Of a stretch of DNA of 64,000 nt, positions 1 to 64,000 are shown piece by piece (positions within the stretch are counted from its first letter, which is position 1; every line of letters begins with the position of its first letter). A program made the position numbers and the translations under genes. Source of the stretch: Rhodoferax saidenbachensis (GTDB taxonomy: Bacteria; Pseudomonadota; Gammaproteobacteria; Burkholderiales; Burkholderiaceae_C); assembly GCF_001955715.1 (NCBI RefSeq), contig NZ_CP019239.1, positions 1,116,001 to 1,180,000 on the forward strand, given 5' to 3'. The notes under the pieces were generated by a model. It saw only the letters and a list, made by a program, of their open reading frames with translations. It was not told where the DNA came from and searched no databases.

Positions 1-993
1 TGGAACAACGTAGGCGGCTCCAATTGATGCACGTATTCCTAAAATTACCTCGCCACCTTCAAGCGTCGATCTTGGGTAAGCAGCAGCAATATCTTTTGTA
101 GTTTTCTGAAGATCATCAATCCCGAAGGTGCCACGACTCATATTTGTTGTTTGCACAAATGGGACCCCATCATCTAGCGGCTCTCCAGGCTGAACAATCC
201 CGTAGGAGATCGAGGAGCCGGATTTAATTGCATGCTTAAGCCTACAAACAGTCCAATGCGCAGGCACTTCGCCTAGCCACTCCACGCCGGAGTCTTTCAT
301 CGGGGCGTTGGGGTTGAGGCCTTTGGTGACGGCGTGGCTAATGACGGCTTGGCGCTTTTCCTTGAGCAACTCAATCAGCCGCTGCTGCTTCTCGATCAAG
401 GCATCAATCTTCGCCGTTTCGTAGTCGAGGAAGGCGACGATTTTTTGTTGCTCATGCAAAGAAGGAAAACCAAACTTCTCGGACAGATATGAAGCGGAGT
501 CTAGATTCTGGATACCTGTGTTTTGCTTAATAGAGCAGTAGTTAATGTTGCCACTGTAAAAACGGCTAAATACATAGTTCAGGTAGCTACCGGAAAAACT
601 AGGATTGGGCGTCATTTTTGCAACGAAGTTTGATGTAACCGCTGCAAAATCTTTGTTGAAAAGAACCACCTGACCAACGAGCGTTTTTTCGCCACCACCT
701 GACTTCTCAAGCAGTAAATCCCCATGTCTCAAAAGCCTCGATCGCTTTTCCTTTGGGTCGATTTTTCGGTGTGTAAAGCCCTCATCAACGATTGAAAGCC
801 TCAGCCGATCAAAGTCGGCGACACGAATGACTATGGTGTCATTGCCATCATTCTCGGGTTCACTACCCCATATTCCGTTCACACAATCGAGTACGCTGCG
901 CTTAAGTTGCATAACCTCCCAAGCGCCAGGGATTGCTCCAAGATTATTAACCCTTGAGTTTTTGTACTCTGGATAGGCCTTATACCGACTCAC
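1..993 (-). CDS. hsdS: Type I restriction enzyme specificity subunit HsdS (partial, runs off left edge)
   Basis: DNA-recognition subunit of a type I restriction-modification complex. The reading frame is open from a GTG start (991-993) to the left edge, 331 codons. It starts [13 protein letters not shown], has a first target-recognition region, a coiled spacer with [20 protein letters not shown], and then a second conserved half-repeat beginning [16 protein letters not shown] followed by a second recognition region ([23 protein letters not shown]). This two-half layout is the HsdS hallmark; the last part of the second half is missing. The GTG start overlaps the hsdM stop by four bases, implying translational coupling. 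The frame lacks an ATG start and was checked by translating both ends and the centre. Confidence 0.9.
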
Positions 994-3314
994 GAATGCA
1001 CCTCGCGGAGCAGTGCCATGATCTCGGCACTCACGGCATCCAGATCGGTGTCAATATCTTCCAGCGGCCGTGGCGGTTGGTACTGGTAGAAGTGGCGGTT
1101 GAAGGGAATTTCATACCCCACGATGCCGATCTCGCCATCCTTGGCGTCGCGCTTGCTGGCGTCGATCCACGCATCGGGCACATGGGGCTGCACTTCGGCG
1201 ATGAAGTAGGCCTCTACGCTGGCAGTCACGCTGCGGCTGGGGTCTAGGGCCACGTTTTCAAAATCGCGCAGCTCGCCATCGGCTTGGTATTCGATGATGT
1301 CCTTGTTCACCGCAAACAGGCCATACAGTGGCTTGGCCTTGCCTTTGTGAACCTTCTTGATCACCTTTTCGGCGGCGGGGTTCTTCCAGCTCACGGCATC
1401 GCCAATCTGCTTTTTCTCTCTGGCGTCCAGCGTAGTACCCGCCCGCTTGCTCGCGGCCTTGATGGCTTCGTCGTAGCCATTGAAGTCGTCGCACTGCGCA
1501 GTGCCGATCTCGCCTTGCAGGGCGCGGGCTTTGCGCAGCACAGCCTTTTGCGCCAGCCAGGTGTTGGCATCGAGCAGGTCTTTGATCTGCTTTTCCTTGA
1601 GGTCGGCAAAGTGGCTTTTGAGATAGGCGCGGATTTCGACGTGGTGCTCGCCTAGCTGGCCGTAGTGCGGGCAGTCTGCGTCGTCGCTCCACTGCGCTTG
1701 CCCATATTCGCTGTAAATCCACTGCATGGCGCTGCCGAGTGCGCCAGACTCAAAGCGCAGACTGGCTATGCGTTCATTGCTGAACTGCCACGACAAGCGC
1801 AACGGCCGCTCGATGGTGATCCGGCGGTAGCCAAATTCGTACGTGGCAAAAATTTTGCTGGAGAAGGTTTTGGCAGCTTCGGGCTTGGGGTTGGCGGCTT
1901 GGCGGCCACGGTTGCTTTTTGGCTCGGCGGGCTTGTCCAGCGCCTGCGCATCGACCACCTCAAAGCTGCCAAAGCAGCGGGTGATGGTGGCGATATCGGC
2001 CTCGTCCATGACATTGCGCTTGCTGCCCAGTGATTTGCGCATCTTGCCGCAGAGGTTGACGCCGTTGATGAGCTGCACCTTGCCTTTGCGCTCAGCGGGC
2101 TTTTTGTTCGACAGCACCCACACATAGGTGGCGATGCCGGTGTTGTAGAACATGTCGGTAGGCAGGGCGACAATGGCTTCGAGCAGATCGCTTTCCAAAA
2201 TATGGCGGCGGATTTCGGACTCGCCCGAGCCTGCGCCGCCGGTGAAGAGAGGCGAGCCATTGAGGATGATGCCGATGCGTGAGCCGCCGTCCTTCACATC
2301 GCGCAGCTTGCTGATGAGGTGCAGCAGAAACAGCAGGGAACCGTCGGACACACGCGGCAGGCCAGGGCCAAAGCGGCCGTCGAAACCCTTGAGGGTGTGT
2401 TCGTCGGCAATGTCGCCTTCGATCTTTTTCCAATCCACGCCAAAGGGTGGGTTGGAGAGCATGTAGTCGAACTTGCTAGCGTAGAGGTGATCGTTGGATA
2501 GCGTGTTGCCGAGCTTGATGTTGCTGACATCCTGCCCCTTGATGAGCATGTCGGCCTTGCAGATGGCGTAGCTCTCGGGATTAAGCTCCTGACCGAAAGC
2601 GCGCATGGCAGCCTGTGGGTTCAGCTCGTGCACATACTCCATGCCCGCCGAGAGAAAGCCGCCGGTGCCTGCCGTGGGGTCATAAATAGTGCGGATGATG
2701 CCGGGCTTGGTGAGGGCTTCGTCATCTTCCATGAACACCAGCGACGTGGTGAGGCGCACGATATCGCGCGGGGTGAAGTGCTCCCCCGCCGTTTCATTCG
2801 AGCTTTCAGCAAACTTGCGAATCAGCTCTTCAAACACCAGGCCCATCTCGTAGGGGGAAACCGCCTTGGGGTGCAGGTCCATAGTGCGAACCTTTTGCAC
2901 AACCTTGTAGAGCAAGTTGGCGTCGTTCAGCAGGCCAATGAATTCGGCGAACTTGAAGTGGTCAAAAATCTCGCGGGCGTCATTGGAAAAGCACTGGATG
3001 TAGCGCTCCAGATTGGCCTTGATGCCCGACTCGCCCAGGGTGCCGAGGTCCATGGGCGAGGTGTTGAAGAAAGACAGGCCGCCGGTGGCACGCAGAAGCA
3101 GCTTTTCCTTGGCCTCTTCGGCGATGGCCATCTTTTCCACCTTAGCCGCTTCGGCCAGCACGGCGGGCTTGCTGCTCTCCAGCACACATTCCAAACGGCG
3201 CAGCAGCGCAAAGGGCAGGATGACGCGGCCGTATTGGCTCTGCTTGAAGTCGCCGCGCAGCAAATCAGCCAGCGCCCACAGGTCGGCGGCGAGGTTATTG
3301 GTTTCTTGGGTCAT
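990..3314 (-). CDS. hsdM: Type I restriction-modification N6-adenine methyltransferase HsdM
   Basis: Modification subunit, 774 residues, that transfers a methyl group from SAM to N6 of adenine at the HsdS-specified site. An N-terminal helical HsdM domain (about 8-150) precedes the methyltransferase core: the SAM-binding motif DPTAGTGGF near residue 212 and the catalytic NPPF near 289. A long C-terminal region of about 300 residues follows; this long form is common among HsdM proteins of this subfamily. It overlaps hsdS by four bases. No hsdR is present in the window and it would be expected further left. The start [13 protein letters not shown] is the usual HsdM beginning. Confidence 0.93.
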
Positions 3315-3888
3315 GTATTACGAACGAGGGGTTGGGGTTTCAACCGTGTGAGAGCGAGTATTGCACGGGCTTGGGGGTGAATTGCCGAACCGATGCACAG
3401 GCGCTAGCCTACAAAACACAAAGCCTGAACCGTTAGCCAATGTGCAGCCCCTAACGCTAAAGAACTCTGGTGGCTAGTTGACCACCGTTAGGGTTGGCCA
3501 GACTCATGCTTCCCGGCTGAAGTCCGCAATAATGGAACGTCAGCTTTAGGAATTCTTGTAATTCGGCCTTGCCGCGACAGCCGACAATGCCATGCTCAGT
3601 CCCGGCGTTAAGACTGGGCCATTTGCCGTAGTCGGCGAATGACGGCTTTGAGGCATCGAATTTAGTACTTCACCGGACTTGGGACTTCGTCTTCCAAGAT
3701 CCCTCTCTAGGCTGAAAGCTACCACCAAGACCTGCAGGCCGAGGGGGTACAACAGTCGAATTCGGAATCTCATCGGACTGCCTCCCGTCATGGGATTCTA
3801 GGGCGTCCGGGAGAGTCAGCTAACAGCTGGACGCTGCGCGCCCACAGCATGGTGCTATCGGTCAGTTATATTGCCAAAATAATAGAAC
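3315..3888. other. Intergenic region between hsdM and the STAND gene
   Basis: About 570 bases without a convincing gene. It must hold the divergent promoters of hsdM (minus) and the STAND gene (plus). An imperfect fold is visible at 3449-3493: an 8-bp arm CCCTAACG pairs with CGTTAGGG and encloses GGTGG/CCACC, which resembles an integron attC fold but fits the core-site consensus poorly. A possible 81-codon minus-strand frame at 3546-3791 has no recognisable features. Confidence 0.5.
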
Positions 3889-6849
3889 ATGGGACGGGAC
3901 AATATGGGTAACTGGCCACTTACTGAAGTCAAGTTAAAGATCGCGGTGCTTGCCAAGAGCGGAGTGGGAGGAACCAAACTTCTTGAGGTGCTGGCCAACG
4001 GTAGCTCTTGTGCTCCCACAGAGTGTGACCAACTCGACTTCAAGCGACAGGTTAACGACGATGAAATTGGAATTGCCGAAACCTGCAGAGATGTTGCCGC
4101 TTTTTACAACATGTATGGCGGATTCATCGTTGTTGGAGTTGCTGAAAACGGCAATGAGACCTTCGAGGTAGTGGGTGCAACAACAGGGTTCGAAGTCGAA
4201 CGCATAAAGAATAAGTTGAAGGACTTTACGGGTGAACGGGTACTGATTACACAAGAGGCCTGTACTTGGACAGTATCTCCAAATGACTCCGTTCAGGTTT
4301 TTGTATTGAATATTCCGGCCAGGAGTAGTGACGATCCTCCAATTGCCTTTCTAAAAGATGGACCGGCCAAGGGCGCCAAGGGCAAGCGAATCTTTGAGAA
4401 GGGAGAGATCCCAATTCGGATCGGAGATGAAACCACTACTGCGCTAGGAGCAAAGGTTGTGGAGATTTGGGCGAGTAGGCCTCATCCATTACTTTCAAAA
4501 GCTGATGGGAAAGTCACTGCCCCACTTTCTCGCATCTCACACAACTTACCTGACCGCAACATCATTTGCCCACAGGTTATGGGCCGCAAGGAAGCGCTAG
4601 AGCACCTTTGGAGGTGGTTACCTGACGACCTCTCACACGTCAAAGTGTTAGCTGGCGAAGGCGGTATCGGCAAATCAAGTGTGGCATACGAATTTGCGGA
4701 TCAGGTTTCTTTGCTGAGTCAGCAAGTTTTTCAGCAAGTTGTTTGGTTAAGTGCAAAGCAACGGCAATTCAGACCACTAACGAATACTTACAACGAGATG
4801 GCTGAGACTCATTTCGGGACATACGATGAGCTCTTGGATCGAGTATGCGATTTTTTGGCAATTACTGATGGAGAACGCTCTGAATCAAACCGACAGAAGA
4901 AGTTGAGATTGATTAAACAAGGCTTTGAAATCGTACCTTCGTTGGTTGTAGTCGATGACATTGATTCGCTTGAAGAAAGCGAGCAACGCCAGGCTCTGGA
5001 GCTAGGATTTTTACTAAGCGGAACAAAAACAAAACTGTTGCTCACGACGCGAAATAACATTATTTATTCCGGAGATGTCTGTTACACAGTTCGAGGAATT
5101 GAGAAGCAAGAATTTCCGGCATTCTTTGAAGCTCTTCAAGTTAGGTTTCCCTCCCCTACCCGGCGAACCCCAAAGCCGTCAGAAGTTGACAGAATTTGGG
5201 AGGCGTCGAGAGGTAGTCCACTTTTTGCGGAATCCATCCTGAGGCTTCTTGCATATCAAAATGTTGGGGAGGCAATTGGTCATTGGAAGGGCGCGGCAGG
5301 AGATGACGTTCGCAAAGCCGCACTCCACAGAGAGATCATGCAATTGTCTCCGGAAGCAATGCGAATTTTGTTGACACTAGCTCTGCTTAGTGAAGCTTCT
5401 CTCGCGGAGCTTGCGGAAGTAACGGGTTACGACTCCGCTCGCGTAGCGGCAGCAATTCAGAATCTGTCTAGTCTGTTTCTTGTGGAGGCACCCAAACTAG
5501 GGGGCGAAAATCGGATCAGAGTTAGCGAAACTACTGGGCGCTTAGTTCTGTCGATCAGACGCGAACTTGCTGCAGATCATGTGCGAATTGAGAAAGCTAT
5601 TAGGGACTTTAGAGCCATTGCGCCCGAAGGGCAACAACGAACGGCAAACAAGTTAATAGGTGCTGCAATTCTGCAAGCGTCTGCTTTGGAGCGTCAAGGG
5701 AGAATTAGTGAGGCACTTGATACGCTAACCCACGCCATTAGAAAGACTGCCAAGGGCAAGCGGGGAGACTTGCTGGCTTATGTGGGCTACCTGCATTCTA
5801 GAAAAGCGCCTCCAGAGTTCGAACATTCTCGACGAGCATGTCGAGAAGCGTTCAATGAAGCATGTTGTAAACCACGACTCTTCGAAACCTGGTTTGGCGC
5901 TGAATGGGAGCTGGGGAATTTTCCCGGTACGGAGGAGGTTGCGCGTGCGGCCATTGACAAGAATATAGAACCTATTTTTGAATGGCGAATTCGCCTAGCT
6001 GCAGCATTGTCTTCGAAGGCACATGCGCAGAGTGGCGGCAGAATTTCTGTTTCAGTTCTGCCTGCTTATCTTGAGGCAAGTCGGGAACTCTCAGAGGCCA
6101 TTCACCTCGCTCCGTCGGATGAAGCGCATAAGTGGCGTAGTAACCTTGAAGATACGAATGACTCCATTTATCGAGCTTCGCTTGAGGCTGTCGCTAGTCC
6201 ACTAGATAGGCTAGCAGTAATTCGACACCTATCAACATTTGTTCGCCAAGGAGACTGGCGAATTCGTAACTATTCGCGAATACTTGGGCTTATTGAAGAG
6301 CTTTTAGCAATTGCTTCAAAAAGTGCGCATGTAAACCCTGGTCAATTTTTGTCAGCACGCTCTTCGTTCGAGGAGCTTCGAAGCCTATTGAGTGAACGCA
6401 TTGAGCGGTTCCCCAACGATGAACGGCATGAATCTCTACTTTATAGGTGCGACATCCTTGGCGCGCAGCTCTTCAGTACCAGTCCACCTGAGAGTTCACT
6501 AGACGCTCCCAGTGACCCAGATAGTGGGCTGCATTCCGCGGACTTCCAGATAACTGAGAGGCAAGAACACTCCTTGGATGGCGTTTTGATTTCGTCTGCG
6601 AGTGTCGAAATTCGGCGTCCCACACTGCCTGATCATCTATCTAACGATAAAACCAGTCCGCACTACAACGCTGATTGCTTCAAATTTCGAATTGGAATCA
6701 GGCTCAATGGCAAAGAGCGAGCAGATGTTGAGGAGTACTGCATTAGTGAAGGTTGGGTAATGGTGCCCTCTGGAAAGACTCGCGATAGGCGCGGAAGGCG
6801 TCTGTTAATCAAGCTCAAAGGTACTGTTGAATCGTTTTATAGGGATTGA
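3889..6849 (+). CDS. AlbA_2 (Schlafen-like) - STAND NTPase fusion, putative defence protein
   Basis: 986 residues. Residues about 45-180 form an AlbA_2/Schlafen-type domain: LDFKR, then AFYNMYGGFIVVGVAENG, then FEKGEIPIRIGD. Residues about 225-560 are a STAND/NB-ARC-like NTPase: Walker A GEGGIGKSS near 255, Walker B LVVVDDID near 352, sensor LLLTTRNN near 385, and a GSPLF motif equivalent to the NB-ARC GLPL. The remainder is helical and TPR-like (ALERQGRISEALDTLTHAI), followed by a C-terminal cap. Known biology: STAND ATPases of this layout often act as phage sensors whose oligomerisation activates an attached effector. Inference: the AlbA_2 domain is the effector or a nucleic-acid-binding module and the helical part is the sensor. 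The gene is clearly AT-richer than the core chromosome. A second ATG at 3904 is an alternative start. Confidence 0.8.
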   Translation: MGRDNMGNWPLTEVKLKIAVLAKSGVGGTKLLEVLANGSSCAPTECDQLDFKRQVNDDEIGIAETCRDVAAFYNMYGGFIVVGVAENGNETFEVVGATTGFEVERIKNKLKDFTGERVLITQEACTWTVSPNDSVQVFVLNIPARSSDDPPIAFLKDGPAKGAKGKRIFEKGEIPIRIGDETTTALGAKVVEIWASRPHPLLSKADGKVTAPLSRISHNLPDRNIICPQVMGRKEALEHLWRWLPDDLSHVKVLAGEGGIGKSSVAYEFADQVSLLSQQVFQQVVWLSAKQRQFRPLTNTYNEMAETHFGTYDELLDRVCDFLAITDGERSESNRQKKLRLIKQGFEIVPSLVVVDDIDSLEESEQRQALELGFLLSGTKTKLLLTTRNNIIYSGDVCYTVRGIEKQEFPAFFEALQVRFPSPTRRTPKPSEVDRIWEASRGSPLFAESILRLLAYQNVGEAIGHWKGAAGDDVRKAALHREIMQLSPEAMRILLTLALLSEASLAELAEVTGYDSARVAAAIQNLSSLFLVEAPKLGGENRIRVSETTGRLVLSIRRELAADHVRIEKAIRDFRAIAPEGQQRTANKLIGAAILQASALERQGRISEALDTLTHAIRKTAKGKRGDLLAYVGYLHSRKAPPEFEHSRRACREAFNEACCKPRLFETWFGAEWELGNFPGTEEVARAAIDKNIEPIFEWRIRLAAALSSKAHAQSGGRISVSVLPAYLEASRELSEAIHLAPSDEAHKWRSNLEDTNDSIYRASLEAVASPLDRLAVIRHLSTFVRQGDWRIRNYSRILGLIEELLAIASKSAHVNPGQFLSARSSFEELRSLLSERIERFPNDERHESLLYRCDILGAQLFSTSPPESSLDAPSDPDSGLHSADFQITERQEHSLDGVLISSASVEIRRPTLPDHLSNDKTSPHYNADCFKFRIGIRLNGKERADVEEYCISEGWVMVPSGKTRDRRGRRLLIKLKGTVESFYRD

Positions 6850-7190
6850 AGTCTCCTTGAAAACCTGATCCAGTTGGAAGCAGAGAACTCAGTCCAAAAA
6901 TCCAATTTGCAAAATATCGGAGTCTGCTTTGTAGTGAGGAATTTTTGGGGCCTGTAGGACTACTTTGGGTCGGAACGCCGCTTTGCACCATGAGCAATCG
7001 AAGCAGCTTACTGTCAATAATCGAACATTGTCGATATTCAGCCGCATTGCTACAGCGGTATTCGACCCAAAGCCAGATAGCAGACATCCGCGAGATATGT
7101 CAGTTGATGCGGATAGGTGGCTGAAATGCAGGAAAGGCTACAAGCCCAGCGTGTGTCCCAAACCAACCGGCAGTGGGGTACTCGCTGTTC
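6850..7190. other. Intergenic region downstream of the STAND gene
   Basis: About 340 bases with no gene I can support. Overlapping short frames in this stretch lack domains and codon bias. The pair TTTGGGTCGGAA / TTCGACCCAAA around 6963 and 7062 forms a loose inverted repeat of unknown meaning. Confidence 0.4.
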
Positions 7191-7218
7191 AAAAAAAGCG
7201 GGACCCTAAGGTCCCGCT
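7191..7218 (-). terminator. Rho-independent terminator for the 54-aa gene
   Basis: A perfect 9-bp stem (AGCGGGACC, loop CTAA, GGTCCCGCT) is followed on the minus strand by a run of seven T. It lies 22 bases after the stop codon of the small minus-strand gene at 7241-7405, which supports that gene being real and monocistronic. Confidence 0.9.
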
Positions 7219-7240
7219 CTCCACCTGCTCACCCTTTCGC

Positions 7241-7405
7241 TTAGGCGTGCTGGACCAAAGTCCACGTCGTCGCCTGCTGGTTGTACGGCGGCATCCGGTT
7301 GCCAACGGCAATCGGAGCAGTCGTATTTCCATTGGCGGGACGCCACACACCACTTTCAGGACAGGTTTCGCCCGTGCGGGCAGTAGTACCGAGAGGCTTA
7401 CGCAT
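7241..7405 (-). CDS. Small conserved-type protein, 54 residues
   Basis: A 54-codon frame with ATG at 7403-7405 preceded by a GGAG-type ribosome site, and with its own strong terminator just downstream. The protein reads MRKPLGTTARTGETCPESG, then VWRPANGNTTAPIAVGNRM, then PPY and W residues near the end. The pattern TGETCPxSGxWRP ... GNRMPPY ... WTL recalls a family of small proteins seen scattered in proteobacterial genomes and near mobile or secretion loci; I cannot name a function. A single Cys is present and there is no signal peptide. It is divergent from the XRE gene, so a shared promoter region lies at 7406-7510. Confidence 0.65.
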   Translation of the reverse strand: MRKPLGTTARTGETCPESGVWRPANGNTTAPIAVGNRMPPYNQQATTWTLVQHA

Positions 7406-7510
7406 TTGGATTTCTCCAGTTACACGGCGAGATTGCCGTGCCGTAATGATTAATCAGTACGATTTCGTTGTCAAGATGTATCTTTACGAATTCGTCTGTA
7501 TCATGCGCCG

Positions 7511-7852
7511 ATGGCTTCCACATTTGGTGTTCGGTTAAGAAAATTTCGCATGGCAAAAAATCTCTCTCTGCAGCAGCTTGCGGATGAGGTTGGCGCGTCA
7601 AAGGCTCACATTTGGGATTTGGAGCAGGGCAAAACCAGCAATCCGACATTGGCTCTGCTGACCGAGTTGTCCAGAGCTTTGGCCATACCCATCAAAGAGT
7701 TGATTGGAGAGGTAGATGCTTCTGCCGATGAAGAGAATCTCGCGCCGCTCTTTCGTGACCTCAGAGGGCTTACGCCAGAGCAATTGGAAGTAGTGCGCGG
7801 GCTCACCAAGAACCTTAGGGAGATGGGCAATGGAGGTAAATCTAGAAGTTGA
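7511..7852 (+). CDS. XRE-family helix-turn-helix regulator (partner of ImmA-like peptidase)
   Basis: 113 residues. The N-terminal half is a Cro/C1-type HTH: LRKFRMAKNLSLQQLADEVG, then ASKAHIWDLEQGKTSNPTLA. It is followed by a linker and a helical segment (LTPEQLEVVRGLTKNL). The end overlaps the ImmA-like gene by 23 bases. In established systems (ImmR-ImmA, and XRE/COG2856 pairs) the HTH protein represses a mobile-element or stress promoter and its peptidase partner removes it. No strong ribosome site precedes the ATG. Confidence 0.85.
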   Translation: MASTFGVRLRKFRMAKNLSLQQLADEVGASKAHIWDLEQGKTSNPTLALLTELSRALAIPIKELIGEVDASADEENLAPLFRDLRGLTPEQLEVVRGLTKNLREMGNGGKSRS

Positions 7853-8681
7853 TCGAAGCGATCTAGCGGATACTGCCCAGCCGGACAGGCTGGCCTCAAT
7901 CCTTATTGGTCAGGTAAAGCAGCAACTCGAGACGTTGCTCCCATTGCCTATAGAAGCAGTCGCCAAGGCATGCGGCATCCTGGAAATTCAGGAGATGGAG
8001 ACGGACGCATTTGAGGGTGGCCTAATTCAGGATGAAGCCAAGAGCCACGGCTATATCCTTCTGCGCGCTGGGCGGGGAATCCAACGCAGCCGCTTCACCA
8101 TTGCTCATGAGTTAGGCCACTTCGTAAACCTGCGCCATGTTGCCCCGCCTGGTAGCGACAGGATGCTGTGCAACAAGGATGATCTACGCAATTCAGAGCT
8201 GACGAGTCGTGGCCAGCATGGCATGGAGGCTCAGGCAAACGAGTTTGCATCGTGCTTGTTGATGCCAGCGAAAGAGATCATGGCGCACTCATCAATGCGG
8301 GGCAGTGCTGAGATGTCGCGTCTATTGGAGTTGCATACGCTATGCGGTGTTAGCAAGGAAGCGGCCGCTCGACGGTATGCCCAACTTCATGGCGATGATT
8401 TCGCCGTCGTGTTCTCAAAGGATGGCAAGTACATTTACTCGATCAGGGGCGGTGAGTTCCCTTGGATTGATCTCCGCAAAGGGCAGGAACTGTTTCACAA
8501 GACTCATGCTCGTGGGTTTAATGGGGAGACCGGGGTCATTTCTGACCAAGAAGATTCAGATGCGCACTGGTGGCTGAATGATCGAGACGCTAAGCGCTGG
8601 AATCTCTGGGAGGAGGTTCTCATCCAAGACAGTGGATTCCGCATGACTCTAGTATTAGGTGAGCGTGAAGACAATGAATAG
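7830..8681 (+). CDS. ImmA/IrrE-family metallopeptidase
   Basis: 283 residues. The zinc-peptidase signature FTIAHELGHF (HExxH) lies near residue 92, followed by a conserved region EAQANEFASCLLMP typical of COG2856/ImmA proteins, where the Glu of ExxxNxFA is the third zinc ligand. The C-terminal third is a less conserved domain. The start overlaps the XRE gene, so the two are co-translated. Expected role: cleavage or inactivation of the neighbouring HTH regulator in response to a signal such as DNA damage or phage, or a toxin-antitoxin-like role. The substrate is inferred, not shown. Confidence 0.88.
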   Translation: MEVNLEVDRSDLADTAQPDRLASILIGQVKQQLETLLPLPIEAVAKACGILEIQEMETDAFEGGLIQDEAKSHGYILLRAGRGIQRSRFTIAHELGHFVNLRHVAPPGSDRMLCNKDDLRNSELTSRGQHGMEAQANEFASCLLMPAKEIMAHSSMRGSAEMSRLLELHTLCGVSKEAAARRYAQLHGDDFAVVFSKDGKYIYSIRGGEFPWIDLRKGQELFHKTHARGFNGETGVISDQEDSDAHWWLNDRDAKRWNLWEEVLIQDSGFRMTLVLGEREDNE

Positions 8682-8703
8682 AAATCTACCTTCAGCTCGT
8701 GCA

Positions 8704-8764
8704 GCCTAAAGCGGGCAGCCACCATGGTCCGCCTTAACGCTTCGCTCCAGCTCAAACGTTAGGC
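8704..8764 (+). repeat. attC-like site downstream of the XRE-ImmA pair
   Basis: The segment starts with GCCTAAA and ends with GTTAGGC. These fit the integron core-site rules RYYYAAM and GTTRRRY, 61 bases overall, and the right half (CTTAACGCTTCGC, then CTCAAACGTTAGGC) resembles cassette sites. It begins 22 bases after the ImmA stop codon, as expected if xre-immA is a former gene cassette. The inner arms pair imperfectly and no integron integrase is in the window. Confidence 0.35.
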
Positions 8765-8770
8765 CGCAGA

Positions 8771-9382
8771 ATGACGCACACTCCACTGCTTTGGCCTTCA
8801 ATTCTCACTCCGGCCGCTGAGATAGCCGAAGTCAAATCCCTCTACGCCCTCCTGACCGGCGTTGAGTGCAGCGCCAAGGGGTGGGATGCGGCATTGGCTC
8901 TCTATCGGACATCACTCTCCCCACCAAACTCAATCTCTAAAGACGTTGCAAGCCGCTGGCGATGGATCGCATGTAACGAATGCATCCTTGAGCTGTATCA
9001 CCTTCGCTCTCGAATGGAGAAGATTCAAGCAGTGCAGCTGCGAAAGTGTCCTTCGCTTCTGCCTTGGATCGACTCAGCCGTCACCCGCAGCGCTCGAAAG
9101 CGCCTGGACGATCACTTTCCAGACATCGAAGCACTTCGTCATGCGACGGCACACAAAGGAGAGAACGAAGTCAATCCAAATGCGCACGCACCGGAGGGGC
9201 AGCAGTTCGCGCTTACTGGCTTCCGCGAGCCGCACAGGTACAGCACGCCCTACCTTGGCAAGATGCGTTCGCTCGACATTACAAATGAGTCTCTTATCAA
9301 GGTGGTAGAGGTCGTTGATGCATACCTTTCCGCCTTCGAGCCGGCTGCCGAGGAACTCGAACGACAAGGCCACCTGGAGTGA
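8771..9382 (+). CDS. Hypothetical protein with an RxxxxH (HEPN-like) motif
   Basis: 203 residues, soluble, no signal peptide, predicted mostly helical. I do not recognise the family. The centre carries FPDIEALRHATAHKGE; RHATAH fits the R-x4-6-H motif of HEPN ribonucleases and sits in a helical context, but that motif alone is weak. A conserved-looking hydrophobic core (WRWIACNECILELYHLRSRM) precedes it. The gene begins seven bases after the attC-like site, which would suit a cassette position. No attC-like site was found after it. Confidence 0.6.
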   Translation: MTHTPLLWPSILTPAAEIAEVKSLYALLTGVECSAKGWDAALALYRTSLSPPNSISKDVASRWRWIACNECILELYHLRSRMEKIQAVQLRKCPSLLPWIDSAVTRSARKRLDDHFPDIEALRHATAHKGENEVNPNAHAPEGQQFALTGFREPHRYSTPYLGKMRSLDITNESLIKVVEVVDAYLSAFEPAAEELERQGHLE

Positions 9383-9596
9383 ACAAGCTGCGGCCTACTG
9401 CCCGAAAGCAGACGTTCACCGACGACCGCTTCCGGCCCCTTACCCGCTATTGACTAGGTCGCAAGGATCATTGCCGAGTAGCCAACTTTCAAATATTGAA
9501 AATATTTGAGCAACGGCGCGGCAGACGAATCCGAGGCCTATCTCTAACCTTTCAACTGTTGCCGATCCGAGCAACGTCACTATTGAAAGGGTTCTC
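9383..9596. promoter_or_regulatory. Leader and likely promoter of the small-protein/ankyrin operon
   Basis: About 210 non-coding bases. An AT-rich patch (ATATTGAAAATATTTGA near 9493) and a short inverted pair (TCTAACCTTTCAAC / CTATTGAAAGGG) precede the ATG at 9597, which has a GAAAGGG ribosome site eight bases upstream. Promoter assignment is inferred from position and composition. Confidence 0.35.
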
Positions 9597-9764
9597 ATGT
9601 CCAAATCTTCTGCAAAATCCACGCCCATGACCGGCCAGGGCGCTGCTCGCATCCAGTCTGCTGCCGCTAAGGTCAACGGCGGGCAAGTCAAAGCTGGCAC
9701 CTTTGCTGCACGGGCACAGCGTGCAGCTGCTACCAACCAAGGTACGCCTAAGAGCTCCAAGTAA
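9597..9764 (+). CDS. Small basic Ala/Gln-rich protein, 55 residues
   Basis: 55 codons from ATG at 9597 with a good upstream ribosome site (GAAAGGG). The sequence MSKSSAKSTPMTGQGAARIQ, then SAAAKVNGGQVKAGTFAARA, is strongly basic and Ala-rich. The pattern MTxQAAxRIQSAxAKxNGGQVxxGxFAARAQ is one I associate with a widespread small-protein family on proteobacterial plasmids and islands, sometimes annotated as seed-maturation-like; its function is unknown to me. It lies directly upstream of a HicA-like gene, a pairing that recurs elsewhere from memory. Confidence 0.7.
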   Translation: MSKSSAKSTPMTGQGAARIQSAAAKVNGGQVKAGTFAARAQRAAATNQGTPKSSK

Positions 9765-9770
9765 GGGGCT

Positions 9771-9800
9771 GGGATCAGCGTCAGAAATGGCGCTGATCCC
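9771..9800 (+). promoter_or_regulatory. Perfect 10-bp hairpin between two small genes
   Basis: GGGATCAGCG (9771-9780) and CGCTGATCCC (9791-9800) are perfect inverse complements separated by ten bases. It begins seven bases after the stop of the 55-aa gene and ends ten bases before the ATG at 9811. There is no T-run, so simple termination is unlikely; mRNA processing, attenuation or control of the HicA-like start are more plausible. Confidence 0.6.
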
Positions 9801-9810
9801 GACAATTACC

Positions 9811-10017
9811 ATGCGATACAGCAACGACAAAGAGATCTCCGCCATCGTGCGGAAGCTATTGAACACAGGATGGCGGTACATGGCAGGAACAAAGCACGGC
9901 AAGATCATTGCACCAAACGGCCGGAAACTACCGGTTCCAGGTACGCCCAGCGACTGGCGAGCCAGCAGGAATTTCAGGCGCGATGTGCGTCGCATTGATT
10001 TGATTGCGCATCCATGA
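9811..10017 (+). CDS. HicA/YcfA-like small RNA-binding-type protein
   Basis: 68 residues from ATG 9811; an upstream in-frame ATG at 9787 lies inside the hairpin loop and is less likely. The sequence contains LLNTGWRYMAGTKHGKIIAP, then NGRKLPVPGTPSD, then RNFRRDVRR. This is the short double-stranded-RNA-binding-like layout of HicA/YcfA proteins, with the conserved GxKHxxxxxP and PxTPSD patterns. Its stop overlaps the ankyrin gene start (ATGA), so the two are translationally coupled. A classical HicB antitoxin is absent; whether the 55-aa protein or the ankyrin protein plays that part is open. Confidence 0.65.
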   Translation: MRYSNDKEISAIVRKLLNTGWRYMAGTKHGKIIAPNGRKLPVPGTPSDWRASRNFRRDVRRIDLIAHP

Positions 10018-12209
10018 GCAAGGATTTGCCTCCATACCCAAGATTTGGCGAGTGCATTTCCACACTGGCTGGAGCGCTGGACATCAATAAGACTGACAGC
10101 AATGTTGGTCGCTTGGCACGCGAGGGCGACTTTGATTGGGAGAAACTGGACGCCGTTATCGGTGACCTTCTGATTAACGGCTCTGCGCGGGTTATTGGCG
10201 ATGCCGCACGAGAAATCATCTCCCCTTGGATCTCCACGATGAGAGTTGAGTACACCAACTTGGTATTGGATGTTCCGCTCGATGCATTAGGCAGAAGTGA
10301 TGCGCTACCGATCTTGATCGAAGAGTTCTTTGCGCCTGCTACGGCCAGCTTGCTGCATCGAGCCGGTGCTCGCATTCCCGGCCCAGATGTTCGCGATCTG
10401 CTTGGTGGGAAACGGTCACCTATCACGGCGACCCTCCAATGGCTCGATGGCATATTGAATGCGCCTGTAGAGCAGGAGCTTTTCCCGGAAAGCACCGGTT
10501 CAGATCGTGTCGAACAGGAGAAGATCAGAAAGTGGCGCAATGGAGTTGACATTCCGTCGTCGCAGAGCATCAAGCTCCTTTGCACCAGGTTAGCTGGGCA
10601 TTCTGCGCGGACTTCCTCGGCTGCTTTTTGGCTTTTGATTTCTTCTGCGCTGTCAAGACTCGAACGCCCTTGGGGCGGAGCACTTGGTTCACTGATGCTT
10701 CCATATGCTTTGGGGCAGGCTGTAGACCTGAAGACTGTCACTTCACGTCTGACAGCATTAGTCCAGTGCAAGGGAAATGCTTGGCCTGAATTGGCAGAGC
10801 CCGGCAGAAAGCTTTGGAATGACCTCATGCGCACGTCACAAAAGCGAAGCGGCGATCAAGCCCGTACGTGGCATGAAATCGAGGCACTGGAAGCTATGGC
10901 CAGATTGTGTGATCCGCAGGGCCAAACGGCCTATCACTATGAGTGGATGAAGGGTCGTTGGAACGTGCTGTCTGGGCATTACAAGGAGGCACTTCCATAC
11001 TACGAACTGGCTTTTAATCTGGCCAGCTATCGGGCGGGGCATCAATTAAAAGACCTGATTTCCGAAGCGACTTGTGTTGCAGCCTTCTTGGAAAAGAGGC
11101 CTTTTCTAAAACGACTCAAGCACGTGGGAATTGCACTAGGCCTATTCCGCAAGCCAGACTCGTCGGATGTTCTGGGGGAATGGGAGGTCGATCAGTTTGC
11201 AAACCAGTTGCCGCTGCGATTTCCCGCACAAGGACGCTTTATTGAATGCGAGGCCGATCTGGCTATGCAGCCGATGCCCGGAATGATGTTCATATCCACA
11301 GAAGAAATTGCCAGCATCAAGGTTGACCTCAAGACACCGAATCGTGTGCGAGCCGTGCATTTTGCTGACGGTGGCGTGCGACGCTGGCCGCAGCTACGGC
11401 TGTTTGCAGCTTTTGGCATGTTGGACCGTGTCAAGGTACTGCTGGAGGCCGGAGCCTCTGTTGATGACCTCGACAGTTCCGGAGGGTCAGCCTTGCTGTG
11501 CGCCTTGCAAAATGCGATGGCAACCGGCAAGCGTGAAGTGCTTGACCTGCTGTTGTCGCAGCCTCATCAAACTGCGACGCTCAATGCCACGACCCAAAGA
11601 AAGCGCCTGACACCGTTGATGTGCGCCATTGATCTCGGTTTGCCAGATGTTGTTGAGGCGCTCCTGGCGCAAGGGGCGGATGTTGAGAAACGGGCATTGA
11701 CCGAGGATCAATCGCCGCTGTACTACTTGGTGTCCCAACTGTTCTGCAAGGTCAACCCCGCAAGGATGTTTGAAACGGTAACTGCGAAGCTATTTGAAGA
11801 GCCCGACAGCATGCAGCAAGACACTTTGCGGCGTTTCGGCGTTGGACTAACAGGCACCTTTGGCTCTGATACCTCTGCGCTGAGTTTGCACGCCGACGTA
11901 GCTTTGGCAACTGCAGAACATTTGGTGAGCAGGCATGTCGCACAGCACACAGTCGCCAATCTGATCGAGATTGCTGCATTGCTCCTGAAGGCGGGCGCTA
12001 AACCCAATGCAGTGCATCAGTATCCAGTTCCAGGACGTACCCCGCTCATGCTGGCAGCAGAGAGTGATCTTCCAGAGTTATTTGACTTGATGATCCGAAA
12101 TGGTGGCGAGCCTGTTCAGCCGGATGCAATGGGGCAAAACTGTTTGCAGATTGCACAGGCGTTCAAGTCGCGAAAGATCTTGGATTACATGCAGCGCACT
12201 ACACATTGA
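10014..12209 (+). CDS. Ankyrin-repeat protein with long novel N-terminal region
   Basis: 731 residues, no signal peptide or membrane segment. The first 440 residues match no family I recognise; they include a TPR-like stretch (YEWMKGRWNVLSGHYKEALP, then YYELAFNLA). Residues about 455-725 hold ankyrin repeats, for example LRLFAAFGMLDRVKVLLEAG, LTPLMCAIDLGLPDVVEALL and RTPLMLAAESDLPELFDLMI. It is coupled by an ATGA overlap to the HicA-like gene and so is the third gene of a small operon. Inference: a scaffold or sensor working with the small proteins. It could be a defence module or an effector; nothing decides this from sequence alone. Confidence 0.75.
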   Translation: MSKDLPPYPRFGECISTLAGALDINKTDSNVGRLAREGDFDWEKLDAVIGDLLINGSARVIGDAAREIISPWISTMRVEYTNLVLDVPLDALGRSDALPILIEEFFAPATASLLHRAGARIPGPDVRDLLGGKRSPITATLQWLDGILNAPVEQELFPESTGSDRVEQEKIRKWRNGVDIPSSQSIKLLCTRLAGHSARTSSAAFWLLISSALSRLERPWGGALGSLMLPYALGQAVDLKTVTSRLTALVQCKGNAWPELAEPGRKLWNDLMRTSQKRSGDQARTWHEIEALEAMARLCDPQGQTAYHYEWMKGRWNVLSGHYKEALPYYELAFNLASYRAGHQLKDLISEATCVAAFLEKRPFLKRLKHVGIALGLFRKPDSSDVLGEWEVDQFANQLPLRFPAQGRFIECEADLAMQPMPGMMFISTEEIASIKVDLKTPNRVRAVHFADGGVRRWPQLRLFAAFGMLDRVKVLLEAGASVDDLDSSGGSALLCALQNAMATGKREVLDLLLSQPHQTATLNATTQRKRLTPLMCAIDLGLPDVVEALLAQGADVEKRALTEDQSPLYYLVSQLFCKVNPARMFETVTAKLFEEPDSMQQDTLRRFGVGLTGTFGSDTSALSLHADVALATAEHLVSRHVAQHTVANLIEIAALLLKAGAKPNAVHQYPVPGRTPLMLAAESDLPELFDLMIRNGGEPVQPDAMGQNCLQIAQAFKSRKILDYMQRTTH

Positions 12210-12232
12210 GGAACAAATGTCATTTCAGCATT

Positions 12233-12275
12233 TGCAGGGCATAGCTTGAACCTAAAGTTACGCTAATGCCCTGCA
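12233..12275. terminator. Stem-loop between convergent genes
   Basis: TGCAGGGCAT (12233-12242) pairs perfectly with ATGCCCTGCA (12266-12275) around a 23-base loop. It sits between the stop of the ankyrin gene (+) and the stop of the 140-aa gene (-), where a shared terminator is expected. There is no strong T-run (GCTTCGGTTTTAG follows on the plus strand). Confidence 0.5.
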
Positions 12276-12290
12276 GCATTTGCTTCGGTT

Positions 12291-12713
12291 TTAGTGCAGA
12301 TTGGTCCTACTTTTGAATGGGTTCTCCATTGCAGACCTAGCTCCAATATCGAAATTCAACTCCCAATCCGTCTTGATGTGCTGGCCATTGAGCTCAAACT
12401 GAAACCAAGACTTTCCGCTTTTTTTGCAGAAGGCGACCAACTGATCCGTGAAGACAACATCGCGACCTTCAAGCGAGACAATCGCCAAAGCTCTCATATC
12501 TATGCACATCTCTTCGTTCTCCTCTTGTCTTCGTGCTGCGGTAACTAGGTTGTTCAGGTCTTCGCGGTTTTTGATTGAGAGGAAGATGTCGATTCCACTC
12601 ATATAGGGAACTACACCGAAGGCTGCGTAGTGCTGCTCATACCTTTCACCAGCTTTTAGATAGTTGCTGGGATCGAACTTTCTTCTCTTCCGTATGGTTT
12701 CCGTCATGCTCAT
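12291..12713 (-). CDS. Hypothetical protein coupled to the Rep-like gene
   Basis: 140 residues starting MSMTETIRKRRKFDPSNYLK. This start is chosen because its ATG overlaps the stop of the upstream Rep-like gene (ATGA); the longer frame to 12743 would lie deep inside that gene. It is a soluble, mixed alpha/beta sequence with no family I recognise. The arrangement suggests an accessory protein of the element's replication module. Confidence 0.6.
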   Translation of the reverse strand: MSMTETIRKRRKFDPSNYLKAGERYEQHYAAFGVVPYMSGIDIFLSIKNREDLNNLVTAARRQEENEEMCIDMRALAIVSLEGRDVVFTDQLVAFCKKSGKSWFQFELNGQHIKTDWELNFDIGARSAMENPFKSRTNLH

Positions 12714-13810
12714 GCTCCCTTGCTCTTGAAGTTGTTCCACCACTGCCTGAAGAGATCAGGGTTGCGCCGTAGCTCCAAGGGAAGTTCTGCCGCGCGATCC
12801 GCTCGCAAAATCTCATGCAGGCCATGGACAAGGAACTCGTGGCGCTCGAAAGGTACGTCCACGTCGTAGCCGTGCTCCAACATGTACTTTTTGTAGCGGG
12901 GCGTGGAGCCGCTGCGGGGGTTGAATGCGGATCCCTTCTTACCGTTACTGAAGAAGTGCCGCGCGTACTCGACGAACGTAGGGTGCTGGGCATACACCGA
13001 TGCCGGGGTGAAGCCCTCCTGGTCAGCCCGAAACGCCACGCTCAAGCCGAAACGCTGATAGCGGCTCTCAAGCAGACGCATGACGGTGGCAGAATCTTCC
13101 CAACCGGCGATGGTGTCAAGCCCGGCAGACTCCAGTTCACGCTTGTTGAACATGATTTCCACCCGCAGATGCCACTCTATGGCGTTGCACAGCGAGGTCC
13201 ACGCTTCGACTGGGATGTGCGCAGGTCGGCCGTTGTTCTTCTTCTGGATAAATTTGATGCAAGGATCGTAGGTTCGGCAGGCTCGGCTACTTTTGGACTT
13301 GCCGATGCGGATCGTTCCTGGGTTGTCGAGAGTGCGACCCTCATTCGAGTACCGGGAGGGGAGTAAGACCATCTGCATTTGATCGATTCTGCGCAGAGCA
13401 TCCGCCTTGTCGATGCTGTCTGGGATGATGTGGTGCCGGGTCAACTCTGCCCGCTCGATCACGGGTTCAAACTGCTCGGGCAACAACAGACCAGTTAGGT
13501 CACGCAAGGGGTTAGACACGATCTGCGTGATGGCACGCAACTGTGCAGCCTCATTAGTGAAGACGTGCAAGTTGTGGCCGAAAAACGTAGTTGTGACGCC
13601 GCCTGAACAGCCAATGCTCCGGTCGGTCAGGTTGACGCGGTACAGCCAGCGGCCCTTGTAGGGCCCGATGGGCAGCGAAAACAGTATCTCTTCGGTGTTC
13701 CTCTTCGGGTCAGTGCGATGAGTCACCTTGATCTTGCGTTGCGCCAAAGCGGTGACAAGCTCGAAAGAGTTGATGGCCGTATCTAAGATACGAAAAGAAG
13801 TGTTGTCCAT
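12710..13810 (-). CDS. Putative replication initiator, phage/plasmid II/X-like family
   Basis: 366 residues. It has the run of landmarks seen in filamentous-phage gene II/X-like replication proteins: an early FFGHNLHVFTNEAAQLRAI segment, a central block, RACRTYDPCIKFIQKKNN at the position of the usual Y.K motif, and a EWHLRVEIMFNKRELESAGL block equivalent to lRvEv...reL. Such proteins nick one strand at a replication origin. The gene lies upstream of the 140-aa gene (four-base overlap) and downstream of the RepA-like ATPase. A member this divergent could have another role; the family call is from pattern memory. Confidence 0.55.
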   Translation of the reverse strand: MDNTSFRILDTAINSFELVTALAQRKIKVTHRTDPKRNTEEILFSLPIGPYKGRWLYRVNLTDRSIGCSGGVTTTFFGHNLHVFTNEAAQLRAITQIVSNPLRDLTGLLLPEQFEPVIERAELTRHHIIPDSIDKADALRRIDQMQMVLLPSRYSNEGRTLDNPGTIRIGKSKSSRACRTYDPCIKFIQKKNNGRPAHIPVEAWTSLCNAIEWHLRVEIMFNKRELESAGLDTIAGWEDSATVMRLLESRYQRFGLSVAFRADQEGFTPASVYAQHPTFVEYARHFFSNGKKGSAFNPRSGSTPRYKKYMLEHGYDVDVPFERHEFLVHGLHEILRADRAAELPLELRRNPDLFRQWWNNFKSKGA

Positions 13811-14010
13811 GATGATTCCTTTTTGGTTCTGCCGATGACCGGCAAAGACTGATTCACAGTTCCGTTAATGGCGAATGGGTGGTGCATGACGGCACGGTGA
13901 AGGCCGCATGCTTGGTGGCGTTTTGCTGACGTAAGCGCGCATTCCCGCCACGCCTCCAAAGAGTTGTGATTTCACGGTTTCAGCGCTTAAGTGTTGAAAC
14001 CGTGAAAGAC
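13811..14010. other. Non-coding gap with a 13-bp hairpin
   Basis: About 200 bases between the Rep-like and RepA-like genes. TTTCACGGTTTCA (13970-13982) and TGAAACCGTGAAA (13995-14007) are a perfect 13-bp inverted repeat with a 12-base loop, starting three bases after the RepA-like stop on the minus strand. No T-run follows, so this may be an RNA processing or termination hairpin, or part of a replication origin. Confidence 0.5.
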
Positions 14011-15045
14011 CTAGTTCGGCGTCTCCGGCCGTGATTCGCGGTGCTCCTTGAGCCTGCGCGAAACCGTGGCCTCGCTCAGTCCCGACGCTTTTGCGATCTC
14101 CTTGCCCTTCAAGCCCTGTTCGTGCAGCGAAACGACCAGGTCGAGCTGCTTCTGCGAATCCAGGATGACGGCCTCGGCGGAAAAGCGCATGGCACCGTCT
14201 GCGGTCCGAATGCGAAAGCTATATGGACTTTTCAAATGCGGAAGCTGGTCGCGCAGCTTCTTGTGTTCCACCCGGAAAGCCGTGGCTTCTGGTTCGTCCT
14301 CCAGGAACATGGGCGACACCTCAATCGAGTAATCAACCAAGTCTTCGTGAGCGCTCGTTCCGCGTTGTCCTCCGCCTTTGCCGGCATGGTGGATGAGAAG
14401 AACGGCGATGCCGCGCAACCGTAGTTGGATAAGCCAGGTTTTGACAGCCTGCCACCCGTGCAGGTCTTCACCCCCGCCGCTCGTCCACGCAGAAAGGTTG
14501 TCGATGATCAGAAAACGCATTTTGGGCGGGAAGTAGGCTTCGATGGATTTCTGCCCTTCCTCCGTGTCTAGCGTGCCCACGAGGTCACCGATCAAATGCC
14601 GACTCACGATCCAGAGCTTTTCGCGGACGGCCGACTTGGATTCTTCATCGGTATTGAAGGCATGCAATTGCTCAAGTCGTTCTTGGAAGCCGTGGATGCG
14701 CATCTCGCCGTCGAGATAGCACACCGCGTCACCGCTGCCTTGCCCCCAGGGTGTGACGAACTTGCGGCCAGCGATGGCATACGCGATGATCATTGCGAGC
14801 AGCGATTTGCCGCCGCCGCGCATGCCATAGAGAAGACCTAGTGTGCCGGCCAGGATCAGGCGACCCAGGAGTTCAATGTCCGGAGGAAGGCGCAAGACGA
14901 GAATCTCGGAGAGAGAAAGAGCACGTTCACGAATATGGCGGGAAACTGGGCTACCCGAATCCGAGAGATCGGGATTTGCAGGGGTTTGTGCAGCACTTGC
15001 AGGTTTGGCAGCTTTGCCACCCTTGGGGTGGGGGATGTAGGACAT
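14011..15045 (-). CDS. RepA-like hexameric helicase / AAA ATPase
   Basis: 344 residues. The core is a RecA-fold ATPase of the RSF1010 RepA/AAA_25 type: Walker A YGMRGGGKSLLAM near residue 78, then VCYLDGEMR, Walker B MRFLIIDNLSAW near 170, and LLIHHAGKGGGQRGTS as the motif after it. A C-terminal HTH (GLKGKEIAKASGLSEATVSR) is an addition often found in island-borne copies. The role is probably DNA unwinding or loading during replication of the excised element. It is preceded by the AlpA-like gene on the same strand. Confidence 0.8.
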   Translation of the reverse strand: MSYIPHPKGGKAAKPASAAQTPANPDLSDSGSPVSRHIRERALSLSEILVLRLPPDIELLGRLILAGTLGLLYGMRGGGKSLLAMIIAYAIAGRKFVTPWGQGSGDAVCYLDGEMRIHGFQERLEQLHAFNTDEESKSAVREKLWIVSRHLIGDLVGTLDTEEGQKSIEAYFPPKMRFLIIDNLSAWTSGGGEDLHGWQAVKTWLIQLRLRGIAVLLIHHAGKGGGQRGTSAHEDLVDYSIEVSPMFLEDEPEATAFRVEHKKLRDQLPHLKSPYSFRIRTADGAMRFSAEAVILDSQKQLDLVVSLHEQGLKGKEIAKASGLSEATVSRRLKEHRESRPETPN

Positions 15046-15255
15046 AGGAATTCCAAAAAAAAGGACGAGCTATCCCGCCCACCAGCGTTGTGGTGGTTTT
15101 CAGTTACGGGGAAGAGGAAGGGTCTTAAGGCTTGCGCGGTGGGTCACGAGTAGGTGGCCGGATCAGCAGGGCGACGTGCTCCCTTCTGGTGCAGCGACGA
15201 ATCGGGCCGTTGGGGCTGATGAGGGCCTGCTCAGATGACTTCGATAGGGAAGTCA

Positions 15256-15636
15256 TTAACGGCTCCCTTTGGAGGGATTAATAGGCGAAATCTCTGCACG
15301 TGCCGCTGCCTTGCCCAAGACGAATGCCACGATCTCGTGCTCCAACCACCTTGCCGCGGCTCTGCGGCTGGTTCCGAATTTGATGGGTGCCGGCAACTCG
15401 CCTGTCGCAACCTTGGCATGCACTGCCGACCGTTTGAGCCCAAGCATGTCGCAGACGCGCTCGATGACGATGAGCTTTGGTACACCGTCTAAGGGGTAGC
15501 CGGCAACCGTAGTGTGCGAAGCAACGGCCACCTGGCCCAGTGATGCACGTGCAACAGCAGAGGAGATCGGCGTGGGGGCAGTCTTGAGCTTTTTAGTGCC
15601 GGTCCGTGGTAGCTGGCGTGGTGCTGAATCGATCAT
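15256..15636 (-). CDS. AlpA-like HTH regulator
   Basis: 126 residues from the ATG that follows a GGAG ribosome site six bases upstream. Two further upstream in-frame starts exist but lack a site. The C-terminal half is an AlpA/excisionase-type winged HTH: LIVIERVCDMLGLKRSAVHA, then GELPAPIKFGTSRRAARWLE-like order with W followed by EHEIVAFVLGKAAARAE. AlpA proteins activate integrase or excision genes of P4-like elements. The N-terminal 60 residues are low-complexity and unlike typical short AlpA proteins. Confidence 0.75.
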   Translation of the reverse strand: MIDSAPRQLPRTGTKKLKTAPTPISSAVARASLGQVAVASHTTVAGYPLDGVPKLIVIERVCDMLGLKRSAVHAKVATGELPAPIKFGTSRRAAARWLEHEIVAFVLGKAAARAEISPINPSKGSR

Positions 15637-15931
15637 CAAGAACTCCATCAATATGTGCCATCGACTGGCATTGATGTGATTGTTCTTTAGCGAGCGATTG
15701 GGCGGAAGAGGCGCGAAGGCGGGTAGGCGTTAGCTACTCTTTCTGCAAATATCCAAGAGAGCACGTAGTCTTGCAACGTCAGACGTGATCTGTGTATTTC
15801 CGGTTGGCAGGTCAATAGGTTTTGGTAAGAAATGGTCGAGTCAGCGCGTTGTTTGGGAATTTGGTAGGGGTGGAATTTCCGAGCCATGGCGCCAAGAATT
15901 TTCAAGCCCAAGACCGTGTCCTGTTGCCGAT
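15637..15931. other. Gap between the AlpA-like and DUF6499-like genes
   Basis: About 295 bases. It likely contains the promoter of the alpA-repA-rep transcription unit (minus strand). A 111-codon minus-strand frame (15687-16022) crosses it but overlaps the end of the DUF6499-like gene and looks non-genic. Nothing else is seen. Confidence 0.4.
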
Positions 15932-16861
15932 CTACAACGGTACGGTTTTCGTGATGGGAGGTGGCTCCCATTCGCTGAATTTGAGAAGACTTAGGCATTC
16001 CCATCCATAGATTAGCTTCCACGCCTTATCGGCATACCTGTAGGCGCGGTCTCTACGTTGATCATCCGTGATCGTTTGTCGCTTATCGTCAGTCACGTCA
16101 TAGTCGGGCATCAGGGCTGCGGCCTGCTCAATCGTGAGCAGCCCTGGCTTGCCGCGCCGCTTCGCCATAGGCAGATCGGTGTTCTCTGACAAAAGTGTCT
16201 GTGGATTTGACAGGACATCGGCCAGTCTGAGGTAGCCGCGTAGCAACTGTCGGTTGGGCCTGTTGGTGGGCTCCTTCACCGTTTCATCATCCGATGCATG
16301 GAATGCCTGCGACAGATTGCCTGTGCTCAGCAAGCGTTCAAGGTACTTAACGGCAAAATCCGCCTGCGTTTGGAGAGCAACCGTTCCAGGGCCGAAGACA
16401 GGTGCCAGATCGAAAACGACCGCCACTTGCGCGCCGGGATATTCGATGGGTGACTGATGATGTTTGAAATGGGTGATGGTGTGTTGCATACGGCCTGCCA
16501 TCATCATGATCGGAGCCCAGTGTGGAAGAGATTCCTCGTGGCTTTCGCTGTAGTGCTTGACATGCGTCAGCCCAAAACTCGGCTCGTGTGCAGGTGTGGG
16601 ACGGTATCCCCACTGGGCAAGATCGAACGATGGGCAGAGGTCGTCTACCATGGCTTGGTAGAAACGGTTTCGCCTGAGAAACTCCCATGCGTACATGGAG
16701 TAGGTGGAGTCGTCGTTGAGATCGGCATATTCCTTCGCGTTTCCCGGTTTGGGCGCCCCGAGTTTCGTTTGGGGCTCGAAATGCTCAACTACCGTTGGGT
16801 GAATGCGGCCGACCTCGCGGGCGAAAGTTGTGTTTGACGTGGCCATTCCTTTTTCTTTCAT
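15932..16861 (-). CDS. DUF6499 (transcriptional-regulator-like) protein
   Basis: 309 residues from the ATG that overlaps the integrase stop (ATGA at 16858-16861); the longer frame would lie inside the integrase gene. Residues about 45-70 (YSMYAWEFLRRNRFYQAMVD) match the signature of the transcriptional-regulator-like DUF6499 domain found in integrative elements of proteobacteria. The rest is not recognised. Its coupling to the integrase suggests a role in control of integration, excision or replication. Confidence 0.65.
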   Translation of the reverse strand: MKEKGMATSNTTFAREVGRIHPTVVEHFEPQTKLGAPKPGNAKEYADLNDDSTYSMYAWEFLRRNRFYQAMVDDLCPSFDLAQWGYRPTPAHEPSFGLTHVKHYSESHEESLPHWAPIMMMAGRMQHTITHFKHHQSPIEYPGAQVAVVFDLAPVFGPGTVALQTQADFAVKYLERLLSTGNLSQAFHASDDETVKEPTNRPNRQLLRGYLRLADVLSNPQTLLSENTDLPMAKRRGKPGLLTIEQAAALMPDYDVTDDKRQTITDDQRRDRAYRYADKAWKLIYGWECLSLLKFSEWEPPPITKTVPL

Positions 16862-18132
16862 CTTCGTTTTCCGGATTTTGAGGCTGCTTTTCCAGCCACC
16901 TGACCCGTGTAGCAATAGCGTTCCCAATCAACCATGAGCGCCAAGCGCTTGTCATACAAATCGCTGCGGGCATAAGCTGCAGCGACCTTGTCTCGCAGCT
17001 TGTGGGCTAATGCTTCTTCAGCGGTACGGAAATCATGCGTGGTCAGTTCTGACGCGAAGTCCCTAAACGTGCTTCTGAAACCATGCACTGTCACAGTCTC
17101 ATAGCCCATTCTGCGTAGCAGCATGGCCATGGCCATATTCGATAGTGGCTTGTCCGCCTTGCCGCCAGGAAAAAGATACGTACCGTTGGAAAACGGCAGC
17201 ACTTCTTTAAGAATTGCGAGAGCTTTTTCCACAAGTGGAATCCGGTGCTCTTTGCCCGCCTTCATGCGCTCTTTGGGAATTACCCATATCTTCTTGTCAG
17301 TATCGATCTCTGCAATGGTCGCCCCTGTGACTTCTGAGGTGCGCGTGGCAGTGAGGATAAGGAACTCCAGCGCCCAGCGAGCCATGCCTTCTTGTTGCGC
17401 CAGTTCTTGGAGAAATTTGGGCATTTCCGCATGCGGCAAGGCGGGGTGGTGCTTGTCGGCGCGGGTTTCAGCGGTGGATTTGGCCAACAGGTGTTCAAGA
17501 TGGCCTTTCCAGCGGGCAGGGTTGTCGCCGCTTCTCAACTCATGCGCCGTTGCCCAATCAATGACCGCCTCAATGCGGCCACGCACGCGCGTGGCAGTCT
17601 CGTGCTTGGTCTTCCAAATGCTATTCAGTATTCGTTTGAGATCTGCGGTGCTGATGCTGGAGATCGGTCGGTCGCCGATGATGGGCGACGCATATGTGGA
17701 GAGTGTGTTTTCCCATTGCTGAATGTGCTTGGGGTTTTTCCACTCGTCTCGGTGGTCGGCGATGTATTCGGCCGCGCATTCGTCAAATGTCTTGCCCTTC
17801 GAGGCAGCCAAGCGAGTTGCTGTTTCTGCAGCGCGCTTCGCCGTGATTGGATCATCGCCGGCAGCGATCTGTTGTCGGCATGCTTCGGCCTTGGTGCGAG
17901 CCACTTTGAGACTGACTGTGGGGTATGGACCAAGTCCAATGGCCATGGGCTTGCCCAGTCGCATGTAACGGTGTAACCACGAGGCGGTCCCAGTTTTAGT
18001 GATCTGCAGGGTCAGGCCCCCGCCGTCACCCAGCAGAATCGGCTTTCCAAGTCCTAACTTGATGGCCTTCTGCGCCTCTTTGAGTTTTGCCTCGATCTTT
18101 GTGTCGGTGAGTTTGTTGATTGGCCCGCGCAA
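16858..18132 (-). CDS. int: Tyrosine-type site-specific integrase (P4/tRNA-targeting class)
   Basis: 424 residues. An N-terminal arm-binding DUF4102-like domain (GDGGGLTLQITKTGTASWLH, IGLGPYPTVSLKVAR), a core-binding domain (about 105-215) and the catalytic domain. The full catalytic set is visible: Arg in TATRTSEV, Lys in MKAGKEHR, His-Arg in HGFRSTFRDF, His in LAHKLRDKVAAAYARSD and the nucleophile Tyr in SDLYDKR. It catalyses integration and excision by strand exchange at the att site. It lies about 200 bases from the putative att core in a tRNA-Asp end. It appears intact. Confidence 0.93.
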   Translation of the reverse strand: MRGPINKLTDTKIEAKLKEAQKAIKLGLGKPILLGDGGGLTLQITKTGTASWLHRYMRLGKPMAIGLGPYPTVSLKVARTKAEACRQQIAAGDDPITAKRAAETATRLAASKGKTFDECAAEYIADHRDEWKNPKHIQQWENTLSTYASPIIGDRPISSISTADLKRILNSIWKTKHETATRVRGRIEAVIDWATAHELRSGDNPARWKGHLEHLLAKSTAETRADKHHPALPHAEMPKFLQELAQQEGMARWALEFLILTATRTSEVTGATIAEIDTDKKIWVIPKERMKAGKEHRIPLVEKALAILKEVLPFSNGTYLFPGGKADKPLSNMAMAMLLRRMGYETVTVHGFRSTFRDFASELTTHDFRTAEEALAHKLRDKVAAAYARSDLYDKRLALMVDWERYCYTGQVAGKAASKSGKRR

Positions 18133-18333
18133 GACTACTCCTAGAATTCACTTAGGAAGCATAACCGGTTCGACTATCGGACTTTTTGACTCAGCTATCA
18201 AATGAGCTATCAATCTAGCCATTGATATGGGTGGAAGTTGCCGATCAAAGATGGACACCCGACAGTGCCGTAAGCGTTCAGGCGCTTGCGATTGCCGCGA
18301 ATGATGGATATTGATGGCGATTTTTGTGAGCGA

Positions 18334-18347
18334 CGTCCACTCCGCCA
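18334..18347 (+). other. Putative att core: 3' end of tRNA-Asp
   Basis: The 14 bases CGTCCACTCCGCCA match the last 14 bases, including CCA, of the tRNA-Asp(GTC) gene typical of beta-proteobacteria (acceptor strand CCACTCC, discriminator G). The rest of a tRNA is absent here, as expected at the displaced end of an island inserted in a tRNA 3' end. A terminator follows at once, as after a tRNA gene. The tRNA match is from memory of the family sequence. Confidence 0.65.
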
Positions 18348-18351
18348 AAAT

Positions 18352-18387
18352 AAAAAGCCGCTGCAAAGCAATTTGCAGCGGCTTTTT
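18352..18387. terminator. Bidirectional rho-independent terminator
   Basis: A 16-bp perfect stem (AAAAAGCCGCTGCAAA, loop GCAA, and its complement) has T-runs on both strands. It ends the GGDEF/EAL gene on the minus strand and, ancestrally, the tRNA-Asp transcript on the plus strand. Confidence 0.93.
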
Positions 18388-18401
18388 TCATGTCTGTGCA
18401 G

Positions 18402-21074
18402 TTATTGAGTGATTGCATCAGGCTGCTGCGTTTGGGCCAGAAGCGTTGTGAACGCAGTCAGCGGCACGGGTTTGCAGAACAAATAGCCCTGGTACAGGGT
18501 ACAGCCATGTTCGGCCAGGAATTCCTGCTGCAGCTGCGTTTCCACGCCTTCTGCAATCACCTCCAGCCCCAGATTGCGTGCCATGCCAATGATGGTCTGG
18601 ACAATCACGCCGTCGGTGGGTTTCAGGCCAATGTTGCGGACAAAGGACTGGTCGATTTTGAGTTGGTCCAGCGGCAGCTGTGTGAGGTAGGCCAGGGATG
18701 AATGGCCGGTACCGAAGTCGTCTACCGAAAAATGCACACCCTGTGCCTTGAGTTGCCCCATCTTTGCAATGCTCTCGTCTACGTTGACCAACACGGTGGA
18801 CTCGGTCAGTTCCAGTTTGAGCAAATGCGTTGGGGCGCCGGTTTCTTCCAGGATGGACAAAACCTGCGCGACGATTTCCCGTTGTTGCAATTGGCGGGCA
18901 CTCAGGTTGACCGACAGTTGCAGCGCACTGGCCGCGGGTTGCGTGCGCCAGGCAGCCAGTTGCTCGCATGCTGTGCGCAGCACCCATTGCCCAATGTGCA
19001 TGATGAGTTCGCTTTCCTCTGCGACGCTGATGAACTCTATCGGTGAAACCATGCCCCGTTCGGGATGGTGCCAGCGGATCAGGACTTCGGCGCCCACCAC
19101 CTGGCCTTGCAGGGTGTATTGGGGCTGGTAATACAGCTCGAATTCATTGTTTTTGAGTGCCGCGTGCAGATCCCTTTCCAATTGCGCCCGCGCATTGATG
19201 GTGGCCTGCATCTGTGGATCAAAGAAGCAGAGGTCGTTGCGGCCATGGGCCTTGACCTCGTACATGGCGATGTCCGCCTGTTTCAGGAGGTCCGCGGAAG
19301 ACAAGGCGGTGGCTCCAAACAGGGTGACACCCACGCTGGGTGTGCTGTGGTATTTGTGCGCAGCAAGCTGGTAGGGCTGGTTCAGTGCCTCCAGAATTTT
19401 CTCGCCGATATGGCGGGCCATGGCTGCGGCTTCCACACTGCGGCTGGACAGATCTTCCAGCATGACCACAAATTCGTCGCCACCGAGCCGGGCTACCGTG
19501 TCTTCCGCGCGCATGCAAGTCTTCAGGCGTTGCGCGACCTGCTGCAGGAGCAGATCTCCGATGTCGTGCCCCAGGCTGTCATTGAGTACCTTGAAGTGGT
19601 CCAGGTCCAGAAACAGCAGTGCGCCGTAACGACCGCTGCGCGCGTTGGAGGCGGTGGCGTGCTCCAGTCTATCCATCAGCAGTCGGCGGTTGGGCAGGTG
19701 GGTCAATGCGTCGTAGAAGGCCAGCTTCTCGATCTCCACCATGGCTTCGCGCAAGACGGTCACATCCTGGTAAACGATAACCCGGCCGCCTTCTGGCGTG
19801 CGCCGCACGGTGATTTGTATCGCTTTTCCGCTGGGCAGCGCTTGTTCGTGGGTGCCCTGGGCATTCAGCAACTGGGTCATGTGTCTCTGAATCCATTGCC
19901 GGCGCTGTTCTTCGTCGAGCTGCGGGAACTGGTCCATCGCAGAGGCATTCAGTACGGCTTCGAACGGCAGCAGGGGCTGTACGCAGGAGGCCAGCCAAGG
20001 GTAGAACTCGAGGAACCGCTGGTTCCAGCTGACCAGTTGATGCTCTGCGTTGAGCAGCACAAAACCGCTCACCATGGACTCCAGCGCCTGGTCCAGTGTG
20101 TTTTTGGAATGGGCAATGCCGAGTCTGGCGTGTTGCAAGCGTTGCATGTACCAGATCGCGAAACCCGCAGCGGCCAGGATCATCGCGGTAAATACAAGCG
20201 ACACGCTAATGATGAAATCACGTTGCGTGCGCCACTCATCGAGCGCTGCCGCTTCCGGAATACTGGCCGAAATCAGCATGTCCTGGTACAAAACAGGGCG
20301 GGTGACGACAATGCCCGGCGCACCGGTCAGCCGGGTCGCCATGCGCGTCGCCTGGGTGGCCCCTTGGTGGATACCCGTAAACGGCGGCAGCCGGGTGCCT
20401 AGCAGACGCTCCTGATTGGGAACACTGGCGAGCAACTGTCCATCTGCGCGCTCCAGCGTGACCTCCAGGCCACTGATGTCTACCCCCTGTATCACGATCG
20501 ATGTCAGTACGGGGATTTCGACTTGCGCAACGGCAAGCATTTTCGATGCATCGGCCATCTTGATATAACGCGCCAGGTACAACACCCTTTCAGAACTCGC
20601 GAAACTGACAACCGGTGCACTGATCGTCAAGGTCGAGACGGGTTGCGACATGGTTTCAGACAGGAAACCATCGGGCAGATTGACCTGCAGTCCAGAGCCA
20701 CTGGCATGGGACGAGGCCACGACACGGCCGTTGGGGTCGACCAATGCGACATAACGCACGATGAGGCTTTGCTCGGTCACCCCGCGGATGAGGCGGCTCG
20801 CATTGTCTTCATCAATCCATTCCTGCACCAGACCGGAAAGGCCAAGCAGGCTGTCCATGCTGGCCAGTAATACATCCACGCCGAGCAGACTGCGATTGAG
20901 TGCGGCCACCGCGCCGCTGACAAAACGTACCTCCTGCTCCTCGCTGTCGGCCAGGGCGGTCTGTCGTGTAGTCCAGAGCAAGGCGGCCGCAGCCAGCGTC
21001 AGCGCCAGCAGAAAGATCCCTACCAGTCCGACGGTACCCGCAACCATGCGGTTCCGGTTGGCCAGCATGCTCAT
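18402..21074 (-). CDS. Membrane-bound GGDEF-EAL cyclic-di-GMP enzyme with periplasmic sensor
   Basis: 890 residues from the ATG overlapping the stop of the upstream binding-protein gene (ATGA). Membrane segments near 10-32 (GTVGLVGIFLLALTLAAAALL) and 285-305 flank a large periplasmic dCache/PDC-type sensor. A PAS-like domain (about 325-430) follows, then GGDEF (RLGGDEFVVMLED near 530) and EAL. In the latter the name motif reads EVL rather than EAL, with the essential Glu kept, and the DDFGTGHSSL and EGVETQ motifs are present. It makes and/or breaks c-di-GMP. The coupling to a periplasmic DctP-like protein suggests ligand input. Confidence 0.9.
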   Translation of the reverse strand: MSMLANRNRMVAGTVGLVGIFLLALTLAAAALLWTTRQTALADSEEQEVRFVSGAVAALNRSLLGVDVLLASMDSLLGLSGLVQEWIDEDNASRLIRGVTEQSLIVRYVALVDPNGRVVASSHASGSGLQVNLPDGFLSETMSQPVSTLTISAPVVSFASSERVLYLARYIKMADASKMLAVAQVEIPVLTSIVIQGVDISGLEVTLERADGQLLASVPNQERLLGTRLPPFTGIHQGATQATRMATRLTGAPGIVVTRPVLYQDMLISASIPEAAALDEWRTQRDFIISVSLVFTAMILAAAGFAIWYMQRLQHARLGIAHSKNTLDQALESMVSGFVLLNAEHQLVSWNQRFLEFYPWLASCVQPLLPFEAVLNASAMDQFPQLDEEQRRQWIQRHMTQLLNAQGTHEQALPSGKAIQITVRRTPEGGRVIVYQDVTVLREAMVEIEKLAFYDALTHLPNRRLLMDRLEHATASNARSGRYGALLFLDLDHFKVLNDSLGHDIGDLLLQQVAQRLKTCMRAEDTVARLGGDEFVVMLEDLSSRSVEAAAMARHIGEKILEALNQPYQLAAHKYHSTPSVGVTLFGATALSSADLLKQADIAMYEVKAHGRNDLCFFDPQMQATINARAQLERDLHAALKNNEFELYYQPQYTLQGQVVGAEVLIRWHHPERGMVSPIEFISVAEESELIMHIGQWVLRTACEQLAAWRTQPAASALQLSVNLSARQLQQREIVAQVLSILEETGAPTHLLKLELTESTVLVNVDESIAKMGQLKAQGVHFSVDDFGTGHSSLAYLTQLPLDQLKIDQSFVRNIGLKPTDGVIVQTIIGMARNLGLEVIAEGVETQLQQEFLAEHGCTLYQGYLFCKPVPLTAFTTLLAQTQQPDAITQ

Positions 21075-22165
21075 TTGGGCGCCGGTGGAGTGGCGCTTGC
21101 CATCACCCCACGCACCGGGCCTATGGTCTGGTTCCAGACGTCCGCACATTTGGTGTTGCAGCGTTGGACCCAGCGCGGAAGCACCTGGGACGCAAGAATA
21201 TCCTGGCGCCTGCGTTCGTCCTGGACGGGCAGGGGCAGTTCCACCATGTGGCCCTTGCGTCCGCCTGTGCAACTGGCATCGCCCTTGTTGCAGCGCATGC
21301 CCATGGCAGTTTCACGTTCGCTCTCGGTCCAGATGGCGGTCTCCAGTTTGGGCAGTTCGCGCGCCAACACGGCTTTCAGGTCCGGTACGAGTCCGTTCCA
21401 AGCGGTGGCATTGGCACCAAAAATAGCCATGCCCCAACTGACAGGCAAGGGATGGATATGGGTGGTCACTTCGTGTAGCCCCAGAGTATTGCCGGTCATG
21501 GTGCCTGTGATGGCGCACTCGGTATTTCCGGAGGCCATGTTCGGCATGAGCTGTGCCAACGGTATCAGCACCGGTACACCGCCCAGCGCGCTGACGAAAT
21601 CCGATTGCGTGGCAGAAGCGACGCGTGTGCGCCGGTTCGCCAGATCGGCCAGGCTGGACAGCGGGCGTTTGCAGAACACTACTTGGGCGGGGTACACATA
21701 GATCGCCAGCATCTCGATGCCGTGACGTTCACGCAGTGATTTTTCAAGGTAGGGGCGGTAGGCCGCCACGCTTTTGCGCAGACTGGCCATGTTGGGGTTG
21801 AGCCCCGCAAGGTCGGGTGCGGTGTATTCAGGATACTGCGCCGACAAGGAACTCATCAGCACGGTGCCAAAGGGAATCACCCCCAACTGGATCATGCGCA
21901 GCATGTCTCCACCTGGCACACCGGCCCGGTCAAAAGGAACGATTTCTGCGGTGTATTTGCCGTTACTCAGCCGTGCCAGCTCTTTGGTCCAAAAAGGCTC
22001 TTCATTGTTGACGTATTGGTTGATGCCCGCCAGGCCGCCCACAATGCGCAGCTTTTGCGATGGCTCTGTCTGTGCCTGTACAGGGCTGGACACAGCAGCT
22101 ACCAACGCACACAGCAGCGCCAAAGAGCAAGCCTTGCGAGCGGTGGTAAAGAAGAAGCTGTGCAT
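21071..22165 (-). CDS. TRAP-type periplasmic substrate-binding protein (DctP-like), orphan
   Basis: 364 residues with a signal peptide (ARKACSLALLCALVAAVSS, cleavage near AQA). The fold-level pattern is DctP/TRAP: GGLAGINQYVNNEEPFWTKE, MIQLGVIPFGT, the RTRVASATQSDFVSALGGVP region and YVYPAQVVFCKRP. No TRAP permease genes (dctQ, dctM) are adjacent. Instead its stop overlaps the start of a GGDEF/EAL sensor gene by four bases. Inference: it delivers ligand information to that sensor rather than to a transporter. The ligand is unknown, a carboxylate being the family's usual cargo. Confidence 0.8.
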   Translation of the reverse strand: MHSFFFTTARKACSLALLCALVAAVSSPVQAQTEPSQKLRIVGGLAGINQYVNNEEPFWTKELARLSNGKYTAEIVPFDRAGVPGGDMLRMIQLGVIPFGTVLMSSLSAQYPEYTAPDLAGLNPNMASLRKSVAAYRPYLEKSLRERHGIEMLAIYVYPAQVVFCKRPLSSLADLANRRTRVASATQSDFVSALGGVPVLIPLAQLMPNMASGNTECAITGTMTGNTLGLHEVTTHIHPLPVSWGMAIFGANATAWNGLVPDLKAVLARELPKLETAIWTESERETAMGMRCNKGDASCTGGRKGHMVELPLPVQDERRRQDILASQVLPRWVQRCNTKCADVWNQTIGPVRGVMASATPPAPK

Positions 22166-22286
22166 GGATATTGGGCGTCAAAAATAGGCAAATTCTGGCA
22201 GATTGCTGTCCACCCCTGGTCGGTTTCTACCGGGCCTTACAAAAAAGCGCGCAGCCAAGGCGCAACACCTCGGTGCACGAGGCGCA

Positions 22287-23681
22287 CTATGGGCGGGCCG
22301 GGGTGTCCAACACGCAGGCTTCCAGTTCGCGGAAGGCTTCACTCACATAGTGGCTCAGGCGCTGCAAATCAGGTAACTCTTCGGTGGCAATCAGGCCAAA
22401 GAACAACTGGTCTGCATAGCTGAACAAGGTGATGTTCAGCAGGTTGCTGGGCGGCAGGGTGCTGATGGGGTGCATCTCTTCCATCAGGGCGCCCTTGATG
22501 TAGAGGTGTTCCTTGGGCCCCGGCACATTGGAGACCAGCGTGTTGCCCATAGGCGGCAAGGTGTTGCTGAGCTTGAGCACCTCGGCGATTTGCGCCACCA
22601 GTCCGCTCACGATGGTGTAGGACTCAATGGCCTCTGGGGCGACCCGATCGACCAGCGTGCGCACCCCGCGCAGGGAAAACCCGATATTGCGCAGGCGCAC
22701 ATACGGGTCGTCGGTAGGCGGAGAGAGCTCGACCTGGATGATGCCGATCTTGTTGCCTGCCGTCTTCTCGCCTTCCTGGCGCAGGTTGACCGGCATCTGG
22801 ATGGTGATAGGGCGCTTCAGATGGACGCCCTGGTCATCCAGGTAGTGGCGCAGCGCGCCATCCAGACAGGTCAAGGCCACGTGGTTCAGCGTAGAGCGGG
22901 TGCGTTGACGCACGCGGTTGACGCGCTCCATGGAGACGGCTGCTGTGGCAAATTGCCGCCCCGCCGTGACCTGCCCGGTGAGGGGCGTCTTGGCGCTGGA
23001 CACAAAAGGCAGGGCAATGGCATTTTTGGTCAGCGTGAAGCTTTCCAGCGCCAGCATGGCGGTCAGTCGCCCCAGGCCCAGCACGCGGCGGCCGTTACTG
23101 GTTAGCTCTTTCCAGAGTGTTTGGAAGATTTCTTGCTTGCGCTTTTGTGCGTGTGCGCCATGGCCCGCATGCGATTGGGTCCAGATGGGCGTCAGCGTCG
23201 TGTCGTCTGGCGTGGATGTCAGCCCTTCGGCCGTCCAGCGCGCCATGGTCACGCCGTCGGCATACGCATGGTGCATCTTCTGGTACAGCGCAAAGCGGCC
23301 ATTCTCCAGGCCATCAATCACGTGGATCGCCCACAGCGGGCGCGAGCGGTCCAGCATGGGGGCATGCAGGTCGGCGACAAACTGGTAGAGCGCGGCCCTA
23401 TCGTTGCTGCCAGCGGGCAACTGGTGGTAGAAAACATGCTGAGTCAGGTCCACGGTCTTGGCCGCTTTCCATTGCGGCAGCGCGCTCAGCGAAAAATGGA
23501 TGACCCGGTTGAACGGTGCCTTGACCTCGGTGTGGGTCAGAAAGTCCCGGTAAATGGACTTGGCGAAAGTGGCGCTGGACTTGGGTGGCCTTTTGCAGAT
23601 CAGCAAACCCCCTACGTGCTTGGGGCTGGCCTGGGTCTCTGCGATAAAAAAGCCCAGGTCGAGAAGCGAAAGAGTGCGCAT
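22287..23681 (-). CDS. Wax ester synthase / diacylglycerol acyltransferase (WS/DGAT family)
   Basis: 464 residues from MRTLSLLDLGFFIAETQ; the extra 20 residues of the longer frame are not family-like. The catalytic HHxxxDG motif is present as MHHAYADGVTMARW near residue 135, and the C-terminal DUF1298 part has NTLVSNVPGPKEHLYIKGA. The family joins acyl-CoA to long-chain alcohols or diacylglycerol to make storage wax esters or triacylglycerol. It is transcribed with, or just after, the downstream-facing alkyl sulfatase gene, which would release long-chain alcohols; a functional link is only inferred. Confidence 0.88.
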   Translation of the reverse strand: MRTLSLLDLGFFIAETQASPKHVGGLLICKRPPKSSATFAKSIYRDFLTHTEVKAPFNRVIHFSLSALPQWKAAKTVDLTQHVFYHQLPAGSNDRAALYQFVADLHAPMLDRSRPLWAIHVIDGLENGRFALYQKMHHAYADGVTMARWTAEGLTSTPDDTTLTPIWTQSHAGHGAHAQKRKQEIFQTLWKELTSNGRRVLGLGRLTAMLALESFTLTKNAIALPFVSSAKTPLTGQVTAGRQFATAAVSMERVNRVRQRTRSTLNHVALTCLDGALRHYLDDQGVHLKRPITIQMPVNLRQEGEKTAGNKIGIIQVELSPPTDDPYVRLRNIGFSLRGVRTLVDRVAPEAIESYTIVSGLVAQIAEVLKLSNTLPPMGNTLVSNVPGPKEHLYIKGALMEEMHPISTLPPSNLLNITLFSYADQLFFGLIATEELPDLQRLSHYVSEAFRELEACVLDTPARP

Positions 23682-23775
23682 TGCGTGTCCGTGAAATACT
23701 GGCCCCGGAAAATGGGGCAACAGCCTGCATTGGGAAGGCACCCATGCATCGGAGCAACTAGGGAAAACGTGAACA

Positions 23776-23801
23776 GCGTGCGGGCCCCATGACCCGCACG
23801 C
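23776..23801 (-). terminator. Stem-loop after the alkyl sulfatase gene
   Basis: GCGTGCGGG and CCCGCACGC form a 9-bp stem with an 8-base loop, 11 bases after the stop codon on the minus strand, followed by a weak T patch (ACGTTTTCCC). Confidence 0.5.
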
Positions 23802-23811
23802 CCATGCGGGG

Positions 23812-25779
23812 CTACTTGGTCACGATGGCAAAGGTGCCCGGCGCCTTGTCGATCAGGCCAAAGAAGCGCACCAGATCAATCTTGCTGCCGCCAATCTTCA
23901 GGTCGTCGCTGAGCAGTGTGTCTTTCACCCCCGCAGTCCCGGCGATCATCTTGACGAAGATGTCACGGGTCAGCGTCAACGTGGCATTGGCGTCGTCTGC
24001 GGGTGCCGCCTTCTTGAAGTGCAGCACCGAGTTTTCAATCCACAACACATACGACTCCTTCAAATCGGTCAACACCAGGTTGACCTTGAGGTTCTTGCCT
24101 TCGGCATCGGGTCCGTTCAGACCGGCGGCCATGGCTTCGAGGAAACGCTCGATGGGGGTTTGCAGCAGCATTTCCATCAACATGGCCTTGGAGGCCCCCT
24201 TGGCAGGCGGGCCATTGCGCAGTTCCAGCGCGGCCGTGAGATAGCTGTTGCGCCAGGTCGCGGCCTCTGCCACGTAACCCATCTGGTCATAGGTCTTGGC
24301 CAGTAACTCCTTGGCAGTTTTGCTCGATGGGTCACCAAAGACGGCGTGGTTCAGCAGCTCGGCCGCCCAGCGGTAGTCACCCTTGTCATAGGCCGTTTGT
24401 GCCGCCGCGACGGCCTTGTCGGCGCCGCCGATCAGCTCCAGATAACGCTTGGCCGACTCCTGCGGTGGCAGGGGGTTCAGGTTGGCCGGATTGCCGTCAT
24501 AGGCACCCAGGTAAAACTGGTACACCGCCTTGACGTTGTGGCGCAAGTCACCGTAGTAGCCACGCGCGCCAAAGTATTCGGAGAGCGACTTGGGCAGCTT
24601 CACCAGGTCAGGAATTTCCTTGATGGTGTAGCCGGCGTTGATCAGGCGCACCGTCTGGTCGTGCGTGTATTTGTACACATCACGGTGCATGGTGATCAGC
24701 TTCTTGATATTGGCATTGCCCCACTCCGGCCAGTTGTGGGAGGCGATGTAGACATCGGCCTCGCGCACCTGCTCCAGCGCGTGGTCCATGTAGTTGGACC
24801 AGCGCAGCGCGTCGCGCACCTTGGCACCCCGCACGGGCAGCAGGTTGTGCATTTGTTGGCTCAGATTCTCTGCGCCGTCGTACAGCCGTTTCGCGGGAAT
24901 GCTGAAGGTCATCTCGGCCGGGCATTCCGCGCCTGGGGCGTTGTAAAACACAAAGCCCACACCGTCGATGTCCATTTTCTGTTCCGGTTGGGTGACCAGC
25001 ACCGTGGGCGCAATGATGCCTATGGTGCCGTAGGCCACATCCTTGCCCAAGCCGGTGTCCACATTGCCTTTGGCGTTGCGTGGCAGGTCGCGGCCAAACT
25101 GGTAGAGCGAGCGGCGCGCCATGGCCGTGCCCACCAGGATGTTTTCGCTGGTGGCTTCTTCCATGAAACCTTCGGGCGCCACCACAGGAATGTTGCGCTC
25201 GGCCACTTCCTTGGGCGTGACCACGCCCAGCACGCCGCCAAAGTGGTCGGCATGTGCGTGGGTGATGATGACCGCGGACACCGGCTTCTTACCCAGGTGT
25301 TGATTGGCAAACGCCAGTGCCGCACTGGAGGTCTCGCGCGCAGTCAACGGGTCGACGACGATCCAGCCTTTTTTGCCCTCAATCAGCGTCATGTTGGCGA
25401 TGTCAAAGCCGCGCAACTGGTACACCCCTTCGGATACCTTGAACAGGCCAAAGTTGGCATTGAGCTGGGCGTGGCGCCACAGGCTGGGGTTGACGGTGTC
25501 TGCTGCCTTGCCATCGAGGAAGTTGTAGGCATCAAAGTCTTTCAGTACCGTGCCGTCTGCCGTGGTGATCTTGCCGCTAGGCTTGGCGATGAAGCCGCGC
25601 TTGGCGTTTTCAAAGTCCTGCTGGTCGTCCAGCTTGAGCTCCTGCGCAAACAGGGCATTGGCCTTGAGCGTGGTCTCGGAAGCATCGCCCGCTGCACCGC
25701 CGATGCCGGTGTTCTTGCTGCAGCCAGCCAGTATGACGAGTGCTGCAAGCAAGGTGGCGTTGAGTGTGTTGATCTTCAT
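23812..25779 (-). CDS. Linear primary alkyl sulfatase, MBL fold (SdsA-like)
   Basis: 655 residues. It begins with a lipoprotein-type signal (LLAALVILAGC, lipobox LAGC). The metallo-beta-lactamase motif HAHADHFGG lies near residue 175 and further metal-site residues follow (GAECPAEMTF, YIASHNWPEWGN). A dimerisation domain and a C-terminal SCP2-like domain complete the SdsA/BDS1 architecture at the usual length. The enzyme hydrolyses alkyl sulfates such as SDS to alcohol and sulfate in the periplasm. Confidence 0.88.
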   Translation of the reverse strand: MKINTLNATLLAALVILAGCSKNTGIGGAAGDASETTLKANALFAQELKLDDQQDFENAKRGFIAKPSGKITTADGTVLKDFDAYNFLDGKAADTVNPSLWRHAQLNANFGLFKVSEGVYQLRGFDIANMTLIEGKKGWIVVDPLTARETSSAALAFANQHLGKKPVSAVIITHAHADHFGGVLGVVTPKEVAERNIPVVAPEGFMEEATSENILVGTAMARRSLYQFGRDLPRNAKGNVDTGLGKDVAYGTIGIIAPTVLVTQPEQKMDIDGVGFVFYNAPGAECPAEMTFSIPAKRLYDGAENLSQQMHNLLPVRGAKVRDALRWSNYMDHALEQVREADVYIASHNWPEWGNANIKKLITMHRDVYKYTHDQTVRLINAGYTIKEIPDLVKLPKSLSEYFGARGYYGDLRHNVKAVYQFYLGAYDGNPANLNPLPPQESAKRYLELIGGADKAVAAAQTAYDKGDYRWAAELLNHAVFGDPSSKTAKELLAKTYDQMGYVAEAATWRNSYLTAALELRNGPPAKGASKAMLMEMLLQTPIERFLEAMAAGLNGPDAEGKNLKVNLVLTDLKESYVLWIENSVLHFKKAAPADDANATLTLTRDIFVKMIAGTAGVKDTLLSDDLKIGGSKIDLVRFFGLIDKAPGTFAIVTK

Positions 25780-25804
25780 GGGTGTTTCCTCGAAAATACG
25801 GGGT

Positions 25805-27409
25805 TTAGTGTGCGGCGCGAATCAGGTCTGCGGCCTTTTCACCAATCATGATGCTGGGCGCATTGGTGTTGCCACCAATCAGGGTGGGCATGATGGACGC
25901 ATCGGCCACACGCAGGCCGGCGATGCCCTTGACGCGCAACTGCGCATCGACCACGGCCATGGCGTCACTGTCCGGGCCCATCTTGCAGGTGCCCACCGGG
26001 TGGTACTGGGTATCGGCACGGTTGCGAATGTCCTGCTCCATGGCTTGTATGTCGTCCACGCGCACCGGGTACATCATCTTGCCGCGCACGGGCGCAAAGG
26101 CGCTGGATTCGATGAGGCGTTGTTGAACCTGTCCGCCCTTGAGCAGCAGTTGCATGTCGCGCTCGTCTGCCAGAAAGCGTGGGTCAATCACCGGGGCAAC
26201 GCGTGGATCGGTGCTTTGCAACCCTACGGTACCGCGGCTGTAGGGGCGCAACACATCCACGTGGCAGGAGATGCCGTGACCCAGATGCGGCTTGCGCGCG
26301 TGGTCATCCACCGAGGCCAGCACAAACACCAGTTGCAGGTCGGGCACGGCCACGTCCGGATGGGATTTGAAAAATGCACCCGCTGAGGCGATGGCGCTGG
26401 TGACCATGCCGCTGCGCTGCTTGCGCCACTCCATGATCGCCCCCAAGGCCTTGCCAGTGCCGCGCAGTGACACGCCAAACGACGCAGTGTTGCTGGGCAC
26501 ACTCCAGCTCTGTACGTAGTCGATATGGTCCTGCAGGTTCTGGCCTACGCCGGGAAGGTTGTGGGTGACTGCAATGCCCAGCTTTTGCAAATCCTGCGCC
26601 GCACCGATGCCGGAGAGCTGCAACAACTGTGGTGAGCCAAACGCACCGGCAGAAACAACCACTTCGCGGCGCGCGCGTACGGTCTGTAACTGGTTACTTT
26701 GGTAGAACTGCACGCCGGTCGCACGGCGGTCCTGCACATTGATCTTTGCGGTGACCGCACGCGTGATGACCTTGAGGTTGGGGCGGTTCAGGTGGGGCGT
26801 CAGGTAGCCCTTGGCGGCGCTGCAGCGCTCGCCGTTCTTGTGGGTCACCTGATACAGGAAGGCGCCGTCTTGCTGGGCACCGTTGTAGTCGGGGTTGAGC
26901 GCCATGCCGTTTTGCGCAGCGGCATCCAGAAACATCTGGCTCAACGGGCTGTCAAAACGCGGGTAAGTCACGTTGAGCGGGCCGCCCTGGCCATGGAAGC
27001 TGTCCTGAAACTGCTCGTTGTTCTCCGAACGTTTGAACAGCGGAAGCACATCGTCATAACTCCAGCCCGGGTTGCCCAAGCCCGCCCAGTGGTCGTAGTC
27101 CCAGCGGTTGCCGCGCACATAGAGCATGGCATTGATGGAGCTGGAGCCGCCCAGCGTCTTTCCGCGCGGCTGGTAGCCACGGCGTCCATATAGGCCGGCC
27201 TGCGGCACGGTCTCATAACCGTAGTTGTTGATCTTGGTGGGCACCATGGCCACCACGCCGGCCGGTGCGTGGATCAGCACGCTGCTGTCCGGGCCGCCGG
27301 CTTCCAGCAGGCAGACCGTCACGTTCGGGTCTTCGCTCAGGCGCGATGCCAGTACACAACCGGCCGAGCCCGCGCCCACGACCACATAGTCAAATTCCAT
27401 CTCTGCCAT
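25805..27409 (-). CDS. GMC-family FAD oxidoreductase (choline/alcohol dehydrogenase-like)
   Basis: 534 residues from MAEMEFDYVVVGAGSAGC, preceded by a GGGAG ribosome site; the upstream extension is not family-like. FAD-binding GAGSAGCVLASRL, GMC signature 1 (GKTLGGSSSINAMLYVRG), signature 2 (GAFGSPQLLQLSGIG) and the C-terminal YHPVGTCKMG and GNTNAPSIMIGE, which carry the catalytic His and Asn, are all present. It probably oxidises an alcohol. It lies 25 bases from the alkyl sulfatase gene on the same strand, so the two may be an operon that uses alcohols released from alkyl sulfates. It is divergent from a LysR gene. Confidence 0.9.
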   Translation of the reverse strand: MAEMEFDYVVVGAGSAGCVLASRLSEDPNVTVCLLEAGGPDSSVLIHAPAGVVAMVPTKINNYGYETVPQAGLYGRRGYQPRGKTLGGSSSINAMLYVRGNRWDYDHWAGLGNPGWSYDDVLPLFKRSENNEQFQDSFHGQGGPLNVTYPRFDSPLSQMFLDAAAQNGMALNPDYNGAQQDGAFLYQVTHKNGERCSAAKGYLTPHLNRPNLKVITRAVTAKINVQDRRATGVQFYQSNQLQTVRARREVVVSAGAFGSPQLLQLSGIGAAQDLQKLGIAVTHNLPGVGQNLQDHIDYVQSWSVPSNTASFGVSLRGTGKALGAIMEWRKQRSGMVTSAIASAGAFFKSHPDVAVPDLQLVFVLASVDDHARKPHLGHGISCHVDVLRPYSRGTVGLQSTDPRVAPVIDPRFLADERDMQLLLKGGQVQQRLIESSAFAPVRGKMMYPVRVDDIQAMEQDIRNRADTQYHPVGTCKMGPDSDAMAVVDAQLRVKGIAGLRVADASIMPTLIGGNTNAPSIMIGEKAADLIRAAH

Positions 27410-27530
27410 CACATGTCTCCCGTTCTTATGCTGGTGGATTGTGAAATCCGGCCGATAATTCGTCCAATGCATTTGATATTTCATATCAATGCGCTGAATG
27501 CATAATGCTTCGGTAGAAACACCCATACGC
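27410..27530. promoter_or_regulatory. Divergent promoter region, GMC oxidoreductase / LysR
   Basis: About 120 bases between the two divergent starts. An AT-rich imperfect palindrome (GCATTTGATATTTCATATCAATGC near 27467, split by TTTC) with a T-N-A-type core is a plausible LysR operator. Confidence 0.45.
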
Positions 27531-28442
27531 ATGGATTTACGGCGCCTCAAACACTTGGTCACCTTGGCCGATGCACGCAACTTCGGGCGTGCGGCCTTGT
27601 TGTGCCACGTCAGCCAGTCGGCTTTCAGCCGCAGCGTGCAAGCGGCGGAAGAAGAGTTGGGACTCAAGCTGTTTGACCGTGGGTCACTGGAAGTGACCTG
27701 TACCGATGCCGGTGCCTTTGTGGTGGAACGTGCGCGCAAGCTGCTGTTCGAGAACCATTGCCTGGAGCGGGATGTCAGTCTGTACCGCGAGCGGCTCATC
27801 GGTGATCTGGCTTTTGGCGTGGGGCCGTACCCGGCCGCCACACTGCTGCCACGCCTGCTGGTGGAAACCCGCAACCGCTACCCCGGCGTGAATGTGCGTG
27901 TGGAGGTGAACAACGCGCGGTACCTGCTGGACCATTTGCGTGCGGAGGAACTGGACTTTTATCTCGCCGACCTGCGCAATGTGCCCCATGCGGTCGACCT
28001 GTCTTTCACCCGCATTGGCCGGATGGTGGCAGGCTTTTACGTGCGTGCAGGCCATCCGCTGCTGCGCGAAGCCCGCGTGCAGGCGCCGCAACTTCTCCCG
28101 TATGGCTTGGCCAGCGTGCGTGTACCGGAGTCGGTGTCGCAGGCCCTGGGCGTGTTGTTTGGCCTGGAAGATGGCAAACACGCGCCTCTGGCGCTGGAAT
28201 GTGACGACCTGCATTTGCTCAAAGCCATTGCGATGGAGACCGATACAGTGCTGGCCTGCACCGATGCCGCCACCCGGCAAGAGGTCGAAAACGCAACGCT
28301 GGTGCGCCTGGATGTAGCGCAACTGCCGTCCCTGTTTTCCGACATGGGCGTGGTGTCGCTCAAGGGCAGGAGTTATTCCCCGATGGCCCAGTTCGCGGTG
28401 GACTACCTTACCGACCTGGGTGCCTTGCAAGCGATGGACTGA
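27531..28442 (+). CDS. LysR-family transcriptional regulator
   Basis: 303 residues from MDLRRLKHLVTLADARNFGR; an upstream in-frame start at 27498 adds 11 unlikely residues. The N-terminal winged HTH (RAALLCHVSQSAFSRSVQAA, EEELGLKLFDRG) and the C-terminal effector-binding domain are of normal length. Its divergence from the GMC oxidoreductase gene suggests that it controls the oxidoreductase-sulfatase cluster. Confidence 0.9.
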   Translation: MDLRRLKHLVTLADARNFGRAALLCHVSQSAFSRSVQAAEEELGLKLFDRGSLEVTCTDAGAFVVERARKLLFENHCLERDVSLYRERLIGDLAFGVGPYPAATLLPRLLVETRNRYPGVNVRVEVNNARYLLDHLRAEELDFYLADLRNVPHAVDLSFTRIGRMVAGFYVRAGHPLLREARVQAPQLLPYGLASVRVPESVSQALGVLFGLEDGKHAPLALECDDLHLLKAIAMETDTVLACTDAATRQEVENATLVRLDVAQLPSLFSDMGVVSLKGRSYSPMAQFAVDYLTDLGALQAMD

Positions 28443-28483
28443 CAACGCACCTCCACGCTGCAATTCCCCGCACAATCAGACCC

Positions 28484-29143
28484 ATGCGCAAACACTTCTC
28501 TGAAACCACGGCACACCAGCGGATTGCCTATGGTGCGGCGGCGGGTGCTGTAGTGGCGCTTCTGCCCTTGCCATTGGCTGCGCAATCGCATGGCCTGCTG
28601 GCATGGACGGTGGGGGCCACGGTGTATCTGGGGCTGGCGTGGTGGCTGGCGCTGGAGTTTGATGCCGAACGCACCCGTGCCCGCGCGCAGATGCAGGATG
28701 CGTCGGCGCCCGTGTTGTCGGTGTTGCTGCTGCTCTCGGTGTTCGCCAGCATGGCGGCTACGGCCATCCTGTTGCAGCACGTGAAGGACCTGTCTTCCGC
28801 GCAACGCATGGGGCACTTCGCGCTCACCTTGATGGCGCTGGCGGCATCGTGGCTGTTGATGCAGACGGTTTTTGCCTTCCGTTACGCCCACATGTATTAC
28901 CAGGAAGAACTGCGCGGCCACCCCAACGGCGCGGGCCTGGACTTTCCGGGCAAGCTGCCGCCCGATTATTTTGACTTTCTGTACTACGCCCACGTGGTGG
29001 GCATGACCTCGCAGGTGTCGGATGTGGTGGTCACCTCGCGCAAAATGCGCCACCTCACGCTGGTCCACAGTGTCAGCGCCTTCGCCTTCAACATGCTGGT
29101 GCTGGCGCTGTCCATCAACGTGATGGCCGGCGCCATTCAGTAA
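28484..29143 (+). CDS. DUF1345 integral membrane protein
   Basis: 219 residues with about five membrane segments. It matches the DUF1345 pattern, including AFRYAHMYYQE and the conserved DYFDFLYYAHVVGMTSQVSD. The function is unknown. Its stop lies one base from that of the convergent exporter pseudogene. Confidence 0.85.
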   Translation: MRKHFSETTAHQRIAYGAAAGAVVALLPLPLAAQSHGLLAWTVGATVYLGLAWWLALEFDAERTRARAQMQDASAPVLSVLLLLSVFASMAATAILLQHVKDLSSAQRMGHFALTLMALAASWLLMQTVFAFRYAHMYYQEELRGHPNGAGLDFPGKLPPDYFDFLYYAHVVGMTSQVSDVVVTSRKMRHLTLVHSVSAFAFNMLVLALSINVMAGAIQ

Positions 29144-29144
29144 G

Positions 29145-30046
29145 TTATTTTTTCCGCTTGGGCAGCGTCACCAGCCCGGCAGACAGCGCGGTGCCGCAGA
29201 CGATCACCAAGCCACACAACACCATCCACGGTGTGACGGATTCACCCAGCAAGACCACGCCGTACATCACGCCAAACACCGGAATCACAAAAGTCACCGC
29301 CAGCGCGCGCGCCGGGCCGGCCTGTTCGATCAGGCGGAAGAACAGGATGTAGGCCAGACCCGTGCACAACACGCCGACGGCGATCAAGGCCATCCAGCGT
29401 GTGCGCGGGGCACCTGGCTTGGCCATAGCCACAGGGAGGGCAGCAACAGGCCCAGCGTGGCGCCCAGTTGACTGCCGGTGGCCGTGACCAGCGGCGGCAG
29501 GCCGCTCAGGTAGCGCTTGGTAAAGCTGGCCGAGATGCCGTAACACAGGCAGGCCAGCAGGCAGGCCAGCACGGCCCAGCCGGTGGACATGCCGGAGGCA
29601 TCGGGCTTGAAGCTGGCTTTCTCCGACGCCAGCAGCGCCACACCCAGAAAACCAATGGCCAGCCCCAGAATGCGCGAGCCGTTGGGCCGGTCCTTGAGCC
29701 ACAGCCAGGCGATCACCGCGCCGAACAGCGGCACGGTGGCGTTGAGGATGGACGACAGCCCGGTGGTGATGGACAGCAACGCGTAGGAAAAGCAGGCAAA
29801 CGGAATGGCCGAGTTGGTCAGGCCGACCAGAAAGGTCAGCTTCCAGTGCTGGCGCAACTGCGGCCCCAGGCCGCGCCACAACACGATGGGCAGCAGGAAC
29901 AAGGAGGCCACGGCCACGCGGACTCCGGCTGTGGGAATGGCACCGAATTCGAGGGCGCCCATGCGCATGAACAGAAAGGAAGAGCCCCAGATGGCGGCCA
30001 GCAAAATGAAGTCTTGCAGCCAGGGTTTGCGGGAGGTGTTGGTCAT
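29145..30046 (-). pseudogene. DMT/EamA-family exporter disrupted by a frameshift
   Basis: Two frames together make one EamA transporter of about 300 residues. The first (to about 29384) holds LLAAIWGSSFLFMRMGALEF and eight helices but ends early after PSLWLWPSQVP. The remaining helices (WMALIAVGVLCTGLAYILFF, IPVFGVMYGVVLLGE) continue in another frame to 29145. The shift falls at about 29410-29430, and the total span of 902 bases is not a multiple of three. It is either a real one-base mutation or a sequencing error. The start overlaps the ogt stop by four bases. Confidence 0.8.
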
Positions 30047-30546
30047 TGTGTGAATTGTGCCTGTTCAAGTTGTAGCAAGGCCTGCTTGCGGGGCAGGCCA
30101 GCCGCGTAGCCGGTGAGTGAGCCATCGGCGCCCAGTACGCGGTGGCAGGGCACGATGACGCTCAGGGGGTTGCGGCCTACGGCGGCACCCACGGCGCGCA
30201 CGGCCAGCGGTTTGTGGATGCGGGTGCTCAAGACGCCGTAGCTGGTGGTGTCGCCCGGTGTGATCTGCAGCAGCGCCTGCCACACCGATTGCTGAAACGC
30301 CGTGCCACCGCGCAGATCCAGCGGCAGATCAAAGACCTGGCGTTGCCCAGCGAAATATTCCTGCAGTTGCTTTGCTGCGCGCAGCAGCACGGGGTGTTGT
30401 GCCTGTACGGGCCAAGCAGTGCTGTTGGGCAGGTGTTTCTGGTCATGGAACCAGACGCCCGCCAGGCCGGCGTCAGACGCGGCCAGCAGCATGGGGCCCA
30501 GCGGGCTGGCGGTGCTGGACTGCACCGTGGAAGGGTGAAATTTCAT
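30043..30546 (-). CDS. ogt: Methylated-DNA--protein-cysteine methyltransferase
   Basis: 167 residues. The acceptor-Cys motif IVPCHRVLGADG with the upstream AAVGRNPLS is intact, and the C-terminal GYAAGLPRKQALLQLE fits the family. It removes O6-methylguanine lesions in a suicide reaction. It follows the Ada-AlkA fusion on the same strand, so the pair forms an alkylation-damage repair locus; a dispersed repeat copy lies in the gap. Confidence 0.92.
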   Translation of the reverse strand: MKFHPSTVQSSTASPLGPMLLAASDAGLAGVWFHDQKHLPNSTAWPVQAQHPVLLRAAKQLQEYFAGQRQVFDLPLDLRGGTAFQQSVWQALLQITPGDTTSYGVLSTRIHKPLAVRAVGAAVGRNPLSVIVPCHRVLGADGSLTGYAAGLPRKQALLQLEQAQFTQ

Positions 30547-30547
30547 G

Positions 30548-30605
30548 TCAAATGACTCCTGAGTCCTTATGGAATATGCGCAAGCAGCTATGAATTTGAT
30601 AGTGC
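30548..30605 (+). repeat. Dispersed ~57-bp repeat, copy A (end of alkA / upstream of ogt)
   Basis: The core TGCGCAAGCAGCTA at 30577-30590 is followed by TGAATTTGATAG and preceded by a TGACTCCTGAGTCCTTATGG stretch matching the other copies. Its AGCTA supplies the TAG stop of the minus-strand Ada-AlkA gene. Confidence 0.7.
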
Positions 30606-32144
30606 TGTTCGGGCGATGGACGGATCACTGGGAGTGGCCAGGCTGGCCCAGGCGCGGATGACGGCATAACTGCGCCACGGCTTCCAGGCTTGCGACGCGG
30701 CCTCCGCCGCCTTGGCCGCTTTTGCTGGGTGTTGGTTGTCTTGCACGCCCAGCGCCTTGTGCAGGGCCACGTCGCCTGCCACAAACGCATCGGGCCAGCG
30801 CAGCGCGCGCATTGCGATGTAGTTCGCGGTCCATGGCCCAAGGCCGGGCAGGGCCTGCAGGGCCATCAGTGTGGCTGGCACATCGGCGCCGGGCGACAGG
30901 CGCAACGTGCCCTGTGCCACGGCTTCGGCGAGTGCCGCAATGGCCTTCTGGCGCTGGCGCGTGATACCCAGCTCGCCCAGCACCTCGCCCGGTGTGGTGG
31001 CCAACACCTGCGCACTGGGGAACACATGGCTGAGCCCCGCCACCGGTGTGGTGATGGGCGTACCCAGTCTCTGCACCAGCCGTGAGCCCAGGGTGCGCGC
31101 CGCCTGCACGGTGATCTGTTGGCCCAGGATGGCGCGCACGGCCAGCTCGAAGCCGTCTACCGTGCCTGGCACACGCAAACCCTCCATGCCGGGAAAGCTG
31201 TTGCCCAGCGCGGCGTTAATGGCCTCTGGGTCCGCGTCCAGGTCCAGCAGCGCGCGCAGGCGCGCCAGCACGGCGGGCAGGGCGTCGACCAGCGACTCGC
31301 TCACGCGCATCTCCACCGTGCAGCGGGCAGGCACAAACTGCACCTGTACCCAGCCGTGCAGTGTGCGCCCATCGGTCTCCACGGACAGCGTGCGTGCCAG
31401 TTTGGCGCGGGCCAAGTCCACCACTTCCACGCCGTTCAGGCTGCGGTTGCCGAAGAACTGCAAGATCGCGGCGTGGTCATAGGGCGGGCGGTAGGCGGCG
31501 CGCACGGCTATCGTGGCCTGGGCCGGATGCGTACCGTCCTGCCCGGCTTTGCGCAGCGCGCGCGGCTGCAGGCGGTAGCGTTCGGCAAACACGGTGTTGA
31601 AGCGGCGCACGCTGGCGTAACCACTGAGCAGGGCAATGCGGGCGATCGGCAACTGGGTATCGGTGAGCAACTGTTTGGCCGTCAGCAGGCGCCGGGTCTG
31701 CAGGTACTGCAGCGGTGATACGCCCCAGTGCGTCTCGAAAATGCGCCGCATGTGGCGCTCGCTCACGCCCAGGCGCGCAGCCACTTGGGCCAGTGACACC
31801 AGGCCGTCGCTCCACTGGTCGGCCGTGTCCAGCAGGCGTGCTGCCTGCCCGGCCAGGATGCCTGATGCATCCTGGATGGACCAGGGCTGGCCCGAGGCCA
31901 CCGACGCGGGCGCCAATTCAGGGCGGCAGCGCAGGCAGGGCCGAAAGCCTGCCGCCTCGGCCTGCGCGGCCAGCGTGAAGAACTGGCAGTTCTCGCGTTT
32001 GGGCGTGCGCACGCGGCACACCGGGCGGCAGTAAATGCCGGTGGTGGTCACGCCGGTGAAAAAGCGCCCGTCAAACCGCGCGTCCTGGGCCTTGAGGGCC
32101 AGGTAGTGGGCGTCGTCGGAGGAGGGGGCGGCTGCGGGGTGCAT
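30588..32144 (-). CDS. alkA: Ada-AlkA fusion: methyl-sensing activator and 3-methyladenine glycosylase
   Basis: 518 residues from MHPAAAPSSDDAHY. The N-terminal Ada zinc domain has all four Cys (YCRPVCR and CLRCRPE), so methyl-phosphotriester sensing is possible. An AraC-type HTH pair follows (VAARLGVSERHMRRIFETHW, IARIALLSGYASVRRFNTVF). The C-terminal half is AlkA: AlkA_N, then the HhH motif LQALPGLGPWTANYIAMRAL with catalytic Asp in AGDVAL. It both senses methylation damage and removes alkylated bases. Its last five codons and stop fall inside a dispersed repeat. Confidence 0.92.
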   Translation of the reverse strand: MHPAAAPSSDDAHYLALKAQDARFDGRFFTGVTTTGIYCRPVCRVRTPKRENCQFFTLAAQAEAAGFRPCLRCRPELAPASVASGQPWSIQDASGILAGQAARLLDTADQWSDGLVSLAQVAARLGVSERHMRRIFETHWGVSPLQYLQTRRLLTAKQLLTDTQLPIARIALLSGYASVRRFNTVFAERYRLQPRALRKAGQDGTHPAQATIAVRAAYRPPYDHAAILQFFGNRSLNGVEVVDLARAKLARTLSVETDGRTLHGWVQVQFVPARCTVEMRVSESLVDALPAVLARLRALLDLDADPEAINAALGNSFPGMEGLRVPGTVDGFELAVRAILGQQITVQAARTLGSRLVQRLGTPITTPVAGLSHVFPSAQVLATTPGEVLGELGITRQRQKAIAALAEAVAQGTLRLSPGADVPATLMALQALPGLGPWTANYIAMRALRWPDAFVAGDVALHKALGVQDNQHPAKAAKAAEAASQAWKPWRSYAVIRAWASLATPSDPSIARTALSNS

Positions 32145-32272
32145 GGTGGGGATGATACGCAGCCGTTCGGCTAAAAGTAGCCGTTTTCGGACACGCCCCT
32201 CGCAGTGGTCCGGCCTACAATGCCAGCCACACGCCGGGCCATGGCCCAGGCGACAGCACACACAGGGTTCGC
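32145..32272. promoter_or_regulatory. Divergent promoter region, Ada-AlkA / phosphomannomutase
   Basis: 128 bases between divergent starts. No operator is obvious. The Ada domain of the minus-strand gene makes self-activation here plausible. Confidence 0.4.
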
Positions 32273-33655
32273 ATGCAAATTTCAGCCAGTATTTTCAAAG
32301 CCTACGACATCCGCGGCGTGGTGCCCACCACGCTCACGGAAGAGGTGGCCTTGGGGCTGGGCCGTGCCTTTGGCACCGTGGCCCGCGCCCAGGGTGAAAC
32401 CACGGTGGCCGTGGGGCGCGACGGGCGCCTGAGCGGCCCGGCCCTCTCGCAAGCGTTGATGCGCGGGCTCGAAGAAGCCGGTATCACCGTGATCGACGTG
32501 GGCATGGTCACCACGCCCATGTTGTACTTTGCGGCGCACACGCTTGCTACCTCCGGCATCCAGGTCACCGGCAGCCACAACCCGCGTGATTACAACGGCT
32601 TCAAGATGGTGATGGCCGGGCGCGCCATTTATGGCGACGAGATCCAGGCCCTGCGCGAAATCATGGAGCAAGAAAGCTGGACGTTGCAAACTGGTGGTGC
32701 GCGCAAGACGGTGGATGTGTTGGCCGCCTACACCCAGCGCATCGTGGGCGACATCAAGCTCACGCGCCCGATGAAGATCGTGGTGGACTCGGGCAACGGC
32801 GTTGCCGGTGCATCGGCCCCCGGCATCCTGCGCGCCATTGGCTGCGAGGTGCAGGAGTTATTCAGCGAGGTGGATGGCAATTTCCCCAACCACCACCCCG
32901 ACCCCAGCAAACCCGAAAACCTGCGCGACCTGATGGCCGCCCTGGCTGCCGGTGATGCCGAACTGGGGCTGGCCTTTGACGGGGATGGCGACCGCCTGGG
33001 CATCGTTACCAAAGGTGGCAACAACATTTACCCGGACCGCCAGATGATGCTGTTCGCGCAGGACGTGCTCTCGCGCGTGCCCGGCGGCACCATCGTCTAT
33101 GACGTGAAATGTTCCCAGCGCCTGGCGCCGGCCATTGAGGCCGCGGGTGGTAAGCCTCTGATGTTCAAGACCGGCCATTCGCTGATCAAGGCCAAGATGA
33201 AGGAAATCGACTCGCCGCTGGGTGGTGAGATGAGTGGTCACATCTTCTTCAAGGAGCGCTGGTTTGGTTTTGACGACGGCACCTATGCGGGTTGCCGCCT
33301 GCTGGAAATCCTGAGCCGTTCGCCCGATGCCAATGCTGTGCTCGATGCACTGCCCACCAGTTTCTCCACACCCGAGCTCAATGTCGCGTGCGCCGAAGGC
33401 GAGCCCCACAGCCTGGTGGAGCAACTCGTGGCCAAGGCAAGTTTTGCCGCACCAGCCACGATCAACACGATTGACGGCCTGCGTGTGGACTGGCCCGATG
33501 GTTTTGGTCTGGTGCGTGCCTCCAACACCACGCCGGTGCTGGTGCTGCGTTTTGAGGGCCAGACCCAGGCCGCGCTGGAGCGCATCCAGACGGCCATGCT
33601 GGCGCTGTTGCATTCCGTCAAACCCGATGCCCATGTGGGCCAGGCGGCGCATTGA
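32273..33655 (+). CDS. Phosphomannomutase / phosphoglucomutase
   Basis: 460 residues of the AlgC/ManB type. The phosphoserine loop VTGSHNPRDYNG (near 98), the metal loop FDGDGDRLG (near 236) and the sugar-binding GEMSGH motif are intact; the C-terminal phosphate-binding RASNTTPVLVLRFEG is also present. It interconverts hexose 1- and 6-phosphates for cell-surface polysaccharide. It lies directly upstream of the LPS core genes waaC and waaA. Confidence 0.92.
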   Translation: MQISASIFKAYDIRGVVPTTLTEEVALGLGRAFGTVARAQGETTVAVGRDGRLSGPALSQALMRGLEEAGITVIDVGMVTTPMLYFAAHTLATSGIQVTGSHNPRDYNGFKMVMAGRAIYGDEIQALREIMEQESWTLQTGGARKTVDVLAAYTQRIVGDIKLTRPMKIVVDSGNGVAGASAPGILRAIGCEVQELFSEVDGNFPNHHPDPSKPENLRDLMAALAAGDAELGLAFDGDGDRLGIVTKGGNNIYPDRQMMLFAQDVLSRVPGGTIVYDVKCSQRLAPAIEAAGGKPLMFKTGHSLIKAKMKEIDSPLGGEMSGHIFFKERWFGFDDGTYAGCRLLEILSRSPDANAVLDALPTSFSTPELNVACAEGEPHSLVEQLVAKASFAAPATINTIDGLRVDWPDGFGLVRASNTTPVLVLRFEGQTQAALERIQTAMLALLHSVKPDAHVGQAAH

Positions 33656-33673
33656 GAGGATTTTTTATAGACT

Positions 33674-33723
33674 CCGTTCGCCCTGAGCTTGTCGAAGGGC
33701 TTCGACAGGCTCAGCCCGAACGG
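33674..33723. repeat. REP-like 50-bp inverted repeat
   Basis: Its left half CCGTTCGCCCTGAGCTTG and right half CAGGCTCAGCCCGAACGG are near-complementary around TCGAAGGGCTTCGA. This palindrome is common in intergenic DNA of many proteobacteria. It sits between the phosphomannomutase stop and the waaC start, and a spurious 16-codon N-terminal extension of waaC would read through it. Confidence 0.85.
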
Positions 33724-33736
33724 GGAAGGTGATCTT

Positions 33737-34759
33737 TTGAAAGTTCTTATCGTCAAGTTGTCCTCGCTCGGGGACGTGGTGCATGCGATGCCTGCGGTGC
33801 AAGACCTGCGCAAGGCGTATCCAACGGCCCAGATCGACTGGGTGGTGGAGGGCGCGTTTGCGCCGCTGGTGGCGCGCTGTGAAGGTGTGCGCCGTGTGAT
33901 TCCCTGCGACCTGCGCCGCTGGCGCAAGTCGCTTTTTGCACAGACCACCCGGCAGGAATGGCGCGCGTTTCGCGCCAGCCTGCAGCAGGAAAGTTATGAC
34001 GCCGTGATTGACCTGCAGGGCCTGACCAAATCGGCCTTGGTCTCCTGGCTGGCACGCACCACGGTCAAGGGCCTGCGTTACGGACTGGACAACCAGACCG
34101 AGGGCTCCAGCTTTGAAGCCCCCGCGCGTTGGGTGGCCGACAAGGCCATCCATCTGGAGCCGCATGTGCATGCGGTGCAGCGCTCGCGCCTGCTGTGTGC
34201 GGCGGCCTTGGGATATGAGCCTGCGGGTTCTGCGCGTTTTGGTTTGTTGCCCGGCGATCTGGCGGTGTCGCCCCCTGTGGCGCTGCATCTGGGCCAGAGT
34301 GCCAATGCATTTGCGCCGCGCAAGCCTTTGGTTGCGTTGGTGCATGGCACCTCGCGTGCCGACAAGCAGTGGTCGTTGGCCTCCTGGATCACGCTGGGCC
34401 AGCGTCTCAACCACAGCGGTTTTGCCGTGGCCTTGCCGCATGGCAGCGCCGCCGAAAAAGCCACCAGTGAAGCCATCGCCGCCGCATTGCCTGACGCCTG
34501 GGTCTGGCCCGCCATGGGGCTGGACGCGCTGACCGACACGCTGGCCCGTTGTGCCGGTGTGGTGGGGGTGGACAGCGGTCTGAGCCATATCGCCGTGGCA
34601 CTGGGCTTGCCGCATGTGCAGATCTACAACTTTGACACCGCCTGGCGTACCGGCCCTGAATATCCGCGTCAGGTCAGCGTGTTTGCCACGCCGCAGCCCA
34701 CGGTGGACAGCGTCTGGCAGGCCTGGGAAAGCCTGGCCACGCCGGTGTTGTGTCGGTGA
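33737..34759 (+). CDS. waaC: LPS heptosyltransferase I
   Basis: 340 residues from a TTG start (LKVLIVKLSSLGDVVHAMPA) with an AAGG ribosome site. The ATG-like start at 33689 is rejected because it lies in the REP-like repeat. It matches glycosyltransferase family 9: VKLSSLGDVVHAMP, VALVHGTSRADKQWSLASW and the donor-binding VGVDSGLSHIAVALGLP. It adds the first heptose to Kdo2-lipid A at the inner membrane. Confidence 0.9.
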   Translation: MKVLIVKLSSLGDVVHAMPAVQDLRKAYPTAQIDWVVEGAFAPLVARCEGVRRVIPCDLRRWRKSLFAQTTRQEWRAFRASLQQESYDAVIDLQGLTKSALVSWLARTTVKGLRYGLDNQTEGSSFEAPARWVADKAIHLEPHVHAVQRSRLLCAAALGYEPAGSARFGLLPGDLAVSPPVALHLGQSANAFAPRKPLVALVHGTSRADKQWSLASWITLGQRLNHSGFAVALPHGSAAEKATSEAIAAALPDAWVWPAMGLDALTDTLARCAGVVGVDSGLSHIAVALGLPHVQIYNFDTAWRTGPEYPRQVSVFATPQPTVDSVWQAWESLATPVLCR

Positions 34760-34777
34760 CCCATCGGTGAACCAGCG

Positions 34778-36082
34778 ATGATCCGTTTCCTGTACGCCTG
34801 CGCGCTCACGCTGATGCAGCCGCTGGTGCGGCGCAAGCTGGCCCGGCGTGCCCTTGACGAGCCGGTGTATGGCGAGGCCGTGGAAGAACGTTTTGGCCAC
34901 TACACCGCGCCTGCAGAAACCACGTCCAATCTGATCTGGGTGCATGCCGTGTCGCTCGGTGAAACCCGGGCCGCTGCCGTGCTGGTGGCGCAATTGCGTG
35001 CGCAACTGCCGGGCATGCGCCTGCTGCTGACCCACGGCACCGCCACGGGGCGTGTGCAGGGCCGCAGTCTGCTGCGGGACGGTGACCTGCAGGTCTGGCA
35101 GCCGTGGGACACATCGGCAGCGGTGGCGCGTTTTCTGGCCCACTTCCGCCCGCGCATAGGTCTGTTGATGGAAACCGAGGTCTGGCCGAATCTGGTGGCC
35201 GGGTGTGCCACAGCCGGGGTACCGCTGTGTCTGGTCAATGCGCGCCTGAGTGACAAATCGCTGCGCCAGGCCGAGCAACTGGGCTGGCTGTCACGCCCTG
35301 CCTACCGCGGCCTGCGCGCCGTGTGGGCCCAGTCCGAAGCGGACGCGCAACGCCTGCGCAGCCTGGGCGCACCCGTCATGGGCGTCATGGGTAATTTCAA
35401 ATTCGACGCCACGCCCGATGCCACCCAACTCGCGCAGGGCAAAGCCATGCGCCTGCAAAGTGCCAAACCGGTGCTGGTGTTCGCCAGTTCGCGCGAGGGC
35501 GAAGAGGCCATGTTGCTGGAGAAATTCAAGCAAAAAGTGCCTCTAGCCACCGTGGATATTGCGCAAGCAGCTCCTGAAACCATAGCAAATACGGTGCATT
35601 GGTTGATCGTGCCACGCCATCCACAGCGTTTTGCCGAGGTGGCCAAGCTGTTCGAAGACGCGGGCCTGCGTGTATCGCGGCGCAGCAACTGGGTGGATGG
35701 TGTACCTGCAGAAGCGGATATCTGGCTGGGTGACACCCTGGGTGAAATGGCGCTGTACTTTGGCCTGGCCGATGCCGCCCTGCTGGGCGGCAGCTTTGCG
35801 CCATTGGGTGGGCAGAACCTGATTGAAGCGGCAGCCTGCGGTTGCCCCGTGGTCATGGGGCCGCATACCTTCAACTTTGCCGAGGCAGCACAGTTGGCGC
35901 AGGCCGCTGGGGCCGCATTCGTGGCCACCGACTTGGCGCAAGCCGTAGACCAGGCCATCGCACTGGTGCAGTCACCCCAAGCGCTGCAGCAGGCCGAGGA
36001 CGCCGCCCTGGCTTTGGGCTTGGCGCATCGGGGTGCTGCGCAACGCACCGCCGAAGCGGTGATTGCCTTGTTACTTGGCTAG
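34778..36082 (+). CDS. waaA: 3-deoxy-D-manno-octulosonic acid (Kdo) transferase
   Basis: 434 residues. An N-terminal membrane anchor (MIRFLYACALTLMQPLV), then the WaaA signatures GEAVEERFGHY, WVHAVSLGETRAA, METEVWPNLVAGC and, in the donor domain, LLGGSFAPLGGQNLIEAAA. It transfers Kdo from CMP-Kdo to lipid A precursors. Residues about 252-270 (KVPLATVDIAQAAPETIA) are encoded by a dispersed repeat, in the variable linker between the two lobes. Confidence 0.92.
   Translation: MIRFLYACALTLMQPLVRRKLARRALDEPVYGEAVEERFGHYTAPAETTSNLIWVHAVSLGETRAAAVLVAQLRAQLPGMRLLLTHGTATGRVQGRSLLRDGDLQVWQPWDTSAAVARFLAHFRPRIGLLMETEVWPNLVAGCATAGVPLCLVNARLSDKSLRQAEQLGWLSRPAYRGLRAVWAQSEADAQRLRSLGAPVMGVMGNFKFDATPDATQLAQGKAMRLQSAKPVLVFASSREGEEAMLLEKFKQKVPLATVDIAQAAPETIANTVHWLIVPRHPQRFAEVAKLFEDAGLRVSRRSNWVDGVPAEADIWLGDTLGEMALYFGLADAALLGGSFAPLGGQNLIEAAACGCPVVMGPHTFNFAEAAQLAQAAGAAFVATDLAQAVDQAIALVQSPQALQQAEDAALALGLAHRGAAQRTAEAVIALLLG
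35531..35587 (+). repeat. Dispersed ~57-bp repeat, copy B (inside waaA)
   Basis: Core TGCGCAAGCAGCT at 35560-35572, preceded by AAAAAGTGCCTCTAGCCACC and followed by CCTGAAACCATAGCA. It lies in frame within waaA. Confidence 0.75.
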
Positions 36083-37429
36083 CTGCTCGTTGATGGGCTG
36101 CAGGTCGCTGGCGCTCAGGGTGCCTGCGGCTTGGCGCAGCTTGAGGCCGCCCACCAGCACGTCGTAACGCGCCTTGGCCAGTTTGGCCTTGGTGTCGAAC
36201 AACTGGCTTTGTGCGTTGAGCACGTCGATGTTGATGCGCACGCCGACCTGGTAGCCCAGCTTGTTGGCATCCAGTGCGCTTTGAGTGGAGGCTTCGGCTG
36301 CTTCATAGGCCTTGACCTGGGCCTGACCGGTTTGCAGGCCAAAGAAAGCGGTGCGGGTGCCCAGCGCCACATTGCGGCGTGTGGCTTCCAGGTCGGTGCG
36401 GGCCTTGTCTTCCAGCGACAGGGTTTCGCGGATGCGGTTCTGCGCCGAGAAGCCAGCAAACAGTGGCAGGTTGAAGCTCAGGCCCACGGCCGCCACATTG
36501 GCGCGTGTGTCGTAGGTGGTCGGGCCGGTGGAGGAGCCGTTGCTGTTGGACGCGGTGTAGCTGCCGGTCAGGTCCAGCGTGGGTTTGTGGCCGGCTTCGG
36601 CCTTTTTGGTTTCCAGCTTGGCCACGTCCAGCGCGACTTCAAGTTGTTTGATGCCAGGGTTGTTGACATCGGACTGGCTGACCCATTGCTCCACATCGGC
36701 GGGTTCTACGGGGGCCAGCACCACAGGAGCTGCCAGTGGCTTGGGTGCTGCGTTTTGCAGGCCCACGGTCTGGTTGAGGGCAATGGATTTGACGCGCAGG
36801 TCGTTCTCGGCGGCCAGCTCCTGGGCGACCACCAAGTCGTAGCGGGCCTGGGCTTCGCGCGAGTCGGTGATGGTGGAGGTGCCCACTTCGAAATTGCGCT
36901 TGGCAGATGCCAGCTGTTCGGCCACAGCCGCTTTTTGGGCTTTGACGAAGGTCAGGCTGTCGGCGGACGCCAGCACATCAAAGTAAGCCTGGCTCACACG
37001 CACGATGAGGTCCTGCTCGGCGGCCGACAACTGGGCCTGGGCCAGAGCTGCCTGCTTCTTGCCCTGCTCGTACGTGGCAAGGTTGGCCGGGCGGTACAGG
37101 GGCTGGGATAGCCCCAACGTGGCCGATTGGCTGTTGTAGCTGAAATTGCTGCCACTGGGCAGTCCGGGGCGGGGCAGGACTTCCTGGTTGTTCTGGCTGG
37201 CGCTGGCGGACAGGCCTACGGTGGGCAGCAGCAGCGCCTGGGCCTGGTCGGCCTTGTACAGGGTGGCATCGTACTGCGACTTGGCCGACTGGAAGCTCGC
37301 GTCGTAGCTGCGGGCTGCGTTGTACAGGTCGGTCAGGCTTTGTGCCTGTGCGGTGGCCGCAAACCCACTACCCAGCGCGAGCAGCAAGGGAATCAGGCGG
37401 TAAGACGTGGGCAATTGGGGGCGGGACAT
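36071..37429 (-). CDS. tolC: TolC-family outer-membrane efflux channel
   Basis: 452 residues with a signal peptide ending near AQA|QSLTDLY. The duplicated OEP layout is clear: SLTDLYNAARSYDASFQSAK at the start, RVSQAYFDVLASADSL in the first repeat and NLPLFAGFSAQNRIRET in the second. It forms the outer-membrane exit duct for the RND pump encoded upstream on the same strand. Its 3' end overlaps the convergent waaA gene by 12 bases. Confidence 0.92.
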   Translation of the reverse strand: MSRPQLPTSYRLIPLLLALGSGFAATAQAQSLTDLYNAARSYDASFQSAKSQYDATLYKADQAQALLLPTVGLSASASQNNQEVLPRPGLPSGSNFSYNSQSATLGLSQPLYRPANLATYEQGKKQAALAQAQLSAAEQDLIVRVSQAYFDVLASADSLTFVKAQKAAVAEQLASAKRNFEVGTSTITDSREAQARYDLVVAQELAAENDLRVKSIALNQTVGLQNAAPKPLAAPVVLAPVEPADVEQWVSQSDVNNPGIKQLEVALDVAKLETKKAEAGHKPTLDLTGSYTASNSNGSSTGPTTYDTRANVAAVGLSFNLPLFAGFSAQNRIRETLSLEDKARTDLEATRRNVALGTRTAFFGLQTGQAQVKAYEAAEASTQSALDANKLGYQVGVRINIDVLNAQSQLFDTKAKLAKARYDVLVGGLKLRQAAGTLSASDLQPINEQLAK

Positions 37430-37480
37430 GGGGTTCTTTCGTGGAGCTAATCGGGAGTGCGCAAATCAGGTGCGGGCAAA

Positions 37481-37822
37481 TCAGTAGCGGGGTATCGAGG
37501 GGTCAACCTCTGCAGACCAGGCATGGATGCCGCCGGCGATATTGGCGACATGGGCAAAGCCGTGGCTCTGCAGGAAATGGGCCACCTGCATGCTGCGTCC
37601 GCCGTGGTGGCACAGGCAGGCGATGGGTTGCTCCGGGTCCAGTTCCGCCAGGCGCGGGGGAATGGTGCCCATGGGAATGGTGAGCAGCGTAAAGCCATCG
37701 GCCTGCACGCTGGCGATTTGCAGTTCATGCGGTTCACGCACATCCAGCACCACCGGCTCTCCGTGCGCACGCACAGACGCCAGCCAGTGGGACAGTTCTG
37801 CAGGGCGGACTTGGGCAATCAT
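37481..37822 (-). CDS. Single-domain rhodanese-like sulfurtransferase
   Basis: 113 residues from the first ATG (MIAQVRPAELSHWL); a TTG six bases upstream is an alternative. The rhodanese fold is complete: VVLDVREPHEL and the active-site loop CHHGGRS with its Cys, then VANIAGGIHAWS. It is cytoplasmic, since no signal peptide is present. It sits between pcm and tolC in the efflux cluster, an arrangement common in Burkholderiales. Confidence 0.88.
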   Translation of the reverse strand: MIAQVRPAELSHWLASVRAHGEPVVLDVREPHELQIASVQADGFTLLTIPMGTIPPRLAELDPEQPIACLCHHGGRSMQVAHFLQSHGFAHVANIAGGIHAWSAEVDPSIPRY

Positions 37823-37844
37823 GGGCAATGTGTATCCAGAAAGA

Positions 37845-38498
37845 TCAGAACGTGAAGCGCGAAGGCTCTGCGAAGTCGTGCAGGCGCGGCGCTACCGTGT
37901 CCCAGGGGTGGGTGGTGCGGTAGTCGTTGGCGCCGGTGCGGGTCACAAAGGTGGCGCGCATCATCGGCTCGTCACCCACGATGGCGCCCAGACGGCCGCC
38001 CACCTTGAGTTGGGCCAGCAGGGCCGGTGGCACTTCGGCCACCGAGCCGCTCAGCAAAATCACATCAAATGGGCCTTCAGCGGCCAGTCCCTGCGAACCA
38101 TCGCCCTGGCGCACTTCCACGTTGGCAATACCTGCTTTTTGCAGGTTGGCGCGCGCCATCTGCACCAGTTCGGGCAGCAGTTCCAGAGACACCACACGCT
38201 GCGCGCGGTGCGCCAGCAGCGCGGCCATGTAACCCGAGCCGGTACCGACTTCGAGCACGGTCTCATGGATCTGCACATTCAGGTCCTGCAGCAGGCGCGC
38301 TTCCACGCGGGGCGCCAGCATGCATTCGCCACCGGGCAGGGGGATTTCCAGATCGGCAAACGCCAGGCCCTTGTGCGCCAGCGGCACGAAGTCTTCGCGC
38401 TTGACTACGGACAACAGTTGCAGAACGTCAGCATCCAGCACATCCCAGGGGCGGATTTGCTGTTCGATCATGTTGAAGCGGGCTAGTTCGGTGTTCAT
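37845..38498 (-). CDS. pcm: Protein-L-isoaspartate O-methyltransferase family protein
   Basis: 217 residues from MNTELARFNMIEQQIRPWDV; the 11 extra residues upstream are unlikely. The SAM-binding motif VLEVGTGSGYMAALLA, the substrate segment GGECMLAPRVEAR and the later RLGAIVGDEP are PCMT-like. It probably repairs isoaspartyl residues, although this shorter subfamily next to tolC has not been shown by me to be a true PCMT. Confidence 0.85.
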   Translation of the reverse strand: MNTELARFNMIEQQIRPWDVLDADVLQLLSVVKREDFVPLAHKGLAFADLEIPLPGGECMLAPRVEARLLQDLNVQIHETVLEVGTGSGYMAALLAHRAQRVVSLELLPELVQMARANLQKAGIANVEVRQGDGSQGLAAEGPFDVILLSGSVAEVPPALLAQLKVGGRLGAIVGDEPMMRATFVTRTGANDYRTTHPWDTVAPRLHDFAEPSRFTF

Positions 38499-38527
38499 TT
38501 CAATACTCCAGGCTGAGGGCGAGACAT

Positions 38528-41500
38528 TCAATCAATTTTAGCGGGCAGGGTCTTGGGCTTGCCGCTGAACAGGCTCTTGGCCCAATGGGCCAAATCATCC
38601 ATGTAGCAATACACCACGGGCACGACGACCAAAGTCAGCAGCGAGGAGGTGATCACCCCGCCAATCACGGCCTGGCCCATGGGTGCGCGCATCTCGGACC
38701 CTTCGGTCAGTGCAAAGGCCAGTGGCACCATGCCGAAGATCATGGCCAGCGTGGTCATCAGGATGGGGCGCAGGCGCACCTTGGCGGCCAGCAGCAGGGC
38801 TTCGGAGCGCTCCATCCCGTCTTCACGGGCACGGATCGCAAAGTCCACCAGCAAAATGGCGTTTTTGGTCACCAGGCCCATGAGCATCACCACGCCGATG
38901 ATGGAGAACATCGAGAGCGTGGATTTGAACATCATGAGCGCCAACACCACACCAATCAGTGTGAGCGGCAGCGCTGTCATCAGTGCCAGCGGCTGCAGAA
39001 AACTCTTGAACTGGCTGGCCAGGATCATGTAGATGAACACAATCGCCAGTACCAGGGCCGAGATGGCATACCCAAAGGCCTCTGCCATGTCCTTGGTGGA
39101 GCCGCTGAACTTGTAGCTGTAGCCGGGCGGCATGGCAATGTTGTCCATGGCGGTCTTGATGTCGGCCGACACTTCGCCCGCCGAGCGGCCCGAGACGTTG
39201 GCGGTGATGGACACCTCGCGTGTCAGGTCACGCCGGTTGATCTGGTTGGCGCCGGTGGATTCCACCACCTCGGCCACCTGGTTCAGGCGCACGATGCGTG
39301 GGCTGCCATCGGCATTGCTGCCCACGGTGAATGGCAACTGGCTCATGTCGCTGGTGCTGTTGCGCGCGCTGGGGGCCAGGCGCACGTTCACGTCATAGGT
39401 CTGGTCGTCGGGTGCGCGCCAGTTGCCCACCGTCTGGCCGGCCACCAGGGTGCGCAGGGCGGTACCAATCTGCGTCACCGACAGGCCCAGGTCTGAGGCC
39501 ACGTCGCGTTTCACCTGCACGTCCAGCGTGGGTTTGTTGGGTTTGGCGCTGGAGTCCAGGTCCACCAGGCCGGGGATGTCGCGGATTTTTTCCAGCGCCA
39601 GCGTGGTCAGGCGTTCCAGCTCGCCGGTGTCCGCACCCTGGATGGAGAACAGGATTTGCTTTTGCCCGCCCACCGAATCCATCAGGCCCGCGTGCGTAAC
39701 CGTGATGCCAGGCACCTGGCGCAGGCGTTCACGCAGCTTGACCGACATGTCCTCCACACCGAGTTTGCGGTCTTTGCGGTCCACCAGGCGGATGTAGATG
39801 CTCGCGTAGATCTTGCCCTGGGCATTGCCCGTGTTGATGGTGGACAGCGTGTAACGCACCTCGGGGAATTCGCGCACGATGGCTTCGACCTGTTTGGCCT
39901 TGGCTTCGGTCACTTCGAGCGAGGAGCCCACGGGGGTGTTGAAGTTCAGCGTGGTTTCCGAGAAGTCGGACTTGGGCACGAACTCGGTGCCCAACAGCGG
40001 CACCATGAAAATGCTGCCCACAAAAATGCCCAGTGCCAGGCCCACCGTGGCCAGCTTGTGGTGCAGCGACCAGCGCAGGATGCCCTGGTAAGCATCGGCC
40101 AGGCTTTCGGTGGCATCGTCAAACCAGCGCGTCACGCGGCCAATGGTCTTGTCGTACGGCGTGACAGGCGGGCCGCGTTTGCCATGGTTGTCAATACTCG
40201 GGTCGTGCCAGATGCTGGAGAGCATGGGGTCCAGCGTAAAACTGACAAACATCGAGATCAGCACCGCGGCCACGATGGTGATGCCAAATTCGTGAAAGAA
40301 CTTGCCAATGATGCCGCCCATGAACCCAATGGGCAGGAACACTGCCACGATGGACAGCGTGGTGGCCAGTACGGCCAGACCAATTTCCTGTGTGCCGTCC
40401 AGCGAGGCCTGGTAGGGACTTTTGCCCATTTGCACATGGCGCACGATGTTCTCGCGCACCACGATGGCATCGTCAATCAGCAGGCCCACGCACAGGGACA
40501 AGGCCATCAGCGTGATCATGTTGATGGTGAAACCAAACAGGTTCATGAACAGGAAAGTGCCGATCAGCGCGATGGGCAGGGTGAGCCCGGTGATGACGGT
40601 GGAGCGCCACGAGTTCAGGAACAGGAACACGATCAGCACCGTGAGCACCGCGCCCTCAATCAGCGTGCGCCGCACGTTGTCCACCGAAACACGGATCTGG
40701 CGCGAGCCATCGGCAATGGGTTCGAGCCGCACACCCGGGGGCAGCTGCTTCTGCATCTCGCCCAGGGTCTTGATCAGGCCGTCGACTACGGCAATGGTGT
40801 TTTCATCCTGTGACTTTTGCACGGTGAGCATGAGCGTGCGCTGGCCGTTGTAGAGCGCCAGGCTTTCCACTTCCTGTGCACCATCGGTCACGCGCGCCAC
40901 CTGGTCTACACGCACTGGCGCGCCGTTCTTGCGCGCCACAATGATCTTGCCAAAGTCCTCAGGGCGTTGCATGCGCGCCTCGATCTGGATCACCCGCTCC
41001 TGTTCGGCGGAGCGGATGGCGCCTACCGGGAGGTCCTGGTTTTCGCTGCGCACGGCGTTCACCACCTGGTCGGGCGTGATGCCAAAAGCCTCCAGTGCCT
41101 GCGGGTTCAGGTAGACATTGATTTCGCGCTTGGTACCGCCCACTACTGTGACCGAGCCCACGCCGCGCACGTTCTCCAACCGTTTCTTGAACGTCTGCTC
41201 GGCCCAATTGGTGAGTTCCACTGCAGACGGGGCCTTGGTTCCATCTTTGCTGTCGGGCAGCACGGCCACCGACCAGACGGCGCGTGCGGCCGGGTCAAAG
41301 CGCAACACGCGGGGTTCTTTCACCTCGGTACGCAACAGCGGTTTGATGGAGGCCACCTTCTCGCGCACGTCTTCGGCGGCTTTGCGGCCGTCTACATGCA
41401 GGCCAAACTCGATCACCACCACGCTCTGGCCTTCGTAGCTGCGCGAGGTCAGGGCATTGATACCGGCAATGGAGTTGACGCCTTCTTCAATTTTTTTGGA

Positions 41501-41689
41501 AACTTCTGTTTCCACAATCTCGGGCGAGGCGCCGGGGTAGTCGGCAATCACCACCACCACGGGGAAGTCGATGTTGGGGAACTGGTCGACCTGCAGGCGC
41601 TGCAGGGAGAACAGGCCCAGCACCACCAGGGCCAGCATGACCATGGTGGCAAACACCGGATTCTTGAGACTGACTTGGGTGAACCACAT
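38528..41689 (-). CDS. RND multidrug efflux pump inner-membrane subunit
   Basis: 1053 residues, the standard HAE-1/AcrB-type length. Twelve membrane helices with two large periplasmic loops. Start [21 protein letters not shown]-terminal [20 protein letters not shown], the proton-relay helix region [20 protein letters not shown] and the second half [20 protein letters not shown] are all intact. It exports drugs or other small molecules by proton antiport, working with the adaptor gene four bases upstream and the TolC channel downstream. Confidence 0.95.
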
Positions 41690-41692
41690 GGC

Positions 41693-42826
41693 TTATGGCG
41701 CCACCGCTTTGGTTTTCACCAGCGTGCCTTCGCGCACCGTGCCGACCGAGCCGACCAGCACACTTGCGCCGTCGCCCACGCCTTCAATGCCCACCATCGT
41801 CTGGCCTGCGACGTCGCCGCGCGTGCCCACATTCACGGTCCGGTGCACGACCTTGCCGTCGACCAGCACTTGTACATAAGGCTGGGGCTTGTCGGTGCGC
41901 ACGGCGGTCAGCGGGACGGCCAGTGCGTTCACGGCGCCTGTAGCCAGCAAGCCTTCGGCAAACAGACCCTGGCGCAGTCCGGCTTCGGTGTCTATGGCCA
42001 GGTAGGCCAGCACGGCGCGGCTGCCTGCCACGGCGCTGGGGTTCACGCGCACGACGCGGGCGTTCAGGGGTTTGGCGGCGCCTTCCACCGTGAGTTGCGC
42101 AGCTTGTCCGACCTTCACGCTGAGCGAATCGGCGGCGCTCAGGCTGGCTTCCAGCTCCAGGCGGCTCAGGTCCACAATCTCCACAATGCGCGCATCCACG
42201 GCGACACGTTCGCCCGGTTGCGCTAGGCGCTGGGCGATCTGGCCGGCGATGGGTGCGCGCAGCACGGTGTCGTCCAGTGACTTGCTGGCTACGTCGGCAC
42301 CGGCCTGCGCAGCACGGTAATTGGCTTCTGCGGAAGACAGTGTGGCGATGGAGGAGTCGAGTGCAGTTTTGGAGATGAAACCCTGCTCTACCAGCGAACG
42401 GTTGTTGTCAAAGGCGCGCTTGGCAATATCTACCTGCGCCTTGGCACTTTCGGCTTGTTGTTGGGCCTGGCGCACACGCGCCTGGGATTCGGTGGCGTCC
42501 ACGCGGGCCACGACCTGGCCGGCTTTCACAAAGTCACCTTCACGTACGGTCAGGCCTTGCAGTTCGCCGGCGACGCGGGCTTTCACGAAAGCCGAATTCA
42601 CGGCCTTGAGCGGGCCCGAGATGGCCAGGCCCTGTGACAGTTGCACGGTTTTCACGACCACCAGGTCGGTGGGCGCCAGTTCTATGGCTGTCTGCGTTTT
42701 TTGGGTGGCCTGCTGTGCTTCCAGGGCCGCTTTTTGTGCCTTGCGGTCGGACAGTATGCGCAGCGCGACTGCGGCAAGAACGGCCAGGACCAGGCCAATC
42801 ACAATCCATTTCATCCAGCGTTTCAT
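41693..42826 (-). CDS. RND efflux periplasmic adaptor (membrane fusion protein)
   Basis: 377 residues with an N-terminal membrane anchor (IVIGLVLAVLAAVALRIL). The lipoyl halves are recognisable (VREGDFVKAGQVVARVDATE and RAPIAGQIAQRLAQPGERV), separated by an alpha-hairpin rich in Gln and Ala; beta-barrel and membrane-proximal domains follow. It links pump and outer-membrane channel. Confidence 0.92.
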   Translation of the reverse strand: MKRWMKWIVIGLVLAVLAAVALRILSDRKAQKAALEAQQATQKTQTAIELAPTDLVVVKTVQLSQGLAISGPLKAVNSAFVKARVAGELQGLTVREGDFVKAGQVVARVDATESQARVRQAQQQAESAKAQVDIAKRAFDNNRSLVEQGFISKTALDSSIATLSSAEANYRAAQAGADVASKSLDDTVLRAPIAGQIAQRLAQPGERVAVDARIVEIVDLSRLELEASLSAADSLSVKVGQAAQLTVEGAAKPLNARVVRVNPSAVAGSRAVLAYLAIDTEAGLRQGLFAEGLLATGAVNALAVPLTAVRTDKPQPYVQVLVDGKVVHRTVNVGTRGDVAGQTMVGIEGVGDGASVLVGSVGTVREGTLVKTKAVAP

Positions 42827-42841
42827 GTCTACCTTGTTGTT

Positions 42842-43525
42842 TTAATTGGAGAGTGGAACCTGGGGCGTGGCGCTGATGCCATGCAGAATGGTTTGCACCT
42901 GTACCGCGATGTATTCCTCAGGCACCAGGTCCAGGCGGGCGTCGCCACAGGCGCCTTTGGAGTGTTTCCACATCGTCAGGAAAATCATGGCTGCTGTGAT
43001 CGCATAGACACCGTATTGCATGTCGATGGGGCGGAACTCGCCGCTGTCCACACCGCGCTGCAGTATCCGGCGGATCAGATCATCTCCGGGCTGTATGACT
43101 TCTTGTTGAAAGAAGGCGGCCAGCTCGGGGAAATTGCCAGCCTCGCTCATCATGAGTTTGGAGATGCCCGAGGCCTTGGTGGAGCCAACACGGCCCCACC
43201 AGGTCAACATGCAGTAGCGCAGCAATTCGGCACTGCTGCCCTGGTAGTTTTCCAGCTCTGTCGCCCATTCGCCAAAGCGCCCCGAGATGTTTTCGCGCAC
43301 TACGGCCTTGAACAGCTCCTCCTTGCTGGAGAAATACAAAAACAAGGTACCCTTGGACACCCCAGCGCGCTTGGCCACCTCTTCGGCGCGGGTCGCCGCA
43401 AAGCCTTTTTCCACAAACAGGTCCAGCGCGGCGGCCAGCAGTTCGCCCGGACGGGCTTCCTTGCGGCGCTCACGCTTGGCCCGCACGGTGGCGGCGATCT
43501 CACAGAAATTGAGGGGGGAGGCCAT
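42842..43525 (-). CDS. TetR/AcrR-family regulator of the efflux operon
   Basis: 227 residues. HTH LDLFVEKGFAATRAEEVAKR, then AGVSKGTLFLYFSSKEELFK, is canonical TetR; the C-terminal part fits a TetR_C ligand-binding domain. It is the first gene of the tetR-adaptor-RND cluster on the minus strand, so it most likely represses that operon. Confidence 0.92.
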   Translation of the reverse strand: MASPLNFCEIAATVRAKRERRKEARPGELLAAALDLFVEKGFAATRAEEVAKRAGVSKGTLFLYFSSKEELFKAVVRENISGRFGEWATELENYQGSSAELLRYCMLTWWGRVGSTKASGISKLMMSEAGNFPELAAFFQQEVIQPGDDLIRRILQRGVDSGEFRPIDMQYGVYAITAAMIFLTMWKHSKGACGDARLDLVPEEYIAVQVQTILHGISATPQVPLSN

Positions 43526-43708
43526 GAATAATTAATGACTGATTGGTTATTAGTGTAGCTTTGCCTACCAGGAGTGTCAATCGAAGCGCCGCAAGCGTGG
43601 CTCGGTCTTCGGTAAATTTAAGCAAAGCCCATGTACTTTATAGAGCCATGGCGCGCCGCGTAAGATTCGCATGCCCCGCACGTCTTGCGGACCCTACTGG
43701 AGAAGCCC
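43526..43708. promoter_or_regulatory. Promoter region with a TetR-operator-like inverted repeat
   Basis: Just upstream of tetR, TTAATGACTGATTGGTTATTAG (43531 onward, given here in parts TTAATGAC / TGATTG / GTTATTAG) is an imperfect inverted repeat of the type bound by TetR/AcrR proteins. The rest of the gap carries the promoter of msrA on the plus strand. Confidence 0.5.
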
Positions 43709-44251
43709 ATGTCCCCTTCCCTGCCAACCATTGTTCTGGGCGGCGGTTGTTTTTGGTGCACCGAAGCCGTGTTTGTGCAGGTCCAGGGTATTACCGACGT
43801 GGAGTCGGGCTACAGCAATGGCCACGTGCGCCAGCCCAGTTACGAAGACGTGTGCACCGGCACCACCGGGCACAACGAAGTGGTCAAGCTCACGTATGAC
43901 CCGGCGCAGATCTCTACGCGCGAGATTCTGGAAATCTTCTTTGTCATCCACGATCCCACCACGCTGAACCGCCAGGGCAACGATGTGGGCACCCAGTACC
44001 GCAGCGGCATTTACTTCACCACGCCTGAGCAAGAGGCTGTGGCCCGTGAGGTGATCGCGGACATGGCCGCCAGCGGCGTGTACAAGCATCCGATCGTTAC
44101 CGAGGTCGTGCCCATGGACCACTACTGGCCGGCCGAGGATTACCACCAGGACTTTTTTGCCCGCAACCCGCACCAGGGGTATTGCATGGCCGTGGCCGCG
44201 CCCAAGGTGGCGAAATTCCGCAAGACCTTCGCGCGGCTGCAAAAGGCGTGA
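43709..44251 (+). CDS. msrA: Peptide-methionine (S)-S-oxide reductase
   Basis: 180 residues from the ATG at 43709, which follows a GGAGAAG ribosome site. The catalytic motif GGGCFWCTEAVF and the MsrA blocks GYSNGHVRQPSYEDVCTGTT and GTQYRSGIYF are intact. It reduces methionine-S-sulfoxide in oxidised proteins. It is cytoplasmic, with no signal peptide. Confidence 0.93.
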   Translation: MSPSLPTIVLGGGCFWCTEAVFVQVQGITDVESGYSNGHVRQPSYEDVCTGTTGHNEVVKLTYDPAQISTREILEIFFVIHDPTTLNRQGNDVGTQYRSGIYFTTPEQEAVAREVIADMAASGVYKHPIVTEVVPMDHYWPAEDYHQDFFARNPHQGYCMAVAAPKVAKFRKTFARLQKA

Positions 44252-44318
44252 TGCCCTGCCTTGTGAGTTGGTCAGGATCGGGCAAGCCAGGCGTCATTGT
44301 TCGAAGGTAGACTGAGGC

Positions 44319-46082
44319 GTGGCGACAAAATCGAACTCCCCCGGTCTGCTGAGCAAGATGGTGCAACTCATGCGTGCACCGGCTCGGCCGAACGCGAATG
44401 ACGATGATTCGGTGCAGTCGCCCGACGCCGAGAAGGAAAGACTGGCGCTCAAGGAGCGCATCGCACAGCGGCGCCAGGACGATCTGGTGCGCAGACGCGA
44501 ATTCAATTACCTGCGCCAGGTGCGCTCCATGACGCCGCAAGGGCTGGGAGGCGGGGTGCCTCGGCCTTCCGTGTTCACCAACAGCTCCGGCTTCAACCAC
44601 GAAGACCAGACGCCGCAGGCGCGTGAACGCACAGTGCGCAAAATCGACGCGATTGAAGCGCACATGGCCCAGAACTGGGCGCAGAGCAAACGCGCCGACG
44701 TCACCGCCACGCGGCCCCCAGCGCCCGTGGTACAGCCGCCCCCAGTGCCGTCGCCCAGAGTCCCACCCGCAGAACTGCCGGTGTTGACCGATGCGATGGA
44801 CTCGGACATGGACCTGGATTTCACCGGCATGTTCTCCGTGCCGCAGGATGTGGTGGTCACTGAACCGGCCAGCCTGGCCCCGCTGCCGCTCGTTCCCGCC
44901 GCACCCCCTGCGCCCAAGGCCAAAGCGCCCCTCGAACAACCCGAAGACGCACCGCCCAGCGACTTCTCCAGCAGTTTCTCCAACAGCCGCCTGACCTCGG
45001 TAGAGCTGGGCGAGGAACTGGGCAACCCGGCGCTGCAGGAGGCCGCTATCCGTTTTGCCGATGGTGACGATACTGGCGCTGAAGCCGTGCTGTTGCCGGT
45101 GGTGCAAGCCGCAGATGCCGACGCCGACGTGGCGGAAACCTGCGCCACGGCTTTGCTGGACCTGTACCGCGCCACCGACCAGCCCGCCAGTTTTGAAGTG
45201 GTGGCCATTGAATATGCACAGCGCTTCGGGCGCTCGGCGCCCGAGTGGTTCTCGGTGCCCGACCGGCTGCGCCGCGTCGCGGCAGTGGCTCCATCGGCAC
45301 CACCAACGCCTGCAGGCGCGTCTGCGCTGGCCGGATGGGAGTGCCCTGCCGCGCTGACGCTGGCGGCTGTGGAGTCTCTGCGCAAGGCGCATACCGGCAC
45401 ACAAGTCCGCCACGTGCGCTGGGATGCGCTGCGCAGCATTGCGCCCGATGCGGCCCGTGCCCTCGCCGACCTGTTCACCCAATGGGCCAGCCAACCCGTG
45501 GATCTGCATTTCAGTGGGGAGGCGGTGCTGGCCAGCGTGCTGCAGGCCGCCACTCCCGCGGACACACCCGGTACCGACCCGCTGTGGTGGCACCTGCGGC
45601 TGGAGGCCCTGCGCATCCAGGGCCAGCATGAAGATTTTGAATCGGTGGCGCTGGACTATTGCGTCATCTACGAGGTGTCGCCCCCGAGCTGGCTGGAGGC
45701 GGATTGCACCTGTGTGCACGCATCCCATGGCACTGCGCCAGCCGAGATAGCGGCTGGACCCGACAGCATCTTCCCGCCACTGGAAGACACCCAGCCGCCC
45801 CCCATGCCGTTGCTGGAGCTGCGCGGCGAACTGCGGGGCGATGCGGTGCAGGCGCTGCAGGAACTGCGTGCGCGACTGCGCCCGGGCGAACCCATGGTGA
45901 TCTCCTGCGCCCATTTGATCCGCGTCGATTTCTCTGCGGCTGGCAGCATGCTCAACTGGTTCTCCACCCACCTTGCAGAAACCGGCCCCGTCGAGTTGGT
46001 GCAGGTGCCGCGCCTAGTGGCGGCCTTCTTTCACGTGGTAGGCGTGGCCGGTGTAGCGGGCGTGTCTACGCTGCGTAAATAA
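44319..46082 (+). CDS. Large STAS-domain protein with disordered N-terminal half
   Basis: 587 residues from a GTG start. Residues 1-220 are low-complexity and charged, then Pro-rich. Residues about 220-330 form a helical repeat (EEAGNPALQEAAIRFADGDD-like order). STAS-like domains follow: one around 330-450 (CPAALTLAAVESLRKAH) and a clearer one at the C terminus (LELRGELRGDAVQALQELRA, SCAHLIRVDFSAAGSMLNW). STAS domains act in anti-sigma/anti-anti-sigma switches and lipid or transporter control. The Ser at SAAGSML is in the phospho-acceptor region. The partner is unknown. Confidence 0.7.
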   Translation: MATKSNSPGLLSKMVQLMRAPARPNANDDDSVQSPDAEKERLALKERIAQRRQDDLVRRREFNYLRQVRSMTPQGLGGGVPRPSVFTNSSGFNHEDQTPQARERTVRKIDAIEAHMAQNWAQSKRADVTATRPPAPVVQPPPVPSPRVPPAELPVLTDAMDSDMDLDFTGMFSVPQDVVVTEPASLAPLPLVPAAPPAPKAKAPLEQPEDAPPSDFSSSFSNSRLTSVELGEELGNPALQEAAIRFADGDDTGAEAVLLPVVQAADADADVAETCATALLDLYRATDQPASFEVVAIEYAQRFGRSAPEWFSVPDRLRRVAAVAPSAPPTPAGASALAGWECPAALTLAAVESLRKAHTGTQVRHVRWDALRSIAPDAARALADLFTQWASQPVDLHFSGEAVLASVLQAATPADTPGTDPLWWHLRLEALRIQGQHEDFESVALDYCVIYEVSPPSWLEADCTCVHASHGTAPAEIAAGPDSIFPPLEDTQPPPMPLLELRGELRGDAVQALQELRARLRPGEPMVISCAHLIRVDFSAAGSMLNWFSTHLAETGPVELVQVPRLVAAFFHVVGVAGVAGVSTLRK

Positions 46083-46103
46083 GGCCCAACGCGGTTGGCA
46101 GCG

Positions 46104-47051
46104 CTAGTTGCGTCGCATGCCCGCTACCAGCTCTGTCACGTTGTTGCGCATCATCTGCAGGTAGGTGGCGCCGGGTTGGTCGGCGGTAGACAGGGCATCG
46201 GCATACAGGCTGGCACCCAGAGTGGCACCGGCATCCTTGCTGAGCTGGGCGATGAGTTTGGGGTTGCCCATGTTTTCCACAAACACCGCGCGGATCTTTT
46301 CCCGCTGGATTTGCCGGATCAGCTGGGCCACCTGTTTGGCGCTGGGTTCGGTTTCGGTGTTCACGCCCTGCGGAGCCAGAAACTGCACGCCGTACTGCGC
46401 GGCAAAGTAACCAAAAGCGTCGTGTGAGGTGATGACCTTGCGTTTGGCTTGCGGGATGCTGGCGATCTGCGCTTTGGCCCAGACGTCCAGTATCTGCAAC
46501 TGTTTCACATACGCCTCGGCGTTGGCTTGGTAGGTACTCGCACCTGCGGCATCCACTTTGCTTAAGGCTGCTGCGATGTTGCGCACGTACAGCGTCACGT
46601 TATTGGGGTTTTGCCAGGCGTGGGGGTCGGTTTCCTCGTGGGCATGGCTGGCATGGCCTTTTTCTTCTTCCATGTGGCGCGCCTTCACGCCCTTGGCCGC
46701 CACCACTGCTTCTCCCTTGTAGCCAGCTGACTTGATCAGCTTGCCCGCCCACGGCTCGAAGCCCAGACCGTTGGTGACCACCAGTTTGGCGGCCAGCAGC
46801 GTTTTGGCGTCTGCGGGTTTGGCTTCAAATACATGCGCGTCTTCGTTGGCACCCACCAGAGTCGTAACGGCCACGCGGTCGCCACCCACCACGCGCACCA
46901 GGTCGCCCAGGATGCTGAAGCTGGCGACCACCGGCAGTTTGTCGGCCGCATGGGCGTGGCTGCCCAGCAATGCCAGGGCGGTGGCGCTCGCCAGCAGAAG
47001 GCGGCGGGGCAGTACAGAGAGGGGGAAGGTGTCTAGTGCGGTCATGGTCAT
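46104..47051 (-). CDS. znuA: Zinc ABC transporter periplasmic binding protein
   Basis: 315 residues with a Sec/Tat-like signal (RRLLLASATALALLG, cleavage near AHA). Cluster A-I metal-binding protein: ligands are His in EDAHVFEAKP, His in TDPHAWQNP, Glu in VFVENMGNP and Asp in YADALS. A short His-rich loop (KGHASHAHEE) is typical of zinc proteins. Last gene of the znuCBA-type operon controlled from the Zur-box region. Confidence 0.9.
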   Translation of the reverse strand: MTMTALDTFPLSVLPRRLLLASATALALLGSHAHAADKLPVVASFSILGDLVRVVGGDRVAVTTLVGANEDAHVFEAKPADAKTLLAAKLVVTNGLGFEPWAGKLIKSAGYKGEAVVAAKGVKARHMEEEKGHASHAHEETDPHAWQNPNNVTLYVRNIAAALSKVDAAGASTYQANAEAYVKQLQILDVWAKAQIASIPQAKRKVITSHDAFGYFAAQYGVQFLAPQGVNTETEPSAKQVAQLIRQIQREKIRAVFVENMGNPKLIAQLSKDAGATLGASLYADALSTADQPGATYLQMMRNNVTELVAGMRRN

Positions 47052-47086
47052 CTAGGTGAAGTGAAGGAAAAGAGAAATGGGTTGCG

Positions 47087-47977
47087 TTAAGCCACGCGGT
47101 GTGAGGTGGCCCACCAGCGCGGCAACCAACCGCCCGGTGCAAGCAGCAGTGATATGGCGTAGAGCGCGCCTGCGCAGCCGATGATGGTCGGGCCAGAGGG
47201 GGTGTCGAAGTGGTAAGACAACAGCAGCCCGGCTACCCCGGCCACTGCCGCCTGCAGGCTGGCGTTGCGCAGTTGCGCGGGCAGGGTGTCGTGCCACAGG
47301 CGCGCGCTCACGGCGGGCAGCATCATCAGCCCCACGGCCATCAGCGTGCCCAGGGTCTGAAAGCCGGCTACCAGGTTGAGCACCACCAGCATGAGGAAAC
47401 CCTGCTGCCACACCCAGGGCGGAACGCTGCTGCGGTGCGCGCTCAGAAAGACGGGATCAAAGGTTTCCAGCACCAGGCCGCGGTACATCAGCGCCAATGC
47501 CAATACGCTGGCCGTGGCGACTCCGGCAACCAGCAACAGGCCACTGGCGTCCACGCCCAGTGCGCTGCCAAACAGGATGTGCAGCAGGTCCAACTGCGTG
47601 CCGTGGCGCGCAATCAGTGTCACGCCCAGCGCCAGCGCGACGAGGTAAATGGCGGCCAGGCTGGCGTCTTCTTTCAGCGCGGTGAAGCGGCTGACTGCAC
47701 CTGCAATGCCCGCCACCAGCATGCCCGCCAGTACGCCACCCAGCGCCATGGCGGTGAGCGATAAACCACCCACCATAAAACCAATGGCCACCCCCGGCAG
47801 CACCGCGTGGCTGAGTGCGTCACCCAGCAGGCTCATGCGCCGCAGCGTGAGGAAGACGCCCAGCGGCGCCGCGCTGAGCGACAGCGCCAGCGTGGCCACC
47901 AGCGCGCGGCGCATGAAGGCAAATTCGGCGAACGGGGCCAAGAGGGCGTCCCACACCGGGCCGATCAACATGTCCAT
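47087..47977 (-). CDS. znuB: Zinc ABC transporter permease
   Basis: 296 residues from MDMLIGPVWDALLAPF; the upstream extension overlaps the ATPase gene and is rejected. About eight membrane helices of the ABC-3 family, with the signature region RRMSLLGDALSHAVLPGVAI. It forms the inner-membrane channel with the ATPase gene eight bases upstream. Confidence 0.9.
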   Translation of the reverse strand: MDMLIGPVWDALLAPFAEFAFMRRALVATLALSLSAAPLGVFLTLRRMSLLGDALSHAVLPGVAIGFMVGGLSLTAMALGGVLAGMLVAGIAGAVSRFTALKEDASLAAIYLVALALGVTLIARHGTQLDLLHILFGSALGVDASGLLLVAGVATASVLALALMYRGLVLETFDPVFLSAHRSSVPPWVWQQGFLMLVVLNLVAGFQTLGTLMAVGLMMLPAVSARLWHDTLPAQLRNASLQAAVAGVAGLLLSYHFDTPSGPTIIGCAGALYAISLLLAPGGWLPRWWATSHRVA

Positions 47978-47985
47978 GGGGTTCC

Positions 47986-48795
47986 TCAGGAGGTGGCTGC
48001 CAGGCGCTGGGCCAGCAGGGTGCCAAAGTCCTGGCCGTTGGTCTGGCCGTCGATGTCGCAAATGGCGGCGGTCTCGTCCCAGGCCTCGGCCATGGCGCGG
48101 GCGCGCGCCAAGTGGTGCTCAGTCAGCACCTCGGCCGTGGCGCCCCAGGCGATGCATTCACGGGCCAGCAGCAGGGTTTGGGGAAAGTGCGCTTTCACCT
48201 GCGCGTCGTCGTGCAACACCGCAATGACCGTGCGCCCTTGGCGGTGCCATTGCTGCACCAGGGCCAGCAGCCCGGCGGTGGTTTGGCTGTCCACCGCGTT
48301 AAACGGTTCGTCCAGCAGGATTACCTGTGCGTCTTGCACCAGCAGGCGGGCGAACAGCGCGCGCTGCAGTTGTCCGCTGGAGAGCGTGCCGACTGCTCGG
48401 CGCTCGAAACCCTGCAGTCCCACCGCCTCCAGCGCGGCGTCCACGCGCGCCAGCATGGACGCGGTGGCGCTGCCCCAGGCGCCGGTCTGCGCCCACAGGC
48501 CCATGAGCACGCAGTCGCGCACCGCCAGCGGGAAGCTGCGGTCCAGTTCGCTGTGTTGGGGCAGGTAGGCCAAACGCAAGCTCGGCGCGCGTTCGATGTG
48601 GGAGTGGCCATCCAGCGGCACCAGTCCCGCCAGGCTTTTGAGCAAGGTGCTCTTGCCCGCACCGTTGGGGCCGATGACGGCCGTGAGAGAGCCTTGGGCA
48701 AAGTGGCCACTCACATGGTGCAGCGCCGGGTAGTGGCGGTAGCTGACCGTGAGGTTGTGCAGCGCGATGGCCGGGGAGCGCGTGGGGGCGTTCAT
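47986..48795 (-). CDS. znuC: Zinc ABC transporter ATP-binding protein
   Basis: 269 residues from MNAPTRSPAIALHN. Walker A GPNGAGKSTLLKSL, signature LSSGQLQRALFAR, Walker B VILLDEPFNAVD and the H-loop VLHDDAQV are present; the zinc/manganese ABC class is indicated by its neighbours. The start overlaps the stop of a 49-codon frame upstream (ATGA). Confidence 0.92.
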   Translation of the reverse strand: MNAPTRSPAIALHNLTVSYRHYPALHHVSGHFAQGSLTAVIGPNGAGKSTLLKSLAGLVPLDGHSHIERAPSLRLAYLPQHSELDRSFPLAVRDCVLMGLWAQTGAWGSATASMLARVDAALEAVGLQGFERRAVGTLSSGQLQRALFARLLVQDAQVILLDEPFNAVDSQTTAGLLALVQQWHRQGRTVIAVLHDDAQVKAHFPQTLLLARECIAWGATAEVLTEHHLARARAMAEAWDETAAICDIDGQTNGQDFGTLLAQRLAATS

Positions 48796-48941
48796 AACGG
48801 CACGGCCTCCAGGCTGGCCCACCACACGCCCAGCCACAAAAGAGCCAAGGCGGGAAGGGTGAGGGCGACCCGTTTCCACGCCGGTAAGGCGAGGCAACTG
48901 AGGCGTTTGTAAAGTTGGGTGGCGGTGTGGGGCGCGTTCAC
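48792..48941 (-). CDS. Small single-helix membrane protein heading the znu operon
   Basis: A 49-codon frame from GTG (48939-48941), with an in-frame stop just upstream, so the start is tightly limited. It ends TTATGA, coupling it to znuC. Its second half is a membrane helix (VALTLPALALLWLGVWWASL). It lies 15 bases downstream of the outermost Zur box on the minus strand. No strong ribosome site is visible and the family is unknown; it may be a real accessory protein or a leader peptide. Confidence 0.5.
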   Translation of the reverse strand: MNAPHTATQLYKRLSCLALPAWKRVALTLPALALLWLGVWWASLEAVPL

Positions 48942-48955
48942 AAAGTCATTTCATA

Positions 48956-49027
48956 ATGCAACTAAATTGCGATATAGTCTAACGCAACTTAGTTGCATTT
49001 AATGTCTTAATGCAACTGAATTGCATT
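48956..49027. promoter_or_regulatory. Three tandem Zur-type palindromic operators
   Basis: Near-identical 18-bp palindromes at 48956-48973 (ATGCAACTAAATTGCGAT), 48982-48999 (ACGCAACTTAGTTGCATT) and 49010-49027 (ATGCAACTGAATTGCATT), spaced 26 and 28 bases start to start. The shared form is ATGCAACTNARTTGCAT. They lie between the divergent znu and zur operons, where a Zur repressor would bind. Zur assignment is inferred from context. Confidence 0.85.
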
Positions 49028-49042
49028 TTTAAGGATGCTCTG

Positions 49043-49573
49043 ATGGCTTCTGCAACCCCCCCGGCCCCACCCGTGCTCAAGGGCGACGACCCGATTGACG
49101 CGCTGCTGTCTGCCCACGGCCTGCGCCGCACAGCGGCTGCGCGGCGTGTGTTGGGCTGGCTGTTGGCGCACCCCGACACCAGCTACACCCATGCGCAGTT
49201 GCAGGAGTCTTTGGCGGGTGACCATGCCGAGCCGCTGGACCGCGTCACCCTGTACCGCCTGATTGACCGCCTGACGCAAGTGGGTCTGCTGTTATGCCGG
49301 GTAGACAGCCAGCGCGTGCGCCGCTACCAGGCCATGCCGGCCAGCGTGCACGCCACGCCGCACTTTGAGTGTCAGACCTGCCACCGCGACAGCCCGCTGG
49401 CCGGTGCCCTGCATGCGGTGGACCTGGAAAAGGCCGCGCAAACCGCCATCGAGTCCCTGCGCGCTTTGGGCTACACCGACATGCACCTCGACTTTGCAGT
49501 GCGCGGCGTGTGTGTGGACTGCGCCACCAGCGGTGCCAGCAGCAGCCCAGCCGCTGCCGGGTCGGCCGCATGA
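49043..49573 (+). CDS. zur: Fur-family regulator, Zur-type
   Basis: 176 residues from the ATG at 49043 with an AAGGATG ribosome site. The start at 49010 is rejected because it lies within an operator. DNA-binding part: LSAHGLRRTAAARRVLGWLL and DRVTLYRLIDRLTQVGLL; C-terminal part with metal-site Cys pairs (FECQTCHRD and GVCVDCAT). Zinc-loaded Zur represses zinc uptake genes. It is the first gene of a plus-strand operon and probably represses both directions from the three boxes. Confidence 0.9.
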   Translation: MASATPPAPPVLKGDDPIDALLSAHGLRRTAAARRVLGWLLAHPDTSYTHAQLQESLAGDHAEPLDRVTLYRLIDRLTQVGLLLCRVDSQRVRRYQAMPASVHATPHFECQTCHRDSPLAGALHAVDLEKAAQTAIESLRALGYTDMHLDFAVRGVCVDCATSGASSSPAAAGSAA

Positions 49574-50292
49574 TCCGCACCCACGGTTTGGCCTACCGCT
49601 ATCCCGCAGGGGAAGCGCTGCAGTTTCCCGATGTGGACGTGGCGCAGGGCGCGGTGCTCTTGCTCAGCGGCCCCTCGGGCTGCGGCAAGTCGACCTGGCT
49701 GGCGCTGGTAGCCGGGCTGGTAGCGCCGACTGCCGGCACCATCGAAGTGGCCGGGCAAGCACTGAATGCTCTCAAATCCGTAGCGGCCGACGCATGGCGG
49801 GCGAGGGTTATTGGCTTCTTGCCGCAAAAATTACATCTGAGCGCAGCGCTCACCGTGCAGCAAAACCTGGCCATGGCGCAATGGGCGGCGGGTCAGCCCG
49901 AAGACACGGCCGCCATCCACACCGCGCTGCAGGCCTTGGGCGTGGCCGAGCTGGCGCAGCGCAAGCCCGCGCAGCTCTCGGGGGGGCAGGCGCAGCGCGT
50001 GGCGCTGGCGCGTGCCGTGCTGCTGCAGCCGCGTGTGCTGCTGGCCGATGAGCCCACCGCCAGCCTGGACGACGAAGCCGCGGCCGACGCTGTGGCGCTG
50101 CTGCTGGCCACGGCCCGCACCCACAGCGCCACGCTGGTGATTGCCACGCACGACGCACGTGTGGCGGCACTCATCCCCCCTGAGATTAATGGCCAAATTG
50201 GCAAAACCCCAAGTCCAGGCTTCCAGCCCTTGCGGTTATTGCGCAACCAGCTATCAAAAGAAGAGCAAAAAGAGGCGAGGGTGGCCGCATGA
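49570..50292 (+). CDS. ABC transporter ATPase (MacB/LolD-like), zur operon
   Basis: 240 residues from the ATG overlapping the zur stop (ATGA). Walker A GPSGCGKSTWLAL, signature LSGGQAQRVALARAVL and Walker B VLLADEPTASLDD. It pairs with the FtsX-like permease that follows (four-base overlap). The last about 22 residues (PGFQPLRLLRNQLSKEEQ) lie outside the normal ATPase fold and are encoded by a dispersed repeat. The operon resembles the zinc-responsive PA4064-PA4066 genes of Pseudomonas aeruginosa (from memory). Confidence 0.88.
   Translation: MIRTHGLAYRYPAGEALQFPDVDVAQGAVLLLSGPSGCGKSTWLALVAGLVAPTAGTIEVAGQALNALKSVAADAWRARVIGFLPQKLHLSAALTVQQNLAMAQWAAGQPEDTAAIHTALQALGVAELAQRKPAQLSGGQAQRVALARAVLLQPRVLLADEPTASLDDEAAADAVALLLATARTHSATLVIATHDARVAALIPPEINGQIGKTPSPGFQPLRLLRNQLSKEEQKEARVAA
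50205..50262 (+). repeat. Dispersed ~57-bp repeat, copy C (3' end of the ABC ATPase gene)
   Basis: Core TGCGCAACCAGCT at 50240-50252 with upstream CTTCCAGCCCTTGCGGTTAT and downstream ATCAAAAGAAGAGC. It encodes the C-terminal tail of the ABC ATPase. Confidence 0.65.
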
Positions 50293-51506
50293 AAACCCTG
50301 TCGTTTGCCTGGCGCTACCTGTGGTCACGCCCACTCGGGGCCGCGCTCAATGTGTTGTTGCTGAGCCTGGGACTGGCCTCCATCACCTTCTTGCTGTTGG
50401 TGGGCGCGCAGCTCAGCAAAGCGTTTGACCGCGACCTGGCGGGTATCGACGTGGTGGTGGGCGCCAAGGGCAGCCCCATGCAGCTCATACTGTCGGGCGT
50501 GCTGCACATCGACGTGCCGCCCGGCAATGTGCCGCTCAAAGCCGTGAAAGAGCTGGCCAAGAATCCATTGGTGGACAGCATCATCCCCATCAGCCTGGGC
50601 GACAACTTTGCGGGTTACCGCATCGTCGGCACCTCACACGCGTACATCGACCACTACGAAGCCAAGCTGGCCCAGGGCCGCGTGTGGGAGTCGGGTGTGC
50701 CCATGCAGATGGTGCTGGGCGCCACCACGGCGCGCAAACTGGGCGCGGCGCTCGGTCAGAGTTTTGTTGGCTCGCACGGCCTGGGCGCCGGGGGGCATTT
50801 GCATGGCGACAACCCCTACACCGTGGTCGGCATCCTGGCGCCCAGCGGCAGTGTGCTGGACCGGCTGATCCTGACCGACACCGCCTCGGTCTGGAAGGTG
50901 CACGAGGACTACACCGCCTCACCCGATGACAGCGACGACGACCGCCAGGTGATGGAAGAGGAACGCGAAATCACCATGGCGCTGGTCAAGTACAAAACGC
51001 CCATGGCGGCACTCAGCTTTCCGCGCTACGTGAACACCAGCACCGAGATGCAGGCCGCCGCGCCCGCCCTGGAAATCAGCCGCCTGTTGCACATGCTCGG
51101 TCTGGGCACCGATGTGCTGCGCGCCTTTGCCGGCGTGTTGTTGCTGACCGCGGGCCTGAGTGTGTTTATCGCGCTGTGGAGCGCCGTGCGCGAACGTCGG
51201 GCTGATCTGGCGCTGTTGCGCATGCTGGGCGCGCCGCCGCGCAAAGTGGCCGCGCTGTTGCTGTGCGAGGCCCTGTGGCTCGGGCTGGTGGCCTCGGTGC
51301 TCGGTCTGCTGCTGGGGCAGGCGTGCACCGCTGCGTTGGCCTGGCTGCTGCAACTGGACAACTCGCTGCTGATTGGCGGCGTGGTTTGGCCTGTCGACCT
51401 GTGGGTCGTGCCCGCGCTGGCGTTGGGCGTGTCGCTGGTGTCGGCGCTGCTACCCGCCATAGGCGCCTACCGCGTCAGCGTGCTGGAACTTTTGCAATCT
51501 CGATGA
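50289..51506 (+). CDS. FtsX/MacB-like ABC transporter permease, zur operon
   Basis: 405 residues with four membrane helices: one at the N terminus (LGAALNVLLLSLGLASITFL) and three in the C-terminal FtsX domain (LLLTAGLSVFIALWSAVRER, EALWLGLVASVLGLLLGQA). A large periplasmic domain lies between. It overlaps the ATPase gene by four bases. Mechanotransmission-type permeases of this kind usually act on periplasmic or envelope substrates rather than importing them. Confidence 0.88.
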   Translation: MKTLSFAWRYLWSRPLGAALNVLLLSLGLASITFLLLVGAQLSKAFDRDLAGIDVVVGAKGSPMQLILSGVLHIDVPPGNVPLKAVKELAKNPLVDSIIPISLGDNFAGYRIVGTSHAYIDHYEAKLAQGRVWESGVPMQMVLGATTARKLGAALGQSFVGSHGLGAGGHLHGDNPYTVVGILAPSGSVLDRLILTDTASVWKVHEDYTASPDDSDDDRQVMEEEREITMALVKYKTPMAALSFPRYVNTSTEMQAAAPALEISRLLHMLGLGTDVLRAFAGVLLLTAGLSVFIALWSAVRERRADLALLRMLGAPPRKVAALLLCEALWLGLVASVLGLLLGQACTAALAWLLQLDNSLLIGGVVWPVDLWVVPALALGVSLVSALLPAIGAYRVSVLELLQSR

Positions 51507-51529
51507 TCTGGCCCCCACGCTCCGCCGAC

Positions 51530-51600
51530 GCACGGCCAAAGGGCCGTGCACGGTTTATTGCCGCAACGCTCTCGCATCTGCGACAGCAGATGCGAGAGCG
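51530..51600. terminator. Two tandem stem-loops after the permease gene
   Basis: An 8-bp stem (GCACGGCC / GGCCGTGC, loop AAAG) at 51530-51549 and a perfect 15-bp stem (CGCTCTCGCATCTGC, loop GACA, and its complement) at 51567-51600. Neither has a T-run. They may stop or stabilise the zur-ABC transcript, or be REP-like repeats. The rest of the gap to 51702 holds nothing else evident. Confidence 0.55.
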
Positions 51601-51702
51601 GGTCGCTGCCCCCCAAAGGGGGCGCGTTTTGGCTGCGCCGCACACGGTGACCCCTTGGGGCGGCCCGGCGGAAAAACATTCTTTCTCAACCCTAGGAAAT
51701 TT

Positions 51703-51945
51703 ATGAAAAAATCGCTTCTAGCCCTCGTCCTTCTTGCGCAAGCAGCTACGTTTTCCATAGCAAAAGAAAGCGCTGAAGACACCAAACAGGACGTGGCCAA
51801 ACACCGCGCCATCGCTGCCGCGCACCTGGCAGCCGCCACCTGCCGCGAGTCTGGCAAAGACGAAGACGTTTGCAACAAGGAACTGCAAGCCGCCTGCAAA
51901 GGCCTGGCAATTGGCAAGTTCTGCGGCATGAAACACGAACACTGA
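51703..51945 (+). CDS. Small secreted Cys-containing protein in the zinc locus
   Basis: 80 residues. A clear signal peptide (MKKSLLALVLLAQAATFSIA) is followed by a mature part of about 60 residues with four Cys (TCRESGKDEDVCNKELQAAC, then FCGMKHEH). The C-terminal HEH and the Cys spacing could bind metal or form two disulphides. Almost the whole signal peptide is encoded by a copy of the dispersed repeat. The family is not recognised. It lies where related zinc operons would carry a periplasmic component. Confidence 0.75.
   Translation: MKKSLLALVLLAQAATFSIAKESAEDTKQDVAKHRAIAAAHLAAATCRESGKDEDVCNKELQAACKGLAIGKFCGMKHEH
51706..51763 (+). repeat. Dispersed ~57-bp repeat, copy D (encodes a signal peptide)
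   Basis: Core TGCGCAAGCAGCTA at 51735-51748, preceded by ATCGCTTCTAGCCCTCGTCC and followed by CGTTTTCCATAGCA. It covers codons 2-20 of the 80-residue secreted protein. Confidence 0.75.
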
Positions 51946-52006
51946 TGCATTGCAGCGGGCGCACACGCTGCTCCCGCTTTAAGATAGACCGTCTGGAGCC
52001 CCCGCC

Positions 52007-52516
52007 ATGAAACACCTTGCCCGCGCCCTTGTTCTCCCACTGACCCTTGCTGCTGCGGGCGCGTTTGCCCAATTGAGCTCCCCGCTGGCGGGCGTTCCCG
52101 CGGGCACGGGACCCGGGGTGCACAGCCCCAACAGCCCGTTCGCCCCGCTGGTGGACCGCTCCGACGTGTTGCCCTGGTCCACGCTCACCGCGGTGAAAAC
52201 CAAGGTTGAGAAAAACCGCATCATGCCGATCTTCCCCGGCACGATCCAGGCGCTGAACCAGAAGAGCCAGCGCATCCAGGGTTTCATGATGCCGCTGGAG
52301 CCGGGCGAAAAACAAAAGCACTTTTTGCTCAGCTCGGTGCCGCTGACCTGTTCGTTCTGTGTGCCCGGCGGGCCAGAGAGCATGGTCGAGGTCAAGACCA
52401 AAACCCCCGTGCGTTACTCCATGGACGTGGTGGTGGTGCAGGGCCAGTTTGCCGTGCTCAACGATGACCCGTATGGCCTGTATTACCGCATCACCGACGC
52501 GGTGGCCGTGAAGTAA
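52007..52516 (+). CDS. DUF3299 periplasmic protein, zinc-locus partner
   Basis: 169 residues with a signal peptide (LARALVLPLTLAAAGAFA). The DUF3299 signature is present: GFMMPLEPGEKQKHFLLSSV, then PLTCSFCVPGGPESMVEV. DUF3299 genes adjoin MacB-like ABC genes in zinc-regulated operons of Pseudomonas and Vibrio (zrg-type). It may interact with the ABC pair in the periplasm. The exact role is unknown. Confidence 0.85.
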   Translation: MKHLARALVLPLTLAAAGAFAQLSSPLAGVPAGTGPGVHSPNSPFAPLVDRSDVLPWSTLTAVKTKVEKNRIMPIFPGTIQALNQKSQRIQGFMMPLEPGEKQKHFLLSSVPLTCSFCVPGGPESMVEVKTKTPVRYSMDVVVVQGQFAVLNDDPYGLYYRITDAVAVK

Positions 52517-52532
52517 TTTTCCGATTGTGTTG

Positions 52533-53492
52533 ATGCCACTGGACCACCCGGTCGTCTCGTCACTGCTGCCGGTGGTGCTGCTGATCGTGGTCGGCCTGGT
52601 CACCGGCAAACTCAAGCTGATCCGCCAGGAGGCGGTGCGCGATCTCTCCAACCTCGTCTTCCTGGTGCTCACCCAGGCGCTGCTGTTTCGCACCATGAGC
52701 AGCGTGCATGTGCAGGACCTGGACTTTGAACCGGTCTCGCTGTACTTCGCCGTGGCCGCAGCCTTGTTCACCGTCATGTTGCTGGTGCAGGGCGCCAGCA
52801 GCCGCGCGGCCGTCATCGCGCTGTCGGGCACCTTCAGTAACACGGTGATGATCGGCATTCCGCTGGTCGGGCTGGCCTATGGCAAGGACGCCCTGGTGCT
52901 GTTGTTCACACTGATTTCCTTGCACGCGCTGGTGTTGCTCACCTTTGCCACGGTGGTGCTGGAACTGCTGAGCGCCCGCGAGCAGAGTGCAGAGGCAGAC
53001 GGTCCACCGCGGCATCCGCTCAAGTCCATAGGCCTGGCGGTGCGCAACGCCGTGGTGCACCCGGTGCCCATGCCCATCATCGCCGGCCTGCTGTACGCCC
53101 AAACGGGCTGGGGACTGCCCGATGTGGTGGACCGCCCCTTGCAATTGCTGGGCAATGCCTTTGGCCCCGTGGCGCTGGTGTTGGTGGGGGTGACCTTGTC
53201 CAACGCCGCCATTGGCCGCAACCTCACAGGAGCACTGGTTATCTCGGCCGTCAAAACGCTGTTGCACCCCGCGCTGATGGCTTTGATTGGTTATGCGTTT
53301 GGTTTGCGCGGCATGTCGCTCACGGTGTTGGTGGTGGCGGCTTCGTTGCCAATTGGTGCGAATGTGTTTTTGTTTTCGCAGCGGTATCAGAAGGCGGAGG
53401 ATTTGGTCACGGCCAGTGTGGCGGTGTCTACTTTGGTGGCGCTGGTCAGCGTTACGGTGGTGATGACCTTGGTGCCCTTGATCGCGGGCTGA
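52533..53492 (+). CDS. AEC-family transporter (auxin efflux carrier-like)
   Basis: 319 residues from the ATG at 52533; a TTG six bases upstream is an alternative. About ten membrane helices in the 5+5 AEC arrangement: VVLLIVVGLVTGKLKLIRQE at the start, FSNTVMIGIPLVGLAYGKDA mid-protein and AASLPIGANVFLFSQRYQ near the end. AEC carriers export organic anions; the substrate is not predictable. It is not obviously linked to zinc. Confidence 0.88.
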   Translation: MPLDHPVVSSLLPVVLLIVVGLVTGKLKLIRQEAVRDLSNLVFLVLTQALLFRTMSSVHVQDLDFEPVSLYFAVAAALFTVMLLVQGASSRAAVIALSGTFSNTVMIGIPLVGLAYGKDALVLLFTLISLHALVLLTFATVVLELLSAREQSAEADGPPRHPLKSIGLAVRNAVVHPVPMPIIAGLLYAQTGWGLPDVVDRPLQLLGNAFGPVALVLVGVTLSNAAIGRNLTGALVISAVKTLLHPALMALIGYAFGLRGMSLTVLVVAASLPIGANVFLFSQRYQKAEDLVTASVAVSTLVALVSVTVVMTLVPLIAG

Positions 53493-54230
53493 TATTTAGG
53501 CCTGTTCTTCCTCTTTGCTGGGTTTTGCGCTTCGTTGGTTTTTTCTTGCTTGGCGTGTCGGGATGTGCGCCCGACAGCGCACTCACTTTCTTTTGCTTCG
53601 CCAAAAGAAAGTAAGCAAAGAAAAGGCGACCCTGCTGTCTGCGACCCTCCGCTACGCTGCGGGCAACCTGCGGTGCTCGAATGCGGTGGGGTGCGCGCAA
53701 ACTCGCTTCGCTCAAACATGCACGCCCCTTGATCCACCGCCTTCTGCGCTCCTCGGCGCAGCCAGAAGGGATTGAGGGGAATACAGGCCATCGCTACGCT
53801 GGGCCCAGCGAGATGAATACCCGTCCGCGCTACGCGTGGACGAAGTTCGGTATTTGGTATCCGGCTGTTGGGTTTGCGTTAGCGCCGTAATGAGGAGGCG
53901 AGTAGCGCAGGTTTGGGCGGATGAGGGCTGGCGATTGTTTGAGCCCGCAGGGCGAGTTCGAGCCAGACCCCGCTCAAACCGAGCAACGCAGCGTGCCCGC
54001 AGGGCCGACGAATCCGGCTCGCCTTTCTTTGCTTACTTTGGTGTTTGCGTAACTTCGCTAGGCGAAGTGAGCGAACCCCGCGTGCTAAGCACGCCTTTGG
54101 CGATGCAAAGAAAACCCGCTTTGCGGGTTTCTATAAAGTGAGTGCGCTGTCGGGCGCACAACCCGACACGCCCCACATCAAACAATCCCCGACAACACCA
54201 ACAAACACCCCGAGAGATATCTCCCGGCGG
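53493..54230. mobile_element. MITE-like element with 38-bp terminal inverted repeats
   Basis: Bases 53552-53589 and 54135-54172 are inverse complements at 37 of 38 positions (GGCGTGTCGGG at each outer end). Internal arms also pair (AAAGTAAGCAAAG near 53608 with CTTTGCTTACTTT near 54027), and smaller hairpins occur at 53585-53612 and 54112-54131. Element length 621 bp, no transposase. Short frames across it (for example on the plus strand from 53515) look like the spurious proteins often predicted from this repeat type in Burkholderiales. The flanks to 53493 and 54230 hold nothing else. Confidence 0.75.
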
Positions 54231-56501
54231 TTACGCCAACTTGAACGGCAAACTCCGCTGCGTCTTCCCCGTAATCTTGGCAATCGCATTGGCAAACGCC
54301 GGCGCCAACGGCGGCAGCCCAGGCTCACCCATGCCCGTCGGTGCATCCGCACTGGGCACCAGGTACACCGCGATTTTCGGCATGTCAGTCAGACGCGCCA
54401 CGGTGTAATCGTGGAAGTTGCTTTGCTCCACGCGCCCGTCCTTGAAAGTGATGGCCGAGCCGGGCAGGCAGGTACCCAGGCCCATCAGCGCGGCGCCCTG
54501 CACCTGGGCTTCGATGGACCGCGGGTTGACCGCCAGGTTGCAGTGCACCGCAGCCGTGACCGCGTGCAACTTGGGTACGCCTTTGGTTACAGACGCCTCG
54601 GCCACATAGGCGACCACGGTGTCAAACGATTCGTGTACCGCCACGCCCCAGGCCTGGCCCTTGGGCAGTTTGCGTTTGCCGTAGCCGGACTGCTCCACGG
54701 CCAGCATCAGCGCGGCGGTGTGGCGCGGGTGTTTGTCACCCATCAGGGCCAGCCGGTAGGCCACCGGGTCCTGTTTGGTGGCACGGGCAATTTCGTCGAC
54801 CAGCGTTTCCATGACGTAGGCCGTGTGGGTCGAGCCCACGCTGCGCCACCACAACACCGGCACATTCACCTGGGGGTGGTGCACCGACAGGCGCATGGGC
54901 ACGTCGTAGGGTTCGCGCATGCCTTCGACCATGGTGCCGTCGATACCGTTCTTGACCATGCCCTGGAACGGTGTGCCACCCAGAATGGACTGGCCCACGA
55001 TCACATGGTCCCAGGCCAGCACGTTGCCCTTAGCGTCAAAGCCGATGTCGGCGCGGTGCACATGCATGGGCCGGTAGTAGCCGCCCTTGATGTCATCTTC
55101 GCGGCTCCACACCACACGCACGGGTGCGTCCAGCCCGGCTGCGCGCGACAGCTTGGCCACGGTGCAGGCTTCCACCACGTAGTCGGCCGTGGGCACGGCA
55201 CGCCGGCCAAAGCCGCCACCGGCCATTTGCACGTTGATCTTCGTGTTGCCAGGTGCCACGCCAAGCACCTTGCTGGCCGCTATTGCGTCCAGCCCAGGCA
55301 TCTGTGTGCCTAACCACAGCTCGGCTTTGGCGTCTGCGCCGCTGCCGGTGAGGGCGATGGTGCAGTTCAGCGGTTCCATGGGCGCATGGGCCAGGTAGGG
55401 GAAGACAAACTCGGCGCTGATCTTCTTAGGGGCCTTTGCCAGGGGCGTCATGTCGCCCGTAATGTGCACGGCGCCGGTTTTTTTGGACAGGGCGCGGTAG
55501 CTGGCTAACTGCGCCTTGCTGTCGACGGCTTCCACGCCACTGGTGTCCCATTCCAGCACCAGCGCGTCACGCGCCTGCTTGGCCGACCAGTAGCCGTTGG
55601 CCACCACGGCGACCCCTTCGCCACCGCGGTCCACGGGCATGCGCAGCACCGCTTTCACGCCGGGGATGGCCTTGGCCGCTGCGTCGTTGACGGATTTGAG
55701 CTTGGCGCCAAACACCGGCGGGTGCGCCACCACGGCGGTCAACATGCCGGGCAGGCGCATGTCGATGCCGTAGGACTGGTTGCCAGTGGATTTGGCCTGC
55801 GCATCCAGGCGGCCCGTGGCCTTGCCGATGATGCGGAAATCCTTGGGGTCTTTGAGCGTGACTTTCTCGGGCACAGGCAGGGCCATGGCGGCCTGCGCCA
55901 ACGCACCGTAGCCGAGTGACTGGCCGTTCGGCCCCAGCACTTGGCCCGCGCTGGTGCGCAGGCTGCCGGCGTCCACACCCCACTGCGCAGCGGCGGCCGA
56001 CACCAGCATGGCGCGCGCCCGCGCACCGAGTTCGCGGTACTGCAGATAGGAGCGTTTGATGGAGCCCGATCCGCCGGTGATGTGCATGCCAAATGCCGGG
56101 TCCACGTAGGCCGGGTCGGCGTCGCCGTGGCGGCTGCGCACCAGGCGCCAGTCGGCGTCCAGTTCTTCGGCCAGCACCATGGGCAGCGCGGTGGCGATGC
56201 CCTGGCCGAACTCCAGCCGGTTGACGGCCACGGTGACCACGCCATCGGGCGCGATGTGGACGAAGGCGCCGGGCTGCTGGAACGGCTTAAGGCCCGTGCT
56301 GGCCGGGGCGCCGCCTTGCGCCATGCCCACCAGCGGGTAGGCGCCCAGCGCCAGCCCGGAGGCCACGCTGACCTTGAGGAAGCTGCGGCGTGGCATGCCA
56401 CTATTTGCTACGGTTTCAGGAGCGCCTTGCGCACGCCGCATAAGGGCTGCAATGCCTTTTGGCAGTTGGTCCAGGGAGTCTGTGAGGGTTTCGAAGTGCA
56501 T
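54231..56501 (-). CDS. Molybdenum hydroxylase large subunit (xanthine dehydrogenase/IorB-like), copy 1
   Basis: 756 residues. A Tat signal is centred on RRSFLKVSVASGLALG near residue 38, so the enzyme is exported folded. Molybdopterin-binding blocks include VNRLEFGQGIATALPMVLAE, MAGGGFGRRAVPTADYVVEA and the active-site Glu region MGEPGLPPLAPAFANAIAK. It resembles isoquinoline 1-oxidoreductase or aldehyde-dehydrogenase beta subunits with a single large chain. The partner 2Fe-2S subunit lies 17 bases upstream. The substrate is unknown. Confidence 0.9.
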   Translation of the reverse strand: MHFETLTDSLDQLPKGIAALMRRAQGAPETVANSGMPRRSFLKVSVASGLALGAYPLVGMAQGGAPASTGLKPFQQPGAFVHIAPDGVVTVAVNRLEFGQGIATALPMVLAEELDADWRLVRSRHGDADPAYVDPAFGMHITGGSGSIKRSYLQYRELGARARAMLVSAAAAQWGVDAGSLRTSAGQVLGPNGQSLGYGALAQAAMALPVPEKVTLKDPKDFRIIGKATGRLDAQAKSTGNQSYGIDMRLPGMLTAVVAHPPVFGAKLKSVNDAAAKAIPGVKAVLRMPVDRGGEGVAVVANGYWSAKQARDALVLEWDTSGVEAVDSKAQLASYRALSKKTGAVHITGDMTPLAKAPKKISAEFVFPYLAHAPMEPLNCTIALTGSGADAKAELWLGTQMPGLDAIAASKVLGVAPGNTKINVQMAGGGFGRRAVPTADYVVEACTVAKLSRAAGLDAPVRVVWSREDDIKGGYYRPMHVHRADIGFDAKGNVLAWDHVIVGQSILGGTPFQGMVKNGIDGTMVEGMREPYDVPMRLSVHHPQVNVPVLWWRSVGSTHTAYVMETLVDEIARATKQDPVAYRLALMGDKHPRHTAALMLAVEQSGYGKRKLPKGQAWGVAVHESFDTVVAYVAEASVTKGVPKLHAVTAAVHCNLAVNPRSIEAQVQGAALMGLGTCLPGSAITFKDGRVEQSNFHDYTVARLTDMPKIAVYLVPSADAPTGMGEPGLPPLAPAFANAIAKITGKTQRSLPFKLA

Positions 56502-56518
56502 GGTGTTTCTCCCGGGGC

Positions 56519-56977
56519 TCAGGCCAGTTGTTTGGCAGCAGCGTGGATGGCACCACGGATGCGGGCATAGGTTCCACAGCGACAGATGTTGCCGGCCATG
56601 GCCGCGTCAATGTCGGCGTCGCTGGGTTTGCGGTTGCTTTGCAGCAGCGCGGTGGCACTCATGATCTGACCGCTTTGGCAGTAGCCGCATTGCGCCACGT
56701 CCAGGGCCACCCAGGCTTGCTGCACAGCTTTGCCCACCGGGTCTGCGCCCACGGCTTCAATGGTGGTGATCTTTTGCCCCGCGGCGCTGGAGGCGGGGGT
56801 GATGCACGAGCGGATCGCCGTGCCGTTGAGGTGCACTGTGCAGGCACCACACTGGGCCATGCCGCAACCAAATTTGGTGCCGGTCATGCCCAGCGTGTCC
56901 CGCAGGGCCCACAGGATGGGGGTGGAGGGATCGGCGTCTACCGCCGTGTCTTTGCCATTGATATTGAGCGTGAGCAT
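56519..56977 (-). CDS. 2Fe-2S subunit of molybdenum hydroxylase, copy 1
   Basis: 152 residues. The plant-type 2Fe-2S loop [18 protein letters not shown] and the second cluster pair [16 protein letters not shown] with [15 protein letters not shown] are intact. It passes electrons from the molybdenum centre to an acceptor, often cytochrome c in this group. First gene of a two-gene operon. Confidence 0.93.
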
Positions 56978-57034
56978 GGGGCGCGTCCTTGTTGTGCAAG
57001 GGCGCAGACTACCTGAAATCGGAAATTTCTGCCG

Positions 57035-57302
57035 GGAGCCTGTTTACGGTCTGTACGGGGCCACGCAAGTGCCTTTTCGGGATGGGCTGCTAGGCGCAAA
57101 ACGCAACCGGGCTGGTGCCCGGTAAGGCTTTGCAACGCCGCAGATCGCCCGAAAAGGCACTTGCCCTTCGGGTTGGGACGAAATCGGGCGACTTGCCCGC
57201 CAAATTCCTTGTGTGGGCATGAGCCCACACGGCGAAATGTTGGCAGACAACTCATCCCGATTGCGTCCCAACGTGACCCCGTACAGACCGTAAACAGGCT
57301 CC
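57035..57302. mobile_element. Second MITE-like element with 31-bp terminal inverted repeats
   Basis: 57035-57065 (GGAGCCTGTTTACGGTCTG at its outer end) and 57272-57302 are inverse complements at 30 of 31 positions. Inside, GCAAGTGCCTTTTCGGG (from 57065) pairs with a perfect copy at 57148-57164, and a smaller hairpin GTGTGGGC/GCCCACAC lies near 57211. The right end reaches the last base of the pdxH stop codon. No transposase, and no target duplication is seen. Confidence 0.75.
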
Positions 57303-57940
57303 TAGGGCGCCAGACGTTCCCGCAGCCAGTTCTGATCGGGCTGGATGCGGTACTGCAGCCGGTCATGCAGGCGGCTCTTGCGGCCTTGCCAGAACTGCCA
57401 GTTGTCGGGCTTGAGCCGGTAGCCGCCCCAGTGCGGCGGGCGTGGCGGTTGCAGCAAAAACTGGGCGGCGTATTTGGCAGCGTTGGCTACCAGCACACCG
57501 CGCCCCGAAATCACCTGGCTTTGTGGCGAGGCCCACGCACCGATGCGCGAATCCAGTGGGCGGCTCTTGAAATAGGCGTCGCTTTCTGCATCGCTTACTT
57601 TCTCCACCACACCTTCAATACGCACCACGCGCTCCAGTTCCACCCAATGGAACTGCAGCGCGGCATACGGGTTGCCGGCCAGTTCCTGGCCCTTGCGGCT
57701 GTCGTAATTGGTAAACCAAGTGATGCCTTGTGCGTCATACCCCTTGATCAACACGATGCGGGTGCTGGGGCGCAGGTTGCTGCCCACAGTGGCCAGCGTC
57801 ATGGCGTTGGGCTCGGGCACTTGCCCGGTGATGGCTTCATTCAGCCATTGGTCAAACTGTTGGAGCGGGTCGGCGTGCGAGGCGCTTTCGTCCAGTTCGG
57901 CGCGTTCGTAGCTTTTGCGGAGGTCGGCAATGGAAGTCAT
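57302..57940 (-). CDS. pdxH: Pyridoxamine 5'-phosphate oxidase
   Basis: 212 residues. The PdxH blocks are intact: [60 protein letters not shown] and the C-terminal [16 protein letters not shown]-dependent oxidation of pyridoxamine or pyridoxine 5'-phosphate to pyridoxal 5'-phosphate. It stands alone between the two molybdenum hydroxylase modules; a repeat element abuts its stop. Confidence 0.93.
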
Positions 57941-58107
57941 GGCACCAGTATAGGAGTCTGCCTTGAGCCGTGGTGTGCGGGCGCAACCGACGAAAACTAT
58001 CCGACGTATTAGGGCTTACCCGCACACTCCCCGGACGCCACAGGACTAAATTGTGGTGTGCACGACAACCAGAGGCCGCAAGCCCCATCTACCGAGGAGA
58101 GACTCCC

Positions 58108-58572
58108 ATGAGCGTCAAATTCCAAGTCAATGGCAAGGCGGTGACCGCCCAGGCCGAACCCGACACCCCGCTCTTGTGGGTGATCCGCGATGAGCTGGGC
58201 ATGACCGGCACCAAGTTTGGCTGCGGTGCGGCTTTGTGCGGTGCGTGTACGGTGCACCTGAACGGCACGCCGGTGCGTTCCTGCCAGACGCCACTGTCCA
58301 CGGTGGCCGGCAAGAAGGTGGCCACGGTCGAAGGGCTGTCCCGCAACAACACCCACCCGCTGCAGGTCGCGTGGATCAAGCACGACGTGCCCCAGTGCGG
58401 TTACTGCCAGTCGGGCCAGTTGATGAGCGCTGCGGCATTGCTCGCCGGTAACAAAAACCCGACAGACGCCGACATCGACGCCGCCATGAGTGGCAACCTT
58501 TGCCGCTGCGGCACCTATCCCCGTATCAAGGCCGCCATCAAGGATGCGGCCTCCACGATGCGCAAAGCCTGA
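58108..58572 (+). CDS. 2Fe-2S subunit of molybdenum hydroxylase, copy 2
   Basis: 154 residues from ATG 58108 after a GAGGAGAG ribosome site. Cluster motifs [18 protein letters not shown] and [16 protein letters not shown] with [15 protein letters not shown]. Close paralogue of the 56519-56977 gene. First gene of a plus-strand operon running to the MobA-like gene. Confidence 0.93.
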
Positions 58573-58583
58573 GGAGCAGCACC

Positions 58584-60722
58584 ATGACCACCATCCAAAA
58601 CGCTTCGCGCCGCGACTTCCTCAAGACCTCTACCGCTCTGGCGGGCGGCGGCCTGCTTATGGGCATTGCAGTGCCCGGTGCACTGCAGGCCGCTGGCACC
58701 GTGCACACGCCCAATGCCTGGGTGCACATTGCCGACGACAACACCATCACGCTGATCTCGGCGCGCTCCGAGATGGGGCAGGGCGTCTACACCTCCATGC
58801 CCATGTTGATTGCCGAAGAGCTCAACGTGGACCTGCGCAAGGTCAAGGTGCGCATAGCCCCGCCCAACGCCAAGCTCTATGGCAATCCGCTCTTGGGCGG
58901 CCCGCAGCTCACCGGCGGCTCGACCTCGGTACGCGATGGCTGGGAAAAGCTACGCATCGGCGGGGCCCAGGTGCGCGAAATGCTGATCAGCGCCGCCGCG
59001 AATAAATGGAATGTGGACCGCTCCACGCTCAAAGCCGCCGACGGCATGGTGATCGGCCCGAAAGGTAAAAAGGCCAGCTATGGATCACTGGCGGCCGATG
59101 CTTCCAAGCTGCCGGTGCCTGAGAAGGTGAGCATCAAGGACCCCAAGGACTTCACCATCGTGGGCAAGCGCACCAAGCGTCTGGACACCCCCATGAAGGT
59201 CAACGGCACGGCCGAGTTTGGCATCGACGTGAAGCTGCCCGGCATGGTCTACGCGGCGCTGGAGCAGTGCCCGGTGATCGGCGGCAAGGTCAAGTCGTTT
59301 GACGCGGCCAAGGCCAAGTCCATGCCCGGCGTGATTGCTGTGGTGGAGATTCCCGATGGCGTGGCCGTGGTGGCCAACAGCTGGTGGCGCGCCAACATGG
59401 CGCGCAAGACCGTCAACATCACCTGGGACGAAGGTGCGGGTGCGAGCCTGAATGAAAAATCCATGCTCGACAGCCTGCGCGGTGCGTCCAAAACCGGCAC
59501 ACCGATTCCGCTCAAGGCGGTGGGCGATCCCGAGGCCGTGATTGCTGCGTCCAGCAAAGTGGTGCGCGCCGAGTACGCCAGCCAGTTGCTCTCGCACTCG
59601 CCGCTGGAGCCGATGAACTTCACCGCCGACTACAACAACGGCAAGGTGCGCCTGATTGGCCCCACCCAGTGGCAGGACGCCGCGCAAAGCGCGATTGCCG
59701 CCGCCGTGGGCGTCAAGCCCGAAGACGTGAGCGTGGAAACCACCTTCCTGGGTGGCGGTTTTGGCCGACGCATTGACATCGACTTCATCATCCAGGCCGC
59801 GCAAATCTCCAAGGCGGTGGGCAAGCCGGTCAAGCTGGTGTGGTCGCGTGAAGACGACATGACACACGACTTCTACCGCCCGCAGGCCATCCACACCATG
59901 GCCGCGGCGCTGGGCGCCGATGGCAAGCCCACGGCCATGACCTTCCGGCTGACCTCGCAGTCGGTCACCGGACGCATCTTTGGCCTGCCCGCGCCAGTGC
60001 AGGACCCGCTAATGACCGAGGCCGCCGTGGCGGGCTACGAGATTCCGGCCTCGCGGCACGACGTGGTCAAGCACGACGCAGGCTTGCGCGTGGGCTACTG
60101 GCGCTCGGTCAGCCACGCGCTCAACGCCTTTGCCAACGAGAGCTTTATTGACGAACTGGCCATTGCTGCGGGCAAAGACCCCTACGCCTACCGCATGGCG
60201 CTGCTGGAGAAGCAGCCGCGCTTTGCCAATGTGCTCAAGCTCGCGGCGGACAAGGCCGGCTGGGGCACACCACTGCCCGCGGGCCGCTCGCGCGGCATTG
60301 CGCTCATGGAGGGCTACGACACCTACATGGCCCAGGTGGCCGAGATCAGCATGGAAGGTGGCGCGGTCAAAGTGCACAAGATGACCGTGGCCGCCGACCT
60401 GGGCCGCATGGTCAACCCCGACACGGTGGAGGCGCAGATCCAGTCCAGCATCGTGTTTGGCCTGGGGGCTGCCACCATGCAGGAGATCACGCTGGTCAAT
60501 GGCCGCGTGCAGCAGACCAACTTCCACCAGTTCCCGCTGGTGCGCATGTACGAGACCCCGGTGATCGACATCACACTGGTCAATAGCACCGAGAAGCCCG
60601 GTGGCATTGGCGAGCCCGCCACGGCGCTGGTAGCACCCGCCATTGCCAACGCGGTGGCGGCCCTCACCGGCAAGCGCGTGCGCAAGCTGCCCATCACCGA
60701 AGCGGCGATTCGCGCGGCCTGA
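58584..60722 (+). CDS. Molybdenum hydroxylase large subunit, copy 2
   Basis: 712 residues from ATG 58584 (MTTIQNASRRDFLKTSTALA), with a Tat motif SRRDFLK. It has SARSEMGQGVYTSMPMLIAE, GGGFGRRIDIDFIIQAAQIS and the active-site region GGIGEPATALVAPAIANAV. It is paralogous to the 54231-56501 gene but diverged. Eleven bases separate it from the small-subunit gene. An exported enzyme oxidising an aldehyde or N-heterocycle is likely. Confidence 0.9.
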   Translation: MTTIQNASRRDFLKTSTALAGGGLLMGIAVPGALQAAGTVHTPNAWVHIADDNTITLISARSEMGQGVYTSMPMLIAEELNVDLRKVKVRIAPPNAKLYGNPLLGGPQLTGGSTSVRDGWEKLRIGGAQVREMLISAAANKWNVDRSTLKAADGMVIGPKGKKASYGSLAADASKLPVPEKVSIKDPKDFTIVGKRTKRLDTPMKVNGTAEFGIDVKLPGMVYAALEQCPVIGGKVKSFDAAKAKSMPGVIAVVEIPDGVAVVANSWWRANMARKTVNITWDEGAGASLNEKSMLDSLRGASKTGTPIPLKAVGDPEAVIAASSKVVRAEYASQLLSHSPLEPMNFTADYNNGKVRLIGPTQWQDAAQSAIAAAVGVKPEDVSVETTFLGGGFGRRIDIDFIIQAAQISKAVGKPVKLVWSREDDMTHDFYRPQAIHTMAAALGADGKPTAMTFRLTSQSVTGRIFGLPAPVQDPLMTEAAVAGYEIPASRHDVVKHDAGLRVGYWRSVSHALNAFANESFIDELAIAAGKDPYAYRMALLEKQPRFANVLKLAADKAGWGTPLPAGRSRGIALMEGYDTYMAQVAEISMEGGAVKVHKMTVAADLGRMVNPDTVEAQIQSSIVFGLGAATMQEITLVNGRVQQTNFHQFPLVRMYETPVIDITLVNSTEKPGGIGEPATALVAPAIANAVAALTGKRVRKLPITEAAIRAA

Positions 60723-60747
60723 GCGGCAAAGCCGCTACAGTGCGCCT

Positions 60748-61752
60748 ATGGAAAGTCTGGACCTTCGGGTATTAGGGGATGCGCTGGCCTGGAAACAGGC
60801 CGGCCACGCCGTCACGCTGGTGACGGTGGTGGAGACCTGGGGCAGTGCGCCGCGCCCGCCCGGTGCGCTTTTGGCTGTGCGCGACGACGGTATGGTCAGC
60901 GGCTCGGTTTCGGGTGGTTGTGTGGAGGACGATTTGATCGCTCGCACCAAGGCCGCGCTGAACCAGCCGTCGGAGGCCTCGCCCACCCAACCGTTCATGA
61001 TGGCTTACGGCGTGAGCAAGGAAGAGGCGGCACGCTTTGGCCTGCCCTGCGGCGGTACGTTGCGCCTGGTGCAAGAGCCACTGCACGACACGGCGTGGAT
61101 CAGTGAGGTGCTGCAACGCACGGCAGACCACCAACTGGTGGCACGCACCCTGACCCTGTCTACCGGTGTGGTGGCTTTGCATGACGCCGTGCGTGGCCAG
61201 GCCATGCAGTTTGACGGCACCACGCTCACCACGCTGTTCGGCCCGCGCTGGCGCCTGTTGCTGATTGGTGCTGGCCAGCTCTCGCAGGCCGTGGCCAACA
61301 TGGCCACGGCGCTGGACTTTGAGGTGCTGGTGTGTGACCCGCGTGAAGAGTACGCCAGCATGGTGGGCGGCATGCCCGGCGTGCGCCGTATGGAGGGCAT
61401 GCCCGACGACGTGGTGCGCACGCTGCAGCCAGACGCCCACACCGCCATCGTGGCCCTCACGCACGACCCCAAGCTTGACGACATGGCCCTGCTCGAAGCA
61501 CTGGGCAGCGACGCGTTCTACGTGGGCGCCCTCGGTTCGCGCCGCAACCAGGAGACGCGCAAAAAGCGCTTGGCCGAACACTTTGATGTGAACGAGGCCC
61601 AGCTGGCGCGCCTGCACGGCCCGGTCGGCTTGAAGATTGGTGCACGCACCCCGGCAGAGATTGCCGTGTCTATCTTGGCCGAAATCATCCAGGTCAAAAA
61701 CACGGTGGCCACGCCCGCCGTGGTCCACACCGCCCCCAGCTGTGCCACCTGA
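60748..61752 (+). CDS. XdhC-family maturation protein
   Basis: 334 residues from MESLDLRVLGDALAWKQAGH. The N-terminal XdhC/CoxI block (ETWGSAPRPPGALLAV, SGSVSGGCVEDDLI) and a C-terminal Rossmann domain (LLLIGAGQLSQAVANMATAL) are present. XdhC proteins bind and sulfurate the molybdenum cofactor for xanthine dehydrogenase-type enzymes. It is in the operon of hydroxylase copy 2 and overlaps the next gene. Confidence 0.9.
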   Translation: MESLDLRVLGDALAWKQAGHAVTLVTVVETWGSAPRPPGALLAVRDDGMVSGSVSGGCVEDDLIARTKAALNQPSEASPTQPFMMAYGVSKEEAARFGLPCGGTLRLVQEPLHDTAWISEVLQRTADHQLVARTLTLSTGVVALHDAVRGQAMQFDGTTLTTLFGPRWRLLLIGAGQLSQAVANMATALDFEVLVCDPREEYASMVGGMPGVRRMEGMPDDVVRTLQPDAHTAIVALTHDPKLDDMALLEALGSDAFYVGALGSRRNQETRKKRLAEHFDVNEAQLARLHGPVGLKIGARTPAEIAVSILAEIIQVKNTVATPAVVHTAPSCAT

Positions 61753-62374
61753 ATCGGTGGCTACGTTGGTAACTGCAGACGAAGCACAGCACCTGCCCGT
61801 GTTGCTGGTGCTGGCCTCGGGCCGCGGCGAACGCTTCACCGCATCGGGCGGCACCACCCACAAATTACAAGCGGACTTGTGTGGCAAACCCGTGCTGCAA
61901 CACACGCTGGACACCGTGCGCGCCAGCGGCCTGCGCTGGCACCTGGAAGACGCGGGCCACCCCGGCATGGGCGACAGCATCGCCGCCGCCGTGCGCGCTA
62001 CGCGCGATGCTCCGGGCTGGATGGTGCTGCCTGCTGATCTGCCCTTGATACGACCGCAAACCCTGGTCGAGATTGCACGCGCGCCCATGGCCGTAAATGT
62101 GCTGGTACCCAGCTTCGAAGGCCAGCGCGGCCACCCGGTGCGCTTTGCGGCTGCGTGTGGCGACGCACTCGCCAGTTTGCAAGGAAATCAGGGTGCAGCC
62201 CCCGTGGTAGCTGCGCAAGCAGCTATGAAATTCATAGTGAGTGACGCGGGCTGTGTGGTGGATATTGATACGGTGGAGGACTTGCGCAGGGCGGCTGGGT
62301 TGTTGGCTGAGCGGGCGGAAGTTGGTGGTTCAGAGATCGCACCGCAGGCAACATACGGATTCAAAATCAAGTGA
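61742..62374 (+). CDS. MobA-like molybdenum cofactor nucleotidyltransferase
   Basis: 210 residues from GTG 61742, overlapping XdhC by 11 bases; GTG 61757 is an alternative. NTP-transferase fold: LLVLASGRGERFTASGGTTH as the nucleotide loop, DSIAAAVRA, and WMVLPADLPLIRPQTL. Likely converts Mo-cofactor to its cytosine dinucleotide form for the neighbouring hydroxylases (MocA role, inferred from context). The nucleotide loop has LASGRGERF instead of the usual LAAGxGxRMG. Residues about 147-166 come from a dispersed repeat. Confidence 0.82.
   Translation: MPPESVATLVTADEAQHLPVLLVLASGRGERFTASGGTTHKLQADLCGKPVLQHTLDTVRASGLRWHLEDAGHPGMGDSIAAAVRATRDAPGWMVLPADLPLIRPQTLVEIARAPMAVNVLVPSFEGQRGHPVRFAAACGDALASLQGNQGAAPVVAAQAAMKFIVSDAGCVVDIDTVEDLRRAAGLLAERAEVGGSEIAPQATYGFKIK
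62181..62238 (+). repeat. Dispersed ~57-bp repeat, copy E (inside the MobA-like gene)
   Basis: Core TGCGCAAGCAGCTA at 62212-62225, preceded by GGTGCAGCCCCCGTGGTAGC and followed by TGAAATTCATAGTG, whose CTATGAAATTCATAG is a near-palindrome. Confidence 0.7.
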
Positions 62375-62472
62375 AAACAATCACTTTGCGGCTGCAAGGG
62401 AGGCAGCACTCATGACAACTGAGTCAAGTTATTTCGCATTTTTGCGGTCTATAGCAAGTTGAACATCTGAAA

Positions 62473-62691
62473 ATGCAGTTGCTCCTTCAGAACCCTATTG
62501 TTGGTTTCCTTGTTGGCTTCCTTGGCTTTGCGTTCATCGGCTACGGGTTGGTCCATGTTGCGAGTGGTCGCTCCTTTCGAGATCAGTCGCCAAAGTCGAA
62601 GCGAACAACGGTTCTTCTTGCGCTCGCGCAGTGGCCATATTTTTTAATGCTGGCGTATAGCCTGATGCAACTAGTAGGCCGATCCCAATGA
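62473..62691 (+). CDS. Small two-helix membrane protein
   Basis: 72 residues with two predicted membrane helices (GFLVGFLGFAFIGYGLVHV and LLALAQWPYFLMLAYSLMQL). Start ATG 62473; the ribosome site is weak. No family recognised. Confidence 0.5.
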   Translation: MQLLLQNPIVGFLVGFLGFAFIGYGLVHVASGRSFRDQSPKSKRTTVLLALAQWPYFLMLAYSLMQLVGRSQ

Positions 62692-62802
62692 GCGCGTACA
62701 TCGCAAAGTATTCTCTTGATGAGATGTGTAGCCTTTCATTGCGGTGGATCTGGGCCAGCTTCACTGGCTGGTCTGTTGAATTTAGACGTTAGTCTTCGAC
62801 AT

Positions 62803-63321
62803 ATGTCGGTGCTTCAATCTCTCGCCAAACAAAAGACTGATGCGGAACTAAACCGCCAGCTCGCAGCGTTGTCGCGATCCATTGAAGCAATTTGTCATGA
62901 GCATGCAGCTCAAGGCCGCTTCAACTCTGGTGCAACGCTCAAGCGCGTTCTTGCAGCTTGCAAAGACGCGACAGAAAAGCAACGAGATACGGCAATCAAA
63001 GAATATCTATGGGCGGCAAGCCAAGCACTGCTGGCGAGTCAGTCGTGGGTTGAATGTCTTGTCCTAGATGCTTCGCAGTCAATAGACTCTTTGCACATCG
63101 AATCCGAAAAACACATCAAAGAAATCTGCGAAAAGATCGGCAAGCCTGATCTGGTCGCTCGGCTTCTTTTGGATTTAGAGTCCACGGAAGTCGCTGCAAA
63201 GAACGATATAGCTTTGGCGCTGCGCTCTGGGTTTGCAGAAAGAAGTCGAGGCTTGGTCAGAAGCGGTGCTGGTTTCGTTCTGCGGCTCCTTTCCAGGATC
63301 ATAAAAGGAGGGGCAGCGTGA
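62803..63321 (+). CDS. Hypothetical protein, mostly helical
   Basis: 172 residues from the ATG at 62803 (MSVLQSLAKQKTDAELNRQL). The longer frame from 62716 would read through a non-coding-looking stretch. Amphipathic helices dominate and a basic C terminus follows (AERSRGLVRSGAGFVLRLLS). No family recognised. Base composition is lower in G+C than the genes to its left. Confidence 0.55.
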   Translation: MSVLQSLAKQKTDAELNRQLAALSRSIEAICHEHAAQGRFNSGATLKRVLAACKDATEKQRDTAIKEYLWAASQALLASQSWVECLVLDASQSIDSLHIESEKHIKEICEKIGKPDLVARLLLDLESTEVAAKNDIALALRSGFAERSRGLVRSGAGFVLRLLSRIIKGGAA

Positions 63322-63346
63322 TGACTGTCCCTTACTTCCACGCCAG

Positions 63347-63583
63347 ATGCATCGCATCTTCATGCGCCGACTACTTCAACTCACCGTAGCGCTTTGCGTG
63401 CTGGGCATAGTCCTGTTGCTTGCCCTTCTTTTCCAGGGTTCTGCAGAGCAGTTCCCGACCGAAGAGCAAGAAGAAAAATTTCGCATCGCCATCGGTTTTC
63501 TGATCTTTCTTCTGATCACAGCTGCGGGCATAACGCTAGTGGTATTGAAGCGTTTGAAGTGGCAGTCGCTTTCACAGAAATAG
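63347..63583 (+). CDS. Small two-helix membrane protein
   Basis: 78 residues with membrane helices near 10-29 (LTVALCVLGIVLLLALLFQG) and 48-66 (IGFLIFLLITAAGITLVVLK) and an acidic loop between (PTEEQEEK). The start may instead be the second ATG at 63362. No family recognised. Confidence 0.55.
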   Translation: MHRIFMRRLLQLTVALCVLGIVLLLALLFQGSAEQFPTEEQEEKFRIAIGFLIFLLITAAGITLVVLKRLKWQSLSQK

Positions 63584-63598
63584 CTGCTGGCAACAGCC

Positions 63599-63973
63599 AT
63601 GACCACCCAGCGCCCCACCACCATCGCCGAATACATCCAGGCAGCCCCGGCGAAAGGGAAGCCGCATTTGCAGCGGGTGTACGCCATTCTCAAAAGTGTT
63701 GCGCCAGAGGCCGAGGAGGCGATCAAGTGGGGAACACCTTTCTTTTTGGAGCCTCGCTTCCTGTTCGCTTTCTCTGCGCACAAGGCACACCTGAACTTCA
63801 CGCTCACAGAGGCGGATTGGGATGTCTTTCGCATTGAACTGGAAAAGCACAAGACGACGAAGAATTTTCTCCAGGTCCCCTATGACCAAGCTGTGCCAGA
63901 AGCGTTGATCCGCACGATTGCCGAGCATCGACTTCGCGTTGTCAGCGAACGTGAAGATGACGCATTTTGGTAA
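63599..63973 (+). CDS. DUF1801-domain protein (YdhG/YjbR-like fold)
   Basis: 124 residues. The DUF1801 pattern is clear: EYIQAAPAKGKPHLQRVYAI, EEAIKWGTPFFL and KAHLNFTL. Small soluble protein of unknown function, common in bacteria. It starts 15 bases after the preceding gene's stop. Confidence 0.85.
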   Translation: MTTQRPTTIAEYIQAAPAKGKPHLQRVYAILKSVAPEAEEAIKWGTPFFLEPRFLFAFSAHKAHLNFTLTEADWDVFRIELEKHKTTKNFLQVPYDQAVPEALIRTIAEHRLRVVSEREDDAFW

Positions 63974-64000
63974 GTGCAAGAATCCAGCGCATGACAGCAC

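Follow-up and report, generated by a model that had tools for sequence, protein, structure and literature searches.

The question raised by this locus is how one and the same stretch of DNA comes to encode parts of several different proteins. In the window, by which we mean the whole 64-kb stretch of Rhodoferax saidenbachensis DNA analyzed here, a sequence-only reading had marked five copies of a ~57-bp dispersed repeat, all of which were recovered at their positions by profile search. The first copy (30540..30608, + strand, core at 30578, profile score 64) spans the stop codon of an Ada-AlkA gene (30588-32144, - strand; Pfam Ada_Zn_binding/AlkA_N), and the second (35523..35591, +, core at 35561, score 76) encodes the linker of WaaA (34778-36082, +). 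The third (50203..50271, +, core at about 50241 with one core mismatch, score 48) supplies the last codons of an ABC ATPase gene (49570-50292, +; Pfam ABC_tran), while in the fourth (51698..51766, +, core at 51736, score 70) an 80-aa ORF (51703-51945, +), for which no Pfam family was matched, has its start codon and an N-terminus resembling a signal peptide. The fifth (62175..62243, +, core at 62213, score 59) lies inside the gene of a MobA-like nucleotidyltransferase (61757-62374, +; Pfam NTP_transf_3). Hence, the host proteins first proposed agree with Pfam in four of five cases (Ada/AlkA, WaaA, the ABC ATPase and the MobA-like protein), the 80-aa ORF being the exception; likewise, the 13-base core described as common to all is exact in four copies, with one mismatch in that at about 50240.

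In total the profile recovered seven copies in the window, one of them weak. A copy that had been overlooked (56402..56470, -, score 47 at 56432) encodes N-terminal residues of a molybdopterin-binding protein (gene 54231-56501, -; Pfam MoCoBD_1/2), and a weak motif-like copy within the ABC ATPase gene (49763..49831, -, score only 24 at 49793) may be a chance or partial match. The claim that all copies share an orientation fails because these two lie on the - strand, as against five on the + strand. Within the window itself, 14 cores with no more than two mismatches occur where 6.1 are expected. In this single region the profile search found no copies between 1 and 30.5 kb, an interval partly occupied by a phage-type integrase and HsdM. 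A second copy 4.9-5.0 kb upstream of the WaaA copy is also seen at other loci (L051, L056, L058, L065 and others), the similarity being one of spacing only.

Across the 4.26-Mb genome the motif is strongly over-represented, with 189 exact copies of a 14-base core and none of its reversed control. In a 464-kb sample of the genome the 13-base core occurs 28 times exactly and 24 times with one mismatch, against about 0 and 0.3 expected. A profile trained on 74 sites of the own-genome dialect, picked by a core with at most one mismatch, recovered 81 copies in this sample, which extrapolates to ~745 genome-wide; when a profile was iterated without restraint, it shifted onto the palindromic 3' half, and it was discarded. 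The conserved stretch proved longer than the ~57 bp initially proposed, reaching about -38 to +30 relative to the core (~67 bp), and it carries 67 bits of information in copies not wholly inside genes. Its left side carries AT tracts separated by about 10 bp, and it contains a short palindrome, GCTAT...ATAGC. Pairwise comparison of the 81 sampled copies gave a best pair of 81% identity and a median of 55%, with no near-identical copies among them.

A count of coding and non-coding copies in the 464-kb sample, of the kind that the sequence-only reading had called for genome-wide, qualifies its observation that every copy is coding. Using genes called with a simple custom caller, 43 of the sampled copies are wholly genic, 14 extend over the end of a gene and 24 are entirely intergenic; this last fraction (24/81) compares with 7.6% for random 67-bp windows (binomial p 5e-9), and the uniformly coding placement in the window is thus a small-sample effect. 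The intergenic copies have a median profile score of 77 and the genic ones of 50. The genic copies occur in varied housekeeping genes, 26 on the same strand as the gene and 17 on the opposite strand, with 23 of the 26 same-strand copies using the reading frame GCG CAA GCA GCT. This preference for one frame, along with RlmI residues that vary with the motif, bears out the earlier proposal that the repeat serves as protein-coding material. The enrichment between genes and at gene ends, together with the palindrome, could point to an RNA-level element (a terminator, or a signal for processing or stability) or to the binding site of a transcription factor. However, such a role appears quite improbable given the genic copies on either strand, the variety of their hosts and the lack of any Rfam match at the gathering threshold in the window; moreover, a 2017 study disfavored a role in transcription initiation for the motifs it described in Acidovorax and Polaromonas (PMC5217627). 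Inverted close pairs, an arrangement typical of known uptake signals in which they act as terminators, are absent from the own-genome 464-kb sample. All loci together, with overlapping loci counted twice, contain four close pairs in 246 core matches, of which two lie in loci (L131, L132) chosen because the pair was visible beforehand.

A mobile repeat, resembling a MITE or a Rickettsia palindromic element, with old and since diverged insertions into many genes would account for the dispersal on both strands and the open frame. Rickettsia palindromic elements are short repeats read through inside many proteins, and they are insertions; in contrast, the present motif consists of substitutions in place wherever the comparison was clean. 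Alignment with motif-free homologues, suggested earlier as the means of delimiting an insert, gave ungapped results in PurK and RlmI and gapped ones in three groups with variable linkers. In PurK and RlmI the motif region is ungapped in 60/60 sequences (30 genus genomes each, own included, being the best 30 of 52 and the best 30 of 53 matching genomes, with the least similar ones left out), across motif-region profile scores of -47 to +64 and +83, and in RlmI amino-acid residues differ along with the motif state. In comparisons with the solved homologues listed, using five hosts selected for their conserved appearance, thiolase, PurK, TrpD and Qor are ungapped through the motif, and RlmI shows a 2-residue gap at the motif edge in one of two alignments; a mobile origin is contradicted for all five. 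The linkers of WaaA, a heptosyltransferase and a Sua5-like protein speak for insertion: 38/38 motif-free orthologues are gapped there, and four waaA orthologues (L060, L073, L093, L129) have clearly shorter linkers. Yet the motif-bearing orthologues are mostly gapped too, with 13/45 ungapped, and linker lengths vary with no fixed difference of ~23 residues. Of seven testable coding groups, these three have gaps in every motif-free orthologue, and a fourth has them in 19/31. In waaA, the corresponding position carries the motif in records of Curvibacter, Rhodoferax, Acidovorax, Diaphorobacter, Ramlibacter, Polaromonas and Comamonas badia, and in others the motif is missing or decayed. Two hallmarks of MITEs and palindromic elements, clean insertion relative to empty sites (with possible exceptions in the linker groups) and near-identical recent copies, were not found, and the intergenic copies are the most canonical ones, which is unexpected under neutral decay after insertion. 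A mobile repeat is accordingly very improbable as a general account. Thus, in the cleanest tests, PurK and RlmI, the alignments indicate that the motif arose in place by substitution and not by insertion, whereas a short insertion in the WaaA, heptosyltransferase and Sua5-like linkers is possible.

The presence of the motif is genome-wide and concerted. The motif state of RlmI equals that of PurK in 19/19 genomes, and it equals the genome-wide abundance class in 30/30, where the class cut, a summed count of 8 for two words, was chosen after counting and lies between 7 (G252) and 10 (G212), with the copy in RlmI able to contribute to the counts. Locus scores in PurK and RlmI correlate with genome copy number with Spearman coefficients of 0.84 and 0.90, which become 0.82 and 0.89 with the own genome excluded and 0.67 and 0.85 with identity to the query removed. 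The best tree has 6 on/off switches, of which at least 3 are forced by supported branches; a tree-based sign test cannot be significant because only 3 independent pairs exist on supported branches. Five genomes (G015, G113, G120, G206, G247) have a differing consensus or dialect, as does G128, from just 11 sites. In G247 the left box GGCCTCTAGCCC is found in 99 copies and the core 14-mer in 2, and counts of the exact 14-mer underestimate genomes with other dialects. Outside the family, the core 14-mer was seen in 9/291 genomes of an order-wide draw, as a single copy each. A 73-nt motif copy yielded 1 weak and partial match in phages and had hits in 5 plasmid records, including 4 from Comamonadaceae; 31,000 of the 31,194 bp of a Verminephrobacter eiseniae plasmid contained no core with up to two mismatches, and this plasmid matched 34 of 399 family genomes, in each case over short and weakly similar stretches.

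Such concerted presence, the length of the motif and its left-side AT tracts might also suggest a chromosome-wide binding site of a nucleoid, segregation or replication protein, with selection acting on each site and the whole set decaying if the protein is lost or changed. With the origin and terminus placed by GC skew, copy density declines from origin to terminus (rho -0.65 over 21 stretches), a trend that is also expected of a chromosome-organizing site. However, this explanation would require selection at each of hundreds of sites that recode conserved enzymes, the copies are genic as well as intergenic, and they show no clear orientation relative to replication; we regard it as a credible but rather unlikely alternative. 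As plain counts, the 81 copies are distributed as 27+/18- on the left and 16+/20- on the right replichore. Replication-strand polarity was considered and set aside: the copies seemed strongly one-sided among the matches listed, where + is favored, but there is no clear polarity in the sampled sequence.

In-place substitution, concerted presence, dialects and placement are together how the uptake signal sequences (USS) of Pasteurellaceae and the DNA uptake sequences (DUS) of Neisseriaceae evolve, and on this ground an uptake-signal reading is preferred. The motif is probably a ~67-bp signal substituted into place at several hundred sites, acting as a putative DNA uptake signal; most likely, judging by this analogy, it helps cells to recognize and import the DNA of their own kind. 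We infer the DNA-uptake machinery as the recognizer, and likewise the drive itself. Under the proposed mechanism, competent cells would preferentially bind and import DNA that matches the signal well, and the imported DNA would recombine at its homologous locus, because of which better-matching alleles would enter more often. The resulting drive would improve the match wherever protein or regulation tolerates it, so that intergenic copies become near-perfect and genic copies stay partial, rewriting codons and some amino acids. Once recognition is lost or altered, all sites would decay or shift to a new dialect together. The own genome possesses ComEC and DprA genes. ComEC is present in 55/61 genus genomes, many of them motif-free, and of the six that lack it four (G211, G219, G225, G229; drafts 76-99% complete) bear the motif; as the gene does not track the motif, ComEC presence is ruled out as an explanation of motif presence.

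With USS and DUS the motif has in common over-representation, both orientations without clear replication polarity, extragenic enrichment and lineage dialects; point mutation in place was observed in PurK and RlmI, not in the three linker groups, and with a mixed outcome in a fourth. Counting against an uptake signal, its ~67 bp and 67 bits far exceed the length of DUS or USS, with conservation over about -38 to +30 in place of a short 9-12 bp core. USS evolve through point mutation, for which drive has been proposed (PMC1939737; PMC7811141), and show a gene-end bias, with one orientation more common in reading frames (PMC2346458); they comprise 9-11 bp plus AT tracts, with 1,465-2,206 in H. 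influenzae (PMC7811141). The likeness covers point-mutation origin in place, both strands, extragenic enrichment, a short core with flanking AT tracts and a preferred motif that differs by lineage (PMC1939737; PMC2346458; PMC7811141). The present motif differs in being unrelated in sequence, much longer and less numerous (~745), and it is known from sequence alone. DUS resemble it in genome-wide abundance and lineage dialects inside one family, but they are 10-12 bp long and bound by the pilin ComP (PMC3630211).

A piece of this motif has been described before. Tong et al. 2017 described GCTTAT(N)5AAGCG in Acidovorax ebreus (114 copies) and ATAGCT(N)22CAAAAG in Polaromonas naphthalenivorans (125 copies), motif pairs that are mainly intergenic and given there as of unknown function; among their scanned genomes Rhodoferax ferrireducens T118 had the most pairs (140), which may or may not correspond to the present motif (PMC5217627). 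The first pattern is the middle of one motif dialect: it has 25 matches in loci other than the own-genome sample, almost all of which fall, by eye, in motif copies. The Polaromonas pattern has 1 match in the loci, not recognizably in a motif copy, and no connection with the motif could be established. Relative to the available parts of that study, the full motif, its coding copies, in-place evolution and dialects appear new (PMC5217627). Beta-proteobacterial repeat elements (BRE), described in 2011, also occur in Comamonadaceae with some genic copies, but are set apart by their description: in Bordetella they measure 75-91 bp with a mean GC content of 69%, some stand in tandem, and no genome has more than 29 copies, their sequence being unprinted in the portion of the text at hand (PMC3110155).

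Within Comamonadaceae, DNA binding by Verminephrobacter eiseniae was found selective, and only DNA of its own species transformed Acidovorax temperans (stated there without the data), the sequence being unnamed in the accessible text in both cases (PMC4212676); the motif offers a specific candidate for the sequence that underlies this selective transformation, reported in 2014. In the available sections of a 2020 paper, Pasteurellaceae and Neisseriaceae are the only groups named with a strong motif preference in DNA uptake (PMC7811141). Comamonadaceae might, on an even balance of chances, hold a third self-DNA recognition system of independent origin, with a ~67-bp candidate uptake signal and dialects, in which drive rewrites hundreds of loci including enzyme residues. 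If true, this would to our knowledge be the longest uptake signal. Why uptake signals exist is debated, and a third group would then offer an independent replicate for testing molecular drive, with a longer signal, dialects, and on and off states in one genus. Dialect switching would, in that event, set genetic isolation between lineages, and in these bacteria a DNA signal, and not protein function, may have shaped parts of many proteins.

The five copies of the dispersed ~57-bp repeat named in the sequence-only reading, here found to be a motif of ~67 bp, were confirmed at their positions in the window and do lie in one orientation; this does not extend to the whole window, in which a profile built from own-genome copies of Rhodoferax saidenbachensis finds seven copies, two of them on the opposite strand (one of these weak). 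The window corresponds to positions 1,116,001-1,180,000 of a single 4.26-Mb contig. No copy was found by the profile at 1-30.5 kb, a region partly occupied by a low-GC island whose genes include an integrase and a restriction-modification methylase. This motif-free island (990-18132) encodes an HsdM-type DNA methylase, an AlbA/NB-ARC protein, an IrrE-like peptidase, ankyrin repeats and a phage-type integrase. The 80-aa ORF at 51703-51945, which matches no Pfam family, has a start codon and signal-peptide-like N-terminus made of motif sequence, and its gene start was possibly born from the motif.

Genome-wide, the 14-mer TGCGCAAGCAGCTA occurs 107 times on the + and 82 times on the - strand, and its reversed control is absent from the same genome. 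In a 464-kb sample made up of the window and 20 further stretches, each of 20 kb, the profile recovered 81 copies, which extrapolates to ~745 per genome. The cut-off of -2.8 was the fourth-best score across ~1.85 million random-sequence positions (random top score 2.5), with about two false hits expected in the sample, and the real copies score 3 to 93. Cores with 0, 1, 2 and 3 mismatches number 28, 24, 42 and 235 in the sample, against 0, 0.3, 22 and 221 expected. For the 38 copies of the sample that are not confined to a gene, the conserved boxes are a T-rich tract at -38, AAAT at -28, GGCCTCTAGCCC at -23 and the core TGCGCAAGCAGCTAT, followed by AAAT/ATTT-like letters and ATAGCA, with conservation ending at ~+30 and a total information content of ~67 bits. 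Pairwise identity in the 81-copy sample has a median of 55% and a best of 81%, the boxes nonetheless being kept.

Location in coding sequence, stated earlier for every copy seen, applies to the 43 of 81 lying wholly in genes, but 24 are wholly intergenic and 14 span a gene end; for random 67-bp windows the corresponding values are 83.2%, 7.6% and 9.2%. The intergenic copies are the best fit (median profile score 77 versus 50 within genes). Within genes, 26 copies are on the coding strand, 23 of these sharing one frame, and 17 on the opposite strand. The main rival to an uptake signal is a chromosome-organising site. With origin and terminus placed by GC skew, copy density drops from origin to terminus (rho -0.65, 21 stretches), and the sampled copies display no clear replichore polarity (27+/18- and 16+/20-).

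The sequence-only reading pointed to a short mobile repeat. Thiolase, PurK, TrpD and Qor, picked together with RlmI for looking conserved, align ungapped across the motif with the two or three solved homologues shown for each; of the two RlmI alignments, one contains a 2-residue gap at the edge. Alignment of PurK and RlmI within the genus is a stronger test of insertion: in 30 genomes each including R. saidenbachensis (the best 30 of 52 and of 53 with a match), the motif region is ungapped in 60/60 sequences, with motif scores ranging from -47 up to +64 (PurK) and +83 (RlmI). The genomes differ in the motif in some cases by other codons for near-identical amino acids; in RlmI the amino acids also differ. 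When 1.42 Mb of loci were scanned less selectively, 8 coding groups were obtained, one of them without a motif-free orthologue. The motif-free orthologues of RlmI (14) and PurK (15) are all ungapped, as are the 24 of a thioredoxin-like protein (named by its sequence look, its one motif copy weak with a score of 34); in a mixed group 12/31 are ungapped. A mobile repeat is contradicted at PurK and RlmI. For WaaA, a heptosyltransferase and a Sua5-like protein, every motif-free orthologue is gapped (5, 13 and 20, respectively). In these three the motif-bearing orthologues are mostly gapped as well (13/45 ungapped), and the gapped regions are variable-length linkers with no fixed insert. WaaA of two aligned Variovorax (L089, L130) retains the peptide AIRSIA in GC-rich codons, and carriers retain the motif's codons; the core 14-mer occurs once in three of four Variovorax genomes counted and is absent from the other.

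Motif score follows genome copy number across the genus (Spearman 0.84 for PurK and 0.90 for RlmI; 0.82 and 0.89 without R. saidenbachensis; 0.67 and 0.85 with identity to the query also removed). The RlmI motif state equals the genome class in 30/30 genomes, the class cut having been chosen after the data were seen, and the PurK state equals the RlmI state in 19/19. An RlmI tree built without the motif region has 6 state changes, at least 3 forced by supported branches; with just 3 independent pairs a sign test cannot reach significance. The lack of any discordant genome points to a single, genome-wide cause. A 99% complete assembly of this genus (G225) has no ComEC match and 9 core copies, and its neighbours on the RlmI tree, G249 and G243, have 143 and 45; in G225 competence was possibly lost with the signal decaying, or there may be a draft gap.

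The 14-mer GCGCAAGCAGCTAT is present in 51/200 family genomes, with a maximum of 151 copies, and in 9/291 genomes outside the family, with one copy each (order-wide draw of 300; the exact word misses other dialects). In a count over 16 genomes, the 14-mer has 68 copies in Curvibacter sp. GWA2_63_95, 46 in Diaphorobacter nitroreducens, 20 in Comamonas badia and none in Rhodoferax lacus. Related genomes carry other dialects: G247 combines the left box with another core (99 copies of GGCCTCTAGCCC, 2 core 14-mers), G015 and G120 have a GCGCTT...AAGCGC form, and G113 has a GCCGGC form. Close head-to-head core pairs occur in loci of other genera (L131 228-292, L132 217-282, L214 13696-13760, L225 14859-14883), the first two chosen because the pair had already shown, and look similar to the terminator-forming paired uptake sequences of Haemophilus. 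A linear record of 32 kb from Rhodoferax antarcticus (NZ_CP019241.1), deposited as a plasmid, has four motif matches and pabB, and may be an unplaced chromosome piece.

For Acidovorax ebreus, the available text of Tong et al. 2017 lists the pattern GCTTAT(N)5AAGCG; it also gives Rhodoferax ferrireducens the most motif pairs of 569 genomes scanned, assigning no function to either there (PMC5217627). The A. ebreus pattern is the middle of one motif dialect. Outside the own-genome sample it has 25 matches in the loci retrieved, almost all of them within motif copies as judged by eye. Searches with motif words and for Comamonadaceae or Verminephrobacter uptake, most subscription journals being uncovered, found no literature calling the motif an uptake signal, and neither did the broader matches listed, mainly titles and abstract starts.

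Both ComEC and DprA are found in R. saidenbachensis. Against an uptake signal count the failure of ComEC presence to track motif presence and a motif length unusual for an uptake sequence. Acidovorax temperans belongs to the Comamonadaceae. It was reportedly transformed by own-species DNA only, and in Verminephrobacter eiseniae, of the same family, unrelated DNA competes poorly, the sequence being unnamed for both in the available part of the source (PMC4212676). Published uptake sequences, as described in the accessible portions of these papers, resemble the motif in their gradual in-place origin, genome-wide on/off states, dialects and occurrence on both strands, and in matching better where protein constraint is absent (PMC1939737, PMC2346458, PMC7811141, PMC3630211). 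By this analogy, the motif would probably work as a DNA uptake signal.
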